Source of the DNA: a virus
IMG/VR virus record: IMGVR_UViG_3300044710_000080
Coordinates: 1 to 64,000 of that record
Reading direction: 5' to 3' (one strand)
DNA length: 64,000 nt
The notes beneath the pieces were generated by a model that ran no database searches, had not been told where the DNA came from, and was given only the letters and a program-made list of their open reading frames with translations. This document shows, piece after piece, positions 1 through 64,000 of the stretch. Every line of letters begins with the position of its first letter. The first letter of the stretch is position 1. Position numbers and translations under genes: made by a program.

Positions 1-46
1 CCTGGGATGCCATTGGGGAACCTCCTATCGGGCCAGATGGTGCGTT

Positions 47-775
47 CTAGCGGGCGGGGGCGGCTCGGCTAGCCAAAGCCGCCGAAGCCGAGCCAGCGGG
101 CGGCGCAGGGGCGTCGGCGGCCGCCGCATCCAGCACCTTCGGGGTCGCCACCGTCGGATCGGCGATCGCCGTCTCGATCCGGGCCTTGATCGCCTCGACC
201 GCCTCCGGGGAGGTCGGATCGAGCCCGAGCTTCTTGATGGTGTCGGCGCCGTGCGCCTGGACGTAGGTGACCGCGTTGGCAAGGGCGGCCTGCTTGATGA
301 CGACTTGCCCCTTGCCGGCAAGCTGCTCGCTCGCGGCCTTGGCGCCCGCGTTCAGGCCGTTGAGGACCATCTCCTGCAGCCGGGCCCGCAAAGCGTCGTT
401 CATCTGGACGCCGGCCTTTTGCAGCAGCTTGTAGATCAGGCCGGTGAGCATGGTCGCGATGGCGCCGCCCCCGACCGTCACGACCCAGGTGAGCGCCTGG
501 CCGGCGATCGATCCGGTGTCGATGACCGGGTTCGGCGCGACGGCGAGGGCGCCGAGCGGGCCGTCATGGGCGGGAGAGGTGAATTGCGTCTCTCGCCACG
601 GCGCCTGATCGGATACCGTCGGCGAGCACTTCGGCGAATTCGGGGTTCCCGGCCCATCGACGACGCACAGATTGCTCCCGCCGATCACTGCCAGCGGCGT
701 CTGGATGTAATCGGCAGCGGCCGGCGCGCAGAGCGCAACGAGGCCAGCGGCGAGCAGGATGCGGGCGAGTTTCAT
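47..775 (-). CDS. Holin-like membrane protein with signal peptide (LLH-type)
   Basis: 242 aa. Residues 1-21 form a signal peptide ending in an Ala-rich cleavage site. A second hydrophobic segment near residues 90-115 is followed by an amphipathic helix region and an Ala/Pro-rich tail. The membrane segment plus helical domain resembles phage LLH-family holins (family resemblance, not proven). It sits at the distal end of the lysis cassette, downstream of the RlpA-like and endolysin genes. An alternative is a periplasmic anchor protein. The 46 bases to its left show no gene. Confidence 0.55.
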   Translation of the reverse strand: MKLARILLAAGLVALCAPAAADYIQTPLAVIGGSNLCVVDGPGTPNSPKCSPTVSDQAPWRETQFTSPAHDGPLGALAVAPNPVIDTGSIAGQALTWVVTVGGGAIATMLTGLIYKLLQKAGVQMNDALRARLQEMVLNGLNAGAKAASEQLAGKGQVVIKQAALANAVTYVQAHGADTIKKLGLDPTSPEAVEAIKARIETAIADPTVATPKVLDAAAADAPAPPAGSASAALASRAAPAR

Positions 776-822
776 TTTTCCGTTCCTCCTGGTTTCATTG
801 ACGCTGGATCGCCCTCAACGAT

Positions 823-1203
823 TTATCGTGGATGCGGGAGCCAGGACTGTACGCGTTCTGTCCACTCCTGGCCCCATCCCGGCCAGCAGTCCTCGTAAAT
901 CGCATGCTCGTAGGAGCGGTCGAGACAGAGGCCCCCGTGCCCATCGAACAAGTTGGGGCCGAACAAGAGAGCGATGGTGATCAGCGCCGTAGCGATCGCG
1001 ATCTTGTTCCATTGCCGCACAGCGAATGCGCAAGCGATTGCAAAGAGCACCCACACCAAGATGAAGGCCGGTACATTCAGCGTCACGGTTGGCGATGCCC
1101 CGGTTCTTGCGTCAATCAATGCGAGAAGCGCTCCAATGACGACGAGCACGAGCAGAGTCCCCGACCCCCATAGAACGATAGCAACCTTGCGTTCGATCTT
1201 CAT
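823..1203 (-). CDS. Small membrane protein of the lysis cassette
   Basis: 126 aa with three hydrophobic stretches (about residues 9-30, 45-63 and 69-82) and a polar, Trp-rich C-terminus. Its ATG overlaps the stop of the upstream gene (ATGA), so the two are probably translated together. The position among lysis genes suggests a holin, antiholin or lysis accessory, but no family was recognised. Confidence 0.6.
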   Translation of the reverse strand: MKIERKVAIVLWGSGTLLVLVVIGALLALIDARTGASPTVTLNVPAFILVWVLFAIACAFAVRQWNKIAIATALITIALLFGPNLFDGHGGLCLDRSYEHAIYEDCWPGWGQEWTERVQSWLPHPR

Positions 1204-1496
1204 GGTCCGGTCCTTCCAAGCGTAGCTACGTTTGACGATGGCGTGGGCGCGGCAGGTGCGGCCGGGATGGTAGATGACGCGATGGTGCTGATCGTCGCAT
1301 CCTTGGCCTTGGAGCCGCTGGTCGAGGCGAAGTAAAATGAAACCACCCCGCCGAAGCTCGTCCCGAGCATGCCGACCAGCACGTTGAAGAGCGCGCTATC
1401 GCCCTTGATCGGGAACACGAACCACGCGGCGATGACGGCCAGGAAGCCGATGATTATCATCATCGCGATGACGAGGCGCGTTCTGTCGGGTTCCAT
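1200..1496 (-). CDS. Two-TM holin-like protein
   Basis: 98 aa. Two membrane helices (about residues 9-28 and 35-56) are followed by a Ser/Gly/Lys linker and an Ala/Pro-rich soluble tail. Small size, two helices and placement between the RlpA-like gene and another membrane protein fit a class II holin. The second helix ending in YFAS-TSGSK resembles small holin-like proteins of other tailed phages (recalled resemblance). Confidence 0.55.
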   Translation of the reverse strand: MEPDRTRLVIAMMIIIGFLAVIAAWFVFPIKGDSALFNVLVGMLGTSFGGVVSFYFASTSGSKAKDATISTIASSTIPAAPAAPTPSSNVATLGRTGP

Positions 1497-1506
1497 CGGG
1501 AGATCC

Positions 1507-1833
1507 TCAGTTGCGGGTGACGGTGACCCGTACCACGCCGGCGCTGCGCATGCCTAGCGCGGTCGCGCCGGCCGGATCGAGGTCGATGATCCTCCCGGCG
1601 CGAAAGGGCCCGCGGTCGCTGATGCAAACGGTGATCGCGCGCCCGCTCGAGGTCGCGCGCACCCGCACCAATGAGCCGAAGGCGAGAGAGCGGTGCGCGG
1701 CGGTCGGGTGCCCGTGGCACGCCGCCAGATGGCGCCCGCCGTACCAGCTCGCCTTGCCGGACTCGGCGAGCGCCGGGCCGCAGGCGAGCGCGGCCAGAAT
1801 TGCAGTATAGACCGTCAACGGGCGCGAACACAT
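1507..1833 (-). CDS. RlpA-like double-psi beta-barrel protein, secreted
   Basis: 108 aa. An N-terminal signal peptide (residues 1-23) is followed directly by the RlpA fold: ASWYGG, an AAHRSLAFGS strand, SDRGPF and a GRIIDLD segment. RlpA proteins are septal lytic transglycosylases or peptidoglycan binders; a phage version next to an endolysin would act on the cell wall at lysis. The start at 1833 has a GGAG ribosome site and overlaps the end of the upstream gene by 19 bases; an in-frame ATG at 1878 is less likely because it would bury the signal peptide. Confidence 0.75.
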   Translation of the reverse strand: MCSRPLTVYTAILAALACGPALAESGKASWYGGRHLAACHGHPTAAHRSLAFGSLVRVRATSSGRAITVCISDRGPFRAGRIIDLDPAGATALGMRSAGVVRVTVTRN

Positions 1834-2099
1834 GCGCCACGCTCCGACGAATACGTTGAGTTTGCTGGGCAAACGCATCTGCCACCCTGGCCACCCCTGC
1901 AAGCGGGTTGCACTACTTCGACTTCTATCCGATCCTTTTTATCCAATTCGCGCACGCTATTCTGCAACCCGCGAATTTGCTCCTGAATTGAGGGGCCGGC
2001 CGGATTCGGACAGTTCCCCATGCAGCCCGAGGGTTGCGCCGAGGCTGGCGTTGCAAGAAACGCCAGGGCGGCACCGATGATGATCGCGGCGCGGATCAT
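1815..2099 (-). CDS. Secreted Cys-containing small protein (spanin candidate)
   Basis: 94 aa. Signal peptide to about residue 21, then a short region with several cysteines, a possible short coiled coil and a Cys-containing C-terminus. The ATG overlaps the endolysin stop (ATGA). Placement right after the endolysin is where Rz-type spanins sit, but there is no lipobox and no clear inner-membrane anchor, so the spanin role is only a guess. Confidence 0.6.
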   Translation of the reverse strand: MIRAAIIIGAALAFLATPASAQPSGCMGNCPNPAGPSIQEQIRGLQNSVRELDKKDRIEVEVVQPACRGGQGGRCVCPANSTYSSERGACVRAR

Positions 2100-2737
2100 G
2101 CGCCGAGTTCTCTCTTCCACAGACCCAACTGCCGGCGGCGCTCGGAGAGCCCGTTGAGGCCGCCGTTGAGCGCCCTAGTCTCTCCGACGAGATCGTCGGC
2201 CTTGGCGTGTTTGAGGCACCCGCAGAGAATCCAATCCGCGACCCCGCACTCAAGCGTGTGCGCCGGATCGCTGATGAGGTCCGGGTCTTCCATGATGTCG
2301 ATCTCGACGCCCTGCTCGGTCAGGAACTTTTGCAGCTTCTCGTAGCCCTCACGGCCGGTCACCTGAGAGAGCCCGCGGCCCCGATAGTTGTAGCCGTCGT
2401 CGGATGGCGGTCGCCCGTTGCCCATGCGCCCCCCGTAGGCGATGTCGAACAGGACGCGCGGATTGTGCGCGGCGCGCTGCGCCATCGCCGGGGTGAAGTG
2501 GGTCGGGAAGACCTGGAGGATGCGCCGGGCCGTGTAGTTGCCGTTCTCGACCATCTCGAGGCCCTGGCCGCACTCTTCCGAGAACTGCGCCATCGCGTGC
2601 GCGACGACGAGCGGGGTGTCGAGGCCGTACTTTGCGAACACGGCCGGTGACGATGCGACGATGCCCTCGATCAGGCCGTGGACATGCTGATTCCCGTGAG
2701 GCCACCGATGCTCCATGATCTGGACGCTGAGTTCCAT
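2096..2737 (-). CDS. GH19 chitinase-like endolysin
   Basis: 213 aa, a single catalytic domain. The features of family 19 glycosidases used as phage endolysins are visible: the AMAQFSEECGQ helix with catalytic Glu residues, the NYTARR segment, an AYGGRMGN loop and YNYRGRGLSQVTGR. It would cleave peptidoglycan at lysis. There is no signal peptide, so it would need the holin candidates downstream. Confidence 0.85.
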   Translation of the reverse strand: MELSVQIMEHRWPHGNQHVHGLIEGIVASSPAVFAKYGLDTPLVVAHAMAQFSEECGQGLEMVENGNYTARRILQVFPTHFTPAMAQRAAHNPRVLFDIAYGGRMGNGRPPSDDGYNYRGRGLSQVTGREGYEKLQKFLTEQGVEIDIMEDPDLISDPAHTLECGVADWILCGCLKHAKADDLVGETRALNGGLNGLSERRRQLGLWKRELGA

Positions 2738-2791
2738 CGCGCTTCCCTCCGGTTGTGCCGAGCAATGCTCCCGCGCGGGCGCGGCGTCAAG

Positions 2792-2974
2792 TCAGATGTC
2801 GGCCTCGACGAGGATGCACCGCTCGAATCCCCCGACCGGCTCGCACCGGAACGTCGTCACGGGCGCGACGGTCTTGGGGAAGGGGAACCGGCCGGCGCCA
2901 GCGAGGGCGCCCAGCATCGCCGCGAGCAGGAGCGTCGTCACCGCGGCAGCCAATCCAGCCCCCACGTCTCGCAT
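2792..2974 (-). CDS. Small single-TM protein
   Basis: 60 aa with one hydrophobic helix at residues 7-27 and a soluble part with two cysteines. The start is uncertain: 2974 is preferred because it puts the helix near the N-terminus, but an upstream ATG at 3007 gives 71 aa. It lies between the endolysin and a secreted protein and could belong to lysis. No family recognised. Confidence 0.45.
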   Translation of the reverse strand: MRDVGAGLAAAVTTLLLAAMLGALAGAGRFPFPKTVAPVTTFRCEPVGGFERCILVEADI

Positions 2975-2984
2975 TCGTTCTAGG

Positions 2985-3443
2985 TCATTTTGTCCCGACC
3001 GGATCAAGCAACTGTTCGGCCCGGAAGATCACCAGGGGCTTGTAAGGCGCAACGTCACCGTATTGCCGTTGCGGCAAGCCGAGCTTTTCGATCTGATCCT
3101 TGATGAGCTTTATCTCGTCAATGCCAAGTTCTAGCTCCTTGGCGTCGAACACCTTAAAGCCGAGCTTCATCCGCTTGACAAAATCCTCGCCCTTCAGCCC
3201 GGCCTCGTTCTGATTGAGCGCCGTCATGGCGAGGCGCCCCAGGGTGAGACTGATCATTTCAGCGCACTGTCGGGGATCATCCTCCTTGGCGCGGCCACAT
3301 TCGCGGATCGGCTGATTGTCCTGGTCCACGATCTTTGTCGAAAAATCGATGGTGCGAAGTTCCGACGCTACGCGCTTCGGCTCTTCAGCTAGGGCGACCG
3401 AGACGAATAGGGAAAGCATAACGGCGACGATGGTGCGGATCAT
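2985..3443 (-). CDS. Secreted/periplasmic protein of unknown function
   Basis: 152 aa with a clear signal peptide (residues 1-19). The mature part is helical and charged, with one Cys pair. Its ATG overlaps the stop of the long fibre gene (ATGA). No family was recognised. A secreted product between a fibre gene and the endolysin could act in lysis or superinfection exclusion; that is only positional inference. Confidence 0.65.
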   Translation of the reverse strand: MIRTIVAVMLSLFVSVALAEEPKRVASELRTIDFSTKIVDQDNQPIRECGRAKEDDPRQCAEMISLTLGRLAMTALNQNEAGLKGEDFVKRMKLGFKVFDAKELELGIDEIKLIKDQIEKLGLPQRQYGDVAPYKPLVIFRAEQLLDPVGTK

Positions 3444-6370
3444 TGGTTTGCTGCCTTTATCAATCGCGCGAGGTCGGCGCGGAGATTGTCATTGTCGGAC
3501 TTGAGTTCCAGGTAGCGTCGGTCCTCTACCTCAACCCGATATTGGAACGCCGCCGTGATCGTAGCCGTGTATTGCATGTAGCGGAAGCTCTGCACATCGC
3601 CGTTGGCGTCGCGGCCCACGAGCCGATCATCCACCCCAACGAAGTCATCCGCCCTGAACCCGACCTGCCGCCCTAGGCTTTCGTTGTCGTTGTAGAGGAA
3701 GGAGCCCGGTTGCGCAGACATGACCGTGAAGAACGATGCTGCAAGAGACAGGCGCTCAAAGCCGTGCTTGAACCGGGCGGCCGAAACGAGACAGCCGCCC
3801 GCGTTGGTGTCGCGCTCAAACTGTCCGGTCGATGTTACCCAACAAATCGCGGCGGCAAGCGCCGCCGTCGTGGTCGGAAGATTAGGCGCGAAGATGTTGG
3901 CGCCGACCCCCAAACTACTGATACCTGGGTCGGCGACACCCGAGCCTATCGAGACGCCACCGCTGGCATTGAACGTAGTGGATAACGCAAGCAGATTCGT
4001 ACCATTCGGCACCGTGAAGATTGTTACCTTGATGCCCTGTGAAGTGTTCGTGAAATCCTGCGTCGCATTGAAGATTATGCCAGCGTAGCTACCGGTGACG
4101 GAGCCATATTGTGATGCGCCGTAACCTTGCGCGAGGTATCCGCCCAAGTTGTCGCCTGACTTGGTCGCGGTCGGAGTAGCCGCCACCCCACGCGCTCCCG
4201 ACAGCACGAAGCTCGCGTTGACGCCGGTCCCGAAGCTCTGGAAAGTCAGGAACGATCCCGTCGCGTCGGCGGCGATGACCTGCATCTGCACGCCGGAAGC
4301 AATGGGCGGCGCGATCCCCGTGGTCGCGTTGAGGCTCACGACGATCGGACTCATCGGGTTGGTCTCGGTGCCGAAGCCAGCAAAACCACTGTTGAGGATC
4401 GTGCCGTGAACCACACCGCCGGTCGAGAAGGTCATCTTGTCGCCGCTCGGCGAGCCCGACGAAGTGGAGACCAAGGCGAGCACCGAGTTGGCAGCAGAGC
4501 CGCCGTAAAGCGTCGGCGTCGTGATTGATGTGGCAGCGAAAATGCTATCCGCGCCTAGAGCATATTTGTTCGTGAACGTGACGTTCGTGCCAGCGATGGG
4601 CGCCTTGAAATACGACCCAAAGGCATTCGTGTAGGTCGTCGCGCTCGACGCGGCGTTGGTGTTCCCGCCCCAGACGTCGTTGTAGACCGTCGCCACCGTG
4701 CCGCTCGACGACGTGTCGGTCAGCGTCGCGGCGACGTTGACGTAGCGGATGCCGTTCGTCGTCCACGCGGCGGCAGATATGTTTCCGGTGAGCCCGAAGC
4801 TCCCGCCCGAAACCGTCACCCCGCCACTCGCGAGGACTCGCATCCGCTCGATGTTGTTGGTGCCAAAGATCATCGGCGCGTTGTTGCGGGTGCCGACCAG
4901 CAGGCCGTTGCTGGCACCAACCGTCGCAACCTCTGCCCAGCCCCCTGCGGTGACGCCGAAGATCGTAGAAGTATTTGCACTTTCAATGATACCTACAACG
5001 AAGAAGTTAGCGTTGCCGCTGTTCGTGGCGAATAGTCCATCAAATCCCGCCGTGTTGTTCGTAGAGGAAGTCAAAGCGCTCACACCGCCCGATGCGATTG
5101 CGGCCTGGACCGGATAAGCCACCGATGAATTAGACGAGTTCCAAGGCGGCCCACTCTGCGGCCCCATCTGCAACAGGCCGGGGCCGGTCATCAGGATGTT
5201 GGGGGTGGAGATAAAGTTGCCGGTGATCGTCGCGCTCGGTAGGTTGAAGATGTTGGCAATCGTAAATGCACCATCAGATGCGAAAAAGTCACCCGTCGTC
5301 TGCAAACCAGACGCGCCAGAGCTGGTGCTGAGAAGCATCATCTTTTTGAAACTGCCACCGGCATTGGCAGAGCCGACACTGAAAGCCGAGTCATTGCCGG
5401 AAGCGGTAGCGGTCCCGAGATTTGCGGCTGCAAATGCGCTGCGAGAAGTCACAATGCCAGTGCCAAGAATATCGGCCTCTGAGCCTACGCCGATGAGATA
5501 TGTGGTTTCTCCGCCGCTATCAAGCACGGCGGCGCCGTATGCCCCCCACAGAGCACTTACGGCTCCTGTATCGAGTACATTGCTATAGGCGACGCCGAGG
5601 ACGCCTATTTTGTCGTTGAGCCCGGCCGGGGGTGGCGTGGTCGTATAGATGACATGGCCCGTGATCGCGGAGAGACTTTCGCCGGCAGTATTGGCGCCCC
5701 CCACCGTCAACTTCACGCGCAGGGCGGCTACCGACTTACCCCAATTACCGAAGTCGGAGAACTGGCTGCCGCCCGTCGTGGCTGAACTATACGAAGCCGT
5801 GAGCAGATTGAAGGACGTCGGACCCGTGACAGAACCGCTGGTCGGGCCGCTTTGATTGATCAGTAGACCTTGTGTGAGGCTCGCCGCAGTTGGATTGATC
5901 GTCAGCGGGCCGCCGTTGAGGATGGCTGTCGATCCAGCGACGGTCGAGCATTGCGAAGAACTCGATCCGATACCCACGGGAAAAGCACCCAGCGTCGTAC
6001 AGCCGCCAGCGGCAGCTGCCGCCTGCACGAAAGCCGTCGTCGCAAGTTGTGTCGTATTTGTACCGGGTGCAGCGGTGGGGGCGGTAGGAACCCCTGTAAA
6101 GGCTGGCGATGTGGCCAATCCAACCGTTATGATGCCACTACTCGGCGTCACCGTGATCGGCGCAGACCCAACAATGTTGCTTGGATTGACCGGCGTGTAG
6201 CCGAGAAAGTCCATTTTCCCCGCAAAACAACTCTGCCATTGCCCCGCAGTCGGGACATTGCCGTAGTAGAGGACATTGCTGCATGTCCCCTGCGCCCGCG
6301 CCTCGCCGCTCCCGAGCAGAGATGCGAACAGGAGAAGCGCGCCAGCGAGAAGATGGCGGAGATTTTTAAT
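3440..6370 (-). CDS. Tail fibre/spike with signal peptide and S74-like chaperone end; ATT start
   Basis: 976 aa if it starts at the ATT codon at 6370. That codon sits 6 bases after a perfect GAGGAGGTG ribosome site and overlaps the previous stop (GATTAA). The first ATG, at 6214, would cut off 52 residues that include a signal peptide (MKNLRHLL..., cleavage after ARA) and a CFAGK motif. The body has the TNTTQLATTAFVQ fibre signature near residue 105 and long Thr/Ser/Gly-rich beta repeats. The last ~110 residues (SAARFKHGFERL onward, then a coiled coil) look like an S74 intramolecular chaperone. It probably forms a trimeric receptor-binding fibre. A Sec signal on a fibre is unusual. Confidence 0.8.
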   Translation of the reverse strand: MKNLRHLLAGALLLFASLLGSGEARAQGTCSNVLYYGNVPTAGQWQSCFAGKMDFLGYTPVNPSNIVGSAPITVTPSSGIITVGLATSPAFTGVPTAPTAAPGTNTTQLATTAFVQAAAAAGGCTTLGAFPVGIGSSSSQCSTVAGSTAILNGGPLTINPTAASLTQGLLINQSGPTSGSVTGPTSFNLLTASYSSATTGGSQFSDFGNWGKSVAALRVKLTVGGANTAGESLSAITGHVIYTTTPPPAGLNDKIGVLGVAYSNVLDTGAVSALWGAYGAAVLDSGGETTYLIGVGSEADILGTGIVTSRSAFAAANLGTATASGNDSAFSVGSANAGGSFKKMMLLSTSSGASGLQTTGDFFASDGAFTIANIFNLPSATITGNFISTPNILMTGPGLLQMGPQSGPPWNSSNSSVAYPVQAAIASGGVSALTSSTNNTAGFDGLFATNSGNANFFVVGIIESANTSTIFGVTAGGWAEVATVGASNGLLVGTRNNAPMIFGTNNIERMRVLASGGVTVSGGSFGLTGNISAAAWTTNGIRYVNVAATLTDTSSSGTVATVYNDVWGGNTNAASSATTYTNAFGSYFKAPIAGTNVTFTNKYALGADSIFAATSITTPTLYGGSAANSVLALVSTSSGSPSGDKMTFSTGGVVHGTILNSGFAGFGTETNPMSPIVVSLNATTGIAPPIASGVQMQVIAADATGSFLTFQSFGTGVNASFVLSGARGVAATPTATKSGDNLGGYLAQGYGASQYGSVTGSYAGIIFNATQDFTNTSQGIKVTIFTVPNGTNLLALSTTFNASGGVSIGSGVADPGISSLGVGANIFAPNLPTTTAALAAAICWVTSTGQFERDTNAGGCLVSAARFKHGFERLSLAASFFTVMSAQPGSFLYNDNESLGRQVGFRADDFVGVDDRLVGRDANGDVQSFRYMQYTATITAAFQYRVEVEDRRYLELKSDNDNLRADLARLIKAANQ

Positions 6371-7448
6371 CGTACACCTCCTCGATCAGGATCACCCCGG
6401 CTTGGGCGTTCGTGGCACCCGCGCCGACCGTATAGGGGACCGCGACGGGATTCAAGACGTCGAACTCGACGTATTCGCTCGCGCCTCCTGCGGCGCCTGT
6501 GGTGACCTGACTGTTGTTGTAGGCCTGCGAGTTTCCGCCGGGAGCGCCTTGTCCGCTATTCGGTCCGCCACCCAACCGATTCGTGCCGCCAGGTGACATG
6601 TTGGCGGAACCGAAGTTTCCGTTGCCGCTGCATGAGAATGTTATCCCGAATGTCCCCTGTGCCCCAGCATTCCGATCGATGATAACGCCGGTTCCGTTTG
6701 ATCCTCCCGTTCCGCCTACGCCGCCGGCGCCAGCCGCACCGCCGCCTTGACCCTGACCGCCCCCGATCGCGGTCCAACCCCCGAAGATCGTCGTCCCGCC
6801 GGCGCCCCCGATGGCATTGGCGCCACCCCCACCACCCGCCATGCGGACGTGGATGCGCACTGCGCCGACCGGCGGAGTATAGGTTCCGCTCCCGCTCGTG
6901 AGTTTCGTGTAGGTCGGCTGCGCCCCACTCGATGCCGCAGTTGCCCTCCCGTAAGTATCGACCGTCACCTTCGTGCGTGTGAACGTTCCGACGTTGGCGC
7001 CGACGCCGAGTTGGAGCATGGCCAAGGCCGTCCAGTTCGCCCCGCCGGTATCGGGATTGGCCGTATTGCCGTCGATCGAGTTGAGCCAGTATTTGCCGAG
7101 CACGAAGCCGGTGCCATTGCCGCCCTGCGCGATGACCGCACCCTTCGGGTAGCCATTGATGCCCGACGCGCCGGCGAAGGTTGCGTCGAACCCGACCGGG
7201 CCACCAGCGGCCTGCCATTGGTTCCACGCCGTTATCTGATTCAGAATGCCGTTGAAGTCCTGACCGAACGGCGGAACTCCGCCAGCACCAATCTGTGTAA
7301 AATTGAGAGGAACCCAACCATCGTTCAACGATGCGGCACCGGCAGTGATGCCAATTTGAGACGCCTGCGGAATTGCGCGGATATACGCGCCCCCCGCATT
7401 TGCCGCCCACGGGATGCCGAACTTTGCTGGAATGCTGGCGACTAGCAT
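6366..7448 (-). CDS. Glycine-rich tail fibre / receptor-binding protein
   Basis: 360 aa. An N-terminal fibre attachment part has an aromatic NGILNQITAWNQWQ helix. The C-terminal third is very Gly-rich (runs GGGGGAN, GGAGG, GGGQGQGGG) and ends VGAGATNAQAGVILIEEVYD. Such polyglycine domains are known from phage adhesins that set host range (established for other phages; inferred here). It starts one base after the stop of the upstream DUF2612-like gene. Its own last codons (GAG GAG GTG) form the ribosome site of the next fibre gene. Confidence 0.75.
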   Translation of the reverse strand: MLVASIPAKFGIPWAANAGGAYIRAIPQASQIGITAGAASLNDGWVPLNFTQIGAGGVPPFGQDFNGILNQITAWNQWQAAGGPVGFDATFAGASGINGYPKGAVIAQGGNGTGFVLGKYWLNSIDGNTANPDTGGANWTALAMLQLGVGANVGTFTRTKVTVDTYGRATAASSGAQPTYTKLTSGSGTYTPPVGAVRIHVRMAGGGGGANAIGGAGGTTIFGGWTAIGGGQGQGGGAAGAGGVGGTGGSNGTGVIIDRNAGAQGTFGITFSCSGNGNFGSANMSPGGTNRLGGGPNSGQGAPGGNSQAYNNSQVTTGAAGGASEYVEFDVLNPVAVPYTVGAGATNAQAGVILIEEVYD

Positions 7449-7449
7449 G

Positions 7450-8112
7450 TCACGGGCTCGAGATGCTGGAGGCGACGCCCACAGGCTTCGGAAGTACGCC
7501 CGTCTGCCCAAGGATCGCCAGCTCGGTTGAGGAGAGATGGAACGCGAAAGTGTAGGTCAACGTCATGTTCTCCCCGTCGGCAACGTAGCAGTTTCCACGT
7601 CCGGGGAACAGGTTTAGCAAAAGCTGGTTGATCGCCGGGATCGAGCCGTTCGAGATGTTCGCCAGAGCCTTCGCGTAGATCAGCGTGCGGAAGGCTGAAT
7701 CGGATAGTGCGAAGTTCGACGTGATCGTCCCGCCCGAATAGAACGGCTGCGTCCCGAACGGCGTACCGCTCGGCGCCGATTCCTCAAACCCGAAATACAA
7801 GACGTTGCCCTGGACCTGGAGCACCCGCTGCACGCCGACGATGCGACCCCAGATGTCGAGGCCCACGCCCTGCGCGGTAGAAACATTCCAGATCAGATCA
7901 TAAAACTGATCGAAGTCGAAAGTTTGGTCTACGTATTGATCGAAGTTTCCGATTAGCGTTGTGAGTATTTGAGAATTGGCATACTGGCTCAACAAGGTCG
8001 ACCAGAACGAGAAAGGTATGATTGTTCCGATCGGACTGATTCCGATCTGAAAGCGTCCCACAGCATTGGGGTCTGGACCAAGAAAAAAAGGAGGACCAGG
8101 AGGACCGCTCAT
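7450..8112 (-). CDS. DUF2612-like baseplate/tail protein
   Basis: 220 aa. The pattern YVDQTFDFDQFYDLIWNVSTA, GLDIWGRIVGV and FRTLIYAKALANISNGS followed by an INQLLLNLFPGRG segment matches the DUF2612 family of myovirus baseplate proteins that follow gpJ. Normally it would directly follow the J gene; here a homing endonuclease gene lies between. The start at 8112 overlaps that gene's stop (ATGA). Confidence 0.75.
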   Translation of the reverse strand: MSGPPGPPFFLGPDPNAVGRFQIGISPIGTIIPFSFWSTLLSQYANSQILTTLIGNFDQYVDQTFDFDQFYDLIWNVSTAQGVGLDIWGRIVGVQRVLQVQGNVLYFGFEESAPSGTPFGTQPFYSGGTITSNFALSDSAFRTLIYAKALANISNGSIPAINQLLLNLFPGRGNCYVADGENMTLTYTFAFHLSSTELAILGQTGVLPKPVGVASSISSP

Positions 8113-8837
8113 GACACCGTTTCTCTGCATCTTTTAAGAGCGGAGGCGCGCATCTTGGCCCGCGTTTCATCTGTATGCCGACGACCCGTTTGAGCCGCAC
8201 TCATTCGCGCGCGTGTTTCTTCTGATCGTTTAAGGCCCTTGCCGCCAGTGCCATAGGTATTACCCATATGCGCCGCGCTCATCTTCGCGCGCGTTTCGGC
8301 GCTATGTTTTTTGCCAAGATTGGCGAGGCGCACTTTTTCACGCGTTTCTGCCGATAGCGCGCGCCCAATTCGGGCCGCTCTCATCTTTGCGAGAGTTGCT
8401 TCTGAATGCTTAAATCCGGCTGGCCGTCCTCCATATCCTTTCCCTGTCATGGAGGCGCTTCTTTTCGCGATAGTTTCTGGAGATTGTTTTTTCCCTAGAT
8501 TTGCTAGACGAATCTTTTGTCTGGTTTCCTCCGACACAAACATTCCTCGATTGCCTTCTCCTCCATTGGTCCTATTCGTCAGACCGGTCGATGCCGCCCT
8601 CCAAAAAGATATACGTTCGCATTCGATTGAGAGAGCTTCAAATTCTGTCAGGCCACTGCGGACAAGCCGCACTTCGGCACACATTCCCGATGATGCAAGG
8701 GCATCAATTACTTGATTGTAGCTTCTATTTCTCTTGAACCTGTAGGCGCGATCTCCCGTTCCCTTTCCGACCCAAAAGCAGGTGTCGGTATCGGGCCGCC
8801 AATGCTCGTAGACGTAAAAATCGCGTCTCATGGTCAT
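8109..8837 (-). CDS. GIY-YIG homing endonuclease with NUMOD3 repeats
   Basis: 242 aa. The N-terminus has a GIY-YIG-like core in degenerate form (FYVYEHWR...[12 protein letters not shown]). The C-terminal half holds repeated NUMOD3 DNA-binding motifs of the type S-ETR-K-R-ANLGKK-S. It is inserted exactly between baseplate J and the DUF2612 gene without disrupting either, as expected of a freestanding homing endonuclease. Either ATG at 8837 or 8831 could be the start. Its repeats closely resemble those of the gene at 51240-51911, so they probably share an origin. Confidence 0.85.
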
Positions 8838-10297
8838 GTAACCGTAACACTTATATTCGGCGCGGACACGCCTGGAATTTGATTCGCTTGTACCACCACC
8901 GATCCTGCAGTCGGCACTGCCGCTGTCATGCCGACCTGGCTGCCGATGGTCTGGGAGTTCGTGACGGTATAGGTGCCGGTTCCCCCCGCCGCCCCGGTGA
9001 GCTGGTTGACGATATTGGTTCCCGGCAGGACGCCGACGCCGGTCCCTCCCACGCTACCCGAGACGGTCTGATTCGCCGCGAGCGTGCCGGATGAAACCGC
9101 CGTGACCGTAAGCGTCGTCCCTGCGATGCTCCCCGTGAAGACCGCCGAGGCCGTATTCGGCGAACCGAGCAGGATCGACCGGACCAGCGCCCAAGAGCCT
9201 AGGGCGACCACTGGTGCGACGTAGCGGGTCGCCAGCAGGGTAGACCCTATCCGAGCCCGAGGCCCTCCGTCGGCCCCCGCTGCGGCCGCAATGATGGCAT
9301 TCTGGATCAGTTGCGCCGCGTTCGCTGGGACCTGCGCCCCACTGACGATGCTCACCGCGAACAAGATCGGCAGCGTCGCCGGCCGGTTGAAACTCACGCT
9401 GTAGGACGGCAGGGGAGGGGAATAGCCGGAGTTCGTATCCTGCACCGTCACCGTCGTATTGCCGCCCCCGTAGGAGCAGCCGGGCGCCTTGCGAGACCAG
9501 ATAGCGTTCCCCACCGCCTGGTCCGCCCCGCCAGCGGCCGAGACGTAGAGCGAGTTCGCCGGCAGCGTGACGCCGCCCGCGACGACTTGCCCGTTCGTCG
9601 CGTTCTCCGTTGCATAGGCGTCGACCACGCCGGGAACCGAGAGCACGGCGCCCAGCACCGAGGGCAGCGAGCCCGCCGAGTTCGCCGCGACCGATTGCTG
9701 CCGCCTTGTCTCGAATGCTGATTGGCTCTCCGTGTTCTGCCCGAGCACCCCGGAGATCACCGTCACCGAATCCCACCCCGGGATCGCCTGGAAGATCGAG
9801 ACGCCGTTCGAGGCCGGGACCGCCGTCGGGCCGGGCACCAGCGCCGCAAACGAGACCCCGACCGTGCCGTTGACGCCAATCGTTCCGGAGCCATTCGCCC
9901 CGTACTGATTGCCGGCTTGGTCGACGATCAGCGAGTTGACCGGAATGAAGGTGCCCGAGAGCCCGCTGCAGAGGCAGAACACCGTCGTCGGTTCCGCCGG
10001 CAAGCGGTGGAGGAAGTAGATATTACCGATCGCGTCCTGCATCCGGCCCTGCGCCGTCGCTGGGTCGGTCTGCGTCGTGTAGTAGAGGAACGTGTCGTTC
10101 ACATTGCCGACGATGGCCGCCATGCTCGAGGCAAGCTGGCCCTGGGGCGTCGTTAGCGTCGCCGAGTTGCTGGCTGAGAGATTTAGCCCACCGCCGAACG
10201 CCGCCTGCAGATCGGCGATGACGCCGGTCAGTACCGCGCTCTCGGTCGGGATGACAAACCCAGTCGGTCCGAACGTTGGTTGCGGCACATTCGTCAT
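8834..10297 (-). CDS. Baseplate J-like protein with an inserted Gly/Thr-rich module
   Basis: 487 aa. The Baseplate_J fold is recognisable: an N-terminal helix, [18 protein letters not shown], the [15 protein letters not shown] segment and [16 protein letters not shown]. In myoviruses it forms the wedge edge of the baseplate. Residues 386-453 are an extra module ([16 protein letters not shown]... QLTG..GGTGTY) also found in the sheath, neck and cement proteins of this phage. It is followed by a homing endonuclease gene with a 4-base overlap. Confidence 0.9.
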
Positions 10298-10298
10298 T

Positions 10299-10652
10299 TC
10301 AGAAACTCGCGACCGCGGTTGCGCCCGATGCCGTAGTGATCTGTACTTGCCCTGTGACGACTCGTCCCTTGACCGACGAGATGAAGCACTGCGCGGCCGT
10401 GACTCCTGGCACAGTCAGCGCCGCCGCAACAAACTGCGCCTTGAGATACGAGAGCGGCGGCGTCTGCCCGAGGATCGTCTGGAAATAGGGGACACCCCGG
10501 GAAACATCATAAAATAATTCTCCCAGGAACGTGCGGATCGCGCTCGCCGCATCTTGGGCCAGGGCATAGGGCTCTGTTGCCACGGCGATGTTCCCGTTCA
10601 CATCGATGAGCATATCCCACTCCACGGTATCCAAAAGCAGAGTCGATGGCAT
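10299..10652 (-). CDS. gp25/gpW-like baseplate wedge protein
   Basis: 117 aa. It sits directly upstream of baseplate J, the usual place of the GPW/gp25 wedge protein. The pattern [31 protein letters not shown], with an amphipathic helix followed by a beta region, fits that family. It would connect baseplate wedges to the sheath/tube. Confidence 0.7.
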
Positions 10653-10653
10653 C

Positions 10654-11304
10654 TCAGGTCCCCGGTATCGGCGGCCCGCTCTGGCCCGCGCCCGTCGTCA
10701 CGCCCGAATGCTTGTGGGTTTCCAAATCCACGGTCCCACTTCCCTTGATGGTGCCGGGGGAGTTGACATTCCCGCTGCTGTCGATCGTCACCCCGTTCAG
10801 GGTGATGCCGTTCGGTGCCGTGATAGTAACACCGGAACCGTTCATTTGTATGTATTGCGTCGGTGCCGACCCGCTCATCGTGCAGCCGAAGTAGGTCGCA
10901 TCGGCCAGATCGAAACGCCGACCGGAACCCGGGGGCGCCTGCGCAAGCGCGGACTTCACCGCCGATATGTCGCGGTCGCTGACGATGGCGAGCCCTTGGT
11001 CGCCGACCACGGGGTCGATGATGATCGCGTTCGCCCCACCCTGGAGCCGGAAGTAGGGGAGGCCGAATATCGTCTGGTGCTTCGTCGCGTTGCCGTTGCC
11101 GTCGACCATGTTCACAAGTGGCGTCACGTCGACAGTCCCGATCGGCGAGAGGCCGCCCGAGGTCGAGACCGCCATCACCTCGACGGGGATCGCCGTGCGT
11201 ACTTCCGCGAGCGCCTGACGGATAAGGAACCGTAGAACATTGTAACGGGAACCCGCATCGCCGGGCTGCATGAAACCGTAACCGAATGTGTTGTCTTCGG
11301 TCAC
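10654..11304 (-). CDS. Gp138-like spike / baseplate assembly protein
   Basis: 216 aa. The conserved Gp138 N-terminal pattern is present: VRTAIPVEVMAV, GGLSPIGTVDVTPLVN, GLPYFRLQGGANAIIIDPVVGDQGLAIVSDRDI. A beta-helical C-terminus ends THKHSGVTTGAGQSGPPI. It should form the central membrane-piercing spike. The GTG at 11304 is chosen because it overlaps the stop of the 36-aa gene upstream (GTGA); alternatives are a GTG at 11358 and the ATG at 11271. Confidence 0.8.
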   Translation of the reverse strand: MTEDNTFGYGFMQPGDAGSRYNVLRFLIRQALAEVRTAIPVEVMAVSTSGGLSPIGTVDVTPLVNMVDGNGNATKHQTIFGLPYFRLQGGANAIIIDPVVGDQGLAIVSDRDISAVKSALAQAPPGSGRRFDLADATYFGCTMSGSAPTQYIQMNGSGVTITAPNGITLNGVTIDSSGNVNSPGTIKGSGTVDLETHKHSGVTTGAGQSGPPIPGT

Positions 11305-11411
11305 TTCGTGGGTTCCGATGTGGATTTTACCAAGTCGAACATACGACTTCCATACCACCCGAACACAAACCCGATAATTGCCGAGGTGAAAGCGACTGAT
11401 GCTATTAGCAT
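11301..11411 (-). CDS. 36-aa single-TM mini-protein
   Basis: A very short gene with a perfect GGAGG ribosome site 5 bases before its ATG. The ATG overlaps the stop of the gene before it (ATGCTAA), and its stop overlaps the GTG of the spike gene. The product has one hydrophobic helix (about residues 2-20) and a polar tail ending SEPTK. No family recognised. Its tight junctions on both sides are the main evidence that it is real. Confidence 0.6.
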   Translation of the reverse strand: MLIASVAFTSAIIGFVFGWYGSRMFDLVKSTSEPTK

Positions 11412-11650
11412 TGCGTCCTCCGAATCAATGCATCCTCTTTCTCAAGATAGTCACGAATGACGGGGACTGAGAACCTGTCCATGCAGAGCGCCATTTGGTG
11501 GATTATTTCCTTCATCCACTCCTCTTCATTGGGGGCTGCCTTGATAAAGTCCTCAGCTTTGAACTCCATGACTATTTGTTTTTTCTCGTTGAGGATTGAT
11601 ATTTTTGTCTCGACATCCTCAATATCGAAAATAAGTTTCAATGTGGTCAT
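11405..11650 (-). CDS. Small acidic tail-region protein
   Basis: 81 aa, beta-rich at the start (LKLIFDIEDVETKISI) then helical. The ATG overlaps the stop of the hub gene (ATGA). No family recognised; it may be a small baseplate component or chaperone by position. Confidence 0.65.
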   Translation of the reverse strand: MTTLKLIFDIEDVETKISILNEKKQIVMEFKAEDFIKAAPNEEEWMKEIIHQMALCMDRFSVPVIRDYLEKEDALIRRTQC

Positions 11651-12621
11651 TGCTGCACCGGCGTCACGAAGGGTTGCGGGAACGAGGGGTTCCACGTCTC
11701 GATCGTCGTCTGCCACTTCCCACGCGGGACGAGCGTGTCGATGTCGTGGTCAATTCCGTAGATGCGCCACGTCCCGCCAGCGGGCTGACTTGGCGCATTA
11801 TTTGGATTCGGTTGTCCGGTACTATTGAGGATGCTGCTTTGCACCTGGACATCGCCCATCATGCGCAGCGTCGGATCGAAGACGGTCCGCAGTTTCAGGC
11901 CAAACTCTGTGAAGGTCGGGTAGCCGATCATCTGCCCAGCCGGCGGCGGCGCGATGATCGGAGCCGAACCGTTCCGCGCCTTGCCCTTCGGCACCAGGAT
12001 CACCGTGTTATTGTCGACCGTCCAATCGCAGCCAGCGGCCGTCGCACACGCCTGAATCTGACTCCGTGGCGAGCCGTAGAAGTACGGGCTCGAGAGTTTC
12101 GCGGAGACGCCGTTGTTCTCGAATGTGTAATTTGGCATCTGTGCGACGATGCCTTTAATGACTTGCGCGGCATCTGCGGTGCCCTTCACCGATGTAGGCG
12201 CGAGCGCCACCACGGACTGATCGCCCATCGCCTGTGCCGAGACGTGAAAGCCGACGTCGGGCATCTGTGAGAAGTCAGCCCATGCCTGGAGCACCGTGCC
12301 GATGAAGACGGTCGGAAGTCCCGCATTTGCGTCGCCGGCCTTGAGCGTGACGGTGTTCCCCGCGACGAGTTGGTAGCGGATGCCGAGCGTCGCGAGTTGA
12401 TTCATCAGCGAGAGCGTCATCCCGTAGATCGTCATCTCGAGCATGCCGAGACCTGGCGTCGCCATCTTCAGACACTTCGCTGAGATGCGCAGACCGCCCT
12501 GACCGACAGAGGTCGCCGCCTGAAGCGTGACCGAGTTAGTCCCGCTCTCGTTGAACGATTGAATCCGTCCGCCAGGCGTGAGCGTGAACTGTACCTCTAT
12601 GAGGCGCTGGACGAGGGCCAC
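11647..12621 (-). CDS. Baseplate hub protein (gp27 / protein D-like)
   Basis: 324 aa, beta-rich. It has the order seen in myovirus hub proteins: IYGMTLSLMNQLATLG, a central barrel, DWTVDNNTVILVPKGKAR and a C-terminal GTWRIYGIDHDIDTLVPRGKWQTTIETW segment. It lies between the DUF6983-like gene and the spike gene, the standard hub position, and should connect tube and spike. Confidence 0.75.
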   Translation of the reverse strand: MALVQRLIEVQFTLTPGGRIQSFNESGTNSVTLQAATSVGQGGLRISAKCLKMATPGLGMLEMTIYGMTLSLMNQLATLGIRYQLVAGNTVTLKAGDANAGLPTVFIGTVLQAWADFSQMPDVGFHVSAQAMGDQSVVALAPTSVKGTADAAQVIKGIVAQMPNYTFENNGVSAKLSSPYFYGSPRSQIQACATAAGCDWTVDNNTVILVPKGKARNGSAPIIAPPPAGQMIGYPTFTEFGLKLRTVFDPTLRMMGDVQVQSSILNSTGQPNPNNAPSQPAGGTWRIYGIDHDIDTLVPRGKWQTTIETWNPSFPQPFVTPVQQ

Positions 12622-12622
12622 G

Positions 12623-12961
12623 TCACGCCTCCTCCGCGAAGAGCTTCTGCGTCAGTGCGGCGAGGTCGGCAGGAAAGAGATAGGCGAGCGAATATCGCGC
12701 CCCGAGTCCCGTGTAGTACGGGTTTAACGATCCTTGATTATCGAGGAAGACCAAGTCCCCGACGAAGCCGAGATAGAGTTGCCGCACGATCAAATTGAGA
12801 TTCAAACAAATCGCGCCGGTGATGATCTGCGTCCCGGCGACGGACAAATCCAAAAACAGCCCATAAAATTTCTGATAGATCGCGATCTGACAATCCTGCC
12901 CGTTGAGTTGGACGCCGACGGTCTGCGAGGGGAGGGCCTGTACAGGCACAATGAGGGGCAT
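12623..12961 (-). CDS. DUF6983-like tail protein
   Basis: 112 aa. The pattern PSQTVGVQLNGQDCQIAIYQK, DLSVAGTQIITGAICLN, LGFVGDLVFLDNQG and YTGLGARYSLAYLF fits a small baseplate-associated family that sits between the tape-measure side gene and the hub in many myoviruses (recalled family assignment). Its exact role is not known to me. Confidence 0.7.
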   Translation of the reverse strand: MPLIVPVQALPSQTVGVQLNGQDCQIAIYQKFYGLFLDLSVAGTQIITGAICLNLNLIVRQLYLGFVGDLVFLDNQGSLNPYYTGLGARYSLAYLFPADLAALTQKLFAEEA

Positions 12962-12962
12962 G

Positions 12963-13556
12963 TCACGTCGCCCCCTGGAGTTCGGTCGTCTGCTGCGGGG
13001 TCGCCGCCTGCGGCTGGACCTGGCCGACGGCCTGCGGGTTGGAGCTCGACGGCGATTGCGTGAAGGTCTGCGTCGCGCTCACCCGTACTTGGATGAGCCA
13101 TACATCGACAACCATCAGGCCGAGCCCGCGTGCCGCCTCCCGGTGGTAATCGTAGTGCCCAACGTTGACGCTCTGGTAAATTACCTCCGGGGTGACGACG
13201 TCGTAGAGGTTCAAGTCGCCCGCAATCGCGGCAATCGAATTGAGAAGCGCCTGCCGGTTCGCAGCCGAGCCTCCCGCGGAGAACCTCACCCGCGCCTCGA
13301 AGGGCGTCTGCACCTTGTCGTAGGATTCGAACGCGCCCATCTCGACCGGGTAGTTCGAGATCGTCCATTCCTGCTTGAAGTCGAGCGCGACGACCGAGTC
13401 GGCGACAATCACCGGTACGCCGCTGAGGAAGATGCCCCACTGCGGCGCGAGCAGGCCGCCGAGCAAGGTGACGGCATCCGCCGCGAGCAGCGAGATCGTG
13501 CTCGTCGCGAAGGACGAGAGCGGGGGCACCCCAGGAACATTCGGCACATTTGCCAT
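12963..13556 (-). CDS. Baseplate/tail protein next to the tape measure
   Basis: 197 aa. The conserved core APQWGIFLSGVPVI, FKQEWTISNYPVEMGAFESYDKVQTPFEARVRF and GDLNLYDVVTPEVIY resembles a tail protein seen in this position in related phages. The C-terminus is Gln/Pro/Ser-rich. The start at 13556 overlaps the tape-measure stop (TGATG). Confidence 0.7.
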   Translation of the reverse strand: MANVPNVPGVPPLSSFATSTISLLAADAVTLLGGLLAPQWGIFLSGVPVIVADSVVALDFKQEWTISNYPVEMGAFESYDKVQTPFEARVRFSAGGSAANRQALLNSIAAIAGDLNLYDVVTPEVIYQSVNVGHYDYHREAARGLGLMVVDVWLIQVRVSATQTFTQSPSSSNPQAVGQVQPQAATPQQTTELQGAT

Positions 13557-15037
13557 CACTGCATCCCGGTATTCGCCATCGCCGCCACCGCAGCATCACG
13601 GAACGCGCCCTGGAACGTGTCGGTTGCGACGCCGGAGAGATCGGCTGCCGTCGAGGTGACGTTGATGTTCCCGATGGTGACGGTCGAGCCTGCGCCGCCT
13701 CGAGCGCCGCCCTTGCCGATACCGGCGAACTGCGCTCCTTTCCATCCATGCCACGGTCCCCAGCCGCCAGAGGCCGCCTGATCGAGCGCGAAGTCGATCT
13801 GTTGGTGCACCGTCGAGGGGTCGCGCGCGTCGAGGCCGGTCTGCCGCGTGAAGACGTCGCCGAGCCCGGAGGTCGCCATGCCGCCACCGGCAATCCCGCC
13901 GTAGTGGAGTTGAAACGGCCCGAAGGAGGAACCGCGGTCGCCAACATAACTGTAAAGACCTTCACTGCGGGCAACAGCAAGCGCAATCTGCGGATCAATT
14001 CCTCGCGCTGTTGCGGCCTTCCTAATATACGCTTCGACCCCATGGGCGTCATAGCCGGCACCACCGGATGGCCATGAAGATGATGCCGTAGGAGTGAATC
14101 CGAAGCGACTCCCGCCGCCGCCGAACATCCAGCGCCACGCATCGCCGACCGTTGGCGTCATCAGCATGTTTCCAAAGTTCGTCGTCAGGTCTCCAACTGT
14201 TTCATTCTCACGCCGATTGAGGAATCCGGTTACGTCCCACTTCGAGAAAAACGCCGTCAAATCATCGAAAAGCTTCTGGAGTTTCGGCGATGCCCAGTCG
14301 GCCATGATGCGGCCGATGTTCCGCGCGGCTCCCTCCATCAACGCCCATGACTTCTGCATTTCCGCAGCATGTCGCGCCTGCTCCGCAGTGAGTACGCCGA
14401 TCGCTCGCGCCTGCTGCAGTCGCTCATTGAGGCCAGCCCCGCCGAGCGAGACGAGATCGAGCCCGGACCTACCGGCACCGATCATCGACATGAACTCGGC
14501 GAGCCGCGCCGGCTCCATTCCCGCCCGCCGCTCAGCGATCATTCGGAAGATTGCGTCCGGGCTCATGCCGAGCACATTGACGCCGGGAAGTAGCGACCGC
14601 AACGCGCCTATTGCTGGCGCCGGCAGGCCCATCTGAAATCGCGTCATCTCGGAGCGGAGATTCTGGAACGACTGCCTGATTTCGCCCTCGGCTGCTCCGA
14701 CCGTGCGCGCGGCGTTCTCCCACTGCGAGAGAACTTCGACCGGCATTTCAAGATAGCGTGCCGTGCGGCCGGCGGCCGAATCAACCTGCGCAAAACTGGT
14801 GAGTATCCTCTCGATGCCGAGGCCGCCGAGGAAGATCGACGCTAGTTTGAGCGCCTGCGTCTGGAGCATCTGAATGGATTCTCCGCCCCGCTTTGCCAAT
14901 GCCTCCCACTCGGTTGCGCCCTTCTGCGCCGCCTCGCGCGTCTTCGCGATCGAGGATTCGGCCTCGCGCTGGCCCGCGTGCCATTTCGTGGGGTCCAAGC
15001 CTAGTTCGACCACAAGCGCGTCGATCACGGTCGGAAT
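13556..15037 (-). CDS. Short tape measure protein with lysozyme-like end; ATT start
   Basis: 493 aa. Residues 1-340 are helical, with a phage tail-length motif at the start (PTVIDALVVELGLDP). Residues about 345-470 look like a lytic transglycosylase/tail lysozyme (ALAVARSEG with a catalytic-type Glu, then GSSFGPFQLHYGG). The best start is the ATT at 15037, 5 bases after an AGGGAGG ribosome site; the nearest standard options are a TTG at 15052 or a GTG at 15028. At this length the tail would be short for a myovirus. Confidence 0.8.
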   Translation of the reverse strand: MPTVIDALVVELGLDPTKWHAGQREAESSIAKTREAAQKGATEWEALAKRGGESIQMLQTQALKLASIFLGGLGIERILTSFAQVDSAAGRTARYLEMPVEVLSQWENAARTVGAAEGEIRQSFQNLRSEMTRFQMGLPAPAIGALRSLLPGVNVLGMSPDAIFRMIAERRAGMEPARLAEFMSMIGAGRSGLDLVSLGGAGLNERLQQARAIGVLTAEQARHAAEMQKSWALMEGAARNIGRIMADWASPKLQKLFDDLTAFFSKWDVTGFLNRRENETVGDLTTNFGNMLMTPTVGDAWRWMFGGGGSRFGFTPTASSSWPSGGAGYDAHGVEAYIRKAATARGIDPQIALAVARSEGLYSYVGDRGSSFGPFQLHYGGIAGGGMATSGLGDVFTRQTGLDARDPSTVHQQIDFALDQAASGGWGPWHGWKGAQFAGIGKGGARGGAGSTVTIGNINVTSTAADLSGVATDTFQGAFRDAAVAAMANTGMQ

Positions 15038-15048
15038 CGTCGCCTCCC

Positions 15049-15186
15049 TCAATCCTCATCACGCTGACTCAGAAGCTTTTCATTTTGCGCATCGACCACC
15101 ACGATCTCGATCAGATCGTATAAGTCTTCCGTCGAATAGACCGTGTCGAGCTCATGCAGCGTCGCCTTCCCGGTCGAGACGATCAT
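15049..15186 (-). CDS. Second tail assembly chaperone ORF (45 aa)
   Basis: 45 aa with the typical HELDTVYSTEDLYDLIEIVVVDA pattern (given in parts: HELDTVYS, DLYDLIEI) of the small second tail-chaperone protein. Its ATG overlaps the stop of the first chaperone gene (ATGA), and it ends just before the tape measure. In many phages this reading frame is reached by ribosomal frameshifting; here re-initiation at the overlap looks more likely, though a frameshift is not excluded. Confidence 0.75.
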   Translation of the reverse strand: MIVSTGKATLHELDTVYSTEDLYDLIEIVVVDAQNEKLLSQRDED

Positions 15187-15698
15187 TCCGATTGATTGCT
15201 CGACGTTTGGGTATTCAACGAGGTCACCGTGGCCGACGCTATCTCCGCCAATTTCGAGACGACGTCGGCCGGCGTAAAACCCACATGCAACACGAAAACC
15301 TCGTTTCTCAACTTGAGCCGGGTCGTGATTTCCTCAATGTCATCGCCCTCCTGGCCGAGATCGACGAGGGCGCGCGCAATTTCGGGATGCGCTTGATTCG
15401 GCATCACTTTCACACACGTCATCATCTCGTCTATCAGCGGATCCGCGTCCTCTGAGCGCATCGAGCCGAGCATCTTGATCCCGACGAAAAGAACGCCGAT
15501 CACGCCGAGGCGCATGATTTCTGGGGGAACCTCGACGCCAGCGCGACCTAGCGCGGTGAAGAACTTCACTCCCCACTTCTCCGCTGGACGCGAAGCCATC
15601 TCGGTCAAAAGAAAGCACTTACCATGATCGCGGTTGTAGTCCGGCGCTTTCTCGTCCGCGCTCCCGTCCGTGATCTGGACGATTTTCGTTTTCCGCAT
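15183..15698 (-). CDS. Tail assembly chaperone (first ORF)
   Basis: 171 aa lying between the tail tube and the tape measure, the fixed position of tail chaperones. The product is helical with a LLTEMASRPAEKWGVKFFTAL core and VPPEIMRLGVIGVL. It should bind the tape measure during assembly. It ends in a 4-base overlap with the second chaperone gene. Confidence 0.75.
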   Translation of the reverse strand: MRKTKIVQITDGSADEKAPDYNRDHGKCFLLTEMASRPAEKWGVKFFTALGRAGVEVPPEIMRLGVIGVLFVGIKMLGSMRSEDADPLIDEMMTCVKVMPNQAHPEIARALVDLGQEGDDIEEITTRLKLRNEVFVLHVGFTPADVVSKLAEIASATVTSLNTQTSSNQSE

Positions 15699-15702
15699 CG
15701 CA

Positions 15703-16134
15703 TCACGCCGCCGCCGGGAGGATCGACTGCCAGGTGATGCCGAACTGCTGCGGTTGAAGCAGCCGCTTCGCGTCGGGCGTCGGCTTGTAGCGCCGCAACA
15801 CGCCTTTCGTCATCGCCCACTTCTTGCCGATCGGCTTGAGGATCGTCACCCCCTGCGCGTAGAACAAATCCTGGATTTGCTGCTGCGTCGCCCACCAAGT
15901 ATCGAAGATGAACGTCGAGGGCGAATCCGCCTGCAGCCGGAAGTTCTGCTCCACCGGCACATAGACGAAGCCGGCCGAGAGGACGCCATCGACGCCCATC
16001 ATCACCTCGGCCGATTCCAGTTCGTTCGTGGTGAAGACATCGTCCACCGCGAAGCCTTGGAGCTGCTGCGGCGAGGAGAAGAGGCCGGGGATCATGATAG
16101 TGACAATTGCGGTGGCACCCGTGATCGAGGCCAT
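15703..16134 (-). CDS. Tail tube protein
   Basis: 143 aa located directly after the sheath. The pattern MASITGATAIVTIMIPGLFSSPQQLQGFAVDDVF (in part: PQQLQGFAVDD), ELESAEVMMGVDGVLSAG and the KPIGKKWAMTKGVL strand is that of a beta-barrel tube protein. It would polymerise as the inner tail tube. Confidence 0.8.
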   Translation of the reverse strand: MASITGATAIVTIMIPGLFSSPQQLQGFAVDDVFTTNELESAEVMMGVDGVLSAGFVYVPVEQNFRLQADSPSTFIFDTWWATQQQIQDLFYAQGVTILKPIGKKWAMTKGVLRRYKPTPDAKRLLQPQQFGITWQSILPAAA

Positions 16135-16161
16135 TTGTTTGCTCCTTTCCTATCTGTCGAC

Positions 16162-17952
16162 CTATTGCAACTCGATCGACGAAAGCTGAATGGCTTGCAC
16201 CGACTGGCCATCACAATACCAGAAGGCGACCGGGGGCGATTGTCGCGCCGCGCGGACCTGGGGTGACGCCGGAAGCGTTTGTAAATACCACCCGCGTTGC
16301 TGGAGGGTCGGCGCAACGTTCGCCCCCGCCTGGTTGTTGACATTTGCGGTCTGCGCTGCCGAGAGCGTCACGCCGGCGCGGATCGCCCCGAAGTTCACCC
16401 CCGCATTGATCGGTCCGGTGAGCGATGCCTCGATCAGAGAATTGCCCGACGGGTTGTAGGGGATCGAGCCGACGCTCACGAGCAGATTGAGCAGCGCGAG
16501 CTGGAATTGATTGTTGAGCCAGATCTGGTCGACGAAGCTGTCGATCCAGGAGAACGGCCCCGAGATCGAACCGGGCGCGAAGAAGATGAAATTCTGCGCC
16601 GCCGTGCCGACCGCCGCATAGCAGTTGTAGCCGTTCGCAACTAGATTCTGATATGCGAGTTGCGCCGTCACCCCCGCGACAAGACCGGACTGCGAACGGC
16701 CTTGGAGTGTCTGCCGCCCATTCGGCTGCTCGAAGTCGATCGAGGCGATGGCACCGCACACGAAAGCGGCGAGGTTCTGGTCGGACGGCTCGTAGACGAG
16801 CACAGTCCCCGAGTAGTTCGATCCGTTCGGCCCGACCAGATAGCCCATGCTGTTCGTCGCCGGCACCGTGGTCGTCGGGTTGATGTCGGTGTCCCAGCAG
16901 ACGAAGACGTAGCGGTTGTTCTGCCCGTTCGCCCACGCTGCGAAGGCAAGTTTTTGCGTCGCCGGCGTCACCCCGCCGTCAGGATCAAATCCGAGCATGA
17001 AAGTCGCCCAGTTCTGAGTGATCTGGACGATTGCGTTCATGAAGGCTGCCGGCGTGGCCGCCGCGGCACCCTGCGAGAGCACCGCCCCGGTGAGCGAGGT
17101 CAGCTGCAGCGCAGCCGATGCGCCAGTCCCGCCGGCAAGCGTCCCGGTTGCAAACGCCGAAGTCGAGGGCGCCCCGGTTATCCCTGAGGTGATGATGAAG
17201 GCCCCGGAGACCGAATCGTAAGTCACGACCACCGGCGTCGGCTCGAGCGTGATCGGTGACGACGACATGGTCTGGTTGACGCTGACCCCGTAGGTGCCCG
17301 TCCCGCCGGCCGTGCCGGTGATCTGCGAGAGAACCACAGTGCTCGCCGCGACCCCGGTGCCGATCACAGTCTGCCCGATGGCGATGTTGTTCCCGGAGAT
17401 GCCGGTCACCGTCATCGTCCCGCCGGTGATGGTGGCGGTCCCGGTCGCCAGGATGATCGGGTTGCCGTTGAGTCCGGTCTGGATCAGCGCCGCAGCCGCC
17501 GAGAAACTCGCCGCGCCGGAAAGGACGATCGAGGAGGCGACGCGCGCGTAGCCATCCATCGTCACCGAGAGCGAGCCGGAGAGGGCCTGCAGCTGCGCCA
17601 ACGTGAGCGCCGCGACGCTCGCCCCGCGCAAATAGGCCGCGGCCGCCGAGGTATTGTATTGGGCGAATAGGACCGAGCCGGGTTTCACCAGCGAATTGTC
17701 GAAGCCGCCGAAGTAGCCGCTGCCGAGCCCGGAGCCGCCGCCTGCGATCTGCGCCTCCTTCGAGGAAGCACCGAAGAAACTCGCCACCGAGGCCGCAGAA
17801 CCGAAGGCCTGGACCGTCGGGGTGTTCGTGCCCGAGAGCGGAACCCGCGTGCTGGTCGTCAGGATCAGCCCGATCAGGTCGAGCTCTGCCCCGCCCGCGC
17901 TGATGACGCTCGGCGTGACGTTGACAAAGGTGGAGGCCGGGATCGTGGTCAT
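16162..17952 (-). CDS. Tail sheath protein with inserted module
   Basis: 596 aa. The conserved sheath core is visible: VPLSGTNTPTVQAFG near the N-terminus, FAAWANGQNNRYVFVCWDTD, MGYLVGPNGSNYSGTV and a C-terminal WFLNNQF-type region with IPYNPSG and GVTLSAAQTANVNNQAG. Residues 171-234 are the same Gly/Thr-rich module seen in baseplate J. The start at 17952 has a GGAG ribosome site; an upstream ATG at 17979 adds nine unlikely residues. Marks the phage as a myovirus. Confidence 0.92.
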   Translation of the reverse strand: MTTIPASTFVNVTPSVISAGGAELDLIGLILTTSTRVPLSGTNTPTVQAFGSAASVASFFGASSKEAQIAGGGSGLGSGYFGGFDNSLVKPGSVLFAQYNTSAAAAYLRGASVAALTLAQLQALSGSLSVTMDGYARVASSIVLSGAASFSAAAALIQTGLNGNPIILATGTATITGGTMTVTGISGNNIAIGQTVIGTGVAASTVVLSQITGTAGGTGTYGVSVNQTMSSSPITLEPTPVVVTYDSVSGAFIITSGITGAPSTSAFATGTLAGGTGASAALQLTSLTGAVLSQGAAAATPAAFMNAIVQITQNWATFMLGFDPDGGVTPATQKLAFAAWANGQNNRYVFVCWDTDINPTTTVPATNSMGYLVGPNGSNYSGTVLVYEPSDQNLAAFVCGAIASIDFEQPNGRQTLQGRSQSGLVAGVTAQLAYQNLVANGYNCYAAVGTAAQNFIFFAPGSISGPFSWIDSFVDQIWLNNQFQLALLNLLVSVGSIPYNPSGNSLIEASLTGPINAGVNFGAIRAGVTLSAAQTANVNNQAGANVAPTLQQRGWYLQTLPASPQVRAARQSPPVAFWYCDGQSVQAIQLSSIELQ

Positions 17953-18029
17953 GTGATCTCCTCGGCCAAGGCTGGCCATAGGTTGCTACTTGGCTTAAGA
18001 TGCCGCTGCACTGGGGATCGAAAACTGCC

Positions 18030-18674
18030 ATGATTACTAAGACTTGCACCGATTGCGGCGCCACCAAACCACTTGATCTTTTCAGCAAGCGGAATCGATC
18101 GAAGGATGGGAAAAGATCTTACTGCAAGGACTGCGGCGCACGACAAACAAGAGACTGGGTCAGCCGGAATAAGGAGAAAAAACGCAAAGCAGACGCAGAT
18201 TACAACATTAAAAATCATGCGAAGGTCAAGGCTACAAGATTGAAGTGGCTGGAGAAACATCCAAACTACAATCGCGATTATTACATACGCAACTTCGATA
18301 AAGATCGGGAGGCGGCCATTGAGCGAGCTCGACTCTATCGGAAAGCCAATCCTGGTAAAATCAATGCATGGTCGGCTGCCCGTCATGCTCGCGAACTTCG
18401 CGCTACGCCACCGTGGGTCGACCATAAAGCGATTCAATCTTTTTACATTGAGGCAGCCCGCCTGACCCGGGAGACCGGCATCAAGCATCATGTCGACCAC
18501 ATTTATCCTCTCAAATCGAAGGTGATGTGCGGCCTGCACTGCCAATTCAACTTGCAGATTCTCACCGCGAAGGAGAACCGATCCAAGTCCAATGTGCGAT
18601 GGCCCGGTCATGGTATTTCTATCAGCGAGACATTGGCGGCGTCGGCAAATTGCAGAGGAAGCAATACTGCCTGA
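18030..18674 (+). CDS. HNH endonuclease, opposite strand insertion
   Basis: 214 aa. The N-terminus has paired zinc-binding motifs ([23 protein letters not shown]). The C-terminus has the HNH core [12 protein letters not shown] followed by the N-L-Q-I-L-T-KEN segment. It lies on the plus strand between two minus-strand tail genes, and its last 67 bases run into the 3' end of the neck gene at 18608. That is typical of a freestanding homing endonuclease. Base composition is visibly more AT-rich than the neighbours, a sign of transfer. Confidence 0.85.
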
Positions 18675-19345
18675 TTCGCTTGCATATGAGCTTCAACAAC
18701 CCATCTCGTTTCCCACTGCTGCTCCGCATTGATGAATGGAATCTGCTTTGGGTCGTCCGCGTGGAGTGGTGTCACGCCCACGATGGGATTTCCTCCGCCG
18801 TCGAGCGCGGCCGCGAAGGCGTCAACCCCGAACTGATCCCGGAACAAGGTCGTGATGATCTGGGCGTTGTCGGAACTGCCAGGTCCGTGCACGTCGAGCT
18901 GGAAGACGGCGTCGACCGGCTGGAGGAATGATTCGGCCCCGCACGACATGGTCTGGCTCGGCGACGTCTGGCTCGGAGCGACCAGGTACGTGCCCGTCCC
19001 GCCCGGAGTGCCGGTGAGTTGATTCGTGATCGTGGAGTTCACCGCGACCCCGGTGCCGAAGAGCGTTGCCCCGCTGCCGATGGTCCCGAGCCGCAGCGCG
19101 GAAACTGTCATCGTCGTCCCGGCGATCGAGGCCGTGAAGGCTACGTCCGCGTAGGAATCGACGTTGGTCTCGATGCGGTCGCGGCGGAGCGGCCAGAAGA
19201 CGACGAAGTCAGAAAACTGCGGCTCGGCAACCCGATTTGCCTGCCCAGCGACGATTTGACCAGCGGAAAATTGCGGGAGGGCGCTAAGGAGGAAGGCCCG
19301 AAGGGCGGTCTGCACGTTTGACGACGTCGGAGCGACCGCGGTCAT
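18608..19345 (-). CDS. Neck/tail terminator protein (LIC_12616-like) with inserted module
   Basis: 245 aa. The ends match the neck terminator family: [15 protein letters not shown] and [22 protein letters not shown] at the start, [31 protein letters not shown] and [19 protein letters not shown] at the end. Residues 69-134 between them are the repeated Gly/Thr-rich module. It would cap the tail tube at the head side. Confidence 0.78.
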
Positions 19346-19436
19346 CCCCGGTTCCTGCCTGCGCTGAGGTGTGCGCGCACCTTACAGGCAAGAAGCCGTG
19401 CTTTACTACCGCACCAATTAGTGACAGATGGCTACG

Positions 19437-19823
19437 TTATTTGTAGATGGAGGCGCTTATCACCCCAGAGGACGAAATGATCGAGAAGTTCGAAAGCGTC
19501 CCCGCGTACCAGATGCAGAATGGCTGTCCGGCGATGGCGCCGAGCGGAATGCCGGTGGTCCCGACTGCGGCCGTCCCGTCGTCACGCCAATAAGCGGCCG
19601 CCGATGTGCAGACCCATGCGTACTTGCCGGCAGGGCATGAGGCCCCGAGCGTCGCCGCCGAGGAAGGCGAAAACTGGCAGAAGCCGACCGGGACCACGGT
19701 GATGCCGGGCGAGCCGACTTGGGCACGCGCGTCGTGAGTAGCTTCGCCGAAGAAAAAGCAAAGCATCGCCATGACCGCGACGAACCCGGGCATGAAGAAA
19801 AAGCTCCTCGTGATTCGCCTCAT
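19437..19823 (-). CDS. Secreted virion-associated-type protein
   Basis: 128 aa with a signal peptide (about residues 1-32). The mature part has two Cys pairs and the motif AYWRDDGTAAVGTTGIPLG, which recalls a small minor-structural family with a YRDDG signature. A signal peptide on such a protein is unusual, as for the fibre at 3440. The start has an AGAAGGA ribosome site. Function unknown. Confidence 0.6.
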   Translation of the reverse strand: MRRITRSFFFMPGFVAVMAMLCFFFGEATHDARAQVGSPGITVVPVGFCQFSPSSAATLGASCPAGKYAWVCTSAAAYWRDDGTAAVGTTGIPLGAIAGQPFCIWYAGTLSNFSIISSSGVISASIYK

Positions 19824-19842
19824 CTTGATTTCCTTCTCGTTT

Positions 19843-20217
19843 TCAAGAGCCATCCTGGAGGACCGCGACGATCGAACACCAATCCGGCCACTGCTCAATG
19901 ACCCGCGCCGTAAGATACACGTTCCCGTCGGAGAGCGTCAGGAGATCGCCGCCCTTACTCGAGACCCGGATGATCGCGTCAACCTCGCCGTTGAGGTAAA
20001 TCTTGCGCATCGAGCCCTGGAGATTGAGGCCCTCGATCTGGCGCAGGTCGCGGTTCGAAAGGTCTTGGACTTGGGCGGTGACGGTCACAGGCGCCGCATA
20101 GGATGGGGTAGGGGTTCCGTCCAGCGCAATCGTCGAGCCTGTGCTAGTCCGTAGCGTCGCCGCCTGCATGGGGTTGACGGCGGAGATCGGTCCCGAAACG
20201 ATTCCGTGCAGGTTCAC
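19843..20217 (-). CDS. Head-tail joining (neck) protein
   Basis: 124 aa. The motif LNLQGSMRKIYLNGEVDAIIRVSSKGGDLLTL followed by VIEQWPDWCSIVAVLQ (in parts) matches a small neck protein found next to the tail terminator in related phages. The GTG start at 20217 has an AGGAGG ribosome site 5 bases away and overlaps the upstream stop (GTGA). Confidence 0.7.
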   Translation of the reverse strand: MNLHGIVSGPISAVNPMQAATLRTSTGSTIALDGTPTPSYAAPVTVTAQVQDLSNRDLRQIEGLNLQGSMRKIYLNGEVDAIIRVSSKGGDLLTLSDGNVYLTARVIEQWPDWCSIVAVLQDGS

Positions 20218-20402
20218 GCGGCCTCCTTGCTGCAATGCAACCAATTTTCAATAGACCGCTCTGGATAGCCCGTAAGATTGGCGATGTCTGTCGTATCGAA
20301 TTTGGCCTCCCGGAACCATAGCCGCACGCGAAACGGCATATCGACCCGCGGCACGTAGAGCGGCTTGAAATTCCTGGAGACAGGAAGATGCACCCAAGCC
20401 AT
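20214..20402 (-). CDS. Small HTH-like protein
   Basis: 62 aa, basic, with a C-terminal segment TTDIANLTGYPERSIENWLHC that reads like a helix-turn-helix recognition region (TTDIANLTG turn, then SIENWL). It follows the radical SAM gene and precedes the neck gene with overlapping stop/start codons. It could be a small regulator; no family assigned. Confidence 0.6.
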   Translation of the reverse strand: MAWVHLPVSRNFKPLYVPRVDMPFRVRLWFREAKFDTTDIANLTGYPERSIENWLHCSKEAA

Positions 20403-20410
20403 TGCCGCTC

Positions 20411-21928
20411 TCACTCGGCGGCGACCGGCTCCCGGTGCCGCCTGCGAATCACCGTCCGCGTCATCGCCTCGATCTCGGCGCGCCCGCGCTCCCCGAACTT
20501 CCTCCCCACCATAGCAAGATAGGACGGCTCGGTGAAGTATGCAGCGAAGGCGTTGTCCCGGAAGTCGAGGATCTCCCGCGAGGTCAAGGCGGCGGTCGGC
20601 AATGGGACGGCGTCGAAGCTGTGCTGCGAGTAACCGGACCACGTCTCCGGCAGTGGCAGGCCCTTGGCAACCGCCTCTGCGTAGAGTGGCGAGCCGGGAT
20701 AGGCCATCGCGCAATAGAAGTTCGCGAACTCGCACTGCAGCTCCTCGGCGAGGTCATAGGTCTGATTCATCGTTTCCAGCGTATCGTCCGGGAGCCCGAA
20801 GATGAAGTTCCCGATGACGTTGATCCCGGCCGCCTGGATCGCGCGCACCGTCTCGACAATGTCATCGGACTTGAGCGCCTTCTTCGCCCCGTCGCGGACG
20901 TGCTTCGATCCTGACTCGATCCCGAGTGCGAGCCAGCGGATGCCAGCGGCGCGCATCTTGGCGAGTGTGTGCGGTTTGACGGTATCGACGCGGGCATACG
21001 CCCAGATGTTGAGGTCGCGCGCGAATGTAAGCCGAGTGAGGCGCTCGCAGATTTCGCCATAGTGCCGTTCGTTGAGAACGAACATTTCATCGACGATCTT
21101 GAAAGTGCGCACGCCGTGAGTCCGGTAGAGCATTTCGACTTCGGCGCAGACCGCGAGCGGCGAGCGCATCCGATAGCGGTTCGTCTGGAACGGCGCGTTG
21201 ATGCAGCAGAATGAGCATTTGTACGGGCACCCGAGCGTCGTGTAGATCGAGGCGTAGGGCTTCCGTTTCTCTGGCTCCCCGAGCGTTTGCCAGTTGTGAG
21301 CGCGATAGCGATTGACCGGGAGCATATCCCACACGTCGCCGTGCAGTTGCGATAGGTCCTCGATCAGCGGCGCTGATGGGTTGATGATGACCTGCCCTGG
21401 CTTCGGGCCGCGCCAGACGAGGCCAGGAATATCGGCCAGATCAGATCGAGTGAGAACGTACTCATTTTCTTCATTCGATTTGAATAGATGTAGCAGTTCT
21501 TCGATCGTGACCGGCCCCTCGCCGACGCAAGTATAATCGACCGTCTCCTCGACCATCGTCCGCTCTGGCAGCGCCGAGACATGGCCGCCGATCAGGATCA
21601 CCGGGACGCGGCAAACCTGCTTGATGGCGCGGGCGACAGCGCCGGCTCCCGTCATCTGTTGCGTGCTCGCGCTCGGCTGGTGCCCATAGGCGACAATCGC
21701 GCAGAGTCGCGGCTTCCAGAGCGCGACAAGGGAACCCACGTCATGCGGGTCATCCTCGGTCGCCTCCATGTCGAGAATCTTGACCGAATAGCCCCGGTCC
21801 CGAACGTATCCCGCAATCAGGCGGCAAAAGAGCGGCGGCTCGATTGCGGTGAGGTTGCTGCCGAGCGCGCCGTAGATTTCCCGGCCAGCGCTGGGGTGGA
21901 TCAGGAGGAGGTCGAGTTTGTCGGTCAT
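20411..21928 (-). CDS. B12-binding-type radical SAM protein
   Basis: 505 aa. An N-terminal cobalamin-binding-like Rossmann region (residues 1-160) has no obvious DxHxxG ligand. The radical SAM core has the CxxxCxxC iron-sulfur motif at C234, C238 and C241, then a GIESGS motif and the FIFGLPDDT segment. Such enzymes carry out methylations, C-C bond changes or ring rearrangements. It starts the sugar/accessory cluster and overlaps the upstream zinc-ribbon gene by 4 bases. The substrate is unknown; the context suggests a sugar or cell-surface molecule. Confidence 0.85.
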   Translation of the reverse strand: MTDKLDLLLIHPSAGREIYGALGSNLTAIEPPLFCRLIAGYVRDRGYSVKILDMEATEDDPHDVGSLVALWKPRLCAIVAYGHQPSASTQQMTGAGAVARAIKQVCRVPVILIGGHVSALPERTMVEETVDYTCVGEGPVTIEELLHLFKSNEENEYVLTRSDLADIPGLVWRGPKPGQVIINPSAPLIEDLSQLHGDVWDMLPVNRYRAHNWQTLGEPEKRKPYASIYTTLGCPYKCSFCCINAPFQTNRYRMRSPLAVCAEVEMLYRTHGVRTFKIVDEMFVLNERHYGEICERLTRLTFARDLNIWAYARVDTVKPHTLAKMRAAGIRWLALGIESGSKHVRDGAKKALKSDDIVETVRAIQAAGINVIGNFIFGLPDDTLETMNQTYDLAEELQCEFANFYCAMAYPGSPLYAEAVAKGLPLPETWSGYSQHSFDAVPLPTAALTSREILDFRDNAFAAYFTEPSYLAMVGRKFGERGRAEIEAMTRTVIRRRHREPVAAE

Positions 21929-22173
21929 CGGACTTCGCGCCCTTCCGCATCACGGAAAATTGCTGGGTAAGAGTCGTTGCCTTCCGGCCAGCATTCGGGA
22001 CATGGAATCTCGACGGTGGCAGCGCCTTGGGGATCGGTCGGCGCCCTATCAAAATTGGTCGTTGCTCCACAGCCTGGGCATGTCGCCTTTAACGGGATCA
22101 CGATTTCTGCCCTGCTGCGGTCAAATCCGCAGGCGCGGTCGACCATCAGTTCGATTGGGGAAAGCGTCCTCAT
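21925..22173 (-). CDS. Small zinc-ribbon protein
   Basis: 82 aa with two Cys pairs (CPGCG and CPEC) about 28 residues apart, as in a zinc ribbon. Both ends overlap neighbouring genes by 4 bases (ATGA), which supports the reading frame. Function unknown. Confidence 0.7.
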   Translation of the reverse strand: MRTLSPIELMVDRACGFDRSRAEIVIPLKATCPGCGATTNFDRAPTDPQGAATVEIPCPECWPEGNDSYPAIFRDAEGREVR

Positions 22174-22511
22174 GGCACCATCGCCCTCGACTCTTCCCCC
22201 GCCGCGCGCTCGACGTCGGCGTCGTCGTGGTGGGTGGAGAACTCGAAGATGACAGAGTCGCGCAGGCCAGCGAAGCGGTGCCAGGTGCCGGATTCAATAT
22301 CGACCGAGTCTCCCGGCTGCATGATATGGATAGCGCCGTTCAATTCCATGCGAACTTGGCCGGACTGGAGGTAGAACGTCTCATGCTTCACCGGGTGCCG
22401 GTGCAGGCTGCACTGGAAGCCCTTCCGCAGAACCAGCATCTTGCCGCAGTAGGACTCGTTGTTGACTATCCAGCGTTCCTCGCCCCAGACCTTTTTGACG
22501 ATCTTCAGCAT
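22170..22511 (-). CDS. Cupin protein (mannose-6-P isomerase type II-like)
   Basis: 113 aa, one cupin barrel. Metal ligands are visible as SLHRHPVKHETFYL...G (His, His and Glu) and the C-terminal GTWHRF His. Very similar small cupins appear in nucleotide-sugar clusters, either as isomerase domains or sensors. It lies between a small ORF and the zinc-ribbon gene; its ribosome site (TGAGGA) supports the ATG at 22511. Confidence 0.75.
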   Translation of the reverse strand: MLKIVKKVWGEERWIVNNESYCGKMLVLRKGFQCSLHRHPVKHETFYLQSGQVRMELNGAIHIMQPGDSVDIESGTWHRFAGLRDSVIFEFSTHHDDADVERAAGEESRAMVP

Positions 22512-22702
22512 CCGGGCTTCCTCAGGTCGGGCGGCCAAAGCCAGAGTGAGATGCGATGCCATGCTCGGCGCCACCATTGCGGCGGCCCTTCAGCATCGAG
22601 CGGCTCTAGTGTTCCGGTCTTGAATTTCACTGATCGCGGGTCGCCGGGAAAGTTGCCGAAATAGGCTCTCGCGGCGGCGATCTCTTCCTCAGACGTTCCC
22701 AT
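22505..22702 (-). CDS. Small hypothetical protein
   Basis: 65 aa, Trp-rich at the C-terminus (WWRRAWHRISLWLWPP). It overlaps the epimerase by 14 bases and the cupin by 7. The overlaps and a CGAGGG ribosome site argue for a real gene. No family recognised. Confidence 0.55.
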   Translation of the reverse strand: MGTSEEEIAAARAYFGNFPGDPRSVKFKTGTLEPLDAEGPPQWWRRAWHRISLWLWPPDLRKPGC

Positions 22703-23627
22703 TTTGCCCTCGGGGCAGCATCCGCAGTCCGACTATAAGCTCACGGATGCCGTCGTCCAAGGAGAACTGAGGCCGCCAGCGGGTCGCCTCGATCCGGGCG
22801 TTGCTGACCACATAATTCCGCTGGTCGACATCGGCCCCGACCGGAGCATCGAGGAACGTGAATCCCGGGACGTGCACGGCGATCCGCTCGCACAGCTCGC
22901 GCTTGCTGATGTTCGCGTCGGAGAGCCCGACATTGTAGGGCTTGTCCCGCATCGCCTCGAAGTTCTCGATCCCGTAGGCGAACGCCGCCGCCGCGTCCCG
23001 GACGTGCAGGTAGTTCCGCTTGAAGTGGCTCTCGTAAAGCACGACGGCCCGGTCGGTCATCGCCCGGTGCACGAAGTCGTTCACCAAGAGGTCGAGCCGC
23101 ATCCTCGGCGACATGCCGAACAGCGTGGCCAGCCGGAAGCTGATCGCGTTGCCCCGCCCCAGCACAGCCTCCTCGGCGCGCACCTTGGTGACCCCGTAGT
23201 GGCTGATCGGGCGGAGCGGCGAGTCCTCGGTGCACTCGACTCCGGGTTCCCCGATGCCATAGCCGCTGTTCGTGATCGGGATGAGCACGCGCTGGCTGAT
23301 CGACATGCGGTCGAGCGTGTTGCGGATCGCCTCAGTGTTCGTGCTGTGGGCCCCGATGCGGTCGGCCTCGCAGAGCGGTGCGCCGACGAGCGCGGCGAGC
23401 GGAATGAACACATCAGCATTCTTGAGCAATGGCTCGACTACCCGCATGTCCCGGCAGTCACCCCGCACCACGTCGAACGCCTGGTTCGCGCAGAGTGCAT
23501 TGAGAGGCATCTGGTTCCAGAGGAAATTATCGATCACCGTGACGTGGTGCCCTTCCGAAAGCAGGACGCGGACGAGGACACTGCCCAAATATCCCGCCCC
23601 CCCGGAGCAAAGCACACGAAATCCCAT
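22689..23627 (-). CDS. NAD-dependent sugar epimerase/dehydratase (extended SDR)
   Basis: 312 aa. The Rossmann motif GGAGYLG lies at residues 9-15, the catalytic Tyr/Lys pair is in YGVTK (144-148), and a Thr/Ser-containing ITNSGYG precedes it. These enzymes change NDP-sugars (epimerase, 4,6-dehydratase or reductase). The start at 23627 shares a base with the preceding stop (TGATG). Together with the DegT-fold, TPP and cupin genes it points to local synthesis of an unusual sugar. Confidence 0.85.
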   Translation of the reverse strand: MGFRVLCSGGAGYLGSVLVRVLLSEGHHVTVIDNFLWNQMPLNALCANQAFDVVRGDCRDMRVVEPLLKNADVFIPLAALVGAPLCEADRIGAHSTNTEAIRNTLDRMSISQRVLIPITNSGYGIGEPGVECTEDSPLRPISHYGVTKVRAEEAVLGRGNAISFRLATLFGMSPRMRLDLLVNDFVHRAMTDRAVVLYESHFKRNYLHVRDAAAAFAYGIENFEAMRDKPYNVGLSDANISKRELCERIAVHVPGFTFLDAPVGADVDQRNYVVSNARIEATRWRPQFSLDDGIRELIVGLRMLPRGQNGNV

Positions 23628-23863
23628 CACGGAATCTCCTTCGCGAGAATGCCGAGCAGGCTCTTCGCCAGAATCTCGGCATCCTGCCGACCCATGATGA
23701 CGGCGGTGTGGAAGATGTTCCCCTCCTCCGTCCCAAAGCCCTCGCCGAAAGTGATTCGGACAACCTCCTTCGTCGCACCGACGGTGTGGGTGTTCGTGTA
23801 GATCGGCCGCACTGCGCCCCAAGACGGACGCGACGCGACGTGGCTCCCGCCGTTCCCGTTCAT
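23627..23863 (-). CDS. DUF3467-like small protein
   Basis: 78 aa. The order YTNTHTVGATKEVVRITFGEG, then FHTAVIMGRQDAEILAKSL resembles DUF3467, a small family of unknown role. The start follows closely after the stop of the upstream mini membrane gene, with no real gap. Confidence 0.6.
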   Translation of the reverse strand: MNGNGGSHVASRPSWGAVRPIYTNTHTVGATKEVVRITFGEGFGTEEGNIFHTAVIMGRQDAEILAKSLLGILAKEIP

Positions 23864-23867
23864 AGAC

Positions 23868-24014
23868 TCACCAGAACTTCACGATGAAGTGGATTATGAC
23901 CCAAGCCACGCCGACCCAGAATGAGACAAATCCGATGCAAAAACCCCAGATGATGATTACGGCAGCGAGATCCTTGGGGACCACCTTCTCGGTGAATGGG
24001 AATGCGCGCCTCAT
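23868..24014 (-). CDS. 48-aa membrane mini-protein
   Basis: A 48-residue product with one long hydrophobic segment (about residues 17-43, rich in Trp, Phe, Ile). Its ATG overlaps the stop of the DegT-fold gene (ATGA). One of six very small membrane proteins in this phage. Function unknown. Confidence 0.6.
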   Translation of the reverse strand: MRRAFPFTEKVVPKDLAAVIIIWGFCIGFVSFWVGVAWVIIHFIVKFW

Positions 24015-25135
24015 AGCGTCCTCCGGATTACCTCGGCCAGCCGCTTGATTAGGTCTGGCGCTGACCAGGGGGGATTCCCGCAGAACATTCCTGTGACGTG
24101 GATTAGATCGGCCTTGGGCGTGGGCTGGTTCGCCCATGGAAGCCCATAGGGAGATTTTGTAAAGCTCCCGCCAGTCGGAAGGCGGCAGTCGATCGAGGCC
24201 GCCCGGAGGGCTCCTACTAGCCGCCGGCGGGCCTCCTGGCCGGCATCCACGGTGAAGTGGAGCGAAAATGGGCTCGGGCTGCCGTTCCAGGGCGGGAAGG
24301 TGACCGGGAGGCTCGCCGCCAGTCGCCGGAACAGGGCGTCATTTTCTCGCCGTGCCTTGATGAAGCCGGGGAGCTTGCGCAGTTGCTCGCGGGCGACCGC
24401 GGCGCGGATTTCGTCGGAGCGGACGTTGAATCCGAAAATTTCAAATCGGTATTCGTCCTCGAACCGCTCCGCAGGCTGAACGTCGCGCAGCCAGCCGTGC
24501 GCTCTCAGCATCCGGCAGAGCCGATTGCATTCGTCGTCGTCGGTCAGCACCGCGCCGCCCTCGATGGCTGATACCTGATGGCTGAAGAAAAAGGATTCTG
24601 TCGCCATCAGCCCGAAGGCACCCGTCGTCTTGCCATTCGTCGAGGCCCCAAGCGATTCGCAGTCGTCGTTGAGGAAGTAGGCGTCGAGCACCCCGGCCAC
24701 CGTGTTCAGCGTCCCGAGCTGTGCCGGATTGCCGAGTATCGAGCAGCCGACCACGAGCCGGATACCGGCCGGATCCTCTAATCCGAACGGGTCGGCGTTC
24801 CAGCCGTCGTCCACATCCATCAGGACAAGATCGAGGCCGTGCTGCACGAGCGGGGCGTAAGTCGTCGCCCACGCGATCGCCGGCACCAGCGCCTTGTCCC
24901 CCCGCTTGAGCGGCTTCTCGGCGCGATGGAACAGCGCCGCCGTCGCCACGAGGTTCGCGCTCGAACCCGAGTTGACCATCACGCAATGCCGGCGGCCGTG
25001 GTAGTCCGCGAGTTCCCGCTCGAATGCCGCGACCTCGGGACCGGCGGTCAACCGCCCGGACGCGAGCACGCGCTCGATGGCCGCGCGCTCCTCGGTAGAC
25101 CACGCGGAAAATGCTGTCGGATGGTCATAGGTCAT
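24011..25135 (-). CDS. DegT/DnrJ/EryC1-fold enzyme with His at the PLP-lysine site (3-dehydratase type)
   Basis: 374 aa. The family motifs NSGSSANL (55-62), a DDCE segment (157-160) and RSDEIRAAV are present. At the place of the PLP-binding lysine the sequence reads SFFFSHQVSAIEGG, with His186 where aminotransferases have Lys. This swap is the hallmark of ColD and RfbH-type 3-dehydratases, which remove the C-3 hydroxyl of 4-keto-6-deoxy sugars. No iron-sulfur cysteine cluster as in RfbH is seen, so ColD is the closer analogue. The ATG at 25135 overlaps the upstream stop (ATGA). Confidence 0.85.
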   Translation of the reverse strand: MTYDHPTAFSAWSTEERAAIERVLASGRLTAGPEVAAFERELADYHGRRHCVMVNSGSSANLVATAALFHRAEKPLKRGDKALVPAIAWATTYAPLVQHGLDLVLMDVDDGWNADPFGLEDPAGIRLVVGCSILGNPAQLGTLNTVAGVLDAYFLNDDCESLGASTNGKTTGAFGLMATESFFFSHQVSAIEGGAVLTDDDECNRLCRMLRAHGWLRDVQPAERFEDEYRFEIFGFNVRSDEIRAAVAREQLRKLPGFIKARRENDALFRRLAASLPVTFPPWNGSPSPFSLHFTVDAGQEARRRLVGALRAASIDCRLPTGGSFTKSPYGLPWANQPTPKADLIHVTGMFCGNPPWSAPDLIKRLAEVIRRTL

Positions 25136-25278
25136 TTTGTGGCCACCCATCGCCATCGTCCGTTACGGCGCGGCTGAGCACCTCCCATCGATGGCCTATA
25201 CAAACCGGGACGCCCCTTCCGATGACGATGCCAGGCGGAAGTCGGCCACCATGTGCCGCGAACGCGGATCATGCTCAT
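25132..25278 (-). CDS. 48-aa basic, Trp/Arg-rich mini-protein
   Basis: A short basic protein (6 Trp, many Arg, Lys, Pro). Both its start and stop overlap neighbours in ATGA fashion, which is the best evidence that it is translated. No domain recognised. Confidence 0.5.
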   Translation of the reverse strand: MSMIRVRGTWWPTSAWHRHRKGRPGLYRPSMGGAQPRRNGRWRWVATK

Positions 25279-25499
25279 GCGAATGATTCGCTCAACAGAG
25301 TCTCGTTCGCCCGCCGACTGATATGGCGAAGAGCAACTTCGGCTCCCGTGCCGACCTTCGCATGGGGCAATTCTTCATCGGCCAGATCGGCCACGAATTG
25401 GAGCGCCTTCCGCAATCGGCTTACCTCCGCTTGGTATTTTTCCACGCGGGTAACTGCGGAATCTTTGCTGAACCGTTCGACTTCGTTCTCAGTAGTCAT
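25275..25499 (-). CDS. Small coiled-coil protein
   Basis: 74 aa with a helical, heptad-like middle (VEKYQAEVSRLRKALQFV). A GGAGGG ribosome site lies 8 bases before the ATG at 25499. It overlaps the next gene by 4 bases. Function unknown. Confidence 0.6.
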   Translation of the reverse strand: MTTENEVERFSKDSAVTRVEKYQAEVSRLRKALQFVADLADEELPHAKVGTGAEVALRHISRRANETLLSESFA

Positions 25500-25671
25500 A
25501 GTCAAGCCCTCCGTGTCCATTTGCTTCGTCGCACTTGCGCAGCAACCAGCGCCAGAACCATCGCGGCCGGCGGTCGTTCCAGTCCATGCGCTCGGCCAAA
25601 TCCCATAACCGCTTGAAACGCGCATTACGGACGTTGTGGTCAGGTAGCGCGATTCCGTCTCGATTAGGCAT
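25489..25671 (-). CDS. Small basic/aromatic protein
   Basis: 60 aa, rich in Trp and Arg (WDLAERMDWNDRRPRWFWRWLL). Overlaps the end of the TPP-domain gene by 8 bases and the next gene by 11. No family recognised. Confidence 0.55.
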   Translation of the reverse strand: MPNRDGIALPDHNVRNARFKRLWDLAERMDWNDRRPRWFWRWLLRKCDEANGHGGLDYDY

Positions 25672-26182
25672 AGAGTTCCGTCCTCTCGATCAGCAGCGTG
25701 CTCCCCTCCCGCTGCAGCGCCTTCCCGTACTCCGGCACGATCCGGTCGGCGGAATCAAGCCGGACGACCTCGACGGTTTGCAGCATTGAGCAGAATGCTT
25801 CAGTGAAGTCCCCGAGGTGTTGCGGGCCGGGATCGAGCGGCACCGGAGTTGCGATTGCCGTTCTCACGATAACGCGCGGCCGCCACGTCGAGTATCGCGG
25901 CAGGGCGTCGAGATGCAATACGAGTTGCGACATGGCGAGCAGCAGGAAGTTGACCCGCGGATAGCACGTCACCGGGATCAGCCCCGTCAGCGACATGCCC
26001 GTCGCCATTCCGAGCTGAGCATCCTCCATGACGGGAAGCTCAAGCAGCTTCTCAGGCGCAATGCCGCGGAACGTTTTCGCCATAGCCGTGCCTTCCGTCA
26101 TGGCCTGGCCCATGAAGATCGACCTCGGCTCTTCGGCAATCATCAGCATCGCCGCCCGCAGTGCATCGAAGTAAACGCTCAT
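25664..26182 (-). CDS. TPP-dependent enzyme, Pyr-domain subunit (E1-beta/transketolase-like)
   Basis: 172 aa, only the Pyr domain. Typical features are the catalytic-type Glu in PVMEDAQLGMATGMSLTG and the YPRVNFLLLAMSQL helix. It should pair with the PP-domain product encoded just upstream (26277-26879) to make a two-subunit thiamin-diphosphate enzyme. Split enzymes of this kind transfer or condense two-carbon units. In a cluster with a ColD-type dehydratase it may extend a sugar skeleton (inference). The swivelling C-terminal domain of classical E1-beta is absent. Confidence 0.75.
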   Translation of the reverse strand: MSVYFDALRAAMLMIAEEPRSIFMGQAMTEGTAMAKTFRGIAPEKLLELPVMEDAQLGMATGMSLTGLIPVTCYPRVNFLLLAMSQLVLHLDALPRYSTWRPRVIVRTAIATPVPLDPGPQHLGDFTEAFCSMLQTVEVVRLDSADRIVPEYGKALQREGSTLLIERTELYA

Positions 26183-26277
26183 TCCTCGTCCTCCTCATGG
26201 GGCGCGTAGATTCCCCAGAGCACGAGCATGACGCTCCCGACCGCGAGCACCCCGACGATGGCGAGAACCCCGTACAT
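26179..26277 (-). CDS. 32-aa membrane mini-protein between TPP subunits
   Basis: One hydrophobic helix (residues 3-22) and an acidic end (HEEDEE). Its start overlaps the stop of the PP subunit (TAATG) and its stop overlaps the start of the Pyr subunit (ATGA). The coupling suggests it is made with the enzyme and might anchor it to the membrane. Function not established. Confidence 0.5.
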   Translation of the reverse strand: MYGVLAIVGVLAVGSVMLVLWGIYAPHEEDEE

Positions 26278-26879
26278 TAGAAGTCCACACGCTTGCCGGC
26301 GCCCGAATGTGGAAATGGTAAAACGTACTCATAACGCCGAGTTAAACGCGCATCCGACCCTTCGCATCCATCGTCCCAAGTCTTTCGCGTATCGGTGCAA
26401 ACGCTCAAACCGTTATCTTCGACGACGAACGTGATCGGCAGGCAATGCCCGCGCGCATAGTTCCAGCATTCGTGATAGATGCCCGTGCGACTTGTCATGT
26501 CCCCGAGAAAGGCCCAACAGCGCTCATCCTTCCCCGCTCGCTTGATCGCCCATGCGATCCCGAGCGCGATGGGCAGAACCCCGCCGACGATGGCGGATGA
26601 GATCACCCGACGCGCGGGAAAATTCAACGCAATCGAATGGCCTTTCAAAATCGCGGCCCGCAGTTCCTCTGGCGGCACGCCCTTGAGCAAACAGTGGTAG
26701 TGCGACCTCCAAGAAACTGCGCACCAGTCCTGTTCACGCACGTCGGCGAAGATGTCCAGCAAGGCCTGCTCATTGCCGCCGGCCAGATGTATGGGGGACC
26801 GGATGCGTGCCGCATTGAAGTCAGCAGCCACGGATTCCTCAAACGCGCGGAGAGATTCGACAGTGTGGTTCGTGATCAT
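26277..26879 (-). CDS. TPP-dependent enzyme, PP-domain subunit (E1-alpha/transketolase-like)
   Basis: 200 aa. The PP domain is clear: SSAIVGGVLPIALGIAWA, then the cofactor motif GDMTSRTGIYHECWNYA...LPITFVVEDN, which follows the GDG-X-N pattern with Met in place of the second Gly. HLAGGNEQALLDIF and WRSHYHCLLKG near the start match E1-alpha enzymes. It works with the Pyr subunit downstream. The ATG at 26879 overlaps the upstream stop (ATGA). Confidence 0.75.
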   Translation of the reverse strand: MITNHTVESLRAFEESVAADFNAARIRSPIHLAGGNEQALLDIFADVREQDWCAVSWRSHYHCLLKGVPPEELRAAILKGHSIALNFPARRVISSAIVGGVLPIALGIAWAIKRAGKDERCWAFLGDMTSRTGIYHECWNYARGHCLPITFVVEDNGLSVCTDTRKTWDDGCEGSDARLTRRYEYVLPFPHSGAGKRVDF

Positions 26880-27610
26880 TCGCCGAACACATTCCAATTG
26901 CCAAACTCTTCGATGAGGTCTGCGGAGAAGCAATCAATTTTATGATCGGACCGACCACCATCGAAAGCGGCGAGAGCATTCTTCCCGGTCGCGCGGACGC
27001 CGTTAACGGCGTGGGTCGCCTTCAACCGTCGAAGCTGAACGGCGTCCGGTTCATCCGAGTTCCCATCTCGTATGCGCGTTTCGTTCTGCCAGATGTAGGC
27101 GTTGGCAAGTTGAATCACGACGATTGCCTTAATCTGCTCGGCGCGAAGCGGCGGACGTTCCGCGAGGATCAGATCAATGTCGTGCATGATGAGTTTCAGC
27201 TCGGCGCGGTAGTCATCGCGGTGCTCATCGATGAAAATTTCCTTCTGGAGCACGATGGTGAGGCGGTCGACGAGGTCGCTCAATGTCGGCAAATACTTGC
27301 GCTCGTTACCTGGAAACATCGGGCGCGCCAGAAGGGAACCGAATCCCCATTTGCCGGATGCGTAGGCTTCCCGCGTCTCGGGATCGAACTTGACGCCTTG
27401 GGCTTCCAGCGCCTCAAGAATGAGCTTCTGATGCGCGGGAGAATTTTGCGGCACGTAGGTTCCCCCGTCCGCGCACCGTATCGGGCCGGGCGCCCCACCT
27501 CGTTCGTGCTCGTCGAATCGGAGGCCGCAGCGGGCGCAGATCGGGACCATACTGGAGGGGGAGAGGGGGATGTCGGGGCCGTGGTCGTCGCGGCCGTGCT
27601 GGTCGGTCAT
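26876..27610 (-). CDS. Zinc-binding protein with helical domain, unknown
   Basis: 244 aa. The N-terminus carries CARCGLRFDEHE and a later Cys-Asp-Gly segment that may bind zinc. The rest is helical (LSDLVDRLTIVLQKEIFIDEHRDDY). Similar helical proteins accompany glycosyltransferases in surface-polymer clusters, but I cannot name the family with confidence. It is the second gene after the promoter at 27.9 kb. Confidence 0.6.
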   Translation of the reverse strand: MTDQHGRDDHGPDIPLSPSSMVPICARCGLRFDEHERGGAPGPIRCADGGTYVPQNSPAHQKLILEALEAQGVKFDPETREAYASGKWGFGSLLARPMFPGNERKYLPTLSDLVDRLTIVLQKEIFIDEHRDDYRAELKLIMHDIDLILAERPPLRAEQIKAIVVIQLANAYIWQNETRIRDGNSDEPDAVQLRRLKATHAVNGVRATGKNALAAFDGGRSDHKIDCFSADLIEEFGNWNVFGE

Positions 27611-27612
27611 GT

Positions 27613-27843
27613 TTATCGCCGTTTCCTTGCGGGCACTTCTTCCGCTGGAGGCTTCACAAGAAGTTGGCGAGCATGCTCACTGAGCGGCTTCAAGTCGGGC
27701 CGGACCTTCATCAGCGCGCTTATGAGTTCGTCGATTTCTTCGCGCGTACAGATTGATCCGCCAAGCACCACAGCGGGGCCGACAGATGTTTCCCCACCTG
27801 GATGCACAAGATTTACCATTTGGGTATGGATGATGTAAGGCAT
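27613..27843 (-). CDS. Small protein, first gene after the 27.9-kb promoter
   Basis: 76 aa with a GGGAG ribosome site before the ATG. The product has a short beta part and a helical basic tail (LLVKPPAEEVPARKRR). It is the first gene of the unit that runs down to the lysis cassette. No family recognised. Confidence 0.6.
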   Translation of the reverse strand: MPYIIHTQMVNLVHPGGETSVGPAVVLGGSICTREEIDELISALMKVRPDLKPLSEHARQLLVKPPAEEVPARKRR

Positions 27844-27879
27844 AATGAATCTCCCGGCCGGTTCAGGTTGCCCAATCCG

Positions 27880-27907
27880 ACTATAGGGAAAATTGTCCCG
27901 GTGTCTA
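27880..27907 (-). promoter_or_regulatory. Promoter P1 with conserved spacer operator
   Basis: Minus strand: -35 TAGACA (27907-27902), 16-base spacer containing CGGGACAATTTTCCC, -10 TATAGT (27885-27880). The first three bases of the -35 are the stop codon of the gene at 27905-28237. It should drive the leftward unit from 27843 through the sugar-enzyme and tail genes. Confidence 0.7.
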
Positions 27908-28237
27908 GTGGGTAGTGACCGTAGCGGCCTCGGGCTTGACGCCCATACGGTTTTTCTGGGCGGCCTCAACGGCGAGGGCGCGGACGCGGCCGAGCGTGGC
28001 CTCGAAACCGGATTCGGCCCATCCCGGCTTCTGGCGCATGTCGTCCACGATTTCGGCGAAGATGAGCGCGTCGGGCGGGCGCAGGGCGAGCGACCTTCCA
28101 GCGATGCTCTGGTAGACCCTCCATCCGGTGCCGTGGTCGTAGTGGATGCCGACCTGCAACGCCGACCCCGGCGGGGCGGTCGAGATGTGCAGGAGCCAGC
28201 CCTTGATCTGGAGGAGGCGCTTGCGCTTGCCGCTCAT
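27905..28237 (-). CDS. Hypothetical protein
   Basis: 110 aa, basic N-terminus, a beta-rich middle (HYDHGTGWRVYQSIAG) and a helical end. Its ATG follows the preceding stop directly (TGAATG) and its stop forms part of promoter P1. No family recognised. Confidence 0.65.
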   Translation of the reverse strand: MSGKRKRLLQIKGWLLHISTAPPGSALQVGIHYDHGTGWRVYQSIAGRSLALRPPDALIFAEIVDDMRQKPGWAESGFEATLGRVRALAVEAAQKNRMGVKPEAATVTTH

Positions 28238-28573
28238 TCAGGTCAGGCCTTCGATCTTCCCGTTCGTGACGTGGAAGTGCGCGTTGCATCCGCCGGTGAG
28301 TTGGACCGAACTTGAGCCAGCAACCAGCGTCAGGTCGTCGATCCCGGTCCCGGTCAGGTTCCAGCGCCCCGGTTGCGGCGACACGTCCTGCGGGACTGAG
28401 GGCGACCAGCAAATGACCGAATGCACGCCGATCCCATCTGGATGCCCGAGAAAGCACTTCGGGCAAAGGAACATCACGCCGTCCGCACCCGCAATCACGT
28501 CGCCCACATCTTGAAATGTGTGATGGCTTTCCAGTTTGAGGAACTTCGCCTCTAGCTCGCGGAGTGTCGTCAT
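28238..28573 (-). CDS. DUF6527-like zinc-ribbon protein
   Basis: 111 aa. The pattern MFLCPKC-LGHPDG, WSPSVPQ, RWNLTGTGIDDLTL and a final CNAHFHVTNGKIEGL fits the small DUF6527 family seen near phage and restriction genes. Two Cys and several His could bind zinc. Its role is unknown. The ATG overlaps the stop of the glycosyltransferase before it. Confidence 0.65.
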   Translation of the reverse strand: MTTLRELEAKFLKLESHHTFQDVGDVIAGADGVMFLCPKCFLGHPDGIGVHSVICWSPSVPQDVSPQPGRWNLTGTGIDDLTLVAGSSSVQLTGGCNAHFHVTNGKIEGLT

Positions 28574-29508
28574 GCCGCCACCGCCTTCTTCACCCGCGCC
28601 GGGTCGAGCACCCCGATATGGTCCAGCGCCCGCCCGACGCAGACCTCGGGCGGGAACTTCGCCTTGAACTTCTCGAATTGCGAGGCCCACACCCCGCGCC
28701 AGGCCGCCCGCACCAGCAGGCATTGGCTGTAGAAGCCCTCGATCGTGTCGGAGAATCGCACAACTTCATCCCATGGCTTCGACAGCAAATGCGGCTCCGC
28801 GACCACCGGGCGCCCAAGGCAGAGCGCCGTGTTACATCGGGACGACGATACAAGGCCCATCGATTCGAACTTCCTCACCTGGATGATGACCTTCGCCCGC
28901 CGCATCGTCTCGTCGCGTTCCTGCTGCGTCGCGAAGTCGACCACCAGCCGCACCGCCTTCTCCGTCCCCACCCGCTTCGCCAGCCGCTTCAAGATCGAGT
29001 GCCGCCGCGGTGTGAGCGACCCGTAGAACCCGAACTCGTAGTCCGGCTCCTTGTCGGTGATGCGCACCAGCGTCGGCGCATACCCGAGCTCGATCGGCGC
29101 CGCCGGCGCGAATTGCCCGTACCACTTCGTCACATGCTCGCCTGGCACCAGATGCAGGATCCCCTCGCAATACTTCGCCGCATCCGGGAACCGCTCCTGC
29201 CGGTAGACCATCTCCCGCTGCGTGCCCTGGTTGAAGCCCCGTTCGCTCGGCTCCTCCGTCGCCAGGATGATCCAGCGCGCGCCTTGCTGCGCCGCATTCG
29301 CTACCAGATTAACGCTGTCCTTCGTGAAGCCTTCGACAATGACGTTGATGCCATCGGCCCCGCTGACAAGTTTGGTATTTGAGGCATCCCATACTGCTTT
29401 GTGGCCCAAGGCATTGATTTGATGGCCGAAAATTGCAATTACGTCCTCAAGAGAACGCTGTCCTACTTCACTGTGGTTACCTAAAAAAAAGCAAAATTGT
29501 TGGCCCAT
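28570..29508 (-). CDS. Glycosyltransferase (CgeB/GT4-like)
   Basis: 312 aa. The C-terminal half has the GT-B style acceptor/donor region YEFGFYGSLTPRRHSILKRLAK and MRRAKVIIQVRKFESMGLVSSSRCNTALCLGRPVVAE, resembling CgeB-type glycosyltransferases. The ATG at 29508 shares a base with the stop of the virion gene (TAATG). One of four transferases in the cluster; donor sugar not predictable. Confidence 0.7.
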   Translation of the reverse strand: MGQQFCFFLGNHSEVGQRSLEDVIAIFGHQINALGHKAVWDASNTKLVSGADGINVIVEGFTKDSVNLVANAAQQGARWIILATEEPSERGFNQGTQREMVYRQERFPDAAKYCEGILHLVPGEHVTKWYGQFAPAAPIELGYAPTLVRITDKEPDYEFGFYGSLTPRRHSILKRLAKRVGTEKAVRLVVDFATQQERDETMRRAKVIIQVRKFESMGLVSSSRCNTALCLGRPVVAEPHLLSKPWDEVVRFSDTIEGFYSQCLLVRAAWRGVWASQFEKFKAKFPPEVCVGRALDHIGVLDPARVKKAVAA

Positions 29509-29951
29509 TATTTCACCTCGAAAGCAATAGCATTGATGGTTTCTGAGGTGTGAATCCATGGCTTGTCAAACCCTTTGCGGGCTATCGTCGATGCCTTCAA
29601 CGGTGGGCTCGTGATCGTCGCCACTGATTCGCGAAGCTCGCCGCTGATCTGCTCACCGACCATGGCCATTGCGGGCTTGGCGTCGAAGTCGGTTTGTTTG
29701 AGAGCGGCGGCGACGGCCTCGCCCCACTTCGGGGATTTGGCGGCGATCATGTTGCGAAAGGCGGGCCTGGGCGGCTGGCCGCGCGAGGGCACGCCGTACT
29801 CGGTGAGAGCGGCGCGGAGGGGAATCGACATGCCGTCTGAGCCCGTGGCTCCTTCGAGCCATCCGACCCGGAGGTTTGCGGGCGTGGTGATGTGCTGCGC
29901 GAGCTCGTTCAGCTTTTGCCGCAATTTCTCTCCCCCGCTGATGGTCGCCAT
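29508..29951 (-). CDS. Virion morphogenesis (gp10-like) protein stranded among sugar genes
   Basis: 147 aa. The pattern MIAAKSPKWGEAVAAALKQ, MVGEQISGELRESVATITSPPLKASTIARKGFDKPWIHTSETINAIAF (in parts) is that of a minor head/neck protein of the HK97-gp10 type. Such genes normally sit between head connectors and tail terminator; here it is flanked by a glycosyltransferase and small ORFs. This suggests that the sugar genes were inserted into the head-tail junction region. Confidence 0.7.
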   Translation of the reverse strand: MATISGGEKLRQKLNELAQHITTPANLRVGWLEGATGSDGMSIPLRAALTEYGVPSRGQPPRPAFRNMIAAKSPKWGEAVAAALKQTDFDAKPAMAMVGEQISGELRESVATITSPPLKASTIARKGFDKPWIHTSETINAIAFEVK

Positions 29952-29953
29952 TT

Positions 29954-30055
29954 TCAAAACCCCTGGATACCGAGCAAGTGTAGCAGACCGCAGAGGAAGG
30001 CGATGTAGAGAACTTGCCCGAAGGTGAGGTCGAAGAGGAAGATGGCGTCGCTCAT
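29954..30055 (-). CDS. 33-aa membrane mini-protein
   Basis: Short product with one hydrophobic helix (residues 11-31). It ends right before the virion gene and its ATG overlaps the stop of a tiny upstream frame (ATGA). Function unknown. Confidence 0.45.
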   Translation of the reverse strand: MSDAIFLFDLTFGQVLYIAFLCGLLHLLGIQGF

Positions 30056-30144
30056 CGGGGCATCCGTCCGGCTTTTCTTCCCCGCGTGCCGGACAACGCG
30101 GTTACAAACCTGCGGCGTGAGACAAGTCCAAGGACGCACGGCAT
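30052..30144 (-). CDS. Possible 30-aa basic peptide
   Basis: A short frame that ends in an ATGA overlap with the next mini-gene and has a weak GGAGAG site 11 bases before its ATG. Arg/Lys-rich. The overlap is the only real support; an upstream in-frame ATG at 30216 would overlap the previous gene. Confidence 0.25.
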   Translation of the reverse strand: MPCVLGLVSRRRFVTALSGTRGRKAGRMPR

Positions 30145-30172
30145 CGCTAGATGCTCTCCGCAGGACCGGAAG

Positions 30173-30373
30173 CTAATTGCGCCTCCACCATAGCCTGATG
30201 CCAGGGCGCAAGTCATGATAGGGGCAGTGGGGTTCATCCTCCAAGACCTCAAACTGTTGGCGCCAGAACTCCATCGCCGCGCGCACGAAAGATACCCGAT
30301 AAAGAACCGATCGATTACGCGACCGCGCCATGCGCCTTGTGATAATCTTGTGTGTTGCCGCCAAATTTATCAT
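30173..30373 (-). CDS. Small basic protein
   Basis: 66 aa, Arg-rich, with an aromatic C-terminus (IRLWWRRN). It starts shortly after the stop of the glycosyltransferase at 30387. No family recognised. Confidence 0.5.
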   Translation of the reverse strand: MINLAATHKIITRRMARSRNRSVLYRVSFVRAAMEFWRQQFEVLEDEPHCPYHDLRPGIRLWWRRN

Positions 30374-30386
30374 CCGAATGACTCGC

Positions 30387-31565
30387 TCATCGCAGCCACG
30401 GCAGCGCCCCTTCCGCCTCCTCCAGAGTCTCGTATCGGACAATGCCCGGCCGGTTGCGGTGCGATGGCGTTGCGAGGTCGAGCGAGCCGAGCCGGTGCGG
30501 CACCACGTAGACCCCGCCATCGTAGGAGACAAGGTTCATTGAGCCGACGGTGGCGAGGAGTTGGGGATTCGTCGGGGGCGCGAAGATGGCCCCTCCCGGC
30601 TTCTCCGTCGGGAGGGGCGCGGTTTTATCGTCGGACCCCTGAGGGCTCGTTCGTAGTCCTCCATGCTGCACCACCTCGCTTCCCTGCTGGAGGCCAATTC
30701 GCTCGAAGACTGAGGTCCAGAACGGCCGCGCGGCGTGCCGCTCGAGCATCTTGCCCCGCATCCGCTCCGCCATTTCGCGGTCGGCGTCGCCACGGGAAGG
30801 GGCGGCCCGGATGATCTGCTCTGCGTGGTCGTCGGAGCCATACTCGAGGAAATCGACCCCGGGCTCGAACCACGTCCGCGCCGGCGAGTCACTCGGCTCG
30901 AGCAGGCAGGCCCCGGCGAGCGAGGCCTCGACGAACCGGCCTTTGACGTGCCGCTTCTGGCCGGTGCCGGTCCGAGCGTCGTTGATGACGATCCGGCAAC
31001 CCGAATAGAAGGCGCAGACCTCCGGGTAGGAAACCCATGCCCCCGGGTTGAGCCATACGAGGCCGCTAGATGCGAGTCGCTGCAGGATGGGGGTCCTAGC
31101 ACCCCCACCCCCGCAAAAACCCGCCAGCGTGCCCCGCTGGGGCCAGGGGAGGGGGTTAAACATGCCGGGATCGACCGGGGTGAGCGCCACAAGGCCGAAA
31201 CGGGCGATCGGGTTCTCCCGGGATCCGTCGATTGCGACCTGGAGGCGGAACGCCCCGGCGCGATCGTATTCCTCGAGGAGCGGCCACCAGGGCGGGTCGG
31301 CGGCGTCGGAGCAGATGTGCACCATCGGCGCCACCCCGTTCGCCCGCCAGAGGGCGTCCGTCGTCGGGATCGGGCACCCGTCCTGGTGCGGCATGCAGGC
31401 GCCGATGTAGACGATGACATCCGGGCGGTGCTGCTCGGCGATAGCGCCAACATCGGCGCCGAAGACGTCATACCGGACGACCGCAGTATCGGGGACAACC
31501 GCCGTGAACGAGCGGACGAGTTTTTCAGTGTCGGGCGTTCTTGTAGTGAGGCAAAGGCCCTTCAT
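30387..31565 (-). CDS. Glycosyltransferase (CgeB-like) with C-terminal extra domain
   Basis: 392 aa. Residues 1-300 resemble CgeB-type GT-B enzymes: MVHICSDAADPPWWPLL, FGLVALTPVDPGMFNP, HVKGRFVEASLAGACLLEP and WFEPGVDFLEYGS. The final ~70 residues (NLVSYDGGVYVVPHRLGSLDL) are a small domain also found appended to other glycosyltransferases. It is related to the gene at 32546-33571, with the same acidic pocket and C-terminal ERHAARPFW pattern, suggesting duplication. Confidence 0.75.
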   Translation of the reverse strand: MKGLCLTTRTPDTEKLVRSFTAVVPDTAVVRYDVFGADVGAIAEQHRPDVIVYIGACMPHQDGCPIPTTDALWRANGVAPMVHICSDAADPPWWPLLEEYDRAGAFRLQVAIDGSRENPIARFGLVALTPVDPGMFNPLPWPQRGTLAGFCGGGGARTPILQRLASSGLVWLNPGAWVSYPEVCAFYSGCRIVINDARTGTGQKRHVKGRFVEASLAGACLLEPSDSPARTWFEPGVDFLEYGSDDHAEQIIRAAPSRGDADREMAERMRGKMLERHAARPFWTSVFERIGLQQGSEVVQHGGLRTSPQGSDDKTAPLPTEKPGGAIFAPPTNPQLLATVGSMNLVSYDGGVYVVPHRLGSLDLATPSHRNRPGIVRYETLEEAEGALPWLR

Positions 31566-31741
31566 GATTTTGCTGCTCGTGTGCGAAGGATGATGTTCAA
31601 TCCTTCATCTGAGCACGCACGTTCCGTGAGATCGTTGTAAAGTACCGCCGCCTCATACTGCGATTTGCAGACGACGGTGAAGTGAACCTCACTCAAAATC
31701 ATCGAAATCCGTCCAGCCTGAAATGAGAATGGTTCGCTCAT
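31562..31741 (-). CDS. Small hypothetical protein
   Basis: 59 aa. Start and stop both overlap neighbours by 4 bases (ATGA). One Cys pair, alpha/beta composition. No family recognised. Confidence 0.5.
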   Translation of the reverse strand: MSEPFSFQAGRISMILSEVHFTVVCKSQYEAAVLYNDLTERACSDEGLNIILRTRAAKS

Positions 31742-32007
31742 GCCGTCACCTTTATTGCGGGTGGAGGTGGACGAGGCCGAGACCGCAGCGACCGATCTAC
31801 CCAGAGACGCCCCGGTTCTAAGATCAGGAAACCGGGTATAGGCCGAGCCGTAGGCCCTCTCACTTCGCTGAGACGACATTCGCGCATGAGCCCTTTCCGG
31901 ACCAATGCTTCCCCCGTCTGCCAATTGTCAGGCCAACGGTCAATCCACCCCCGCGGTTCGCGAGCAGCGAAATGCAGCATCTCGCGTTGAGGTGCGCTCA
32001 ACCGCAT
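31738..32007 (-). CDS. Small winged-helix-like protein
   Basis: 89 aa. The N-terminal part (LSAPQREMLHFAAREPRGW, TGEALVRKGLMREC) reads like a helix-turn-helix/winged domain, followed by a Pro/Arg-rich tail. It overlaps the Mom-like gene by 10 bases. Possible regulator; not assigned. Confidence 0.5.
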   Translation of the reverse strand: MRLSAPQREMLHFAAREPRGWIDRWPDNWQTGEALVRKGLMRECRLSEVRGPTARPIPGFLILEPGRLWVDRSLRSRPRPPPPAIKVTA

Positions 32008-32549
32008 AGCTCTGCAAACCGTTTGAATGGCACGCCGCCGGGTTCGCGATATTCAGCCCACGGCCAGCGGCGCAGTATCGATTCGTCCTGAGCTCTGAGT
32101 ATCGCGGTACGCTCGCCGTCCGGAGCGAGTGCGAAAATCCACCGATCCTTGACGCTCTCCTGCTGGCCCTCAGACCATGCGCCGTTGCCAGTAGGCGGTG
32201 GACGAAGGCGATGCCAAGTCGGCGCCCACCACCAATTGCAGGCCCGGTAAAGCGTCCCGGTATGGCCTACCGATGGGTCCGAATAGCTGACGATGGTCGT
32301 CGCATCCGGCCGGATGGCGCGCAACGCGCGCACGAACGCCGCCCATTGTCGGCTGCCGTCGTTGCGGATTCCGCGGATAAGGCACCAGCGCACCAGCTCG
32401 AGCCAGTGGCCGGGAAGCCGACGCGCAGTCGGCGATGCAATCACGATGGCGCCGAACTCGTCCCTCCACGCAACACCGCGATCAACTGCGCCGAGATAGT
32501 GGTTCTCGGCGAGCAGTCCAGCGATTGATCGGCAAGAAGTCCAAGTCAT
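31998..32549 (-). CDS. Mom-like GNAT-fold protein (candidate adenine modification)
   Basis: 183 aa. It matches the Mom-type phage acetyltransferase-fold family in the core ATTIVSYSDPSVGHTGTLYRACNWWW, with a preceding ELVRWCLIRGI helix and an N-terminal HYLGAVDRG. Phage Mu Mom modifies adenine in DNA to escape restriction; here the same role is inferred from the fold motif only. It sits between two glycosyltransferases, with ATGA overlap to the upstream one. Confidence 0.55.
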   Translation of the reverse strand: MTWTSCRSIAGLLAENHYLGAVDRGVAWRDEFGAIVIASPTARRLPGHWLELVRWCLIRGIRNDGSRQWAAFVRALRAIRPDATTIVSYSDPSVGHTGTLYRACNWWWAPTWHRLRPPPTGNGAWSEGQQESVKDRWIFALAPDGERTAILRAQDESILRRWPWAEYREPGGVPFKRFAELCG

Positions 32550-33571
32550 GCCAGCACCTTCATCCCGATCCGCTCCAGCACCTTACCCCAGAACGCGGAG
32601 GGGGAGTGGCGCTCGATGACCTTGCGGCGGAGCGAGAGCGCCATTTTCTGCGCCTCTTCTGGATTCCCTTCAAGCCATTCCAAGCCGCGTCGAATATCGG
32701 AGATTCCTTGATCCGGCCCTTGATAGCAGCGGTAATCTTTGCCCATCTCAAACCACTGACAAGTGGGCGACATTTCATTCTCGAAGAGCACCGCCCCCGC
32801 GAGCGCCGTCTCTATCACCCGCGCCTTGACGTGCATCCGGTCCCCGCTCCCGGTCGCGGCGTGGTTCCAGACGCAACGGCAGGAAGAGAGGAAATCGCGA
32901 TAGCCGGCTTGGCTCGGGTCGGTGTGGTCGCGGTCGCTGATCGTCAGCAGGCCGGCGCCGAGGAGCGAACGGATCGCCGGCGTGCGCGGGTGCAGATAGC
33001 CGCCCGGGGGCGGGTCGCCGAGCTGGTAACTGCCGCGGAAGCCGAGCCGCACCGGCCGCTCCGCCCACGGCCGCGGCGGATCCGGAAACCCGGCGGGGTC
33101 GATCGGGCAGAGCCCCGTCATGCCGAACTCGCCAATCGGCCCATCCCTCACGCCGTCGATGTTGACCTGGAGCGCGAAGCAGCCCGCATCCTGATAGCGC
33201 CGCAGCTGCGGCCACCAGTCGGCCTCCGACCCATCGCAGCACAGGTGCACGAACGGGTGCCGTCGGCCTATCTCGCGGAGCACATCGACATTCGGCATCA
33301 GCGCCCCGCCAGCATCGCAGCAGCCGATCATGAGCACCCAATCCGGCCCCTGCGAATCCACAAGGGCCGGGAGGCGCTCGAAATAGCGATGGTCGGGCAG
33401 AACCTCGATCCCCTCTGCGGAGAATTGCCGCCGGTGCTGCTCGTAATCCCCCGCGTTGTGCACGTTCATGAGGTCATAGACGATGGGCTTGACCTCGTGC
33501 CCGAGGCCGCGCAACGGCTCGTAGATCGGCGGGCAGCTGGTGGAGAATGTCCGGAGGACCGTTACGCGCAT
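32546..33571 (-). CDS. Glycosyltransferase (CgeB-like)
   Basis: 341 aa. It has CgeB-family features: DWVLMIGCCDAGGALMPN, HLCCDGSEADWWPQL, a GFRGSYQLG segment, MHVKARVIETALAGAVLFENE and WFEMGKDYRCY, ending with ERHSPSAFWGKVLERIG. Clearly paralogous to the gene at 30387. No signal or membrane segment, so cytoplasmic. It could glycosylate a virion protein, DNA base or surface polymer. Confidence 0.75.
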   Translation of the reverse strand: MRVTVLRTFSTSCPPIYEPLRGLGHEVKPIVYDLMNVHNAGDYEQHRRQFSAEGIEVLPDHRYFERLPALVDSQGPDWVLMIGCCDAGGALMPNVDVLREIGRRHPFVHLCCDGSEADWWPQLRRYQDAGCFALQVNIDGVRDGPIGEFGMTGLCPIDPAGFPDPPRPWAERPVRLGFRGSYQLGDPPPGGYLHPRTPAIRSLLGAGLLTISDRDHTDPSQAGYRDFLSSCRCVWNHAATGSGDRMHVKARVIETALAGAVLFENEMSPTCQWFEMGKDYRCYQGPDQGISDIRRGLEWLEGNPEEAQKMALSLRRKVIERHSPSAFWGKVLERIGMKVLA

Positions 33572-33840
33572 CAGCCTGTCCCCGCCCGTTCATGTTCGGG
33601 CGCGCCTTGCTCGCCGCCCCACGTTGGACGCACGCCGGTTTCCTGTTCGATGATGTCGCCGACGGCATCGCGCATTATGTCCATAAACGCTTGCTTGCGA
33701 ACCGGATGATCGCGCACGAACGCCATCGCGATCGATCCGAGCCAAAGCGCCCCCTCCATAGTATCTGGCATCGCGTAGTAGGCGTTCCAGTTGTTGCCCT
33801 CTACGCGCAACGAAAGACGACCAATCTGCTGTTTTTTCAT
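33571..33840 (-). CDS. Hypothetical protein
   Basis: 89 aa, mixed alpha/beta with a helical middle (MEGALWLGSIAMAFVRDHP). Overlaps both neighbouring glycosyltransferase genes at start (ATGA) and stop (TGATG). No family recognised. Confidence 0.6.
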   Translation of the reverse strand: MKKQQIGRLSLRVEGNNWNAYYAMPDTMEGALWLGSIAMAFVRDHPVRKQAFMDIMRDAVGDIIEQETGVRPTWGGEQGAPEHERAGTG

Positions 33841-34613
33841 TGCGGCTTCCCCTTCCAGATCGTCCGCGCCCCGGCCGGCAGCATGTCGAGCGGGACATCA
33901 ACGTTGAACCCGCGCAGACTCGTCACGTCATAGCCCGCCCCGTACCGATTCGCCCACCGGGAGAGGAAGAGGGCCATGTCGGCCGCCGTCGTATGGGCTT
34001 CCCCAATCCAGTCAGCACCGCCGCTCAATACTGGCATCTTCCGAGCGTCGTCGGCCAGTACCCGCACCAGCGGCTCGCGCGACCACTCACACCGCCCGCC
34101 CGCGCTCCATACCCGCATCCCGAGATCGCAGTCCGCGAAGCCGACCCGATAGTCCCCAGTGAGCCAGAGGCCACGCGCAGCGTCGCGTCGGCGCATCAGC
34201 GGGAAGTAGGGATAGTAGTTGCCGAAGACGGTCCCGATTCGCAGCGTAAAGGCTTGGCGCAGCCCGAGGCAGAATGGCGATGGCGGGCCGCCTCGGTCTG
34301 CAAACGCGAACTCCCGCGCGAGAAAATTGTCGAGCGCAATCTCATCCCATCCCGGCACGAACTCGTGGTCGTCGACCCAGGCGAGGACGAAGTCACCAGT
34401 CGTCTTTCGCAGCGCAGCCTCATGCGCGGCATTAGCGCCTTCCGAGTCGCCCTCCTTTATCCAGACGACGCGGACGCGCCGGTCGAACTTGAGTGCCGGC
34501 TCGTAAGGGGAAACGACGATGATCTCGACATTGTCGTGCACCGTCGCTCGGATATTGTCGAGCGCGCGCTCCAGCGCGGGCGGGTGCAGGGAAGGGAGGG
34601 TGATCGAGATCAT
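33837..34613 (-). CDS. Family 2 glycosyltransferase
   Basis: 258 aa with the GT-A fold: ITLPSLHPPALERALDNI, VEIIVVSPYEP, a GANAAHEAALRKTTGDFVLAWVDDHEF segment with the DxD-like acidic motif, and later GFADCDLGMRVW. It uses an NDP-sugar donor. It is the second gene after promoter P2 and starts four bases after the mini membrane gene. Confidence 0.8.
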   Translation of the reverse strand: MISITLPSLHPPALERALDNIRATVHDNVEIIVVSPYEPALKFDRRVRVVWIKEGDSEGANAAHEAALRKTTGDFVLAWVDDHEFVPGWDEIALDNFLAREFAFADRGGPPSPFCLGLRQAFTLRIGTVFGNYYPYFPLMRRRDAARGLWLTGDYRVGFADCDLGMRVWSAGGRCEWSREPLVRVLADDARKMPVLSGGADWIGEAHTTAADMALFLSRWANRYGAGYDVTSLRGFNVDVPLDMLPAGARTIWKGKPQ

Positions 34614-34616
34614 CGC

Positions 34617-34760
34617 TCAGCCCAGCGTCGGAGGTCCGGGCAGAATGCCTATTTCTTCGAGCCATATGGTGAAGGCCAAAAGGCCAAAGCTGCAGAGCAA
34701 TATGCTACCCACGAATAGAATGGAGAACAGCAGCGGATGGGCATCTTGAAAGCAGATCAT
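34617..34760 (-). CDS. 47-aa membrane mini-protein, first gene after P2
   Basis: One hydrophobic stretch (about residues 8-35) and a short polar end. A strong AGGAGG ribosome site precedes the ATG. As the first gene of the unit headed by promoter P2 it should be well expressed. Function unknown. Confidence 0.6.
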   Translation of the reverse strand: MICFQDAHPLLFSILFVGSILLCSFGLLAFTIWLEEIGILPGPPTLG

Positions 34761-34784
34761 GAGATTTAACCTCCTGATCCGCCG

Positions 34785-34813
34785 ATCATAAGGGAAAATC
34801 GTCCCCGTGTCTA
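34785..34813 (-). promoter_or_regulatory. Promoter P2 with conserved spacer operator
   Basis: Minus strand: -35 TAGACA (34813-34808), 17-base spacer with GGGGACGATTTTCCC, -10 TATGAT (34790-34785). The TAG of the -35 is also the stop codon of the DUF4054 gene. It should drive the glycosyltransferase/Mom unit. Confidence 0.75.
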
Positions 34814-35272
34814 GTAGCCCGGCCAACTCCCGCCAGGCCATGCCCCCCGCCAGCCGGCACCGCCCCAACCACGGCGGGGCGGGAGGTATCGAAACGTCCT
34901 GTAGACCTTCGTCAAAGCCCAGAACGATGCACCATACTGCGTTTGAATCCAGAACGCCTCGGTATCCGTGATCTGGCTGGAATACTCGGCGCTGACATGG
35001 ACCGAGCCTTCGGCGGCATCGCTGATGCGGCCGACGAGCCCTGGTGCGGGTTGGCCGGTCGATGTCGGCGCGAATATCTTCGCGAAGTGCGCGGTCGCGA
35101 AATAGAGCGCCTGCTGGGCAAGCGCCGTGCTGGTGACCGGGCCGGTCCCGTCGTTCTTGAAGAAGTTGGTCGCCATCCCGAAGTAGAGCAGGACTTGCGG
35201 CGACGTCAGATAGGCGAACTCAGGGAAGGCCGCTTGCCACGCGACGGGGTCGAAGTTGATGATGACGCCCAT
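34811..35272 (-). CDS. DUF4054-like head-tail connector
   Basis: 153 aa. The start FDPVAWQAAFPEFAYLTSPQVLLYF, the LAQQALYFATAHFAKIF helix and VSAEYSS match the DUF4054 head completion adaptors. The C-terminus is Gly/Trp/Arg-rich. It ends the head module. Confidence 0.8.
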   Translation of the reverse strand: MGVIINFDPVAWQAAFPEFAYLTSPQVLLYFGMATNFFKNDGTGPVTSTALAQQALYFATAHFAKIFAPTSTGQPAPGLVGRISDAAEGSVHVSAEYSSQITDTEAFWIQTQYGASFWALTKVYRTFRYLPPRRGWGGAGWRGAWPGGSWPGY

Positions 35273-35285
35273 GCGGAAAGTTCCG

Positions 35286-36065
35286 CTAATTCATGGCATT
35301 TATTTCAAACAGATTCATGGAGATGTCGCCCGGGAGCGTCCCAGGATTTCCTGTAACGCAGATGATGATCGGCGCGCTCTCCGTCGCCGTGAGCGCCGTG
35401 GGTGCCAACAGAGGCGACACCGATCCCGCGACCTGCGCCTGCTGGTGGATGCCCATCTGGGTATTGGATCCAGCGATACCGTATTTGAAAATTTCGGCCT
35501 GAACGGACCACCCGCTCCCGTTCGTAAGCACGCTCCCCGTATCGGCGACGAGCGTGCCCCCGTTGACGACCTGACCGATGACGGCCGCAACCGGGTTGAA
35601 GATGATCTTGACGCGCTTGCTGTTCGTATTGCCGCCGAACGAACCCTGACAGGTGATGCATACACCACGGCCGGCGATGTCGAACGAGTTGCCGGGGATC
35701 GTATAGACGCCGAGCACGTAGTCGTTGCCACTGCCGCCGCAGGTCACACCCGCGCTGATCGAACGAAAGATATTCCCTTCGGCCGCAATCTGGGTGCCAC
35801 CACTGCCAAACCCCGTGGCTTCATTGGGGGGGCCGTTGCCGCCGTTGGCGAAATCCGCGCCGACATACTGCCATGAGGCCGCGCCGGTCGCGGCAGAACG
35901 GCAAAGCCAAGTCCGCAGCGCGCCGGCGGCCGTGTTGATCCACATCGAACCGGGCTGGTAGCCCTGCGTGTTGTCGTTCGTCAGCCCGGGATCGGTGATG
36001 GCCGACCCGTTGTGCACGAACGGACCAACGGCACCGCCAACGAGGCGGTCGAGGGTCGAGGGCAT
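35286..36065 (-). CDS. Head fibre/decoration-type structural protein
   Basis: 259 aa. The N-terminus has a GSMWINTAAGALRTWLCRSAATGAASWQYVG segment (in part GSMWINTAAG) often seen in phage fibres. The C-terminal part is a beta-sandwich-like domain (DYVLGVYTIPGNSFDIAGRG, FGGNTNSKRVKIIF). It lies among head genes, so a head fibre or decoration role is likely but not proven. Confidence 0.6.
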   Translation of the reverse strand: MPSTLDRLVGGAVGPFVHNGSAITDPGLTNDNTQGYQPGSMWINTAAGALRTWLCRSAATGAASWQYVGADFANGGNGPPNEATGFGSGGTQIAAEGNIFRSISAGVTCGGSGNDYVLGVYTIPGNSFDIAGRGVCITCQGSFGGNTNSKRVKIIFNPVAAVIGQVVNGGTLVADTGSVLTNGSGWSVQAEIFKYGIAGSNTQMGIHQQAQVAGSVSPLLAPTALTATESAPIIICVTGNPGTLPGDISMNLFEINAMN

Positions 36066-36094
36066 GGGCGTCTCCTGCTTCTCGGCGCGTCAGA

Positions 36095-36598
36095 TCAGGC
36101 GGCCGTGCCTTCCTTCTGGATCGAGAGCCCCGGCGCGCGCGGCACCCGGTCGTCGCTCGCCACCATGCGCGGCGAACCGTCGGCGCTGCGCACCGTCTTC
36201 ATGCTCATGTCGAGCGGCTCGAGCCCGGACTTGACCTTCGCGTGCTCCTTCGCCGCCGCCTGCGCCCGCTCGGGCGATTCATAGGCGAACAGCAGCTTGT
36301 TCTTGAGCAGATGCGAGTCCGCGTTCTGCTCCTTCCACAGCTTCCAGTCCTCGATCGGAACGTTCGGCGTCAGCGCGTAGCCGGCGACGACGAGGCACTT
36401 TGGCTCCTCGCCGAACACCTTCTGCGGGCCGTAGATTTCGATGACCTTGCCGGGGATCGGGTCCGCGCGCTTCTCGGTGCGCAGGCCGCCGCCGAGAACA
36501 GGGACCGTGACTTCCCTCGTCTCAAACAGCCGGAGCGTCAGGCCCGGGGGGTGCTTGCACGCCACCGTCACCGTCTTTGCGCTCTTGTCGTCCGCCAT
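36095..36598 (-). CDS. Head-region protein of unknown function
   Basis: 167 aa with a beta-rich first half (VTVACKHPPGLTLRLFETREVTVPVLGG) and a helical Ala-rich second half. It follows the major capsid gene, where decoration or completion proteins are common. It overlaps the 79-aa gene upstream by 77 bases. Confidence 0.6.
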   Translation of the reverse strand: MADDKSAKTVTVACKHPPGLTLRLFETREVTVPVLGGGLRTEKRADPIPGKVIEIYGPQKVFGEEPKCLVVAGYALTPNVPIEDWKLWKEQNADSHLLKNKLLFAYESPERAQAAAKEHAKVKSGLEPLDMSMKTVRSADGSPRMVASDDRVPRAPGLSIQKEGTAA

Positions 36599-36761
36599 CG
36601 GGAGCTCCTTTTGCTCGTTCCTTGCTGCCCAACCAGTCGATGACCTTCGCGTGCCACCGCTGCGGCAGACCGCCCGACACCATCAGCGTGCGGACCTGAT
36701 TCTCGCCCAACTCCTCGAGCCGGGCGACGACATCGACCTCTTGCGTGGCGACGAGCGGCAT
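36522..36761 (-). CDS. Small protein after the capsid gene
   Basis: 79 aa. The start ATQEVDVVARLEELGENQVRTLMVSGGLPQRW reads as a real helical domain; the tail is disordered (Gly, Asp, Pro). The ATG shares a base with the capsid stop (TGATG). The long overlap with the next gene is unusual for this phage. Confidence 0.55.
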   Translation of the reverse strand: MPLVATQEVDVVARLEELGENQVRTLMVSGGLPQRWHAKVIDWLGSKERAKGAPDGGRQERKDGDGGVQAPPGPDAPAV

Positions 36762-37864
36762 CAGATCCCGATCATCGACGAGATACAGACCGGCATACGG
36801 ACGACCGCACCGAATGTTCCCCCAGTTTGCTTCTGTCTAAAGGCGGACATCGCACGAATGATGGGATGCGCGCGCATGCGCTCGTTGAAGGCGCAGTAGC
36901 CGGTGTCCTGGCCTTCGAGCGTGCGCGCGATCAGCTGCGCGAAGTTGCCGCCTGCAACGCCTTGCGGGTTCGTCGAGGAAAGCACGCCGTACTGGATCGC
37001 GCTCTCGACGGTGAGCCCGGGGAAGTTCTTCTTCAGCAAGTCGGAGACGTTGACGTTGAAGGAGTTCGTCGCGGTCAGCGCGCCCTCGGAGATCGGCGAG
37101 AGTGCGAGCACCATCTTCGTCTCGCGATCGACAAGGCCCGCCGTCTGGTTGACCAGCTGCAGGAACATCGCCTCGATGTCGAGGAAGATTTCGTTCGCGG
37201 TCGCATTGACCGCGGTGCCGACCGTCCAGGCCGTGCCGCCGGCCGCCTTCGTACCGGGGGTCAGGGAGGCCGTGAGCGACGGATCGTTGAGCAGGCCGTA
37301 GTTCTGCAGCCCCTTCACCCCGAACGCATAGGTGAGGTTCTGGAACTTGTTCATCACGGTCGCGGCGGCCTTGTCGACCTCCGAGACCCAGTTGATGCGG
37401 CCGAGGCCGGCGCGCTCGAGTTGGAGCTCGCCGTACTCCTTGACCACCTGGTAGAGGTAGGCTTGGCGCTGGGGCCAGTTCATGTTCACGCCAGCGACGC
37501 CGTTCTCGTTCCAGTCGCCGTAGGACGAGACCTCGCCGGTGTGCTCGACAGTCGGGAACATCACGGTCTGGTCGAGCCAAGTCCCCTTGCGGACCTCGCC
37601 GTAGATTTCCGCGATCTTGTTCGGCGCGAACAGGATCTCGTAAACCGCCGGGTCGATCAGAGTCGTCAGGAACGCCGGGATGCCGGCATTCGGCGACGTA
37701 GTCAGCGTCGGCTGCGCGTCCAGCGCGAGGGTGTAGTCCCTGCGGAACGGTTCGGGCACATAGCCGAACGGTTCCGCGCCATCGACGAAGCTGATCCCTG
37801 CCTCGAAGTAACCGGCCCTGTCGGCATGCCAGGCCGCCCGAGCTTCCTGCAGCGTTCCGTACAT
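36761..37864 (-). CDS. Major capsid protein (DUF2184-type, HK97 fold)
   Basis: 367 aa. DUF2184 features: SPNAGIPAFLTTLIDPAVYEILFAPNKIAEIYGE, FPTVEHTGEVSSYGDWNENG, the E-loop-like KEYGELQLERAGLGRINWVSEVDKAA segment and a C-terminal FNERMRAHPIIRAMSAFRQKQTGGTFG (all in parts). It follows the cement protein and DUF2213 genes, the standard head order. Confidence 0.85.
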   Translation of the reverse strand: MYGTLQEARAAWHADRAGYFEAGISFVDGAEPFGYVPEPFRRDYTLALDAQPTLTTSPNAGIPAFLTTLIDPAVYEILFAPNKIAEIYGEVRKGTWLDQTVMFPTVEHTGEVSSYGDWNENGVAGVNMNWPQRQAYLYQVVKEYGELQLERAGLGRINWVSEVDKAAATVMNKFQNLTYAFGVKGLQNYGLLNDPSLTASLTPGTKAAGGTAWTVGTAVNATANEIFLDIEAMFLQLVNQTAGLVDRETKMVLALSPISEGALTATNSFNVNVSDLLKKNFPGLTVESAIQYGVLSSTNPQGVAGGNFAQLIARTLEGQDTGYCAFNERMRAHPIIRAMSAFRQKQTGGTFGAVVRMPVCISSMIGI

Positions 37865-37909
37865 TTTCGGTGCTCCTATGGGTCCTGGTGGCCTCTACCC
37901 TGCCGCGCC

Positions 37910-38851
37910 CTAGCCGAGCGCGACCGCGCTGATCTTCACGAGCTCACCCGCGAGCCCCTCCGACATGGCGATCCACTTCGTCTCGACGTTGAGGTTCGAG
38001 CCGATCGGGGAGGACGACATATTCTGCGCGGGCGTGACGATGTAGGTGCCGGTGCTCCCGGCTCCCGTGCCCAAGGCGACAATCTGCGTGTTCGCCGCGA
38101 CCCCCGAGCCGGTGACGACGTCTCCGACCCCGAAGCCGGCGGTCGTGATCGCCGTGACGTTGAGCAGGCCCCAGGTCTCGGTCAGCAGCGCCGAGGCGAC
38201 GGTCTGCTCGCCGAAATTCAGCAGGTACGTCCCGGTGCCGCCGATCGAGCCGGTGAGTTGCGAGACGATGGCCGTGTTCGTGATGACGCCGGTGCCGCCA
38301 GTGATGAGGCCGCCGATGACCAGCGTGCCCGTCGCGACGTTCGTCACCGTCATGACGTTGCCAGTGATCGAGGCGTTGAAGGTCGCCGTCGTCGAGGCGA
38401 TCGTCCCGGTGCCGAGCGCGCCGCCGATGGGCGAACCGGTCGCCGCGAAGTTCGCCGCCCCGTTCGAGAAGGCCGCATAGGCCTTCTGCCCGATGAGCGC
38501 CGTGGTCGTGCCCTCGTTCTTGACCCAAAAGTCGCCGGTCGAGAACAGCGTGATCGGGAACCCCTGCGGAACCAGCATCGAGGATTCCGCGAGATAGGTC
38601 GTGATGAGCGCCTGCTGCTCGCGGTGCACGAAGCCGGTGACCGGCCCGGTGCCGGTGTTGCTCACGCTCGTCGGCGCGCCGACATCATCGAGCGGTGCGA
38701 CCGCCCAGGCGAAGCGCCCGACCGTGACGCCATTCGGCCCCGCGACGAGGCCGCCCGCGCCGGCGAGAACCGAGTTGCGGGGATTGGAACTGGCGAAATC
38801 GCCCGCCACTGCTACGGCAGGCTGGACCCCGACCTGCGTTTGAAACGGCAT
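37910..38851 (-). CDS. Capsid cement protein with two inserted modules
   Basis: 313 aa. Residues 1-140 match the structural cement (Gp24-like) pattern, including VAGDFASSNPRNSVLAGAGG, VGRFAWAV and FWVKNEGTTTALIGQKAYA. After that come two copies of the Gly/Thr-rich module (157-221 and 228-283), then the end of the cement fold. It would stabilise the capsid, with the modules probably exposed on the surface. Confidence 0.75.
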   Translation of the reverse strand: MPFQTQVGVQPAVAVAGDFASSNPRNSVLAGAGGLVAGPNGVTVGRFAWAVAPLDDVGAPTSVSNTGTGPVTGFVHREQQALITTYLAESSMLVPQGFPITLFSTGDFWVKNEGTTTALIGQKAYAAFSNGAANFAATGSPIGGALGTGTIASTTATFNASITGNVMTVTNVATGTLVIGGLITGGTGVITNTAIVSQLTGSIGGTGTYLLNFGEQTVASALLTETWGLLNVTAITTAGFGVGDVVTGSGVAANTQIVALGTGAGSTGTYIVTPAQNMSSSPIGSNLNVETKWIAMSEGLAGELVKISAVALG

Positions 38852-38888
38852 GGTGTGCTCTCCTTGCGGGTGTGGGGGCGATTCTCGG

Positions 38889-40484
38889 TCAGGCGTGCCG
38901 GATGCGCGCCGCGTTCGGGTGGCGCTTGGCGAAGTCGTTCACCGCAGCCGTATCGACGGCGATCGTCTGTTCCGCGCCGCGGCGGTTCGGCTTCGGCGCG
39001 ATGTCGAACATCGCCTCGTAGGCGGCTGCCGGGACCTTCGCGAGCACATCGTCCTTCACGCCGAGCATCCCCAGGGCGGTCTTGAAGACTTCGGGGGCGC
39101 TGTCGTGCGCAATCGCCAGCTTGCCGAAGAACGGCTCGACCTTGATCTCGGCGGCGCGGACCTCGCGCATCTGCTGCATGGTCGCCTTGCGGGTGTCTTC
39201 CGAGTTCTTGCGCAGCGCGGCATCCATCGCGGTTTTCGTGACCATGTTCTTGTCCTGCGCTCCGCCGGTGTTCGGTTTGCTTTTGAACGGTGGGGGCTCG
39301 TCCTTACCGGCCGTGCGCTCTTTCTCGAGCCGCGCGGCCTTCTCTTCTTCGGTCTCCTCGGACTCTTCCTCGTCCTTGCCGGCGGCCGGATGCATCAGCT
39401 TCACGGCCTCCTCGATCGAGGCGTCGTCCATGCCCTTGCCCTTGAGGAACTCGCGCATCGGCCCTTCGTCGACCGTCGGCTGCTCCTCTTCGGGCTCTTC
39501 GTCCTTCTCGACGAACTCCTTGCCGACCTTCTCGGGAATACCGAGCGTCGAGCTGCCATGCGCTGCGGCTTCCATCGCCTTGTGCTGCGGCTCGGAGACC
39601 GACTCGTCCCCCTGCTCGCCGCCCATGTCCTCGAGCGCGTCGAGCATGTCGACGACGTGGCCGATCTTGGCGTCCTTCGCGAGCGGGACCTTCTTGGGAT
39701 CCTTGAGGAAGGCCAGAATCTTCGGCTTCTCGTCTTTGAAGTTCTTGCGCGTCAGGTCCTTGAACAGCGGCAGGATGTCGATCTTCGCATCCTTGGCGAG
39801 GACCGGACCGAGCGCATGCGCGGTGAGTTGCAGAGCGCGGGCGGCAAAGCGGGTTGCGGGCATCTTCAGGTTCTCCTTCGAGTCGCCGACCACGACGTCC
39901 GGGCCGGCCCTGCCTTCCTCAACTACTGCAGCGTGATTCACGACGATATCGCGCATCACTCCGTCATACGGCTCGCCCTCGTAATCGCCCGGCGTCATAT
40001 CCGCGCGATAGTGGTAGCCCATCGAGATTTCTTTCTGCTCGCCGGAATCGATCGCCTCGATGGCGACCCCACTCCAGACGACCAGGCTGTTGTCGAGATA
40101 CGGCGCGTTGAAGATGCCGTCGGTGCCCGTCGAGCCGATGACGAACTTCTTGACCTTGGCGTCGTAGTCTGGCGCCGTGACGGGGACGTGCTCGCTGAGC
40201 ACAGGCTGATTGTTCGATGTCGCCGCTGCTTTGGCGAGTTCCTGCGGATCGCGCAGCAGCTGATAGACCTTCTTCGGATCGAGCCCGAGCTTCTCCCAAT
40301 CCGGAATCTCCTCCCCGACGTAGGGACAGATATTCGCCTTGCTGATGTGGGTGATTGCGACGTGGAGCCGACCGTCCTTGTCGATAGTGCGGGCCGAACC
40401 CCGGTCCAGCGCGATGACGTTGGCGGCCACTCGTGACCGGCCGGCCGCCTCGTCCATCGCTAGATTGTTCCACGGGATTGGCAA
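38889..40484 (-). CDS. DUF2213-type prohead protease/scaffold
   Basis: 531 aa. The N-terminal ~200 residues match the DUF2213 head-maturation region: DGRLHVAITHISKANICPYVGEEI, QPVLSEHVPVT, VVWSGVAIEAIDSGEQKEISMGYHYRAD. The remainder is Lys/Glu-rich and probably the scaffold part. The start is uncertain: a TTG at 40484 follows an AGGAAG site, and an ATG at 40457 follows a weaker one. Confidence 0.8.
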   Translation of the reverse strand: MPIPWNNLAMDEAAGRSRVAANVIALDRGSARTIDKDGRLHVAITHISKANICPYVGEEIPDWEKLGLDPKKVYQLLRDPQELAKAAATSNNQPVLSEHVPVTAPDYDAKVKKFVIGSTGTDGIFNAPYLDNSLVVWSGVAIEAIDSGEQKEISMGYHYRADMTPGDYEGEPYDGVMRDIVVNHAAVVEEGRAGPDVVVGDSKENLKMPATRFAARALQLTAHALGPVLAKDAKIDILPLFKDLTRKNFKDEKPKILAFLKDPKKVPLAKDAKIGHVVDMLDALEDMGGEQGDESVSEPQHKAMEAAAHGSSTLGIPEKVGKEFVEKDEEPEEEQPTVDEGPMREFLKGKGMDDASIEEAVKLMHPAAGKDEEESEETEEEKAARLEKERTAGKDEPPPFKSKPNTGGAQDKNMVTKTAMDAALRKNSEDTRKATMQQMREVRAAEIKVEPFFGKLAIAHDSAPEVFKTALGMLGVKDDVLAKVPAAAYEAMFDIAPKPNRRGAEQTIAVDTAAVNDFAKRHPNAARIRHA

Positions 40485-40535
40485 CTCGCCACTTCCTAGG
40501 TCGGAAGTGCGGAACCTACATGCATCTAGTGGGCT

Positions 40536-40564
40536 TTGACTACGGGACTAACTAGTGCTAGATG
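40536..40564 (+). promoter_or_regulatory. Promoter of the plus-strand moron
   Basis: Plus strand: -35 TTGACT (40536-40541), 17-base spacer, -10 TAGATG (40559-40564), 29 bases before the ATG at 40593. It does not carry the GGGGACGATTTTCCC core, so this pair of genes may be controlled separately. Confidence 0.6.
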
Positions 40565-40592
40565 GTGCGGCACTCCAAGGAGACCCCCGATA

Positions 40593-40940
40593 ATGGATGA
40601 TGTTGCATATCGAGCAAAGTTGATCGCGTCAGGCGTCATCCCGGATCGGCTTGAAGAACTCTCTGGTCACCAATTGGATTGCGTCGGCAACATTGTCGAT
40701 GTTTATCGGACGACGATGCGCAAGCAAAATCCGGCGCGGTTCGAGATTCTTCAAGCCGCAGCCTTCATCGACTCCGTCGCGAATCGTGAGCCTTGGTATT
40801 ACCGCAGTGCTCTCAGGCAAGGACCGGCGGTGAAAGATTGGGATCGGTGGGAGTGGGGCACCGCCCGCGGCAATCGGAATCTATCTCTAATGATTGGATG
40901 TCTCGGTGTAGTGCTGATCTTGATTGGCATCTGCTCATGA
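40593..40940 (+). CDS. Moron gene 1: protein with C-terminal TM helix
   Basis: 115 aa. A soluble helical part ends in a hydrophobic segment (residues about 97-114, LMIGCLGVVLILIGIC), which suggests a tail-anchored membrane protein. It runs opposite to all surrounding genes, with its own promoter and an AGGAGA ribosome site. Function unknown. Confidence 0.65.
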   Translation: MDDVAYRAKLIASGVIPDRLEELSGHQLDCVGNIVDVYRTTMRKQNPARFEILQAAAFIDSVANREPWYYRSALRQGPAVKDWDRWEWGTARGNRNLSLMIGCLGVVLILIGICS

Positions 40941-41092
40941 AAACCCGCACCACCATCTACCTCCCGCCCTCCCTCAAGAAACTCATCGAGGACAGCGCGG
41001 ACGAAAAGGGCCAGACGCTCTCCATGTGGATCGAGCGAGCATGCCGCGCCGCACTCACGCCGGCGGAAGAGAAACAAGCGCAGCCCGTTTGA
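40937..41092 (+). CDS. Moron gene 2: ribbon-helix-helix protein
   Basis: 51 aa. RTTIYLPPSLKKLIEDSADEKG followed by LSMWIERACRAAL (in parts) is a ribbon-helix-helix DNA-binding fold, as in CopG-type repressors and antitoxins. Its ATG overlaps the stop of the upstream gene. Its 3' end runs 38 bases into the converging zinc-finger gene. It could repress its own promoter. Confidence 0.7.
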   Translation: MKTRTTIYLPPSLKKLIEDSADEKGQTLSMWIERACRAALTPAEEKQAQPV

Positions 41093-41276
41093 GCCGCGCC
41101 CGGTCGGCCTCGGCGCGCCAGCATTTGCCGCAGAGATCGTGATCCGGCTTCGGGGAGCGAACCCGATACCGCCCGCGCTTGGAGCGCACAGCGCGCACCG
41201 GCCGTCCACATTGCGAGCATGCGCAGCAGCGGCGCTTTAGGCCCGCAGTCCTGGGATGATCGAGCGGCTCACGCAT
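41055..41276 (-). CDS. Small zinc-finger protein
   Basis: 73 aa. Two Cys pairs (CSQC and CGKC, with two further Cys in front) and a basic body suggest a nucleic-acid-binding zinc finger. It overlaps the end of the head morphogenesis gene by 40 bases; a shorter start is possible. Confidence 0.5.
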   Translation of the reverse strand: MREPLDHPRTAGLKRRCCACSQCGRPVRAVRSKRGRYRVRSPKPDHDLCGKCWRAEADRARLKRAALVSLPPA

Positions 41277-42244
41277 CGGCAGTTTATCGCCTGTCCGGGG
41301 TAGAGGAATCTCTTCTCTGCTGGGTCGTACCAGCCGGTCGCAATGTCATAGGGCTTCCCGCTATTGGCAACATGCGTCGGCCGCGGCTCCTTCCCTCCCC
41401 CGGAATGTTGCCAGATGGCTTGAGTGATTCCTAACTCCTTTTGCCGTGCAGCCGTCATTGTCGCGGTCGCGAGATTATTTTGTGAACGAGCAATGAGTGC
41501 TGCCCGCCGCTTCGTCACCCCGAATTGATCCTGCAACTCTTTCGATAGCGCACCGAGGTCGCGGCCGGCCTGAACTGAGCGTAACACCGCGCCCTGAACC
41601 TGCGTGAGGTATTGGGCCGGAATCGAACGGATGAGTTCAACCTGCTGCTGGATCGTGGCGTCGAGGACATCGCGCATCGCTGGCGTTAATTGAAATTTGA
41701 CCGAGAATCCGGCATCCTGCAGGATCGCCCGCAGGTTCGCGTCCGACCGATCCTTCATGGCGGTTGCGAAGTATTCCGCCAGCCGAGGGGCGGCGGCGTT
41801 AAAGTTCGCCTGCCAGCGCGCGGCGACCCGCTCCATCGCAACCTTGAGCCCAGTCGCTGGGGTGACGAGATAGGCCATTGCCGCGTGGCCAGCCTCGGTG
41901 AGTTCGTAATTTAGCGCGCCCGAGGCCTGGCGCCGCAGGATGACGAACCCTTCCCGCTCCAAGTTGTCCAGGATGGCCTTTGCCGGGCTTGCGGGGTGCC
42001 TGGGTGCGGTTTGGCGCCCCTCTGCTACCCGCATGAGGTATTCGATTTCGGCCTCTGTAGGTTCGTAGGGGAGGTCGTCACGGGCGAGGACGGGAGGGTC
42101 GCGCCGCCACGCCGCGGTCGCCCAGTAGCAGAACGATTCATGCATCCGCGCGATGAGGCCCGTGAGTTTCCCCCGCATCAACGCCTCGAGCCCCGCGTTA
42201 GCGTGGACGGGGCGGAGCGATTTCTGTTTCGGGAGACGAGCCAT
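41237..42244 (-). CDS. Head morphogenesis protein (Mu gpF/SPP1 gp7 type) with winged-helix-like insert
   Basis: 335 aa. The C-terminal domain has the gpF/gp7 signature: LIARSQNNLATATMTAARQKELGITQAIW, HVANSGKPYDIATGW and the YPGQAINCRC ending. Residues ~55-120 (PTEAEIEYLMRVAEG, AKAILDNLEREGFVILRR, YELTEAGHAAM) look like a winged helix inserted in the N-terminal half, uncommon in this family. It should help initiate prohead assembly. Confidence 0.75.
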   Translation of the reverse strand: MARLPKQKSLRPVHANAGLEALMRGKLTGLIARMHESFCYWATAAWRRDPPVLARDDLPYEPTEAEIEYLMRVAEGRQTAPRHPASPAKAILDNLEREGFVILRRQASGALNYELTEAGHAAMAYLVTPATGLKVAMERVAARWQANFNAAAPRLAEYFATAMKDRSDANLRAILQDAGFSVKFQLTPAMRDVLDATIQQQVELIRSIPAQYLTQVQGAVLRSVQAGRDLGALSKELQDQFGVTKRRAALIARSQNNLATATMTAARQKELGITQAIWQHSGGGKEPRPTHVANSGKPYDIATGWYDPAEKRFLYPGQAINCRCVSRSIIPGLRA

Positions 42245-42260
42245 TAGGCAACCGACTGGT

Positions 42261-42869
42261 TTACAACTGCACCACAATTGAAATCAGCAAATCTCGGAAC
42301 TCGACCGGAGTCCGCAAGCGCTGATTCTTGGAGAGACGTTGGCAGGCGCCCGTCTTGATCGCCCGCGCTCGTTCCTCCTTAGAGTGGAATCCATCCTCTA
42401 ATCTTACAAAATCTCCCGGCGCCGGCCCCCAATGCAATTCGGGAGGATCGATGCCGCAAGCATAGAGCCATGTCGCCTTGCGAGCTCGATGCCCATACCA
42501 TCCCTGCTCGACGCAGCATGTCCAACCTGGCGCGAGCAAGCCGGCCGGCACCCATCCGCCTCCACGGGGCGGCGCATTGATTCCAAAATGCCGCCAAGCG
42601 TGGCTACCTTCCGGGTGTTCCAGAATGCCGCCCCATGCCCTCACGGCCGCGAATGCTGCAGCAAAACAGCCGTCATCGTCCCCCAGCTTGAGACGCGGGA
42701 ATGTCAATGGCGAGCCTCCCCAATAGCGGCCCCATCGTTCGCATGGCGGGTGCGCAACCACGGGATGATGCCCGGCATAGGTCCGCGCGTCTCGGTCTTT
42801 CCCCCACGGGTCAACGTTTGCCAGACCGAAGTAGGGACCATCCTTTTCGACAAAGAGCGCGGCGATCAT
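42261..42869 (-). CDS. Phage protein resembling a cytosine-methyltransferase fold
   Basis: 202 aa. The segment VVAHPPCERWGRYW resembles the PC motif of cytosine methyltransferases, followed by GGILEHPEGSHAWRHFG, GWTCCVEQGWYGHRARKATWLYA. The same pattern is common in phage proteins of unknown function. Typical AdoMet motifs are not obvious, so catalytic activity is uncertain. Confidence 0.6.
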   Translation of the reverse strand: MIAALFVEKDGPYFGLANVDPWGKDRDARTYAGHHPVVAHPPCERWGRYWGGSPLTFPRLKLGDDDGCFAAAFAAVRAWGGILEHPEGSHAWRHFGINAPPRGGGWVPAGLLAPGWTCCVEQGWYGHRARKATWLYACGIDPPELHWGPAPGDFVRLEDGFHSKEERARAIKTGACQRLSKNQRLRTPVEFRDLLISIVVQL

Positions 42870-42885
42870 CGTTGTAAACCGACTG

Positions 42886-43080
42886 TTAACGACGCCTGTA
42901 GACGGACACGGTGCCATTTGGGTGTGGCACATATTTGCTTTCGATCTTGCCGTCTGACACAAGGTTCTCCAATGCGTGCCGAACGGACGTAGATCCCCAG
43001 CAATTCATTCTGCTCCATATGCACCGCGCAGTTTCCCACTGACGGTTCACAGCAGAGAAGGTATCGTCTCGCACGGTCAT
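42886..43080 (-). CDS. Small winged-helix-like protein
   Basis: 64 aa. The C-terminal part (SVRHALENLVSDGKIESKYVP, VSVYRRR) reads like a winged helix. Probably a small regulator; not assigned. Confidence 0.5.
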   Translation of the reverse strand: MTVRDDTFSAVNRQWETARCIWSRMNCWGSTSVRHALENLVSDGKIESKYVPHPNGTVSVYRRR

Positions 43081-43093
43081 TGTATATGGAGGG

Positions 43094-43294
43094 TTAGCGA
43101 TTCACAATTCTCACGGGGCGATGGGATCGAGCCGCGTCCGCTAGAATGCGCTGCCATTTCTTTGGCCGATGAGGCCCCGCCGCGCCGACATTCGGCTGTG
43201 GGTCATTGCGCGTGCCCTTCATAGTCGCGTGAGCGCGCTGTTTTCCGGGGCGATTGCCCTCGATGAATTTCGGAATTCTAGATGGGAACCCCAT
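43094..43294 (-). CDS. Small basic protein
   Basis: 66 aa, very basic (Arg, Lys, His, Pro). An ACGGGAG site precedes the start. No family recognised. Confidence 0.45.
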   Translation of the reverse strand: MGFPSRIPKFIEGNRPGKQRAHATMKGTRNDPQPNVGAAGPHRPKKWQRILADAARSHRPVRIVNR

Positions 43295-43326
43295 ATCACA
43301 TTCTCCCGTTCGTTGCTAACTTGGAG

Positions 43327-43542
43327 TTACCGACATTCGTCATTCCACATCGCCTCGTCCGAGGCGGCGATCAATTGGTTGAATGTCAGTCCTCTCGACC
43401 TCCCCGTTTTATCGGCACGCCCATTTGCGAAGCCATGTCGATAGCTTTCGGAGCGATTCGCGGACGGCTCTGGTGTGTCAAGATCAAAACCGTCCATGTA
43501 CCCTTGGACCATTTCGTCATTGGCTGGCCGTCCGAATGGCAT
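43327..43542 (-). CDS. Small phage protein of unknown function
   Basis: 71 aa. ANDEMVQGYMDGFD, then SYRHGFANGRAD is a pattern I have seen in other phage small proteins. Function unknown. Confidence 0.55.
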   Translation of the reverse strand: MPFGRPANDEMVQGYMDGFDLDTPEPSANRSESYRHGFANGRADKTGRSRGLTFNQLIAASDEAMWNDECR

Positions 43543-43566
43543 GATGACCTCGTTGCTAATCTTGGA

Positions 43567-43776
43567 TTACCGATTCCTGTTTTCCCAAAACCTATCAAGC
43601 CATAGGGGGCCGTCTGGTTCATAGCGGAGCGGTTGATCCTGCATCCTCTTCCAAGTTTCGTTAGCCCACCTGACGATCTTTCCTTGTCTGCGGACCCATG
43701 ACTCGCTGCGCACTATTCGTTGTGCCAATTCTGCGAGACTAAGACGCTTGACGATTTCAGTATTTTCGTCAGACAT
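43567..43776 (-). CDS. Small HTH-like protein
   Basis: 69 aa. LSLAELAQRIVRSESWVRRQGKIV reads like a helix-turn-helix. Start at 43776 with a weak purine-rich site. Possible small regulator. Confidence 0.5.
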   Translation of the reverse strand: MSDENTEIVKRLSLAELAQRIVRSESWVRRQGKIVRWANETWKRMQDQPLRYEPDGPLWLDRFWENRNR

Positions 43777-43810
43777 AAAAGTCACCCCGTTGCTAATTGC
43801 CCATTTCCAC

Positions 43811-43966
43811 TCAGAATCCTTCCTTGCGGAAGTGGCAAACTGCGCAGCGCCCCTCAGTCGTTTCAGTCACTCCACCACAGTTCTGGCATCCAGTAAACTT
43901 CCGCTTTGGCAGACGTTCCTTAGCAATCCTCCTAGCGAGTTTTTCCAGAATTTCTTTCATGTTCAT
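43811..43966 (-). CDS. 51-aa zinc-ribbon protein
   Basis: Basic N-terminus then CQNC and CAVC pairs 14 residues apart. A 12-codon frame (44017-43979) lies in front of it. Too short for most gene finders; the Cys pattern is the main evidence. Confidence 0.5.
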   Translation of the reverse strand: MNMKEILEKLARRIAKERLPKRKFTGCQNCGGVTETTEGRCAVCHFRKEGF

Positions 43967-44040
43967 GCCGGTAATCGCTTACTTGCGCGGCCTAAGCCAG
44001 TTGGGGATTTCACTCATCTGATTGCTCCGCTGTATCCTGC

Positions 44041-44304
44041 TCATTTGCCGCGGCCGCCCGGCGCTAGAAACGAAGGCATTGGCATTGCCGCCATCATCGC
44101 CGTGATGTGCTTCGCCAACGGTTCCTGCGCATCAATGTAGACGCGACGGATCAACGACGATAGTTCCGCATGGAAAGTTGCCTTGTCGTAATCGTCAGGA
44201 GGAGCCCAACGCTTGAAGAATGCCTCCGTCATGGCCTCGAAGATCATTTGATCCTTGGCCTCTTTTACCTTACCCATCATCGCGAGTTGAGTTGCCGTGT
44301 TCAC
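44041..44304 (-). CDS. Small helical protein
   Basis: 87 aa, GTG start after a GGGAGG site. Helical with several Met near both ends. No family recognised. Confidence 0.5.
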   Translation of the reverse strand: MNTATQLAMMGKVKEAKDQMIFEAMTEAFFKRWAPPDDYDKATFHAELSSLIRRVYIDAQEPLAKHITAMMAAMPMPSFLAPGGRGK

Positions 44305-44332
44305 TTTTAGCCTCCCGTGGTTATGTTGTCAT

Positions 44333-44632
44333 TTACGATGTGCGCGGTTCTGCTGTCAGAAGAACGGCCATCAAACGGTAGGTTCCAATGAGGTCCAGAT
44401 ATTTCATGCCGGCGGCCATGGCCTCATATGGAGCATCCCGCTCAAGCTGCTCGGCTACGCCGCCAACGCAGGACCATGCATCTTCTGGATCGGTGAGCCC
44501 CATCTGTCGGCAATGATCCAATGCGGCGGTGCGCCTATAAAGGGGAATCGGCTTCCCCATCGCGTCGAAGCCGTCGCCCGAACCAACCTTGGTCAGTCGC
44601 CTTGGCTTTTTCTGTCCAAGAAATTCGGCCAT
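44333..44632 (-). CDS. Hypothetical protein
   Basis: 99 aa, helical. The start at 44632 follows a GGGGAAG site and lies two bases after the stop of the preceding 58-aa gene. No family recognised. Confidence 0.5.
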   Translation of the reverse strand: MAEFLGQKKPRRLTKVGSGDGFDAMGKPIPLYRRTAALDHCRQMGLTDPEDAWSCVGGVAEQLERDAPYEAMAAGMKYLDLIGTYRLMAVLLTAEPRTS

Positions 44633-44634
44633 GT

Positions 44635-44811
44635 TCACTTCCCCTGCGTGGCTAAGCTGTCGTTACCGACTAAGGCCTCTTTGATTTCTCGCCAATGTGG
44701 CCACGTACGACCTATGCAACTCTTTCCTTGGCAGTGGTCGCAGTCGCATCCCTTCCGATATTCCCATCTGTAGCCCGGTCGTTTCTTCGGCGGCCTATGT
44801 GGGTTAACCAT
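44635..44811 (-). CDS. 58-aa Cys-cluster protein
   Basis: Basic protein with CDCDHCQGKSC near the middle, a likely metal site. It begins at the edge of the inverted-repeat element at 44.8-44.9 kb and ends next to the following gene. No good ribosome site is visible, so its expression may depend on the structure upstream. Confidence 0.5.
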   Translation of the reverse strand: MVNPHRPPKKRPGYRWEYRKGCDCDHCQGKSCIGRTWPHWREIKEALVGNDSLATQGK

Positions 44812-44820
44812 TGTTTACAC

Positions 44821-44940
44821 CGAGCACTCAGCGGAACCGGGCCAATGTCTTATGGCTCAAGGCGGTCGGGATTTGGAACAGGCACGGCCACCCCGACACT
44901 TTGCCCCGTGCGTCTACCTCCGGTTCCGCTCAGTGCTCCG
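44821..44940. repeat. Inverted repeat enclosing a potential pseudoknot
   Basis: The arms GAGCACTCAGCGGAACCGG (44822-44840) and its near-perfect complement (44920-44938, one mismatch) are about 80 bases apart, and weaker pairing continues outwards through TTTACA/TGTAAA. Inside, GTCGGG (44865-44870) pairs with CCCGAC (44892-44897), and GCACGG (44882-44887) pairs with CCGTGC (44906-44911). The two inner pairs interleave, as in an H-type pseudoknot. The element lies between two minus-strand genes; it could be an RNA element or a DNA site. Confidence 0.55.
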
Positions 44941-45174
44941 TTGTAAAAGGGCCATGTACGACGCTCGCGCTTCGATCATGCGCCCCGCGCGTGAGGCGGG
45001 CCACGTTGTTCGGGCCACGCAAGCGGCTGTGCCCGTTTCCTCGCCATAGGTCCGCAACCAGAATGCCCGGTGAGCCTCCAAAGCCATGGCCTCGATCAGT
45101 TCCTCGCTTGGCGCCCCTGCCGCCTCGGCGGCGTACTCAAGTGCCTTTTCGTAGTTCCATCTGCCGTTCGACAT
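44914..45174 (-). CDS. Hypothetical protein
   Basis: 86 aa (or 94 aa from an ATG at 45198), helical: ALEYAAEAAGAPSEELIEAMALEAHRAFW in its first half. Its last codons lie in one arm of the 44.8-kb inverted repeat. No family recognised. Confidence 0.5.
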   Translation of the reverse strand: MSNGRWNYEKALEYAAEAAGAPSEELIEAMALEAHRAFWLRTYGEETGTAACVARTTWPASRAGRMIEARASYMALLQRSTERNRR

Positions 45175-45200
45175 TCCTAAACGGGCATCATGAAACATGG

Positions 45201-45622
45201 CATGCCTATCCGGTTTTCACCCATAGCCGCTACATCTTGGTCCCGTAGCCGATTTCGGCGGACTTCGCGTTGAACACTTCGACGGCAGCATCGGCGACGC
45301 TAAACCCATGCGCTTGGCAAAGAAGATCAAGGTACACGAACACGTCGCCAAGTTCCTTGCGAAGCTTCGCTTGAAGCTGTTCGGGGCTTTCTTTGTTGCC
45401 TGGGATGCCATCGCGGATGCGATTGAGCTTTTTCGCGACGTTTGCGGCCTCGCCCAACTCGCCCATGACGGCGACGAACCAGTCCGACGTGCTCCAATCG
45501 GCAAGCTTGTGGTTGAAGCCGAGCGGGCTTTCGCAGCGGTCCCGATTGGCTTGGCTGAACTGTCCGAACGTCATGGGCATCGTCTACTCCTAGTCGCTGT
45601 GGGCGTTAACCGGATAGGCATG
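45201..45622. repeat. 13-base inverted repeat flanking the MazG-like gene
   Basis: CATGCCTATCCGG (45201-45213) and CCGGATAGGCATG (45610-45622) are exact inverted copies. They border a segment holding only the MazG-like gene (45230-45580). The adjacent ACATGG/GAAACATGG words are also shared. This could be the trace of a mobile or inverted cassette. Confidence 0.6.
45230..45580 (-). CDS. MazG-like nucleotide pyrophosphohydrolase
   Basis: 116 aa. The metal-binding pattern of the all-alpha NTP pyrophosphatases is visible: FVAVMGELGEAANVAKKL with the ExxE part, and LRKELGDVFVYLDLL with the ExxD part. Phage MazG proteins hydrolyse NTPs or alarmones and influence host metabolism. A GGAG site supports the start at 45580. 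Confidence 0.7.
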   Translation of the reverse strand: MPMTFGQFSQANRDRCESPLGFNHKLADWSTSDWFVAVMGELGEAANVAKKLNRIRDGIPGNKESPEQLQAKLRKELGDVFVYLDLLCQAHGFSVADAAVEVFNAKSAEIGYGTKM

Positions 45623-46138
45623 AAACATGGAATACAGAGGGTGGCCCTGCGGCGGCCATCTTTTCTCGTCGTGAAAATCAAAATGCGGCAGCCATGCCCC
45701 TGCCGGCTCGGAAGCTGACAGGGGCGGGGTTTTATCGAGTGTCCCGAAGGAATGTTGCATCACCTCACTTTCTGCCGGCGCCGCGGGAGGCCGCAGGGCG
45801 CGGATGGCGGCGGCGATACGGCTTGACGCGCCGACTTGGCCCGCGAGAATGTGCGTGCCAACTTCGTCGTCTTGTGCAGACGCCTCACAGGCCGCGCGTT
45901 CTTCGTCGGCCACCTGTGCCACCGCCTCGATCCCCGCCGCGAAGCCCTGCTGCCACTGGATAGTGCGGCCAATTTCGGCAGCGACAGCTTCACCCGCTGG
46001 TGTCAAGGGCAGCGTTGTTGCCCCGGCGGCCTGCGCTGCGGCGAGCGCGGCGCGCAGAGCCTTGTCAACGCTCGGATTGGCGTACCAGGACTCGTTGTAA
46101 GCCTTGCGTGCCAATTCAAATTGCGCGTCCGTGATCAT
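45590..46138 (-). CDS. Hypothetical Ala-rich protein
   Basis: 182 aa, helical and Ala-rich in the first two thirds, then a polar tail with WLPHFDFHDEKRWPPQGHPLY. It starts in an ATGA overlap. No family recognised. Confidence 0.6.
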   Translation of the reverse strand: MITDAQFELARKAYNESWYANPSVDKALRAALAAAQAAGATTLPLTPAGEAVAAEIGRTIQWQQGFAAGIEAVAQVADEERAACEASAQDDEVGTHILAGQVGASSRIAAAIRALRPPAAPAESEVMQHSFGTLDKTPPLSASEPAGAWLPHFDFHDEKRWPPQGHPLYSMFHAYPVNAHSD

Positions 46139-46290
46139 GACTGCACCTTGGGCAGAGTAGACGTGAGCAGCACTAATTCCGACACGCCTTCCTGATAATG
46201 GAAAATCTTAGAGACCGCCCGCCAACGATGGCCATCCCATTGTTGCAATACGTTTTCGACCCAACGGGTTTCGCCAACATAGGGCTTCAT
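46135..46290 (-). CDS. Small protein with repeated junction end
   Basis: 51 aa, beta-rich (YVGETRWVENVLQQWDGHRWRAV). It ends TLPKVQS, a version of the repeated gene ending described for this region. ATGA overlaps on both sides. Confidence 0.5.
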   Translation of the reverse strand: MKPYVGETRWVENVLQQWDGHRWRAVSKIFHYQEGVSELVLLTSTLPKVQS

Positions 46291-46406
46291 GGCTGCACCT
46301 TGGGGAACAGGGCGAGCCACAAACGCCGCATCCACGGATAGCACCGACACCGCTTCTGACCGTAATATCGACAGGCGAGGTTACGACAAATGTGTGGTTC
46401 GCTCAT
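46287..46406 (-). CDS. 39-aa Cys-rich mini-protein
   Basis: Very small, with CRNLAC and CRC motifs and a Trp-rich segment, ending LFPKVQP. ATGA overlaps at start and stop. The conserved end and overlaps are the support. Confidence 0.45.
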   Translation of the reverse strand: MSEPHICRNLACRYYGQKRCRCYPWMRRLWLALFPKVQP

Positions 46407-46753
46407 GGCTGCACCTTGGGGAACTTGGCGATGACGGCGCGAGCCTGTTCAAAGCGCCGGCAGTTTTTGTCGGTGCATGGCGGCCGTTCTGGATGATCGT
46501 CCATGACGCATGTCGGGACGCCGGGGCCGTGGTCTGATTGGCAAATGGCCCGCGCCACCTCTTCCTCCGTCGGCCGGGCGCGGAGGCGGGCGATCTCGGC
46601 GGCCAACGTATTGACTGCCTTCACGGTGTCGTCAGCGTCCACGGTCCCGTCGTCGATTTCCTTGCCGTCCACGTCGCCGACGAATTGCTCAAGCGCGTCG
46701 AGGCTGGCCTTGACGTTTACGGGGAGCGTGCTCCAATCCGAGAAGGTTGTCAT
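46403..46753 (-). CDS. Accessory protein, paralog of the next gene upstream
   Basis: 116 aa. Shares the segment AEIARLRARPTEEEVARAIC with the gene at 46750-47094, followed by Cys-containing variable stretches and the ending KFPKVQP. Helical first half. Function unknown. Confidence 0.55.
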   Translation of the reverse strand: MTTFSDWSTLPVNVKASLDALEQFVGDVDGKEIDDGTVDADDTVKAVNTLAAEIARLRARPTEEEVARAICQSDHGPGVPTCVMDDHPERPPCTDKNCRRFEQARAVIAKFPKVQP

Positions 46754-47094
46754 GGGTGCACCTTGGGGAACAAGGCGATGACGCGTTGCGCCACTCCTGA
46801 CTTGTATGAAGCTACCCGACATGCGCCTTTGATTACACTCTGTGGATGTTGGCAACCCAGCGGGCAGCAGATCGCCCTCGCCACCTCTTCCTCCGTCGGG
46901 CGGGCGCGGAGACGGGCGATCTCGGCGGCTGACTCGGTACGATCAGCTTCGATGGCATCTGCGATAGCTTCCGCAACGACGACCTGCTGGCTGACCAGCA
47001 TACCCTTGTGTCGGACATTCGATGTCCAGGCAAATTTATTTACAATCTCGGTGGCGATCAATTCGGGAGATTTCATCGTATCCTCGATGGTCAT
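46750..47094 (-). CDS. Accessory protein, paralog of 46403-46753
   Basis: 114 aa. Contains the same AEIARLRARPTEEEVARAIC motif, then CPLGC and another Cys, and ends LFPKVHP. An internal ATG at 47076 is an alternative start. Confidence 0.55.
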   Translation of the reverse strand: MTIEDTMKSPELIATEIVNKFAWTSNVRHKGMLVSQQVVVAEAIADAIEADRTESAAEIARLRARPTEEEVARAICCPLGCQHPQSVIKGACRVASYKSGVAQRVIALFPKVHP

Positions 47095-47100
47095 CAGGTA

Positions 47101-47877
47101 TTACCGACTCGCGAAAAGGCCGAGTGCGCCATTTTGCGCCGCGTACCAGTTCCGCATGTACCGCGACCGATACGCGATGGTGCATGACGGCTCGCCATTG
47201 GCTTGACGCTCTCGCCGAGCTGCAAAGTCCCACGCTTGACTGTCGATAGAGAAGATGCGTGGGTGGCCGGCGAGGGCCGAGATTGCTGATCCCTTCACGC
47301 CGAATAGGTGTAGACGAACGTGCGGCGGGAGTTCCTTTTCAAGCTGGGTGATCACGCGAAGGATTCCGGCCGGGCCGGTTAGCGCACGGCGGCAGACCGA
47401 GCCGACGCCAACGAGCGCCGGGAGGTCGGGGATCATATCGGCACAGCGCAGATAGTCGTCGGGAAACCAGCCCTGAAGCACAGGCATGGGCGGCGGAACG
47501 CCAAGATCATCCGCGACCTGCCGCGCCCAATCAAGTTTGAACGCTGTCCGCGTGACACGCTCTAAGACCTCCGCGCGGTTGCCGGCGATCTCAGGTTCGC
47601 AACAGTAATCCGGCGCAGCCCACCATGTCGGACGCATCCGGCCGGCAAGGCGCACATAGTCGCCCAAGGTCCAGCGGTAGCCCCAGTAGCGGAACATCGC
47701 GACAAACCCGGCGCTATCGAGCGCCACATCAGCGTCACCAAAAACCGCCCCGTTTGGCAGGCCAAACCGGCCGCCGCGCCAAAAAGCATTCGCACTCACC
47801 AGGATCGGCGCACCCAATTCCTTCGCGACCGCAGAGAAGCGGCGGAAGGAGGATGGAATGCCGAGGCGAATCAACAC
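47101..47877 (-). CDS. DpdA-like TGT-fold protein (candidate 7-deazaguanine DNA modification)
   Basis: 258 aa. The order VSANAFWRGG, ALDSAGFVAMFRYWGYRWTL, WWAAPDYCCEPEIA, PMPVLQGWFPDDYL, LVGVGSVCRR and VRLHLFGVKG is that of queuine tRNA-ribosyltransferase-like phage proteins related to DpdA, which exchange guanine for 7-deazaguanines in DNA. The Asp in LDSAGF fits the catalytic position. No preQ0 synthesis genes are seen in this window, so the base would have to come from elsewhere or the host. Confidence 0.65.
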   Translation of the reverse strand: MLIRLGIPSSFRRFSAVAKELGAPILVSANAFWRGGRFGLPNGAVFGDADVALDSAGFVAMFRYWGYRWTLGDYVRLAGRMRPTWWAAPDYCCEPEIAGNRAEVLERVTRTAFKLDWARQVADDLGVPPPMPVLQGWFPDDYLRCADMIPDLPALVGVGSVCRRALTGPAGILRVITQLEKELPPHVRLHLFGVKGSAISALAGHPRIFSIDSQAWDFAARRERQANGEPSCTIAYRSRYMRNWYAAQNGALGLFASR

Positions 47878-47880
47878 AGG

Positions 47881-48105
47881 CTACCAGCCTATGTAGGTGC
47901 GGACGTTCGCCGCGTTCGGCGGCGAAACTATGTGCGCAGCCTCAAGATAACCCATGATCCGCATGGCATGGCTGTACGGGATTTGCATCTTCCGTTGAAG
48001 ATAGGAAGTTGAGGGTTTTTCCTTCACGAAGGCGGTTGCGGCTGCAATCTCAGCCTCGGTCAGGTCGGCGCCAGCATAGATTTCGTCGCGGCCTGGAAGT
48101 GACAT
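47881..48105 (-). CDS. FtsK-gamma-like winged-helix protein
   Basis: 74 aa. AAATAFVKEKPSTSYLQRKMQIPYSHAMRIMGYLEAAHIVSPPN (in parts) closely follows the FtsK gamma domain, which binds KOPS-type sequences in bacteria. It stands alone, without motor domain. The ATG at 48105 has a GGAGGCGAGG site; a longer GTG start at 48186 would be nearly leaderless. It is the first gene after promoter P3. Confidence 0.7.
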   Translation of the reverse strand: MSLPGRDEIYAGADLTEAEIAAATAFVKEKPSTSYLQRKMQIPYSHAMRIMGYLEAAHIVSPPNAANVRTYIGW

Positions 48106-48193
48106 GCCTCGCCTCCACGTCGTTGATTTACGCGGGTGGTATCTCGACACATGGAAAAATTCGATGGCCATTCGTTGTACACTCACCGTTAAC

Positions 48194-48221
48194 GCTTAAG
48201 GGAAAATCGTCCCCGCGTCAA
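48194..48221 (-). promoter_or_regulatory. Promoter P3 with conserved spacer operator
   Basis: Minus strand: -35 TTGACG (48221-48216), 16-base spacer with GGGGACGATTTTCCC, -10 TTAAGC (48199-48194). The portal stop codon TGA lies inside the -35. It heads the leftward unit starting with the FtsK-gamma-like gene. Confidence 0.7.
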
Positions 48222-49933
48222 GCTTCCCCGCCGGCCTCCTTCTCGGGATCGCCTTCCTTGCCAGCCTGCGGCTGCGGCCGCCCGCCCACAGGCTCAAGGC
48301 CCTCTTCTTCCTCCTCGAGCAGTTCGGGCACGTCCTCGACATCAATGCCGCTGTACGGAGTATCCGGATCATTCGCGATCCGCTTACGAACCTCGATCGG
48401 GTGCAGGACCCCCGAATCAATCAGCGCGACATCGGTCTCGGTTTCAGCCTTCCGCGTCTCCGCCTCACTCTTCTCGTCGAGTGACCACAGCGGTTCGAAC
48501 GCGAACGTCAGGTCCGGGTCAACCTTGCCGAATACGGAAAGCTGCGAGAACCGGAAGATCGTGGTCAATGACGGCCGGAAGAACTTCTCCTGGTAGGCGA
48601 GAATGTGGTCGTAGAAAATTCGAATCTCTGGTTCTGCGGTGGCGTTCAATCCATGTGGCGATATGCCCAACAGCTTGACGAGCGGGATGCGGGATACCGC
48701 GGCCATATGCTCCTGTGCCTGGGCTTGGAGGTTGTCGAGCGTGCCGAGCGGGACAGCCACATTCCAGAACTCCTCGCCGGCGCCCTCCGCTCCTTGCTGG
48801 AGGAGCATGAGGCCCTGATTGTCGCGAAACTTGTTGAATAATTCGACCCGCTTGAAAAGTTCGTCCCCATCGCCCTGCAGGCTCGTTTGCAAATCGGTCT
48901 TCACCCCAACTGTCGAGAAGTTGTTGATGAGGTCGTTCACGTTCGCCACGGTGCGCAGCCAGCGATTTACGTACGGCATCGCCATCTGCACCATCGACAG
49001 GCCGCCGAAGGCATAGGCTGGCTTGAGCAGATCCGGCACGGGCCGCCCGACTAGCGTGAGCAGCCGCGTCGCGTGCATCGGCCGCGCCATCACAAACCAC
49101 TCTCGCGGCTTGTACCAATCGGGCGCGATCGGATTCGAGGAGTTATAGTTCGTCGGGTAGGCCCAGACCGGCTCGACATTCACAAGCCGCCGAATCGGAG
49201 TTTCAGGCGAAACCTTCGCCGTGCTGGTCCGGTCGGCCCCATTGCCAATTGGCTTGACCAGCTCCTCCCGGTCCTCCCAGGTGTTCTCGTCACCGGTCTC
49301 GATGTAGATGTGCGAGCGGCCGAACTCACCGTCGTGGATGGCCGAAAGCTGGAAGACGTCGCGAGTCCCGAGATTCTCCATGAACTCGGTCACCGCTTTG
49401 ACCTCGTCCTCCTTACCTTTGTCATCGCTCTTGCTCTGGACCTTGATCCACTTCCGGGTCATCTCCTCGGCGATCGTCTCGACGATCACGCGGTATTCCG
49501 CCCGTTGCATCAGCTCGGCGAGGAATGTGTAACCGAGGAAGTGCATCCCCTGGCCGAAGGCGCCGGAGTGGAAGCCGAACGCGCCTGGCCCGAACGAGAA
49601 CGGGTCAGCCGTGATGATGGTCTGGTCCTGCGCCCCGGCCCACGCATTGAGCTTCGTCAGGGCGGCGTCCTGGCCGATCTGGAGGCCCTTCGCGGGAACC
49701 GCCGCATCCGGGAAGTCGGGGAACGTGAAGGGGCTGACATGCGGCAGGCGGGAGGCTCGAGCAGCCGCCGCAGCGAGCCCCTGTCGGGGGAAACTCAGCT
49801 TGAGCGCATTACCAGCCGGCTTCGCCTCGACTGCTGGCTTGCCTTCCGCTGAAGGCACAACCGTCAAATGGCTTGGCTTTTCTCCCGTGCGGAACCGAGA
49901 GGACCGTCGATCGCCGCCATGGCCATTCGCCAT
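48218..49933 (-). CDS. Portal protein (DUF1073-type)
   Basis: 571 aa. The DUF1073 portal core is present: FLGYTFLAELMQRAEYRVIVETIAEEMTRKWIK, IHDGEFGRSHIYIETGD, MARPMHATRLLTLVGRPVPDLLKP, PLVKLLGISPHGLNATAE and the FYDHILAYQEKFFRPSL segment (in parts). The C-terminus is acidic and disordered. An AGGACG site supports the ATG at 49933. It forms the dodecameric DNA entry ring. Confidence 0.88.
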   Translation of the reverse strand: MANGHGGDRRSSRFRTGEKPSHLTVVPSAEGKPAVEAKPAGNALKLSFPRQGLAAAAARASRLPHVSPFTFPDFPDAAVPAKGLQIGQDAALTKLNAWAGAQDQTIITADPFSFGPGAFGFHSGAFGQGMHFLGYTFLAELMQRAEYRVIVETIAEEMTRKWIKVQSKSDDKGKEDEVKAVTEFMENLGTRDVFQLSAIHDGEFGRSHIYIETGDENTWEDREELVKPIGNGADRTSTAKVSPETPIRRLVNVEPVWAYPTNYNSSNPIAPDWYKPREWFVMARPMHATRLLTLVGRPVPDLLKPAYAFGGLSMVQMAMPYVNRWLRTVANVNDLINNFSTVGVKTDLQTSLQGDGDELFKRVELFNKFRDNQGLMLLQQGAEGAGEEFWNVAVPLGTLDNLQAQAQEHMAAVSRIPLVKLLGISPHGLNATAEPEIRIFYDHILAYQEKFFRPSLTTIFRFSQLSVFGKVDPDLTFAFEPLWSLDEKSEAETRKAETETDVALIDSGVLHPIEVRKRIANDPDTPYSGIDVEDVPELLEEEEEGLEPVGGRPQPQAGKEGDPEKEAGGEA

Positions 49934-49948
49934 CGAGTCGTCCTTGAT

Positions 49949-49986
49949 CTTGAAATTCAAGTTTCAAGGGTACGCTTGAACTTGAA
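49949..49986 (-). repeat. CTTGAA/TTCAAG repeat cluster before the portal gene
   Basis: Five exact hexamers within 38 bases: CTTGAA at 49949, 49975 and 49981, TTCAAG at 49956 and 49963. Two pairs form short palindromes or hairpins. The cluster lies between the TerL stop and the portal start and could fold in the mRNA. Confidence 0.5.
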
Positions 49987-49992
49987 CCGCCG

Positions 49993-51243
49993 TCAATGCC
50001 GCGCCCGCACCATCGCCCCGGCCCGGCGCAGGACGGTGTCCGAGATTACAAGCGGCTGGCGGGCGTGGCCCTTATGGAGATGGGCCAGCGCGAGTGCGCA
50101 GACGCAGTCGTCGTGGAACCCGTCTGGGGCGCTGTAGGACACTCCGCTCCCGCGCCGATATTGGTATTCGAACTGCTCGAGCTCGGCAACGATCGGCCCA
50201 TCCGGATAGGTCGTACCGCCGCTCTGGATCACCACGGCGAGATTCTCCATGAGCTTCTGCTTCGAGGCCAGGGTGAACCCGTAGCCCTGGTAGTTCGGCC
50301 GCCCCTTCTGCAGCAGCTCGACGATTGGATCGCCGACGCCCGTCGAGTCGACCAGCGCCGGCGTGGTGCCGACCGCTTGGCGGATCCGGTTCATCGTATC
50401 GTCCCACGGCAGCTGGAACCGTAGGAACCGGCAGACATAGCCGGCAACGTCGAGCCCGATCAGCACCGTCCAGTCAACATGCTTGGCAAGGTCGATGCCC
50501 CAGACCACCGGCGGCTTGGCCGAGAGCGCGTGCACGCACCGCCGGATCGCCTCAAGGCCGAACGGGTTGCCCTCGTCGTCGGACGGCTCGGCGAGGTAGA
50601 GCTCACGGAAGACCCGGTCCGGGAGCATCCGGCGGGCATCGTCGATTTCCTCCTGCTCGAGCACCCCGGCCGCTACCGCGTCCGCCGCCACGATCTTGTG
50701 GTAACCCATCGCCGGGTCACCGGCCTGGGCCCGGCGGGCGAGCATGTACGCCCACGAGCGCCTGCCTTTGACATTTCCGATGATCCGAATCGGCCCCCTA
50801 GTTGCAGTAAGGGTCGATCGAACGGCGTGCCACGCATCTTCTTTTGTGCGGCTGGCCTCATCCATCACAGCGGCATAGACATCCTCTCCGAACAAACTAT
50901 CTGGCTTGTCCGCACTCTTGAACCAGATCACAGTTCCGTTCAAAAGCGTGAGGGTTTTCAAACTCATATGAGGTGCGCACATTCCGCGCGGGAATGCGCG
51001 CAGAGAACGCCGAAAGGCAATATCCGCTTGGCCGCTCACAGGAGCGACCCACCAGTAATTCTGCCCTTCCAGACCCGCGAGAGCCTGTTCGATCAGCCAC
51101 GCGATACTTCCTGAGGTCTTGCCGCTCTTAGTTGAAGCTTCAATAATTGAATATCGATGCGCGTCAAAGATGGCCGCGCGTTGTTTTGGATAAAGGTAGG
51201 GGCGCTCGTATTCGAGCACATGTTCTTCGATGGCGCCGGTCAT
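49993..51243 (-). CDS. terL: Terminase large subunit
   Basis: 416 aa. Walker A at 37-43 (STKSGKT), Walker B with acidic pair D128/E129 in VYAAVMDEAS, a motif III-like GNVKGRR, and the RNase H-like nuclease acids D251 (WGIDLA), D299 (VDSTGVGD) and the DGFHDDCV pair. It cuts and pumps DNA into proheads. Separated from the small subunit by a homing endonuclease; its ATG overlaps that gene's stop (ATGA). Confidence 0.92.
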   Translation of the reverse strand: MTGAIEEHVLEYERPYLYPKQRAAIFDAHRYSIIEASTKSGKTSGSIAWLIEQALAGLEGQNYWWVAPVSGQADIAFRRSLRAFPRGMCAPHMSLKTLTLLNGTVIWFKSADKPDSLFGEDVYAAVMDEASRTKEDAWHAVRSTLTATRGPIRIIGNVKGRRSWAYMLARRAQAGDPAMGYHKIVAADAVAAGVLEQEEIDDARRMLPDRVFRELYLAEPSDDEGNPFGLEAIRRCVHALSAKPPVVWGIDLAKHVDWTVLIGLDVAGYVCRFLRFQLPWDDTMNRIRQAVGTTPALVDSTGVGDPIVELLQKGRPNYQGYGFTLASKQKLMENLAVVIQSGGTTYPDGPIVAELEQFEYQYRRGSGVSYSAPDGFHDDCVCALALAHLHKGHARQPLVISDTVLRRAGAMVRARH

Positions 51244-51911
51244 CGCCCAGCCGCCCAGCGAGCAGCCTGAGACACGCTCATCTGCGCCTTCGTTTCCGCC
51301 GAATGCCGCTTTCCTAAGTTTGCGAGCCGGAGCTTTTGCCTAGTTTCATCCGATACGGGAATGCCTGCTCGATTGGCCGACATCTTCGCGCGGGCCTCTG
51401 CAGTATGCCGTTTGCCAAGGCGTGAGGCCGCCATTTTGCGGCAAGCTTCTTCGGATAATGATCGTCCAAGAAGTGCGTCCCTGATCTTCGCGCGCGTCTC
51501 TTGAGACGGAGATGTTCCAAGCATTCGCTCGCGCATAGCCTGCCGTTGCTCTGCGCTGAGTTTTTTGCCTTTATTGCCGCGAGAGATTTTTAGGCGCGTC
51601 TCGGCCGAATGAGTGCCCGCCAAGCCCCCGGCACGAAGATTGTATCCCGCAGGCGCGGCGGTTCCCAAAAGCTCGATGAATGCTATCTCGGCCGCGTCCA
51701 AGGAGGCTCGATCTGCCGCCTCATATAGGACCGAGAACTCGAATGCATCGACGCCATACTTCTTGAGCGCGGCCGCCAATGCTTTGCATCGAGATCGCTC
51801 TAGCCGCGTTCGATGCTGGCTAAATCGCTGCTCGGCATTCTGGGTAGTCTGCCCGACGTAGCCCTTTCCGTTGACCCGGTTGCGAGCCAGATAGACGACG
51901 CCATAGGCCAC
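51240..51911 (-). CDS. GIY-YIG homing endonuclease with NUMOD3 repeats
   Basis: 223 aa. A clear GIY-YIG core (GVVYLARNRVNGKGYVGQT, then FIELLGTAAPAGYNLRAGG) is followed by five or more NUMOD3 repeats. It sits between the small and large terminase genes, probably invading near the terL start. GTG start at 51911. Its repeats resemble those of the gene at 8109-8837. Confidence 0.88.
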   Translation of the reverse strand: MAYGVVYLARNRVNGKGYVGQTTQNAEQRFSQHRTRLERSRCKALAAALKKYGVDAFEFSVLYEAADRASLDAAEIAFIELLGTAAPAGYNLRAGGLAGTHSAETRLKISRGNKGKKLSAEQRQAMRERMLGTSPSQETRAKIRDALLGRSLSEEACRKMAASRLGKRHTAEARAKMSANRAGIPVSDETRQKLRLANLGKRHSAETKAQMSVSQAARWAAGR

Positions 51912-51913
51912 AG

Positions 51914-52444
51914 TCAGACCTCTCCGCTATCGGATTCGGCTGAAGGCTCAATCGGCTGGACTTCGATGACCCGGGGAGGCGTGGCACCGTTGCCCTCGAT
52001 CATCCCTCGTCCCCCATCGAAAACCTTGAGCGTGAACTTCTTTACGCGCTCGCCAGGCTGCTGCTCGGGCGCAGGCGCCACGACAATGGCCCGGAACTTC
52101 GGGCTCTGGAAATCCGCCGCCTTGTATTCGATCTGCGAGGCTTTGAGCATCACCTCGGCGTAAAGACTCATCCAATCCTTGAGGTCGTTCCAGGCCGACG
52201 CCGGCGCGCTTTCCGCAATGGCCGCCCGCTGGAACCGCGCCACAATGCCCTTGACGATGCCGAGCAGTTCCTTGGCTTCGGGAATCAGGGCGGCGAGCTC
52301 GTCTTTTGCGAGGGGGGAGAACTCAGCGTGGCGGGCGCGCTCCTTGAGTTCCTCGAGCGCCTTGCGCTCACGCTCGATCGTCAGTTTGTTGCGTCGGCCC
52401 AGAGGTCGACCACCAGCGTGCTTTTTTCGTTCAATTTCGGCCAT
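51914..52444 (-). CDS. Terminase small subunit candidate
   Basis: 176 aa, helical, beginning with a basic GGRPLGRRNKLTIERE segment typical of TerS DNA-binding parts and followed by long helices, then a disordered acidic end. The position upstream of TerL is the best argument. It follows the LexA-like gene closely. Confidence 0.7.
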   Translation of the reverse strand: MAEIERKKHAGGRPLGRRNKLTIERERKALEELKERARHAEFSPLAKDELAALIPEAKELLGIVKGIVARFQRAAIAESAPASAWNDLKDWMSLYAEVMLKASQIEYKAADFQSPKFRAIVVAPAPEQQPGERVKKFTLKVFDGGRGMIEGNGATPPRVIEVQPIEPSAESDSGEV

Positions 52445-52454
52445 TTCTAGTTTT

Positions 52455-52850
52455 CTATCCGAAAACTGAGTTTTTTGCTACCTTCGTCGCGGCCTGTTGC
52501 AATACCGCCGACCGATGCAAGCGCAATCCGTCGCGGATGGCCTCGATCGCCACTTCTTCGGGCGCCGCGCGACCTCGCAAGGCGAGCAAGCGAACCTCGG
52601 CATCGAGATCGGGAGGAAGATCGAGCATTATCCGGCCGACAGGTTCGACGATGGTGAGTGAGCGGGCTTGGCCTTTGAGGCGAACGACGTGTCCGCGCTC
52701 TTCCAAGGCGCAAACCATTCTGAACACTGTGCTTCTAGACCGGACTTTGAGTTTGCGCGCGATTTCATCGAACGAAGGTGCAACGCCATTTTGGGCAACA
52801 TAGTACCGGACAAAGTCGAGGCAAAGCCGTTGGCCTGTAGTCAAAGCCAT
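52455..52850 (-). CDS. LexA-like winged-helix regulator with extra C-terminal domain
   Basis: 131 aa. Residues 1-70 match the LexA DNA-binding domain: LTTGQRLCLDFVRYYVAQNGVAPSFDEIARKL, STVFRMVCALEERGHVVR and ARSLTIVEP. The LexA peptidase part is missing. Residues 74-113 (MLDLPPDLDAEVRLLALR, EEVAIEAIRDGL) look like a ribbon-helix-helix or small helical domain. A promoter with the conserved spacer core lies directly upstream, so self-control is possible. An ATG at 52904 would add 18 residues on a nearly leaderless mRNA. Confidence 0.75.
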   Translation of the reverse strand: MALTTGQRLCLDFVRYYVAQNGVAPSFDEIARKLKVRSRSTVFRMVCALEERGHVVRLKGQARSLTIVEPVGRIMLDLPPDLDAEVRLLALRGRAAPEEVAIEAIRDGLRLHRSAVLQQAATKVAKNSVFG

Positions 52851-52912
52851 GGGCTCGGGCCGGGAGAGCGGATACAGGCGGCGACGATGATGCGCGTATG
52901 TCATGGACGCTT

Positions 52913-52941
52913 ATCCTATCGGGAAAATTCTCCCCGCGCTA
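52913..52941 (-). promoter_or_regulatory. Promoter P4 with conserved spacer operator
   Basis: Minus strand: -35 TAGCGC (52941-52936), 17-base spacer with GGGGAGAATTTTCCC, -10 TAGGAT (52918-52913). It should drive the LexA-like regulator, TerS, TerL and portal. The core differs from consensus at two positions. Confidence 0.65.
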
Positions 52942-52996
52942 GTGGACAAGGGCGCATGGGTATGGTGAAGTCGCCTGTGGACAAGTGGAGTATGGC

Positions 52997-53371
52997 ATGA
53001 TTTCCTCCGCGCAGCGCGACGTGCTGATCGACCACCTCGACGGGCCGTGCGCGGTGGTGCTGCCGGGGACGGGAATCGCGCGGGGCGACGCGGCGGTCGC
53101 GATCGGGCGGCGCTGGCAGACGACTTCCCGGCTCCTGATGGCGGGATACCTGCGGGGCGACCCGGGCGGGGCGGCGCGGCCGCGGCGCACGGTGATGACC
53201 TTCGCCGGCCGCGCGGTGCTCGCCCAGGCGCTCGCCGCGATGGCGGAGATCCTGGTCGCCGCGGGGTACGGGCTGGAACCGCCGGCGGGATGGCCAGAGG
53301 TCGAGCTTAAGCCTTCCTTAACCCTCCCCCGGCTATCCTTCCGGGGCCATGAAGACGCGCCCTCCACATAG
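52997..53371 (+). CDS. Winged-helix-like protein of the plus-strand segment
   Basis: 124 aa. ISSAQRDVLIDHLDGP, GDAAVAIGRRWQTTSRLLMAGYL read like a small HTH/winged domain. A GGAG site precedes the ATG at 52997. It lies between the divergent promoters P4 and P5. Confidence 0.55.
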   Translation: MISSAQRDVLIDHLDGPCAVVLPGTGIARGDAAVAIGRRWQTTSRLLMAGYLRGDPGGAARPRRTVMTFAGRAVLAQALAAMAEILVAAGYGLEPPAGWPEVELKPSLTLPRLSFRGHEDAPST

Positions 53372-53630
53372 GATTCCGTGCGGCTGCTGGACGGATTGCC
53401 GGGCGATTTGCGCCGACCATGCGCCGGACTGTGGCAGGAAAGTCGCACCCCGCACAATCTTCGTGATACCCGAAGATTCCTCTTGCATTTGGGGACGATT
53501 TTCCCTACTTTCGATCCTGCGCCCGGCTGGTTTCCGTTCGGGCTCAAGTGCGCAAACAAAAAGTTGTCTGAGGCGCGCGCGAAAAGAGACGCAACATGAC
53601 CGCGATCATTGGCCGCCGCATCGCCCCTGA
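53349..53630 (+). CDS. Possible Cys-rich small protein
   Basis: 93 aa at most. The start has a convincing metal-type pattern (CGCWTDCRAICADHAPDC), but the frame then runs straight through promoter P5 and overlaps the next gene by 35 bases. Either only the first half matters or it is chance. Confidence 0.25.
   Translation: MKTRPPHRIPCGCWTDCRAICADHAPDCGRKVAPRTIFVIPEDSSCIWGRFSLLSILRPAGFRSGSSAQTKSCLRRARKETQHDRDHWPPHRP
53483..53511 (+). promoter_or_regulatory. Promoter P5 with conserved spacer operator
   Basis: Plus strand: -35 TTGCAT (53483-53488), 17-base spacer with GGGGACGATTTTCCC, -10 TACTTT (53506-53511), followed by CGATCCTGCG, which is also found after P6. It drives the plus-strand operon 53596-55305. 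Confidence 0.7.
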
Positions 53631-53820
53631 ACTGATCATCATCAACGGAGAACCGTGCACCAAAACGATCGCCCGCAAAGCTGCAACATGCGTCACGTCG
53701 CGTAAACCGATCAAGCCCGGTGATTTGGTCTATCGGCCGCTCGGAAATTCGAGCACGCGCTCGGCTCGATACTTAGCTTCGGAAATCGAGGCTATCGAAA
53801 CGCAGGGAGCCAATCCATGA
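53596..53820 (+). CDS. Small protein, first gene after P5
   Basis: 74 aa, basic and beta-rich (ELIIINGEPCTKTIARKAATC, KPGDLVYRPLG), possibly a small nucleic-acid-binding fold with two Cys. Ends in an ATGA overlap. No family recognised. Confidence 0.6.
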   Translation: MTAIIGRRIAPELIIINGEPCTKTIARKAATCVTSRKPIKPGDLVYRPLGNSSTRSARYLASEIEAIETQGANP

Positions 53821-54004
53821 CCCTCGCCTATCCCCTGCTCGGACCAGCCATCCCGTCCGCATCGAGTTCGCGACCGAGGAGTTCTTCTCGACCGACCTCA
53901 AGCGACTCCGGGTCGAGGAGAACGCCATCGTCGGCCGGACGTACTTCCTGAAACGCGGCCGCATCGTCGCGGTCGCAATCCCAACCGAAGGAGAACGAGC
54001 ATGA
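53817..54004 (+). pseudogene. Apparently frameshifted small gene
   Basis: The ATG at 53817 overlaps the previous stop (ATGA) and opens MTLAYP. After a CCCC run (53832-53835) the sensible reading continues in the -1 frame as HPVRIEFATEEFFSTDLKRL... to the stop at 54004, which overlaps the next ATG. In the original frame the product is Ser/Arg-rich nonsense. A missing C, a true mutation or a -1 frameshift could explain it; about 62 aa if joined. Confidence 0.5.
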
Positions 54005-54645
54005 GCCTGATCCCCTACGCCGGTTCGCCCGCACTGAATGCGGCCAAGGCGGACGACTTGACCATCCCGGATTACCTCAAGCGCAGCCCGGACGACCCGC
54101 CTTCCGCAATCAAGGCGCCTGCGAAGCCGGCCGAGGCGACCACCACCAAGGCTCTCCAGGACGAGGCCAAGACCGCCAAGTCGCGCGGCCGGATCGCCAA
54201 GATGAAGGCGAAGCAGAACGGCGAACTCGCGAAGATGCCCCTCACCGGGAAGGCCGCGCTCGAGGCCATCAACGCGGCAGACCCGAAGCCGGGCAAGCTC
54301 CCCGTCCCGCCCCCGAGCGCCAAGCAGGACCGCGCCAAGGCGAAGGACAAGCCGAAACCGGCGCCGAAGGACAAGCCAGCGGGCCAGCGCAAGCCACCGG
54401 CTGCGAAAAAGGCGGCGAAAGCACCCAAGGCGCCCAAATCGGCAAACCGCACCAGCGAGCCCCGCTCGGGCTCCAAGACGGCAATGGCCGCCGACCTCAT
54501 CCGCCGCTCGGGCGGTTGCACCACGGCCGACATCCTTAAGGCGACCGGCTGGCCGGCGGTGTCGGTCCCGGCGATCGCCCGCGCGTCGGGCATCAAGCTC
54601 GCGAAGGAAAAGGACGGGTCGGTGACCCGCTACCGGGCGGAGTGA
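54001..54645 (+). CDS. Lys/Ala/Pro-rich protein with DUF3489-like end
   Basis: 214 aa. Residues 30-155 are low-complexity and strongly basic. The last ~55 residues (KTAMAADLIRRSGGCTTADILKATGWPAVSVPAIARASG, in part) resemble the DUF3489 winged-helix. It could be a DNA-binding, histone-like protein. Confidence 0.65.
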   Translation: MSLIPYAGSPALNAAKADDLTIPDYLKRSPDDPPSAIKAPAKPAEATTTKALQDEAKTAKSRGRIAKMKAKQNGELAKMPLTGKAALEAINAADPKPGKLPVPPPSAKQDRAKAKDKPKPAPKDKPAGQRKPPAAKKAAKAPKAPKSANRTSEPRSGSKTAMAADLIRRSGGCTTADILKATGWPAVSVPAIARASGIKLAKEKDGSVTRYRAE

Positions 54646-54872
54646 TGGGCAACAAGGGCACGTTCGATCTACCTCGCACGCCGAGCCAATCCACGCGCGG
54701 CGCCCGCAATGCCTATCGGGCGATATGGGGCCGGGATTGGCCCCATGACGACGATTACTTGCGTATCCTCGCAAATGAGGTCGACCAGAAAAACCCGCAA
54801 GGCAGCGGCAAGCGGTGCGACCACCTGCTGATGCGGATGCGCGAGAATCACGTCTTCGAAGAGAGCGCCTGA
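54645..54872 (+). CDS. Small hypothetical protein
   Basis: 75 aa. Starts in a TGATG overlap. DWPHDDDYLRILANEVDQKNPQGSGKRCDHLL suggests a helical domain. No family recognised. Confidence 0.55.
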   Translation: MGNKGTFDLPRTPSQSTRGARNAYRAIWGRDWPHDDDYLRILANEVDQKNPQGSGKRCDHLLMRMRENHVFEESA

Positions 54873-55096
54873 TGAGCACCGGACGACGAATCAGCCGCAA
54901 GGGCCGCGCGCCCAAGACGACCCTGCAGTCCTTGCGGTATTCCTACGCGGTGGCGAACCGGCAAGCCTCCGACCTGATCCGGGCATTCCGCGACAATCCG
55001 ATGGCCCTGCTCGACCTGCAGGGTGAGATCGAGCGCGGAGCCGACCGCGCGAACGCTATCGCCATGCGCGCCAACAGCAAGGCGAACCGGAGTTGA
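54872..55096 (+). CDS. Small basic protein
   Basis: 74 aa, basic N-terminus and a helical remainder (RQASDLIRAFRDNPMALLDLQGEIERGADRA, in part). TGATG overlap with the upstream gene. No family recognised. Confidence 0.55.
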   Translation: MSTGRRISRKGRAPKTTLQSLRYSYAVANRQASDLIRAFRDNPMALLDLQGEIERGADRANAIAMRANSKANRS

Positions 55097-55098
55097 GG

Positions 55099-55305
55099 AT
55101 GGGCCGCGGCGAATCCATTCTCGCTTTCGTGCGGCACCGTCTCGACGAAGGGACGGCGTCGCCCGAGGCGATCTGGCGGGAGGCGCAAGCCGCGTTCCCG
55201 CACCGTTGCGTGTCCTGGGGCTACGTCGCGCAAATCCGCCTGGACTGGATCGACGCCAATATCGCTCGGCAGCGGCTCGCCGAACTGGACGCCGACCACC
55301 GTTAG
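55099..55305 (+). CDS. Small winged-helix-like protein
   Basis: 68 aa. ESILAFVRHRLDEG, SPEAIWREAQAAFPHRCVSWGYVAQIRLDW reads like a small HTH domain. Last gene of the P5 operon; its stop overlaps the end of the converging methyltransferase gene. Confidence 0.55.
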   Translation: MGRGESILAFVRHRLDEGTASPEAIWREAQAAFPHRCVSWGYVAQIRLDWIDANIARQRLAELDADHR

Positions 55306-56720
55306 GCTTTTGCCGGGGCAGAGGGCGCCGTACGCGGCGCCCTTTTTCGTGGGGCCTTCGGTGCCCCTGGCGCCCAGCCAGGGCCGCCTTGCGCCACGCG
55401 CTCGCGGACGGCCGCGAACCCATCGGCGAAGGAGCCCGCCGCATCGGCCTGCCCGTCGTACCGGGCGGTCTGGACCTCGGCGAAGGTCTGGCCGGTCGCC
55501 TCAAGGATCGGGGTCTTGCCGGTGAGCTTGGCCCAGCGCTCGACCGCGACGTCGCAATAGATCGGGTCGATTTCGATTGTCAGTGCCCGCCGCTTCGTCA
55601 TCTCGGCGGCGATGATCGTGGTCCCGCTGCCGACGAAGGGATCATACACGGCCTCGCCCGGCCGGGAGTTGTTCAGGATCGGGCACTTCATGCACTCGAT
55701 AGGCTTTTGGGTGCCGTGGCCGGTCTCGCTTTTGGCGTGCTCAATTTCCCAAGCCGTGTCTTGATCGCGCGCACCGGACCAGTGCGCTGTCTTGCCTTTG
55801 CGGACGGCGTACCAGCAGGGCTCGTGCCGATAATGGTAGTTCCCGCGCCCGATGACGTGACGCGGCTTAACCCAAATGATTTGCTGACGAATCTCGAAGC
55901 CTGCAGCCTCAAGCGCGCCGCCGGTTTCGAGCTGCCTGGAGCCCGGCGGGCTCCAGGCATAGACGACATCACCCGGGAACAGCGCCCATGCGGCCGACCA
56001 ATCGGCCTGATCGTCATTCTGCACCCGCCCTACGGCGCGATCGCCGTAGGGTTTCCCGTTCGCGCGGTCGGCGCGATTGCGCCAGTCCGGATCGTAATCC
56101 ACGCCGTACGGCGGATCGGTCACCATCAGGTGCGGCTTCGCGCCCGCAAGGCACGCCGCTACGTCAGATTTGGACGTAGCATCGCCGCACAGAATCCGGT
56201 GGTCGCCGCAGACCCACAGGTCGCCCCGCCGCGTCACCGGATTGACCGGCGGCTCCGGGGCGACCTCGGCCTCGGGATCTGGCTCCGTCGCCATGAATTG
56301 GACGAGATGGTACTCATCGAATCCGAGCAGCGGCATGTCGTAGCCGAGATGGGCGAGTTCGGTGAGTTCGGTTTTCAGGAGCGGGGCACTCCAGTCTGAA
56401 AGTAAACTTAGGGAGTTGTCTTTTAGGCGAACGCTTTTCTTCTTCAATTCGGTCCAGCCGCGCGCAACGCAAACCGGATATTTGGCAAATCCATTCTTGA
56501 GCGCAGCAAGCCGGCGGCCATGGCCGTAAATGATGACGCCAGCCTCGTCGACCAGGATCGGCGCCGTGACGCCCTCGTCCAGCATCGACCGCGCTATGAG
56601 GTCAACTTGTTCGGGAGGGTGAAGGCGCGGATTGTTTTCGTACGGCACAATCCGCTTGATCGGCCACAGCTCGACCTTTGACGCAGGCCACGAAGCCTCA
56701 ATCCCGTTTCGCTTCGCCAT
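55302..56720 (-). CDS. ParB-N + beta-class DNA (adenine) methyltransferase
   Basis: 472 aa. Residues ~20-110 are a ParB/Spo0J-type nuclease fold with YGHGRR at 65-70. Motif IV DPPY lies at 202-205 and motif I FVGSGTT at 362-368, the beta-class order of N4/N6 methyltransferases. This fusion is frequent in phages and protects DNA from host restriction or marks it. The final ~35 residues share a GSFADGFAAVRERVAQGGPGW-type tail with the MT-A70 gene at 59739. It starts in a TGATG overlap. Confidence 0.88.
   Translation of the reverse strand: MAKRNGIEASWPASKVELWPIKRIVPYENNPRLHPPEQVDLIARSMLDEGVTAPILVDEAGVIIYGHGRRLAALKNGFAKYPVCVARGWTELKKKSVRLKDNSLSLLSDWSAPLLKTELTELAHLGYDMPLLGFDEYHLVQFMATEPDPEAEVAPEPPVNPVTRRGDLWVCGDHRILCGDATSKSDVAACLAGAKPHLMVTDPPYGVDYDPDWRNRADRANGKPYGDRAVGRVQNDDQADWSAAWALFPGDVVYAWSPPGSRQLETGGALEAAGFEIRQQIIWVKPRHVIGRGNYHYRHEPCWYAVRKGKTAHWSGARDQDTAWEIEHAKSETGHGTQKPIECMKCPILNNSRPGEAVYDPFVGSGTTIIAAEMTKRRALTIEIDPIYCDVAVERWAKLTGKTPILEATGQTFAEVQTARYDGQADAAGSFADGFAAVRERVAQGGPGWAPGAPKAPRKRAPRTAPSAPAKA
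55323..55347 (+). terminator. Intrinsic terminator of the P5 operon
   Basis: GGGCGCCG (55323-55330), loop TACG, CGGCGCCC (55335-55342), then TTTTT (55343-55347). The 8-bp GC stem with a UNCG tetraloop (UACG) and U-run is a strong rho-independent terminator for plus-strand transcription. It lies within the 3' end of the converging methyltransferase gene. Confidence 0.85.
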
Positions 56721-56950
56721 CACGCCTCCTTCGGCCAGGCCACGCAGACGATGATTCGCGGCGGCTCGCGTTCAACCCATTCGACGCGCTGAAACTTCAC
56801 GGGCTCGCGAACGCCGGGGACGAATACCTCAACGCCCGCGACGGCCCCATATTGCCCACGCACGTCCTTGCGCGGCTCGTAGGCCAACACAGCATCCCAC
56901 GTTTCGCCCGAGATCGAGCGGTACCGGCAGGCGTCACCGCGACTCGCCAC
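56720..56950 (-). CDS. Small beta-rich protein
   Basis: 76 aa from a GTG with a GAGGAG site. CRYRSISGETWDAVLAYEPRKDVRGQYGAVAGVEVFVPG (in part). Overlaps the zinc-finger gene by 17 bases and the methyltransferase by one. No family recognised. Confidence 0.55.
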   Translation of the reverse strand: MASRGDACRYRSISGETWDAVLAYEPRKDVRGQYGAVAGVEVFVPGVREPVKFQRVEWVEREPPRIIVCVAWPKEA

Positions 56951-57227
56951 GGGCGCGCTCCTCGAGCTGGCGGACGACATAGGCAAGCGAGGCGGCGAGG
57001 CGGCCATTGTCTTCGATGGTCCGCAGATTCGCCCCACCCAGCGGGAGAGTCGGCGAGGGCGCCGCCGTAGGATTTCGGACGGTCTGAGCATCCTGGACGG
57101 CTTTTTCCTGCGCAATGCCGAGGCACGCGAAACAATCGAGCGAGCCTCGATGCAACCCCGCAGGAAATTCATCCCGCGATTTGACGCGGCCACAACTCTG
57201 GCATCGTCTTGTCAGATACGCCGTCAC
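56934..57227 (-). CDS. Zinc-finger protein
   Basis: 97 aa from a GTG overlapping the previous stop (GTGA). CQSC and CFAC pairs with a KSRDEFPAG turn between, as in HNH-associated or endonuclease VII-like zinc fingers, then a helical C-terminus. No catalytic motif seen. Confidence 0.6.
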   Translation of the reverse strand: MTAYLTRRCQSCGRVKSRDEFPAGLHRGSLDCFACLGIAQEKAVQDAQTVRNPTAAPSPTLPLGGANLRTIEDNGRLAASLAYVVRQLEERARGESR

Positions 57228-57574
57228 AGCGTCGTCTCCTGCTCGGGCCGCGCCGCAGGCGGGGCGAAGTCGTAAGATCCGTCTGTGACTGTAGCGCGCG
57301 TCTTCAAAATATCGACATGGGTTCTCAAAAGGCATCTCCAACAAGCACAATCCGCCGGATGCTGATCGATGACGATGTCGAGAACCTCATGTTGCTCCAT
57401 GCCGTTCGCGCGCAGGCATATCGCAATTTCCTGAAATGCCAGTTTGTCGTAGCGATAGAAATACCTGAGCACGCGAACATGATCAAACGCGGCTTCCGGC
57501 CCATGCACCAGAATAGCAATCAGCACTCGCTCGATCCGCACGCGCCGCTTGCGTTCGTCACGCATGGGTTTCAT
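57224..57574 (-). CDS. Hypothetical protein
   Basis: 116 aa, helical, with HPADCACWRCLLRTH near residue 80 (possible metal site). Overlaps the helicase end by 17 bases. No family recognised. Confidence 0.55.
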   Translation of the reverse strand: MKPMRDERKRRVRIERVLIAILVHGPEAAFDHVRVLRYFYRYDKLAFQEIAICLRANGMEQHEVLDIVIDQHPADCACWRCLLRTHVDILKTRATVTDGSYDFAPPAARPEQETTL

Positions 57575-59057
57575 TTGCTTTCTTGCTCTTGTGCCATGCG
57601 ATGTTGCGGGAGCGTATCCACGAGATTGTAGGCGCCGACATCATCTCAGCTGGCGCGACGTGCTCAAAATCGCGTGGTGGCCAATTGCCGAACTTTTCTT
57701 TGAACTTAAAGGCCGCCCATCCCGGCTTGTATCCGTGCTCCGCAGAATATGCTTTCAGTTCAGCAAAGAACTGCAAGCGCTGCATGGGCGACCAATCTTC
57801 GGGACGGCGCCGCTTGCCGTTCAGCTTGTGGCCGCCAGTCACCTCGACGAGCTCGCCATCCTGCTCATAAACGTTGCTCACCGGCTCTGGCTTGAACCCG
57901 CAATTTGGGCAGATGCGAACGCCAGCCGGTTTCAGAAAAGCGCATTTTTTGCATTCTTTCGGCAACCGAACGCGCGGCTTTGCCTTGCGCTGCGGCTTGC
58001 CGTCATCGAGGTGTTCATGGTGAACATCGGTCACGAACCCGATCCGTTGCGTCGTATCGGAATGGTCGAGGATCAGCGCGGCATCCTTGCCGACCGCTGT
58101 TCGCAGAGCGCGCCCGACAATCTGCACGTAAAGCATTTCTGATTTCGTCGGCCGTGCCATGATGAGGCATCGGACATCCCAATCGATCCCCGTCGTTAAG
58201 GTCTGAATGTTTGAAACGATCTGATAGTCCCCGTTGTGGAATTTTCGTTTGATGTCGCGGCGCTCGTCGGCTGGCGTCTCCGCATCCTGATAGCCGCAGG
58301 TAATTCCGGCTTGCTGGAATCTTTCCTGAATTGACTTCGCATGCGCCTTGTCCACTCCGAAGCAAAGCGTTTTGTCCTTGCCCCACTTCTCCTGCCAGGT
58401 CCGCACGATGTCGGCCGTAAGCGTTCCGCCTTGCATGGCCTCGCTCAACTCGCCTTCGTGATAATCGCCAGCAACCGTACGAACCGCCGATAGGTCGGGA
58501 TGCCCCGTCGCAAAGACTCGGAATGGCGACAAGTATCCGCGCTTAATCAGGTCGTCAGTCGTCGCCGCAACCAACAAGCTCTCGAAATACTTGCCGAGCC
58601 CGCGCGTCCAGGGAGTAGCCGATAGCCCAATGAACGGGATTGCTTTCCACGCCTCATCAGCCAGCCATCGCTTGTGTGTTTCGTGTAGTCGGTGGCATTC
58701 GTCGAAGATTACCGTCTTCGCTTCCGGCCATGCGCCGCGGGATTGGATAGTCTGGATGCTGCAGACCTGAACCGGGCGCGACCAGTCAGTTCGTTCGTGA
58801 TTCGCCTGGATCACCCCTACGTCCCGGATTTCCTCATCCCAGAAGCTTTCGAGCGTCTGGTCGATCAGGCTGATTGCCGGAACCACGAACGCCGTTCGGT
58901 TCCCCTTCCGCATCGCGCCATCCACAATCGCAGCGGCGATCTTCGTCTTTCCAGATCCGGTCGCCGCTTGCACCACCATCCGTTTCACCCCGGCTTTAAC
59001 CGTCGCCCGGATGTTGTCCATCGCCTCGACTTGGTACGGACGCAACTCGCTCAGCAT
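57558..59057 (-). CDS. SF2 DEAD/DEAH-box helicase with zinc ribbon
   Basis: 499 aa. Walker A ATGSGKT (32-38), DECH box (119-122), SAT (146-148) and the motif VI-like QIVGRALR, as in type III restriction-like and phage replication helicases. A Cys-pair zinc ribbon (CKKCAFL, CPNCGF) lies near residue 390. Likely a DNA unwinding or recombination helicase. GGGAGG ribosome site. Confidence 0.88.
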   Translation of the reverse strand: MLSELRPYQVEAMDNIRATVKAGVKRMVVQAATGSGKTKIAAAIVDGAMRKGNRTAFVVPAISLIDQTLESFWDEEIRDVGVIQANHERTDWSRPVQVCSIQTIQSRGAWPEAKTVIFDECHRLHETHKRWLADEAWKAIPFIGLSATPWTRGLGKYFESLLVAATTDDLIKRGYLSPFRVFATGHPDLSAVRTVAGDYHEGELSEAMQGGTLTADIVRTWQEKWGKDKTLCFGVDKAHAKSIQERFQQAGITCGYQDAETPADERRDIKRKFHNGDYQIVSNIQTLTTGIDWDVRCLIMARPTKSEMLYVQIVGRALRTAVGKDAALILDHSDTTQRIGFVTDVHHEHLDDGKPQRKAKPRVRLPKECKKCAFLKPAGVRICPNCGFKPEPVSNVYEQDGELVEVTGGHKLNGKRRRPEDWSPMQRLQFFAELKAYSAEHGYKPGWAAFKFKEKFGNWPPRDFEHVAPAEMMSAPTISWIRSRNIAWHKSKKANETHA

Positions 59058-59200
59058 GACCGCCCTCCCGTCCTAGTCACAGTACTACCTCTCCTCTTTC
59101 CCTTGTTTCCTTCCTGGAAGCCCATCGGACTATCCTACCCTCTCCCCTAACAGACACAGTCACACGCGCGTGTGTGTGCTTTAGCTCAGCAATTGCTAAA
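59058..59200. other. Intergenic gap between DUF1376 and helicase genes
   Basis: About 140 bases. It holds a perfect palindrome CACACGCGCGTGTG near 59160-59173 within an alternating purine-pyrimidine run, and a weak minus-strand promoter candidate (TAGGAT) in front of the helicase. No gene supported. Confidence 0.4.
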
Positions 59201-59536
59201 CTAATGCTCAGCATTTGCATGTCCGTTGCTGCGCCTTTGCATGGCGTTTGCTCGGCGTTTGCTGGATATGTCGGCGGCTTTTGCAAGCTCAGCCTCAATT
59301 CTGGAATGCTTCCAGTCGGCATCAAAAAAGGCTGCCACTACGGCCCTATTCGATTTCCATTGAGGAGGTGTCATGCAGGCTATTCGGGCGAGCGGCTCGT
59401 CATCGAGCGGCAGGCCGCCCGTCGTCCAATAGTGCATGATTAGAAGAAGATATGCGCCGTGTTGAGCTGCGCTCAAATGGGCCGTGTCCGCCCTATAATC
59501 GGCGACGTATAACGGCATCCATGGGCGGGTCGACAT
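59201..59536 (-). CDS. DUF1376 (YdaU-like) replication-region protein
   Basis: 111 aa. PLYVADYRADTAHLSAAQHGAYLLLIMHYW, LPLDDEPLARIACM and WKSNRAVVAAFFD match DUF1376, common next to phage replication genes. The C-terminus is short (full-length relatives often continue), ending at a TAG in a repetitive AGCAAACG-rich stretch. Ribosome site GAGGGGATC. Confidence 0.75.
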   Translation of the reverse strand: MSTRPWMPLYVADYRADTAHLSAAQHGAYLLLIMHYWTTGGLPLDDEPLARIACMTPPQWKSNRAVVAAFFDADWKHSRIEAELAKAADISSKRRANAMQRRSNGHANAEH

Positions 59537-59575
59537 TGATCCCCTCGGTGCAGTCGAGGCCACCGACCAGGCGGA

Positions 59576-59596
59576 CCGTCAGACTGCACCTGACGG
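59576..59596 (-). promoter_or_regulatory. Leader hairpin before the DUF1376 gene
   Basis: CCGTCAG (59576-59582) and CTGACGG (59590-59596) with a 7-base loop, in the ~100-base leader between promoter and gene. No U-run follows, so it is more likely an mRNA structure than a terminator. Confidence 0.4.
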
Positions 59597-59645
59597 CCCG
59601 CGCTGGCGGTAATGGCAGGGAGCTACCCCGCGCGGCAACGTAACT

Positions 59646-59674
59646 ATACTATCGGCGCGTTAGTTCCAATGCAA
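59646..59674 (-). promoter_or_regulatory. Promoter of the DUF1376/helicase unit
   Basis: Minus strand: -35 TTGCAT (59674-59669), 17-base spacer, -10 TAGTAT (59651-59646). No GGGGACGATTTTCCC core. The gap 59537-59738 holds this promoter and leader and no gene. Confidence 0.6.
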
Positions 59675-59738
59675 GCCTAAGCCGGATTCGGGGACGGGTT
59701 CCAGCCGCTACGGGTTGATTGCCGAGGAGGCGAAGGCG

Positions 59739-60446
59739 CTAGAGCTTGGGCGTCCAGCCGGGGCCGCCCGCCGCAACCCGCTCCCGTACCGCAGCATAGG
59801 CATCGTTGAATGAGCCTTCCGTGTCGGCGGTGGGGTCATAGGGCGCGCTGAACTTTCCGACTTGGTCGCCTCTGACCGTCCAGCCGGCGCGCTCGGCTCG
59901 ACCGAACAGCTCGAGGCGTGGTCCGGCGACCAGCCGCTCGATCCGGTCATGCACGCAGTCCGGCTTGCGGGAGTGCTCGCGTCGCGGCTCGATGACGCCC
60001 ATGCGGACGTCGCGGTGCAGCCGCTTCGGCTTGCCGCGCGTGGCGAGGAGGCACGGCTCCGTGTTCGCACGGGTCCAGTAACCCATGCCGCAGAGCGCAT
60101 CGGCATCGTCGCGGAACATGTCGATCTGGCTGGCATGCGCCTTCATCCAATCGAAGCCACAGGTCTTGTACTCAAAGCCCCATGCCTCGATCACGCGCAG
60201 CGCGTCGAGCAGCAGCGGCCATGAAATCCAAAGGAAGAGCGCGCAATCATCAGCCGCGACGGAAGCGACCGGAAGTGCGCAGATTTCCTCAATCGTCATC
60301 GTCTTGTAGTGCACGGCGGACGAGGTGCTTGTGCCAGACGAATTTCGTTTTTTGATGGCCGTCGCCTTGTTCCAGGTGCGGAAGCGCCACGGCGGATCTG
60401 CCAGAATGCAGGCGAAGTGCCGTGCCGGAAGGCTATCAAGCAGCAT
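59739..60446 (-). CDS. MT-A70 family adenine methyltransferase
   Basis: 235 aa. Catalytic DPPW at 17-20, then ICALPVASVAADDCALFLWIS and TEPCLLATRGKPKRLHRDVRMGVIEPRREHSRKPD (in parts), the MT-A70 pattern. It methylates N6-adenine in DNA, probably against restriction. The C-terminal tail (GSFNDAYAAVRERVAAGGPGW) resembles that of the ParB-MTase at 55302. Overlaps the RusA gene by 11 bases. Confidence 0.85.
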   Translation of the reverse strand: MLLDSLPARHFACILADPPWRFRTWNKATAIKKRNSSGTSTSSAVHYKTMTIEEICALPVASVAADDCALFLWISWPLLLDALRVIEAWGFEYKTCGFDWMKAHASQIDMFRDDADALCGMGYWTRANTEPCLLATRGKPKRLHRDVRMGVIEPRREHSRKPDCVHDRIERLVAGPRLELFGRAERAGWTVRGDQVGKFSAPYDPTADTEGSFNDAYAAVRERVAAGGPGWTPKL

Positions 60447-61023
60447 CGAACGCCCCCACTGCCTTGACCTCGATCCGCATCATCGGCTCCTCGCCGTACC
60501 GCTTCTCGATTGTCGCCCGGACGACCTGAGAATCGTTGTGGAAAACTATCTCGGCCAGCCCATCCAACGCGGATTTTCCTAGGTTGTCGAGGTCGGGGCG
60601 CCCTGTCGGCCGCACCACGCCGGCGAGCGCCGCATCCCGCTTTTTCCCGCTCCAGGACGCCGGCACGCCCATCACGGCCACGATCGCGACCTCGAGCGGG
60701 CCGTCAAGCGGGGGCCGGGCTCCCATCGCCATCTTGCCGGCGATCGCCAGGGCGCGCTCGTATGCCCTGGTTTCCTGGGGGGTATAGACGGCGATGAACT
60801 GCTGCCCGCCGCGGCCGGTAGCGATCCTGGAGCGGGGACGGCCCTTTCCTCGAGGTTCCCCGGGCAGCACGACGACGATGGTTTGCCCGGAATCTCCCGT
60901 GCTCCGGGCCGGCACGTAAGGGCGACCGGGAGAGGGGGGTAAGTCCTTCCGGTCGCTGGAGACCACCTTGCCGCCCCGCTTAGCCTGGTGGGCGGCCAGA
61001 TCCGCCTCAGTCCAGCGCGTCAC
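60436..61023 (-). CDS. RusA-like Holliday junction resolvase
   Basis: 195 aa. VVLPGEPRGKGRPRSR in the middle and GRPDLDNLGKSALDGLAEIVFHNDSQVV with the catalytic Asp residues near the end match RusA. The first ~45 residues are an extra basic N-terminal part. It resolves recombination intermediates, for example before packaging. Confidence 0.85.
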   Translation of the reverse strand: MTRWTEADLAAHQAKRGGKVVSSDRKDLPPSPGRPYVPARSTGDSGQTIVVVLPGEPRGKGRPRSRIATGRGGQQFIAVYTPQETRAYERALAIAGKMAMGARPPLDGPLEVAIVAVMGVPASWSGKKRDAALAGVVRPTGRPDLDNLGKSALDGLAEIVFHNDSQVVRATIEKRYGEEPMMRIEVKAVGAFDAA

Positions 61024-61425
61024 TCCGCGGCGACCGACGTCGGCTTCGGGAAGGCGGCCACAGTGCCCTTGGGGCGGTCACTGGCTTCGCCATCCTCGTC
61101 CTCGCCACCCTTCTCGCCCTCGAAATTCATGGGCTGTACGGCCTCCGCACGGCCCTGCAGGCCGGAAATGTCGAGGTAGTGGTCGAAGGTGTCGAGGTAA
61201 TGCCGCAGTTCCTCGGGTTCCATCCGGTCGAGCGCGACCATCTGCCGGAATACCTTCTTGTGCAGATGGTGCTTTTCGGCCGCAGTCTTGATCGCATCCG
61301 CCAGAGCGGACGTAATCTCCTTCGCGTCGGCCTTGGCCGTCCGCGCTTGTCCCATCAGGGACTTGAGTCTGTTTTGGGAAATCGAGAGAATCGTTTCGGC
61401 CGGTTTCGCCCTTCTTCTTCGCCAC
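61020..61425 (-). pseudogene. GapR-like protein gene with apparent frameshift
   Basis: The readable C-terminal 111 aa (MGQARTAKADAKEI..., KVFRQMVALDRMEPEELRHYLDTFDHYLDI) resemble GapR/DUF2312-type DNA-binding proteins. A better start is the GTG at 61425 (GAGGAGG site), which gives MAKKK and then, after dropping one G in an AAGGGCG run (about 61410), KPAETILSISQNRLKSLMG in frame with the rest. Sequencing error or a real frameshift; an ATG at 61355 would still give the shorter form. Confidence 0.55.
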
Positions 61426-61445
61426 GTTCGTCCTCCTCGGTTGCC

Positions 61446-61682
61446 TCAATGGAAATCGTGCGCCGCCTCATCGTCGACCCGGATCGCGTCGAGCATCGAC
61501 TTCACCAGAATGCCGGGCGGCGCGCCGGTCGCGCGCACCAGCTCGGCGAGCCACGCCCGCAGCGGCCCGTCGATCGGCACCGGCAGGTAGTCCTCGTCTT
61601 CGAAGTCGAGCGGGATGCCCATGGCGCGGGGGAGTAATAGATTCGCGGAATCTGCGGAAGCGGGTAGGATGGTTGTCCCCAT
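61446..61682 (-). CDS. Small acidic protein
   Basis: 78 aa. A short acidic, Leu-rich domain (PLRAWLAELVRATGAPPGILVKSMLDAI, in part) may be a ribbon-helix-helix-like or helical fold. Starts in a TGATG overlap. No family recognised. Confidence 0.55.
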   Translation of the reverse strand: MGTTILPASADSANLLLPRAMGIPLDFEDEDYLPVPIDGPLRAWLAELVRATGAPPGILVKSMLDAIRVDDEAAHDFH

Positions 61683-61921
61683 CAGTTTACCCCTGGAACA
61701 TCTGCCGGTTCGACGATAAAGGCCGGCCCTTTCTGCGGGCATTCGATCCAGCCGCCGAAGAGGCCGTCCCCGTAGGACTTATCGACACTGCACCATCGCA
61801 ACTCGCCTTGGCGGTCGCGCCCCCAAGAAACCCGCTTGAGCGTAAATCCATCCCAGCAGGACGCGATGATCCAGCGCCCATCTTTCGGTGCCGTTTCCCA
61901 TGGCTCCCAGCGCATCGTCAT
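61682..61921 (-). CDS. Small Trp-rich protein
   Basis: 79 aa. EPWETAPKDGRWIIASCWDG at the start is a widespread pattern in phage and bacterial small proteins of unknown role. ATGA overlap with the upstream gene. Confidence 0.6.
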   Translation of the reverse strand: MTMRWEPWETAPKDGRWIIASCWDGFTLKRVSWGRDRQGELRWCSVDKSYGDGLFGGWIECPQKGPAFIVEPADVPGVN

Positions 61922-62187
61922 TCCTGCGGGTTCCGCCCCATGAAGACCGGCCGCGTCGCCGGCCACCGAGCATCTTCCGGCCACTTAGCCCGGATTGAGG
62001 CAAGCATGGTTTCGAGCTTGTCGGCGCCGATCGACGGCCAGTCGTCCCGCTTCGGGCTTTTCAGGTCCCGGAAGAATGTCGCGTTGCCGTAAAATTCCTT
62101 GCTCGCCTGGGTCAGGCTCTTGCCGGTCGCGTGGCAGTAGGCCGCGACGATGGCGAGGAGGTTTTCGCGGATGATGCGAGCGCTCAT
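61918..62187 (-). CDS. HTH regulator-like protein
   Basis: 89 aa. ENLLAIVAAYCHATGKSLTQASKEFYGNATFFRDL reads like a Cro/CI-type helix-turn-helix. It is the second gene of the unit driven from 62.5 kb and could be an early regulator. Confidence 0.6.
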   Translation of the reverse strand: MSARIIRENLLAIVAAYCHATGKSLTQASKEFYGNATFFRDLKSPKRDDWPSIGADKLETMLASIRAKWPEDARWPATRPVFMGRNPQE

Positions 62188-62489
62188 AGAAAATCGTCCC
62201 GCAGTTCCATCATACCATCGGGCTTGATGACCGCGACGGCATTGTCCCATCTCGGCGCGGCTTCTGTCATGAACCGGGCATCCTTTTCGCGCAGGACATA
62301 GACATCCTCGCCCTGCTCGCGGGCCAAGCGCGCCAGTTCGGAAGCATCTGCGGTAAGGTCAAGATCGCCGAACCAGATTTTGCCCTTTGACCGGATGAGG
62401 ACATTGGCATTGAAAACGCAGATATGCCCCTTCGGGGCTGTCTTGGAACTCGAAATCATCCGACCGGGACTGGTAAAGTCAATTGGCAT
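62184..62489 (-). CDS. First gene of the early minus-strand unit
   Basis: 101 aa, beta-rich (GHICVFNANVLIRSKGKIWFGDLDLTADASELARLAREQ, in part). A GGAGGTGC ribosome site precedes the ATG. No family recognised. Confidence 0.6.
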   Translation of the reverse strand: MPIDFTSPGRMISSSKTAPKGHICVFNANVLIRSKGKIWFGDLDLTADASELARLAREQGEDVYVLREKDARFMTEAAPRWDNAVAVIKPDGMMELRDDFL

Positions 62490-62509
62490 GACGCACCTCC
62501 GCTTGGGGA

Positions 62510-62538
62510 TTTGTATCCCTCTCGGCCCTTCGCGTCTA
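62510..62538 (-). promoter_or_regulatory. Promoter of the early minus-strand unit
   Basis: Minus strand: -35 TAGACG (62538-62533), 17-base spacer, -10 TACAAA (62515-62510). The spacer lacks the GGGGACGATTTTCCC core. It diverges from P6. Confidence 0.55.
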
Positions 62539-62580
62539 GCCCTTGGGGTGGCCGTCAACAGAATAGCAGGCGGTGGGGCC

Positions 62581-62609
62581 TAGACAGCGGGACGATTTTC
62601 CCCTAGTCT
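62581..62609 (+). promoter_or_regulatory. Promoter P6 with conserved spacer operator
   Basis: Plus strand: -35 TAGACA (62581-62586), 17-base spacer with CGGGACGATTTTCCC, -10 TAGTCT (62604-62609), followed by CGATCCTGCG as at P5. It drives the plus-strand genes from 62707. Confidence 0.75.
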
Positions 62610-62706
62610 CGATCCTGCGTCGGAGCCGAACAGGGCCGCACGAATCCCTTCTGGCTCCTCCGCCGCGCCCGCCCTCCCGGCGAGCCCGAACCGAAAGGAG
62701 CCGAGA

Positions 62707-63192
62707 ATGCCCCTCCCCGAAGGATACCTGCCCCGCGAGGGCGACGTGCTGGTCCTGCACGGGACCGTGAAATTCGACTATGACCCCGGCGAAGAAAAGG
62801 TCTGGATCAGGCTGATGGATCATTGGGAGGACGACCGTATTCCGATCTCCTCCGTCGTTGGCGTTCACTGCCGAAAATGGGAGCAGGGCGAGCAGGTCCG
62901 GCATCGCAACGTCGAGCACTGCTTCGGCGAGATCGTCGCGACGTGCGACGACATGGTGTGGGTCAAGCTCGCCGCAGACTCCAAGCGCGGGAAGAAGTTC
63001 AGCGCCGGCCAGCTCGCGACCTTCCATTGCAACGAGCTAGAACCGGACGAGCAGGCCGAAATCCTCGCCGACGCGCGCCGCGAGAAGCGCGAGATGGAAC
63101 TGGGCGGACTGCTCGCCGAGCCGCCGACTCAGACCGAGTCGGTAGCCGAATTGCGCGAGGAAGCCGCACGGGCGATGGGAGACGACGAATGA
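62707..63192 (+). CDS. Protein of unknown function, first gene after P6
   Basis: 161 aa. Beta-rich first part (VLHGTVKFDYDPGEEKVWIRLMDHW) and an acidic helical C-terminus. AAAGGAG ribosome site. Overlaps the next gene (ATGA). No family recognised. Confidence 0.65.
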   Translation: MPLPEGYLPREGDVLVLHGTVKFDYDPGEEKVWIRLMDHWEDDRIPISSVVGVHCRKWEQGEQVRHRNVEHCFGEIVATCDDMVWVKLAADSKRGKKFSAGQLATFHCNELEPDEQAEILADARREKREMELGGLLAEPPTQTESVAELREEAARAMGDDE

Positions 63193-64000
63193 CCGACGCC
63201 CAGAACCCCCGCGCGGTCATCGGCGACAACGTCAGTCTGGACCACGGCGCCCAAGTCGCGGCCGCCCTCGCCCGCGACTACGCCGCCACCGCCCAGGCCG
63301 TCACCGCCGCACTCGACAAGGCCCGCGACCTCCCTACGAAAGTCGAATCCGAGGGGGACGCGCTGGCCGTCGGGGCGGTCATCAAGGAGCTGCGCGACCT
63401 CGACAAGCGGGTCGAAGGCCTGCGCATCTCGGAAAAGGCGCCCTACCTCGCCGCAGAGACGGCCGTGGATGGCTTTTTCTTCGGGTTGAGAGAGAAACTA
63501 GCCCGGCGGCAGAAAACCGCACGGCCGGGCGCCCTGGACGTTCTACAGGCCCGCGTGGACGCCTTCCTCGAGCGGCGGCGCGTCGAGGAAGAGGCCCGCC
63601 GGCGACGGGAAGCCGAGGAAGCCGCCAGAATCGCACGCGAGGCCCAGGAGAGGGCAGCGGCGGAGGCGCGGGCGGCAGAGGAGGCGGAGCGTGCCGCCGC
63701 CCGCGCCCGCAACCCGGAGCGGATCGAGGAGAAGAACGCGGCTGCGCAGGAGGCGAACCGGGCGGCCGACGCCGCCCAGGCCGAGGCGGCGCTCGCCACC
63801 GACCGCGCCCAGGAGGCCCACATTGCCACCTTGGCGAAGCCGGCCGATATGGTCCGGACCAGGGGCGACGGCGTGCTGCTGACCTCCGCGCGCGAGCCCT
63901 TCGCCGTCGTGGTCGACCGCGCCCTCCTCGACAAGGCGGCGCTCTGGCCCTTTTTTACGGACGCCGAAATCGAGAAGGCGCTCCGGGGTTGGGCGAAGTC
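63189..64000 (+). CDS. Helical coiled-coil protein, runs off the window
   Basis: Open to the window end (at least 270 aa). VIKELRDLDKRVEGLRISEKAPYLAAETAVDGFFFGLREKL, then a long Ala/Glu/Arg-rich coiled coil and a globular part. Similar proteins precede phage recombination genes such as RecT/Erf or RecB-like nucleases (recalled context). The C-terminus is outside the window. Confidence 0.65.
   Translation, partial: MTDAQNPRAVIGDNVSLDHGAQVAAALARDYAATAQAVTAALDKARDLPTKVESEGDALAVGAVIKELRDLDKRVEGLRISEKAPYLAAETAVDGFFFGLREKLARRQKTARPGALDVLQARVDAFLERRRVEEEARRRREAEEAARIAREAQERAAAEARAAEEAERAAARARNPERIEEKNAAAQEANRAADAAQAEAALATDRAQEAHIATLAKPADMVRTRGDGVLLTSAREPFAVVVDRALLDKAALWPFFTDAEIEKALRGWAK

Follow-up and report, generated by a model that had tools for sequence, protein, structure and literature searches.

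A 14-bp dyad in six promoter spacers of a bacterial virus as the probable operator of one phage-encoded regulator, perhaps a truncated LexA

Six promoters dispersed over the genome of a bacterial virus carry the same 14-bp imperfect dyad, and we give about an even chance to the reading that these sites are the operators of a single regulator that the phage itself encodes. The likeliest candidate is the truncated LexA at 52455-52904 (minus strand), which would act by blocking host RNA polymerase. The window analysed here is 64,000 nucleotides long, positions 1 to 64,000 of IMG/VR record IMGVR_UViG_3300044710_000080, which comprises 75,025 bases in all. If right, this reading would make a regulon of an uncultured phage explicit and testable from its sequence alone, and it would add a further independent case of a phage genome governed by one dispersed set of operators.

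An earlier note on this DNA had placed six promoter-like sites in it, each with GGGGACGATTTTCCC or a variant differing by one or two bases. All six are confirmed (hexamers and spacer length are given as −35, spacer, −10):

27880-27907, minus strand: site 1, TAGACA-16-TATAGT, with operator GGGACAATTTTCCC at 27886-27899 in the spacer; followed by a ribosome-binding site and an ATG (27843), it heads gene 27613-27843 (minus) and the block below it
34785-34813, minus strand: site 2, TAGACA-17-TATGAT, with operator GGGACGATTTTCCC at 34792-34805; followed by AGGAGG and then an ATG, it heads gene 34617-34760 (minus) and glycosyltransferase-like genes
48194-48221, minus strand: site 3, TTGACG-17-TAAGCG (weak −10), with operator GGGACGATTTTCCC at 48200-48213; it lies directly after the portal gene and heads the FtsK-gamma gene
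52913-52941, minus strand: site 4, TAGCGC-17-TAGGAT (weak −35), with operator GGGAGAATTTTCCC at 52921-52934
53483-53511, plus strand: site 5, TTGCAT-17-TACTTT, with operator GGGACGATTTTCCC at 53492-53505; it heads 53596-55305 (plus)
62581-62609, plus strand: site 6, TAGACA-17-TAGTCT, with operator GGGACGATTTTCCC at 62589-62602; it heads a long early operon, 62707 to 71389 (plus), with genes for an Erf annealase and a YqaJ/RecE-type exonuclease

The core common to these sites is GGGA[C/G][G/A]ATTTTCCC, laid out as GGGA-N2-AT-N2-TCCC. The dyad symmetry that had been described needs correction: at two sites the 15-mer begins with C instead of G, so that its GGG-N-A/T-N-CCC symmetry is lost, and the real dyad spans 14 bp. 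The motif is not as frequent inside genes or in shuffled sequence as at the promoters, since a search of the whole 75,025-base record with GGGANNATNNTCCC returned six matches, all intergenic and none within genes, against a mean of 0.11 per dinucleotide shuffle (0.0 for a tighter form of the pattern) and no match to a reversed control pattern. Every core is followed on the same strand by a start codon 17-105 bp downstream, an arrangement with p=0.034 for a random position and strand and about 1.5e-9 for six sites. The orientation of the core relative to its promoter is constant at all six, with the invariant ATTTTCCC half toward the −10 and the variable bases confined to the other half. The flanks are otherwise unrelated, which rules out the core as a copied element. 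One further sequence resembles it:

62187-62200, minus strand: GGGACGATTTTCTA, perhaps a degenerate seventh operator, which overlaps the start codon (ATG) of gene 61918-62187 (minus)

Shuffles reach maximum scores that span that of GGGACGATTTTCTA, which leaves a seventh copy unproven.

Hexamers that fit sigma70-type promoters flank every core, but their quality is uneven, being strong at three sites and weak at three (10, 10, 7, 6, 6 and 8 matches of 12 at sites 1-6), and the scores of 6-7 make sites 3, 4 and 5 weak promoters on paper. Nevertheless, the summed −35/−10 match around the six cores was equalled in none of 200,000 random draws, and the best two promoter matches within 26-45 kb are sites 1 and 2. 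The distance from core to −10, which the earlier note held to be the same throughout, is so only to within 2 bp, with gaps of 0, 1, 1, 2, 0 and 1 bp at sites 1-6; such sliding speaks for an operator overlaid on the promoters and against an element that RNA polymerase itself recognises. Together with the enrichment, the intergenic placement, the promoter context, the dyad and the absence of the motif from host-type genomes, this makes the core a probable operator for one phage-wide regulator, a reading that is well supported indirectly and that upholds part of what was first proposed. A separate repeat is shared by two of the sites:

53511-53521, plus strand, with a second copy at 62609-62619: the 11-mer TCGATCCTGCG, found exactly twice in the record

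Its two copies directly follow the −10 hexamers of sites 5 and 6.

No regulator had been named in the earlier note. Winged-helix candidates are encoded downstream of sites 4 and 3, respectively:

52455-52904, minus strand: candidate regulator of 149 aa, with a LexA DNA-binding domain (winged helix), no peptidase and a two-helix, perhaps RHH-like C-terminus; first gene ahead of the small terminase-like, TerL and portal genes
47881-48105, minus strand: rival regulator of 74 aa, consisting only of an FtsK-gamma domain (KOPS-reading winged helix; Pfam FtsK_gamma, 1.5e-12)

Judged from sequence and genomic context, the truncated LexA at site 4 is most likely the better fit. Profile, structure and Foldseek agree on its LexA winged-helix identity: it matches Pfam LexA_DNA_bind at 1.9e-11, and its AF2 model (pLDDT 86) superposes on the LexA-DNA complex 3JSP at 1.0 Å over 68 residues; a poor model built from the single sequence (pLDDT 58) was set aside. 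A Pfam scan restricted to the C-terminus gave no match, and the RHH-like reading of this segment, drawn from aligned homologues and the two-helix model, is a weak one. The predicted recognition helix is SRSTVFRM, departing from the SKSGVHRL type common among relatives, as would suit an operator that differs from GTTC-N7-GTTC. Several observations count for this protein as the regulator: its start codon lies directly behind site 4, only 8 nt past the −10, making the transcript leaderless or nearly so; truncated LexA proteins are widespread in phages, and one of them, GIL01 gp6, binds a palindrome; and the protein and the motif are both missing in the terminase relatives. It counts against the candidate that viral contigs, 385 genomes, and phage and plasmid records yielded no close relative of it, the matches being to host LexA or to distantly related truncated LexA proteins.

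In the mechanism that we propose, an operator is built into the spacer of each sigma70-type promoter, and these promoters would be read by host RNA polymerase. A dimer of the truncated LexA, formed perhaps via the two-helix C-terminus, would recognise the 14-bp dyad through the LexA-type winged helix and, once bound, would cover the −35 to −10 region and thereby block host polymerase. Six transcription units could thus be silenced, or timed during infection, together: one early operon, for recombination, another early unit on the plus strand, and accessory blocks that lie within the cluster of structural genes. The regulator's own gene would be included, implying negative autoregulation. However, the head of the structural genes is an odd place for a self-silencing repressor, unless a different promoter serves the late genes.

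The FtsK-gamma-only protein offers another solution, namely a KOPS-type winged helix that was turned into a promoter repressor and reads the same operators, which we consider unlikely. Its gene lies directly behind site 3, so that it too is directly downstream of a site, and it is equally absent from relatives. KOPS (GGGNAGGG) is G-rich like the operator, and in our own alignment the protein keeps the KOPS-critical R1300 and E1306 positions (residues from PMC2680272). However, the same alignment places G at the position of E1303, which is required for KOPS recognition (PMC2680272). Moreover, the target of FtsK gamma is a directional, non-palindromic 8-mer whereas the operator is a dyad, and GGGNAGGG is absent from the six cores. 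Viral contigs and phage records yielded no FtsK-gamma relatives, and we found no description of a phage FtsK-gamma repressor in the literature.

One may also argue that the regulator is an activator, or has a dual role, and aids polymerase at the weak sites 3-5, for example for a late operon starting from site 4, as gp6 does at P3. The hexamers are poor (6-7 of 12) at half of the promoters, and the terminase and portal genes lie behind site 4 with no other evident start. In addition, gp6 is a proven truncated-LexA activator (PMC6182141), not a repressor, so the analogy would run against repression here. Nevertheless, the operator is centred near −20, within the spacer, and a dimer bound there would normally shut out polymerase, whereas gp6 binds at −43.5, and the near-consensus hexamers of sites 1 and 2 would need no activator. 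MerR-type activation works on spacers of 19-20 bp, and those here are 16-17 bp. Activation is an improbable account of the sites.

We regard it as very improbable that the conserved block is a promoter determinant for an alternative sigma factor or a phage RNA polymerase instead of an operator. The fixed core orientation at all six sites and a CTWG partly conserved at the −35 position would suit such an element, but the core shifts by up to 2 bp relative to the −10, the hexamers of sites 1 and 2 make good sigma70 promoters even without it, the dyad is typical of a dimeric binder, and the subset of genes that was scanned included no recognisable polymerase or sigma gene. Finally, phages often use host regulators, but that a hijacked one should read these sites as part of a host regulon is remote, because four alphaproteobacterial genomes (15.8 Mb) hold 10 pattern matches in all and the core reaches at most two copies per genome in 385 alphaproteobacterial genomes, a set that may not include the actual host; as far as tested in these 385, a host regulon is excluded. 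Among viruses, the motif is absent from all 22 terminase relatives searched, and from one further record with a weak LexA match (23 in total). A promoter-context pattern run over all viral contigs gave 13 chance-like matches, one per record and in unrelated contexts, and was rejected as evidence of the motif in other viruses.

That no named system has such a layout, as first stated, was too strong. In SPbeta, the 15-bp repeat SPBRE occurs at about ten dispersed promoters and is bound by one master repressor, MrpR (PMC10516654), and in cluster A mycobacteriophages the repressor sites, 13 bp long and dispersed, number more than 20 (PMC9283540). By analogy, the overall layout here would work like SPBRE/MrpR, with one motif of about 15 bp at several dispersed promoter regions of one phage genome, essentially phage-confined relative to the host-type genomes examined. 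However, MrpR has a tyrosine-recombinase fold and this record contains no PF00589 match, the motif here is a dyad within the spacer of each promoter, and nothing points to lysogeny in this virus. The stoperators of cluster A phages (e.g. L5) are likewise dispersed and constant in orientation relative to transcription (PMC9283540, PMC6550527), but they are asymmetric, monomer-bound 13-mers, more than 20 per genome and many without promoters, whereas the six near-palindromes here all have promoter elements.

The candidate protein itself resembles gp6 of the tectivirus GIL01, which, by its published description, is a truncated LexA whose target at a phage promoter is a 14-bp palindrome (PMC6182141). 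Both have a LexA DNA-binding domain without the peptidase, and a 14-bp dyad, the putative binding site of the candidate, is present in the candidate's own promoter. In contrast, gp6 activates one late promoter from a class II activator position, whereas six promoters are involved here with the site between −35 and −10, the dyad is different, and the candidate has an extra two-helix C-terminus. As in the LexA/SOS regulon of Alphaproteobacteria, a LexA-type winged helix could occlude sigma70 promoters, but the operator is GGGA-N6-TCCC rather than GTTC-N7-GTTC, of which the record has one box, at 38558, and none at the six sites. Since the cleavable peptidase domain is absent from the candidate, direct SOS input is not expected. 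If our reading is right, truncated LexA would act across a whole genome and not just at one promoter, through an operator unlike any SOS box, and a role would be suggested for a large class of small phage LexA-domain proteins.

Across phages, 80 truncated-LexA loci were kept, and the PHROG families that best match small phage LexA-domain proteins are mostly without known function. A repeated dyad upstream of the truncated-LexA gene is missing in most of the other phages, and repeated dyads at these loci were dropped as support, many being paired operators near early regions that are probably bound by another repressor. In one phage group (L251, L254 and L255), repeated GTTTAAAC dyads lie directly upstream of the truncated-LexA gene, which counts for the truncated-LexA reading. 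A broader proposal, to which we attach a rather low probability, is that a truncated LexA with an RHH-like dimerisation segment is the global regulator of a large phage, using a private spacer dyad to shut all early and accessory units together and controlling late-operon entry at the weak site 4, as a member of a widespread phage LexA-domain class with dyads of its own, such as that of L251/L254/L255. As a sanity check, SOS boxes were found upstream of other phage truncated-LexA genes only in L191 and L218, both of which encode longer, LexA-like proteins.

Genes were called with a simple codon model on the whole 75,025-base record, that is, the window 1-64000 plus the remaining 11 kb, which was fetched; start codons and transcription starts are predictions, and the record is possibly incomplete. 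All six promoter-like sites are present as the earlier note described them, and each lies before a predicted transcription unit.

Sites and the units behind them (gene calls)
Site 1, 27880-27907 (-): further accessory genes, with aminotransferase and nucleotide-sugar epimerase downstream
Site 2, 34785-34813 (-): gene for a small membrane protein; glycosyltransferase-like genes
Site 3, 48194-48221 (-): block directly after the portal gene, with FtsK-gamma protein, queuine tRNA-ribosyltransferase-like and MazG-like genes
Site 4, 52913-52941 (-): truncated-LexA gene, then small-terminase-like, TerL and portal genes
Site 5, 53483-53511 (+): second + strand unit, 53596-55305
Site 6, 62581-62609 (+): long early operon read rightward, record positions 62707-71389

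Judging from gene content, what these units seem to share is that they are early or accessory modules and not structural ones, site 4 excepted. The 11-mer TCGATCCTGCG has exactly two copies in the record, 53511-53521(+) and 62609-62619(+), which begin at the final -10 base of sites 5 and 6, in the predicted initially transcribed region.

A common dyad is found between -35 and -10 in all six sites, but the 15-base core proposed earlier reduces to a minimal element of 14 bp, the imperfect dyad GGGA[C/G][G/A]ATTTTCCC. The half toward -10 (ATTTTCCC) is invariant; the only variable positions are two bases in the opposite half. The whole-genome motif search that had been suggested bears the core out: GGGANNATNNTCCC has six copies in the 75 kb vs 0.11 in shuffles, and a reversed control pattern has no match in the 75-kb record. 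The same pattern has 10 matches in 15.8 Mb of four alphaproteobacterial genomes, and a tighter core is present in 38 of 385 genomes, with at most two copies in any. Thus neither composition nor, as far as tested, a host regulon explains the motif.

Every copy is intergenic and is followed at 17-105 bp by a start codon on the promoter's own strand (p=0.034 for random position and strand, hence about 1.5e-9 for six). Sites 1 and 2 are the top two sigma70-type matches in 26-45 kb, each scoring 10 of 12, followed by site 6 (8), site 3 (7) and sites 4 and 5 (6 each); the summed score was reached in none of 200,000 random draws. The distance from core to -10, previously taken as constant, varies slightly, with the core ending 0-2 bases before -10 and starting two bases after -35 at four sites, with a one-base shift at the other two. 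Outside core and hexamers, similarity among sites is mostly near background, so the six copies are not a duplicated element.

By its gene content the record is that of a tailed phage, and no tyrosine integrase was found in it.

Tailed-phage genes (gene calls and annotation)
13556-15028 (-): tape measure
36761-37864 (-): major head protein
38889-40484 (-): head protease
48218-49933 (-): portal
49993-51243 (-): terminase

The early-type region encodes a helicase, RusA, two methyltransferases, an Erf annealase and a YqaJ/RecE-type exonuclease. An M50 (site-2-protease type) membrane peptidase lies within the early operon (64064-64978(+) of the record). Further on, two small PAS-domain proteins stand in tandem (72615-73459(-)), adjoined by an outer-membrane-like protein (73609-74517). 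Within the structural region, a large block of accessory genes (22170-34613(-) of the window) includes epimerase, aminotransferase, glycosyltransferase-like and E1-dehydrogenase-like genes, a content that suggests surface-glycan modification.

The putative regulon is probably run by the truncated LexA protein encoded at 52455-52904(-) (149 aa), in which Pfam recognises a LexA DNA-binding domain (1.9e-11), which has no peptidase domain, and whose plasmid matches are mostly alphaproteobacterial. With 20 phage homologues as input, its structure model reached pLDDT 86 and agrees with the E. coli LexA-DNA complex 3JSP to 1.0 A over 68 residues; several recognition-helix positions are unlike the SKSGVHRL type common in the relatives used. 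Two helices are predicted at the C-terminus, and homologues in which this end is alignable give a sub-threshold Pfam RHH_1 match (6.9e-4 in L207, a viral locus); a ribbon-helix-helix-like dimerisation segment there is plausible but weakly supported. The start codon is 8 nt after the site 4 -10, a spacing that would give a transcript with little or no leader; an alternative start at 52850 corresponds to the usual one in homologues.

The main rival binder is the 74-aa protein encoded below site 3 (47881-48105(-)), an FtsK gamma domain alone, which normally reads KOPS. It too is a winged helix and is as private to this phage as the truncated LexA, but E1303, one of three residues on which KOPS recognition depends, is gone (residues per PMC2680272), and KOPS does not occur in the operator, which is a dyad. 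Searches of viral contigs and phage records gave no relative of this protein. A Pfam-model scan of 14 terminase relatives found neither a LexA-domain nor an FtsK-gamma protein, and the core motif is absent from 22 terminase relatives; this fits either candidate and therefore does not discriminate.

Repression is the default reading, because polymerase is normally shut out by a dimer that sits between -35 and -10. Some sites might instead be activated, given that hexamers are weak at sites 3-5 and that site 4 stands ahead of structural genes. That the core is instead a promoter element, or the site of a MerR-type activator, is disfavoured by its varying offset and by the near-consensus hexamers of sites 1 and 2. 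The truncated LexA gp6 of GIL01 is an activator of the late promoter P3, working from a 14-bp palindrome at -43.5 (PMC6182141); it is the same type of protein as the candidate regulator, but its site is differently placed.

The earlier note knew of no named system with this layout, yet the SPbeta repeated element with its master repressor (SPBRE/MrpR; PMC10516654) has the same one, although the recombinase-fold repressor that defines SPbeta's system is lacking here. The likeness to L5 stoperators (PMC9283540) is looser, and their defining asymmetric site is likewise missing. With an SPbeta-like layout and a protein of the gp6 type, but without these defining features, the six sites would work like a dispersed-operator regulon, probably under the truncated LexA.

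Truncated LexA proteins turn up often in viral contigs. Short phage LexA-domain proteins form a large family (viral loci L183-L261), and the RHH-like C-terminal segment is common to L196, L197, L200, L207, L211, L213 and L235. One phage group (L251, L254 and L255) shows strong enrichment of GTTTAAAC dyads (16 in 16.5 kb of L255 vs 0.4 expected, Poisson p about 3e-20), three of them upstream of the truncated-LexA gene; these dyads may mark a parallel regulon. No link between a dyad and the truncated-LexA gene was seen in most other loci. In the terminase relative G002 a different intergenic word, TATACTTATAGGTTAG with its variants, is repeated on both strands at 27473, 37856, 39965, 44670 and 63974, the copy at 27473 being the palindrome TAACCT-N3-AGGTTA.
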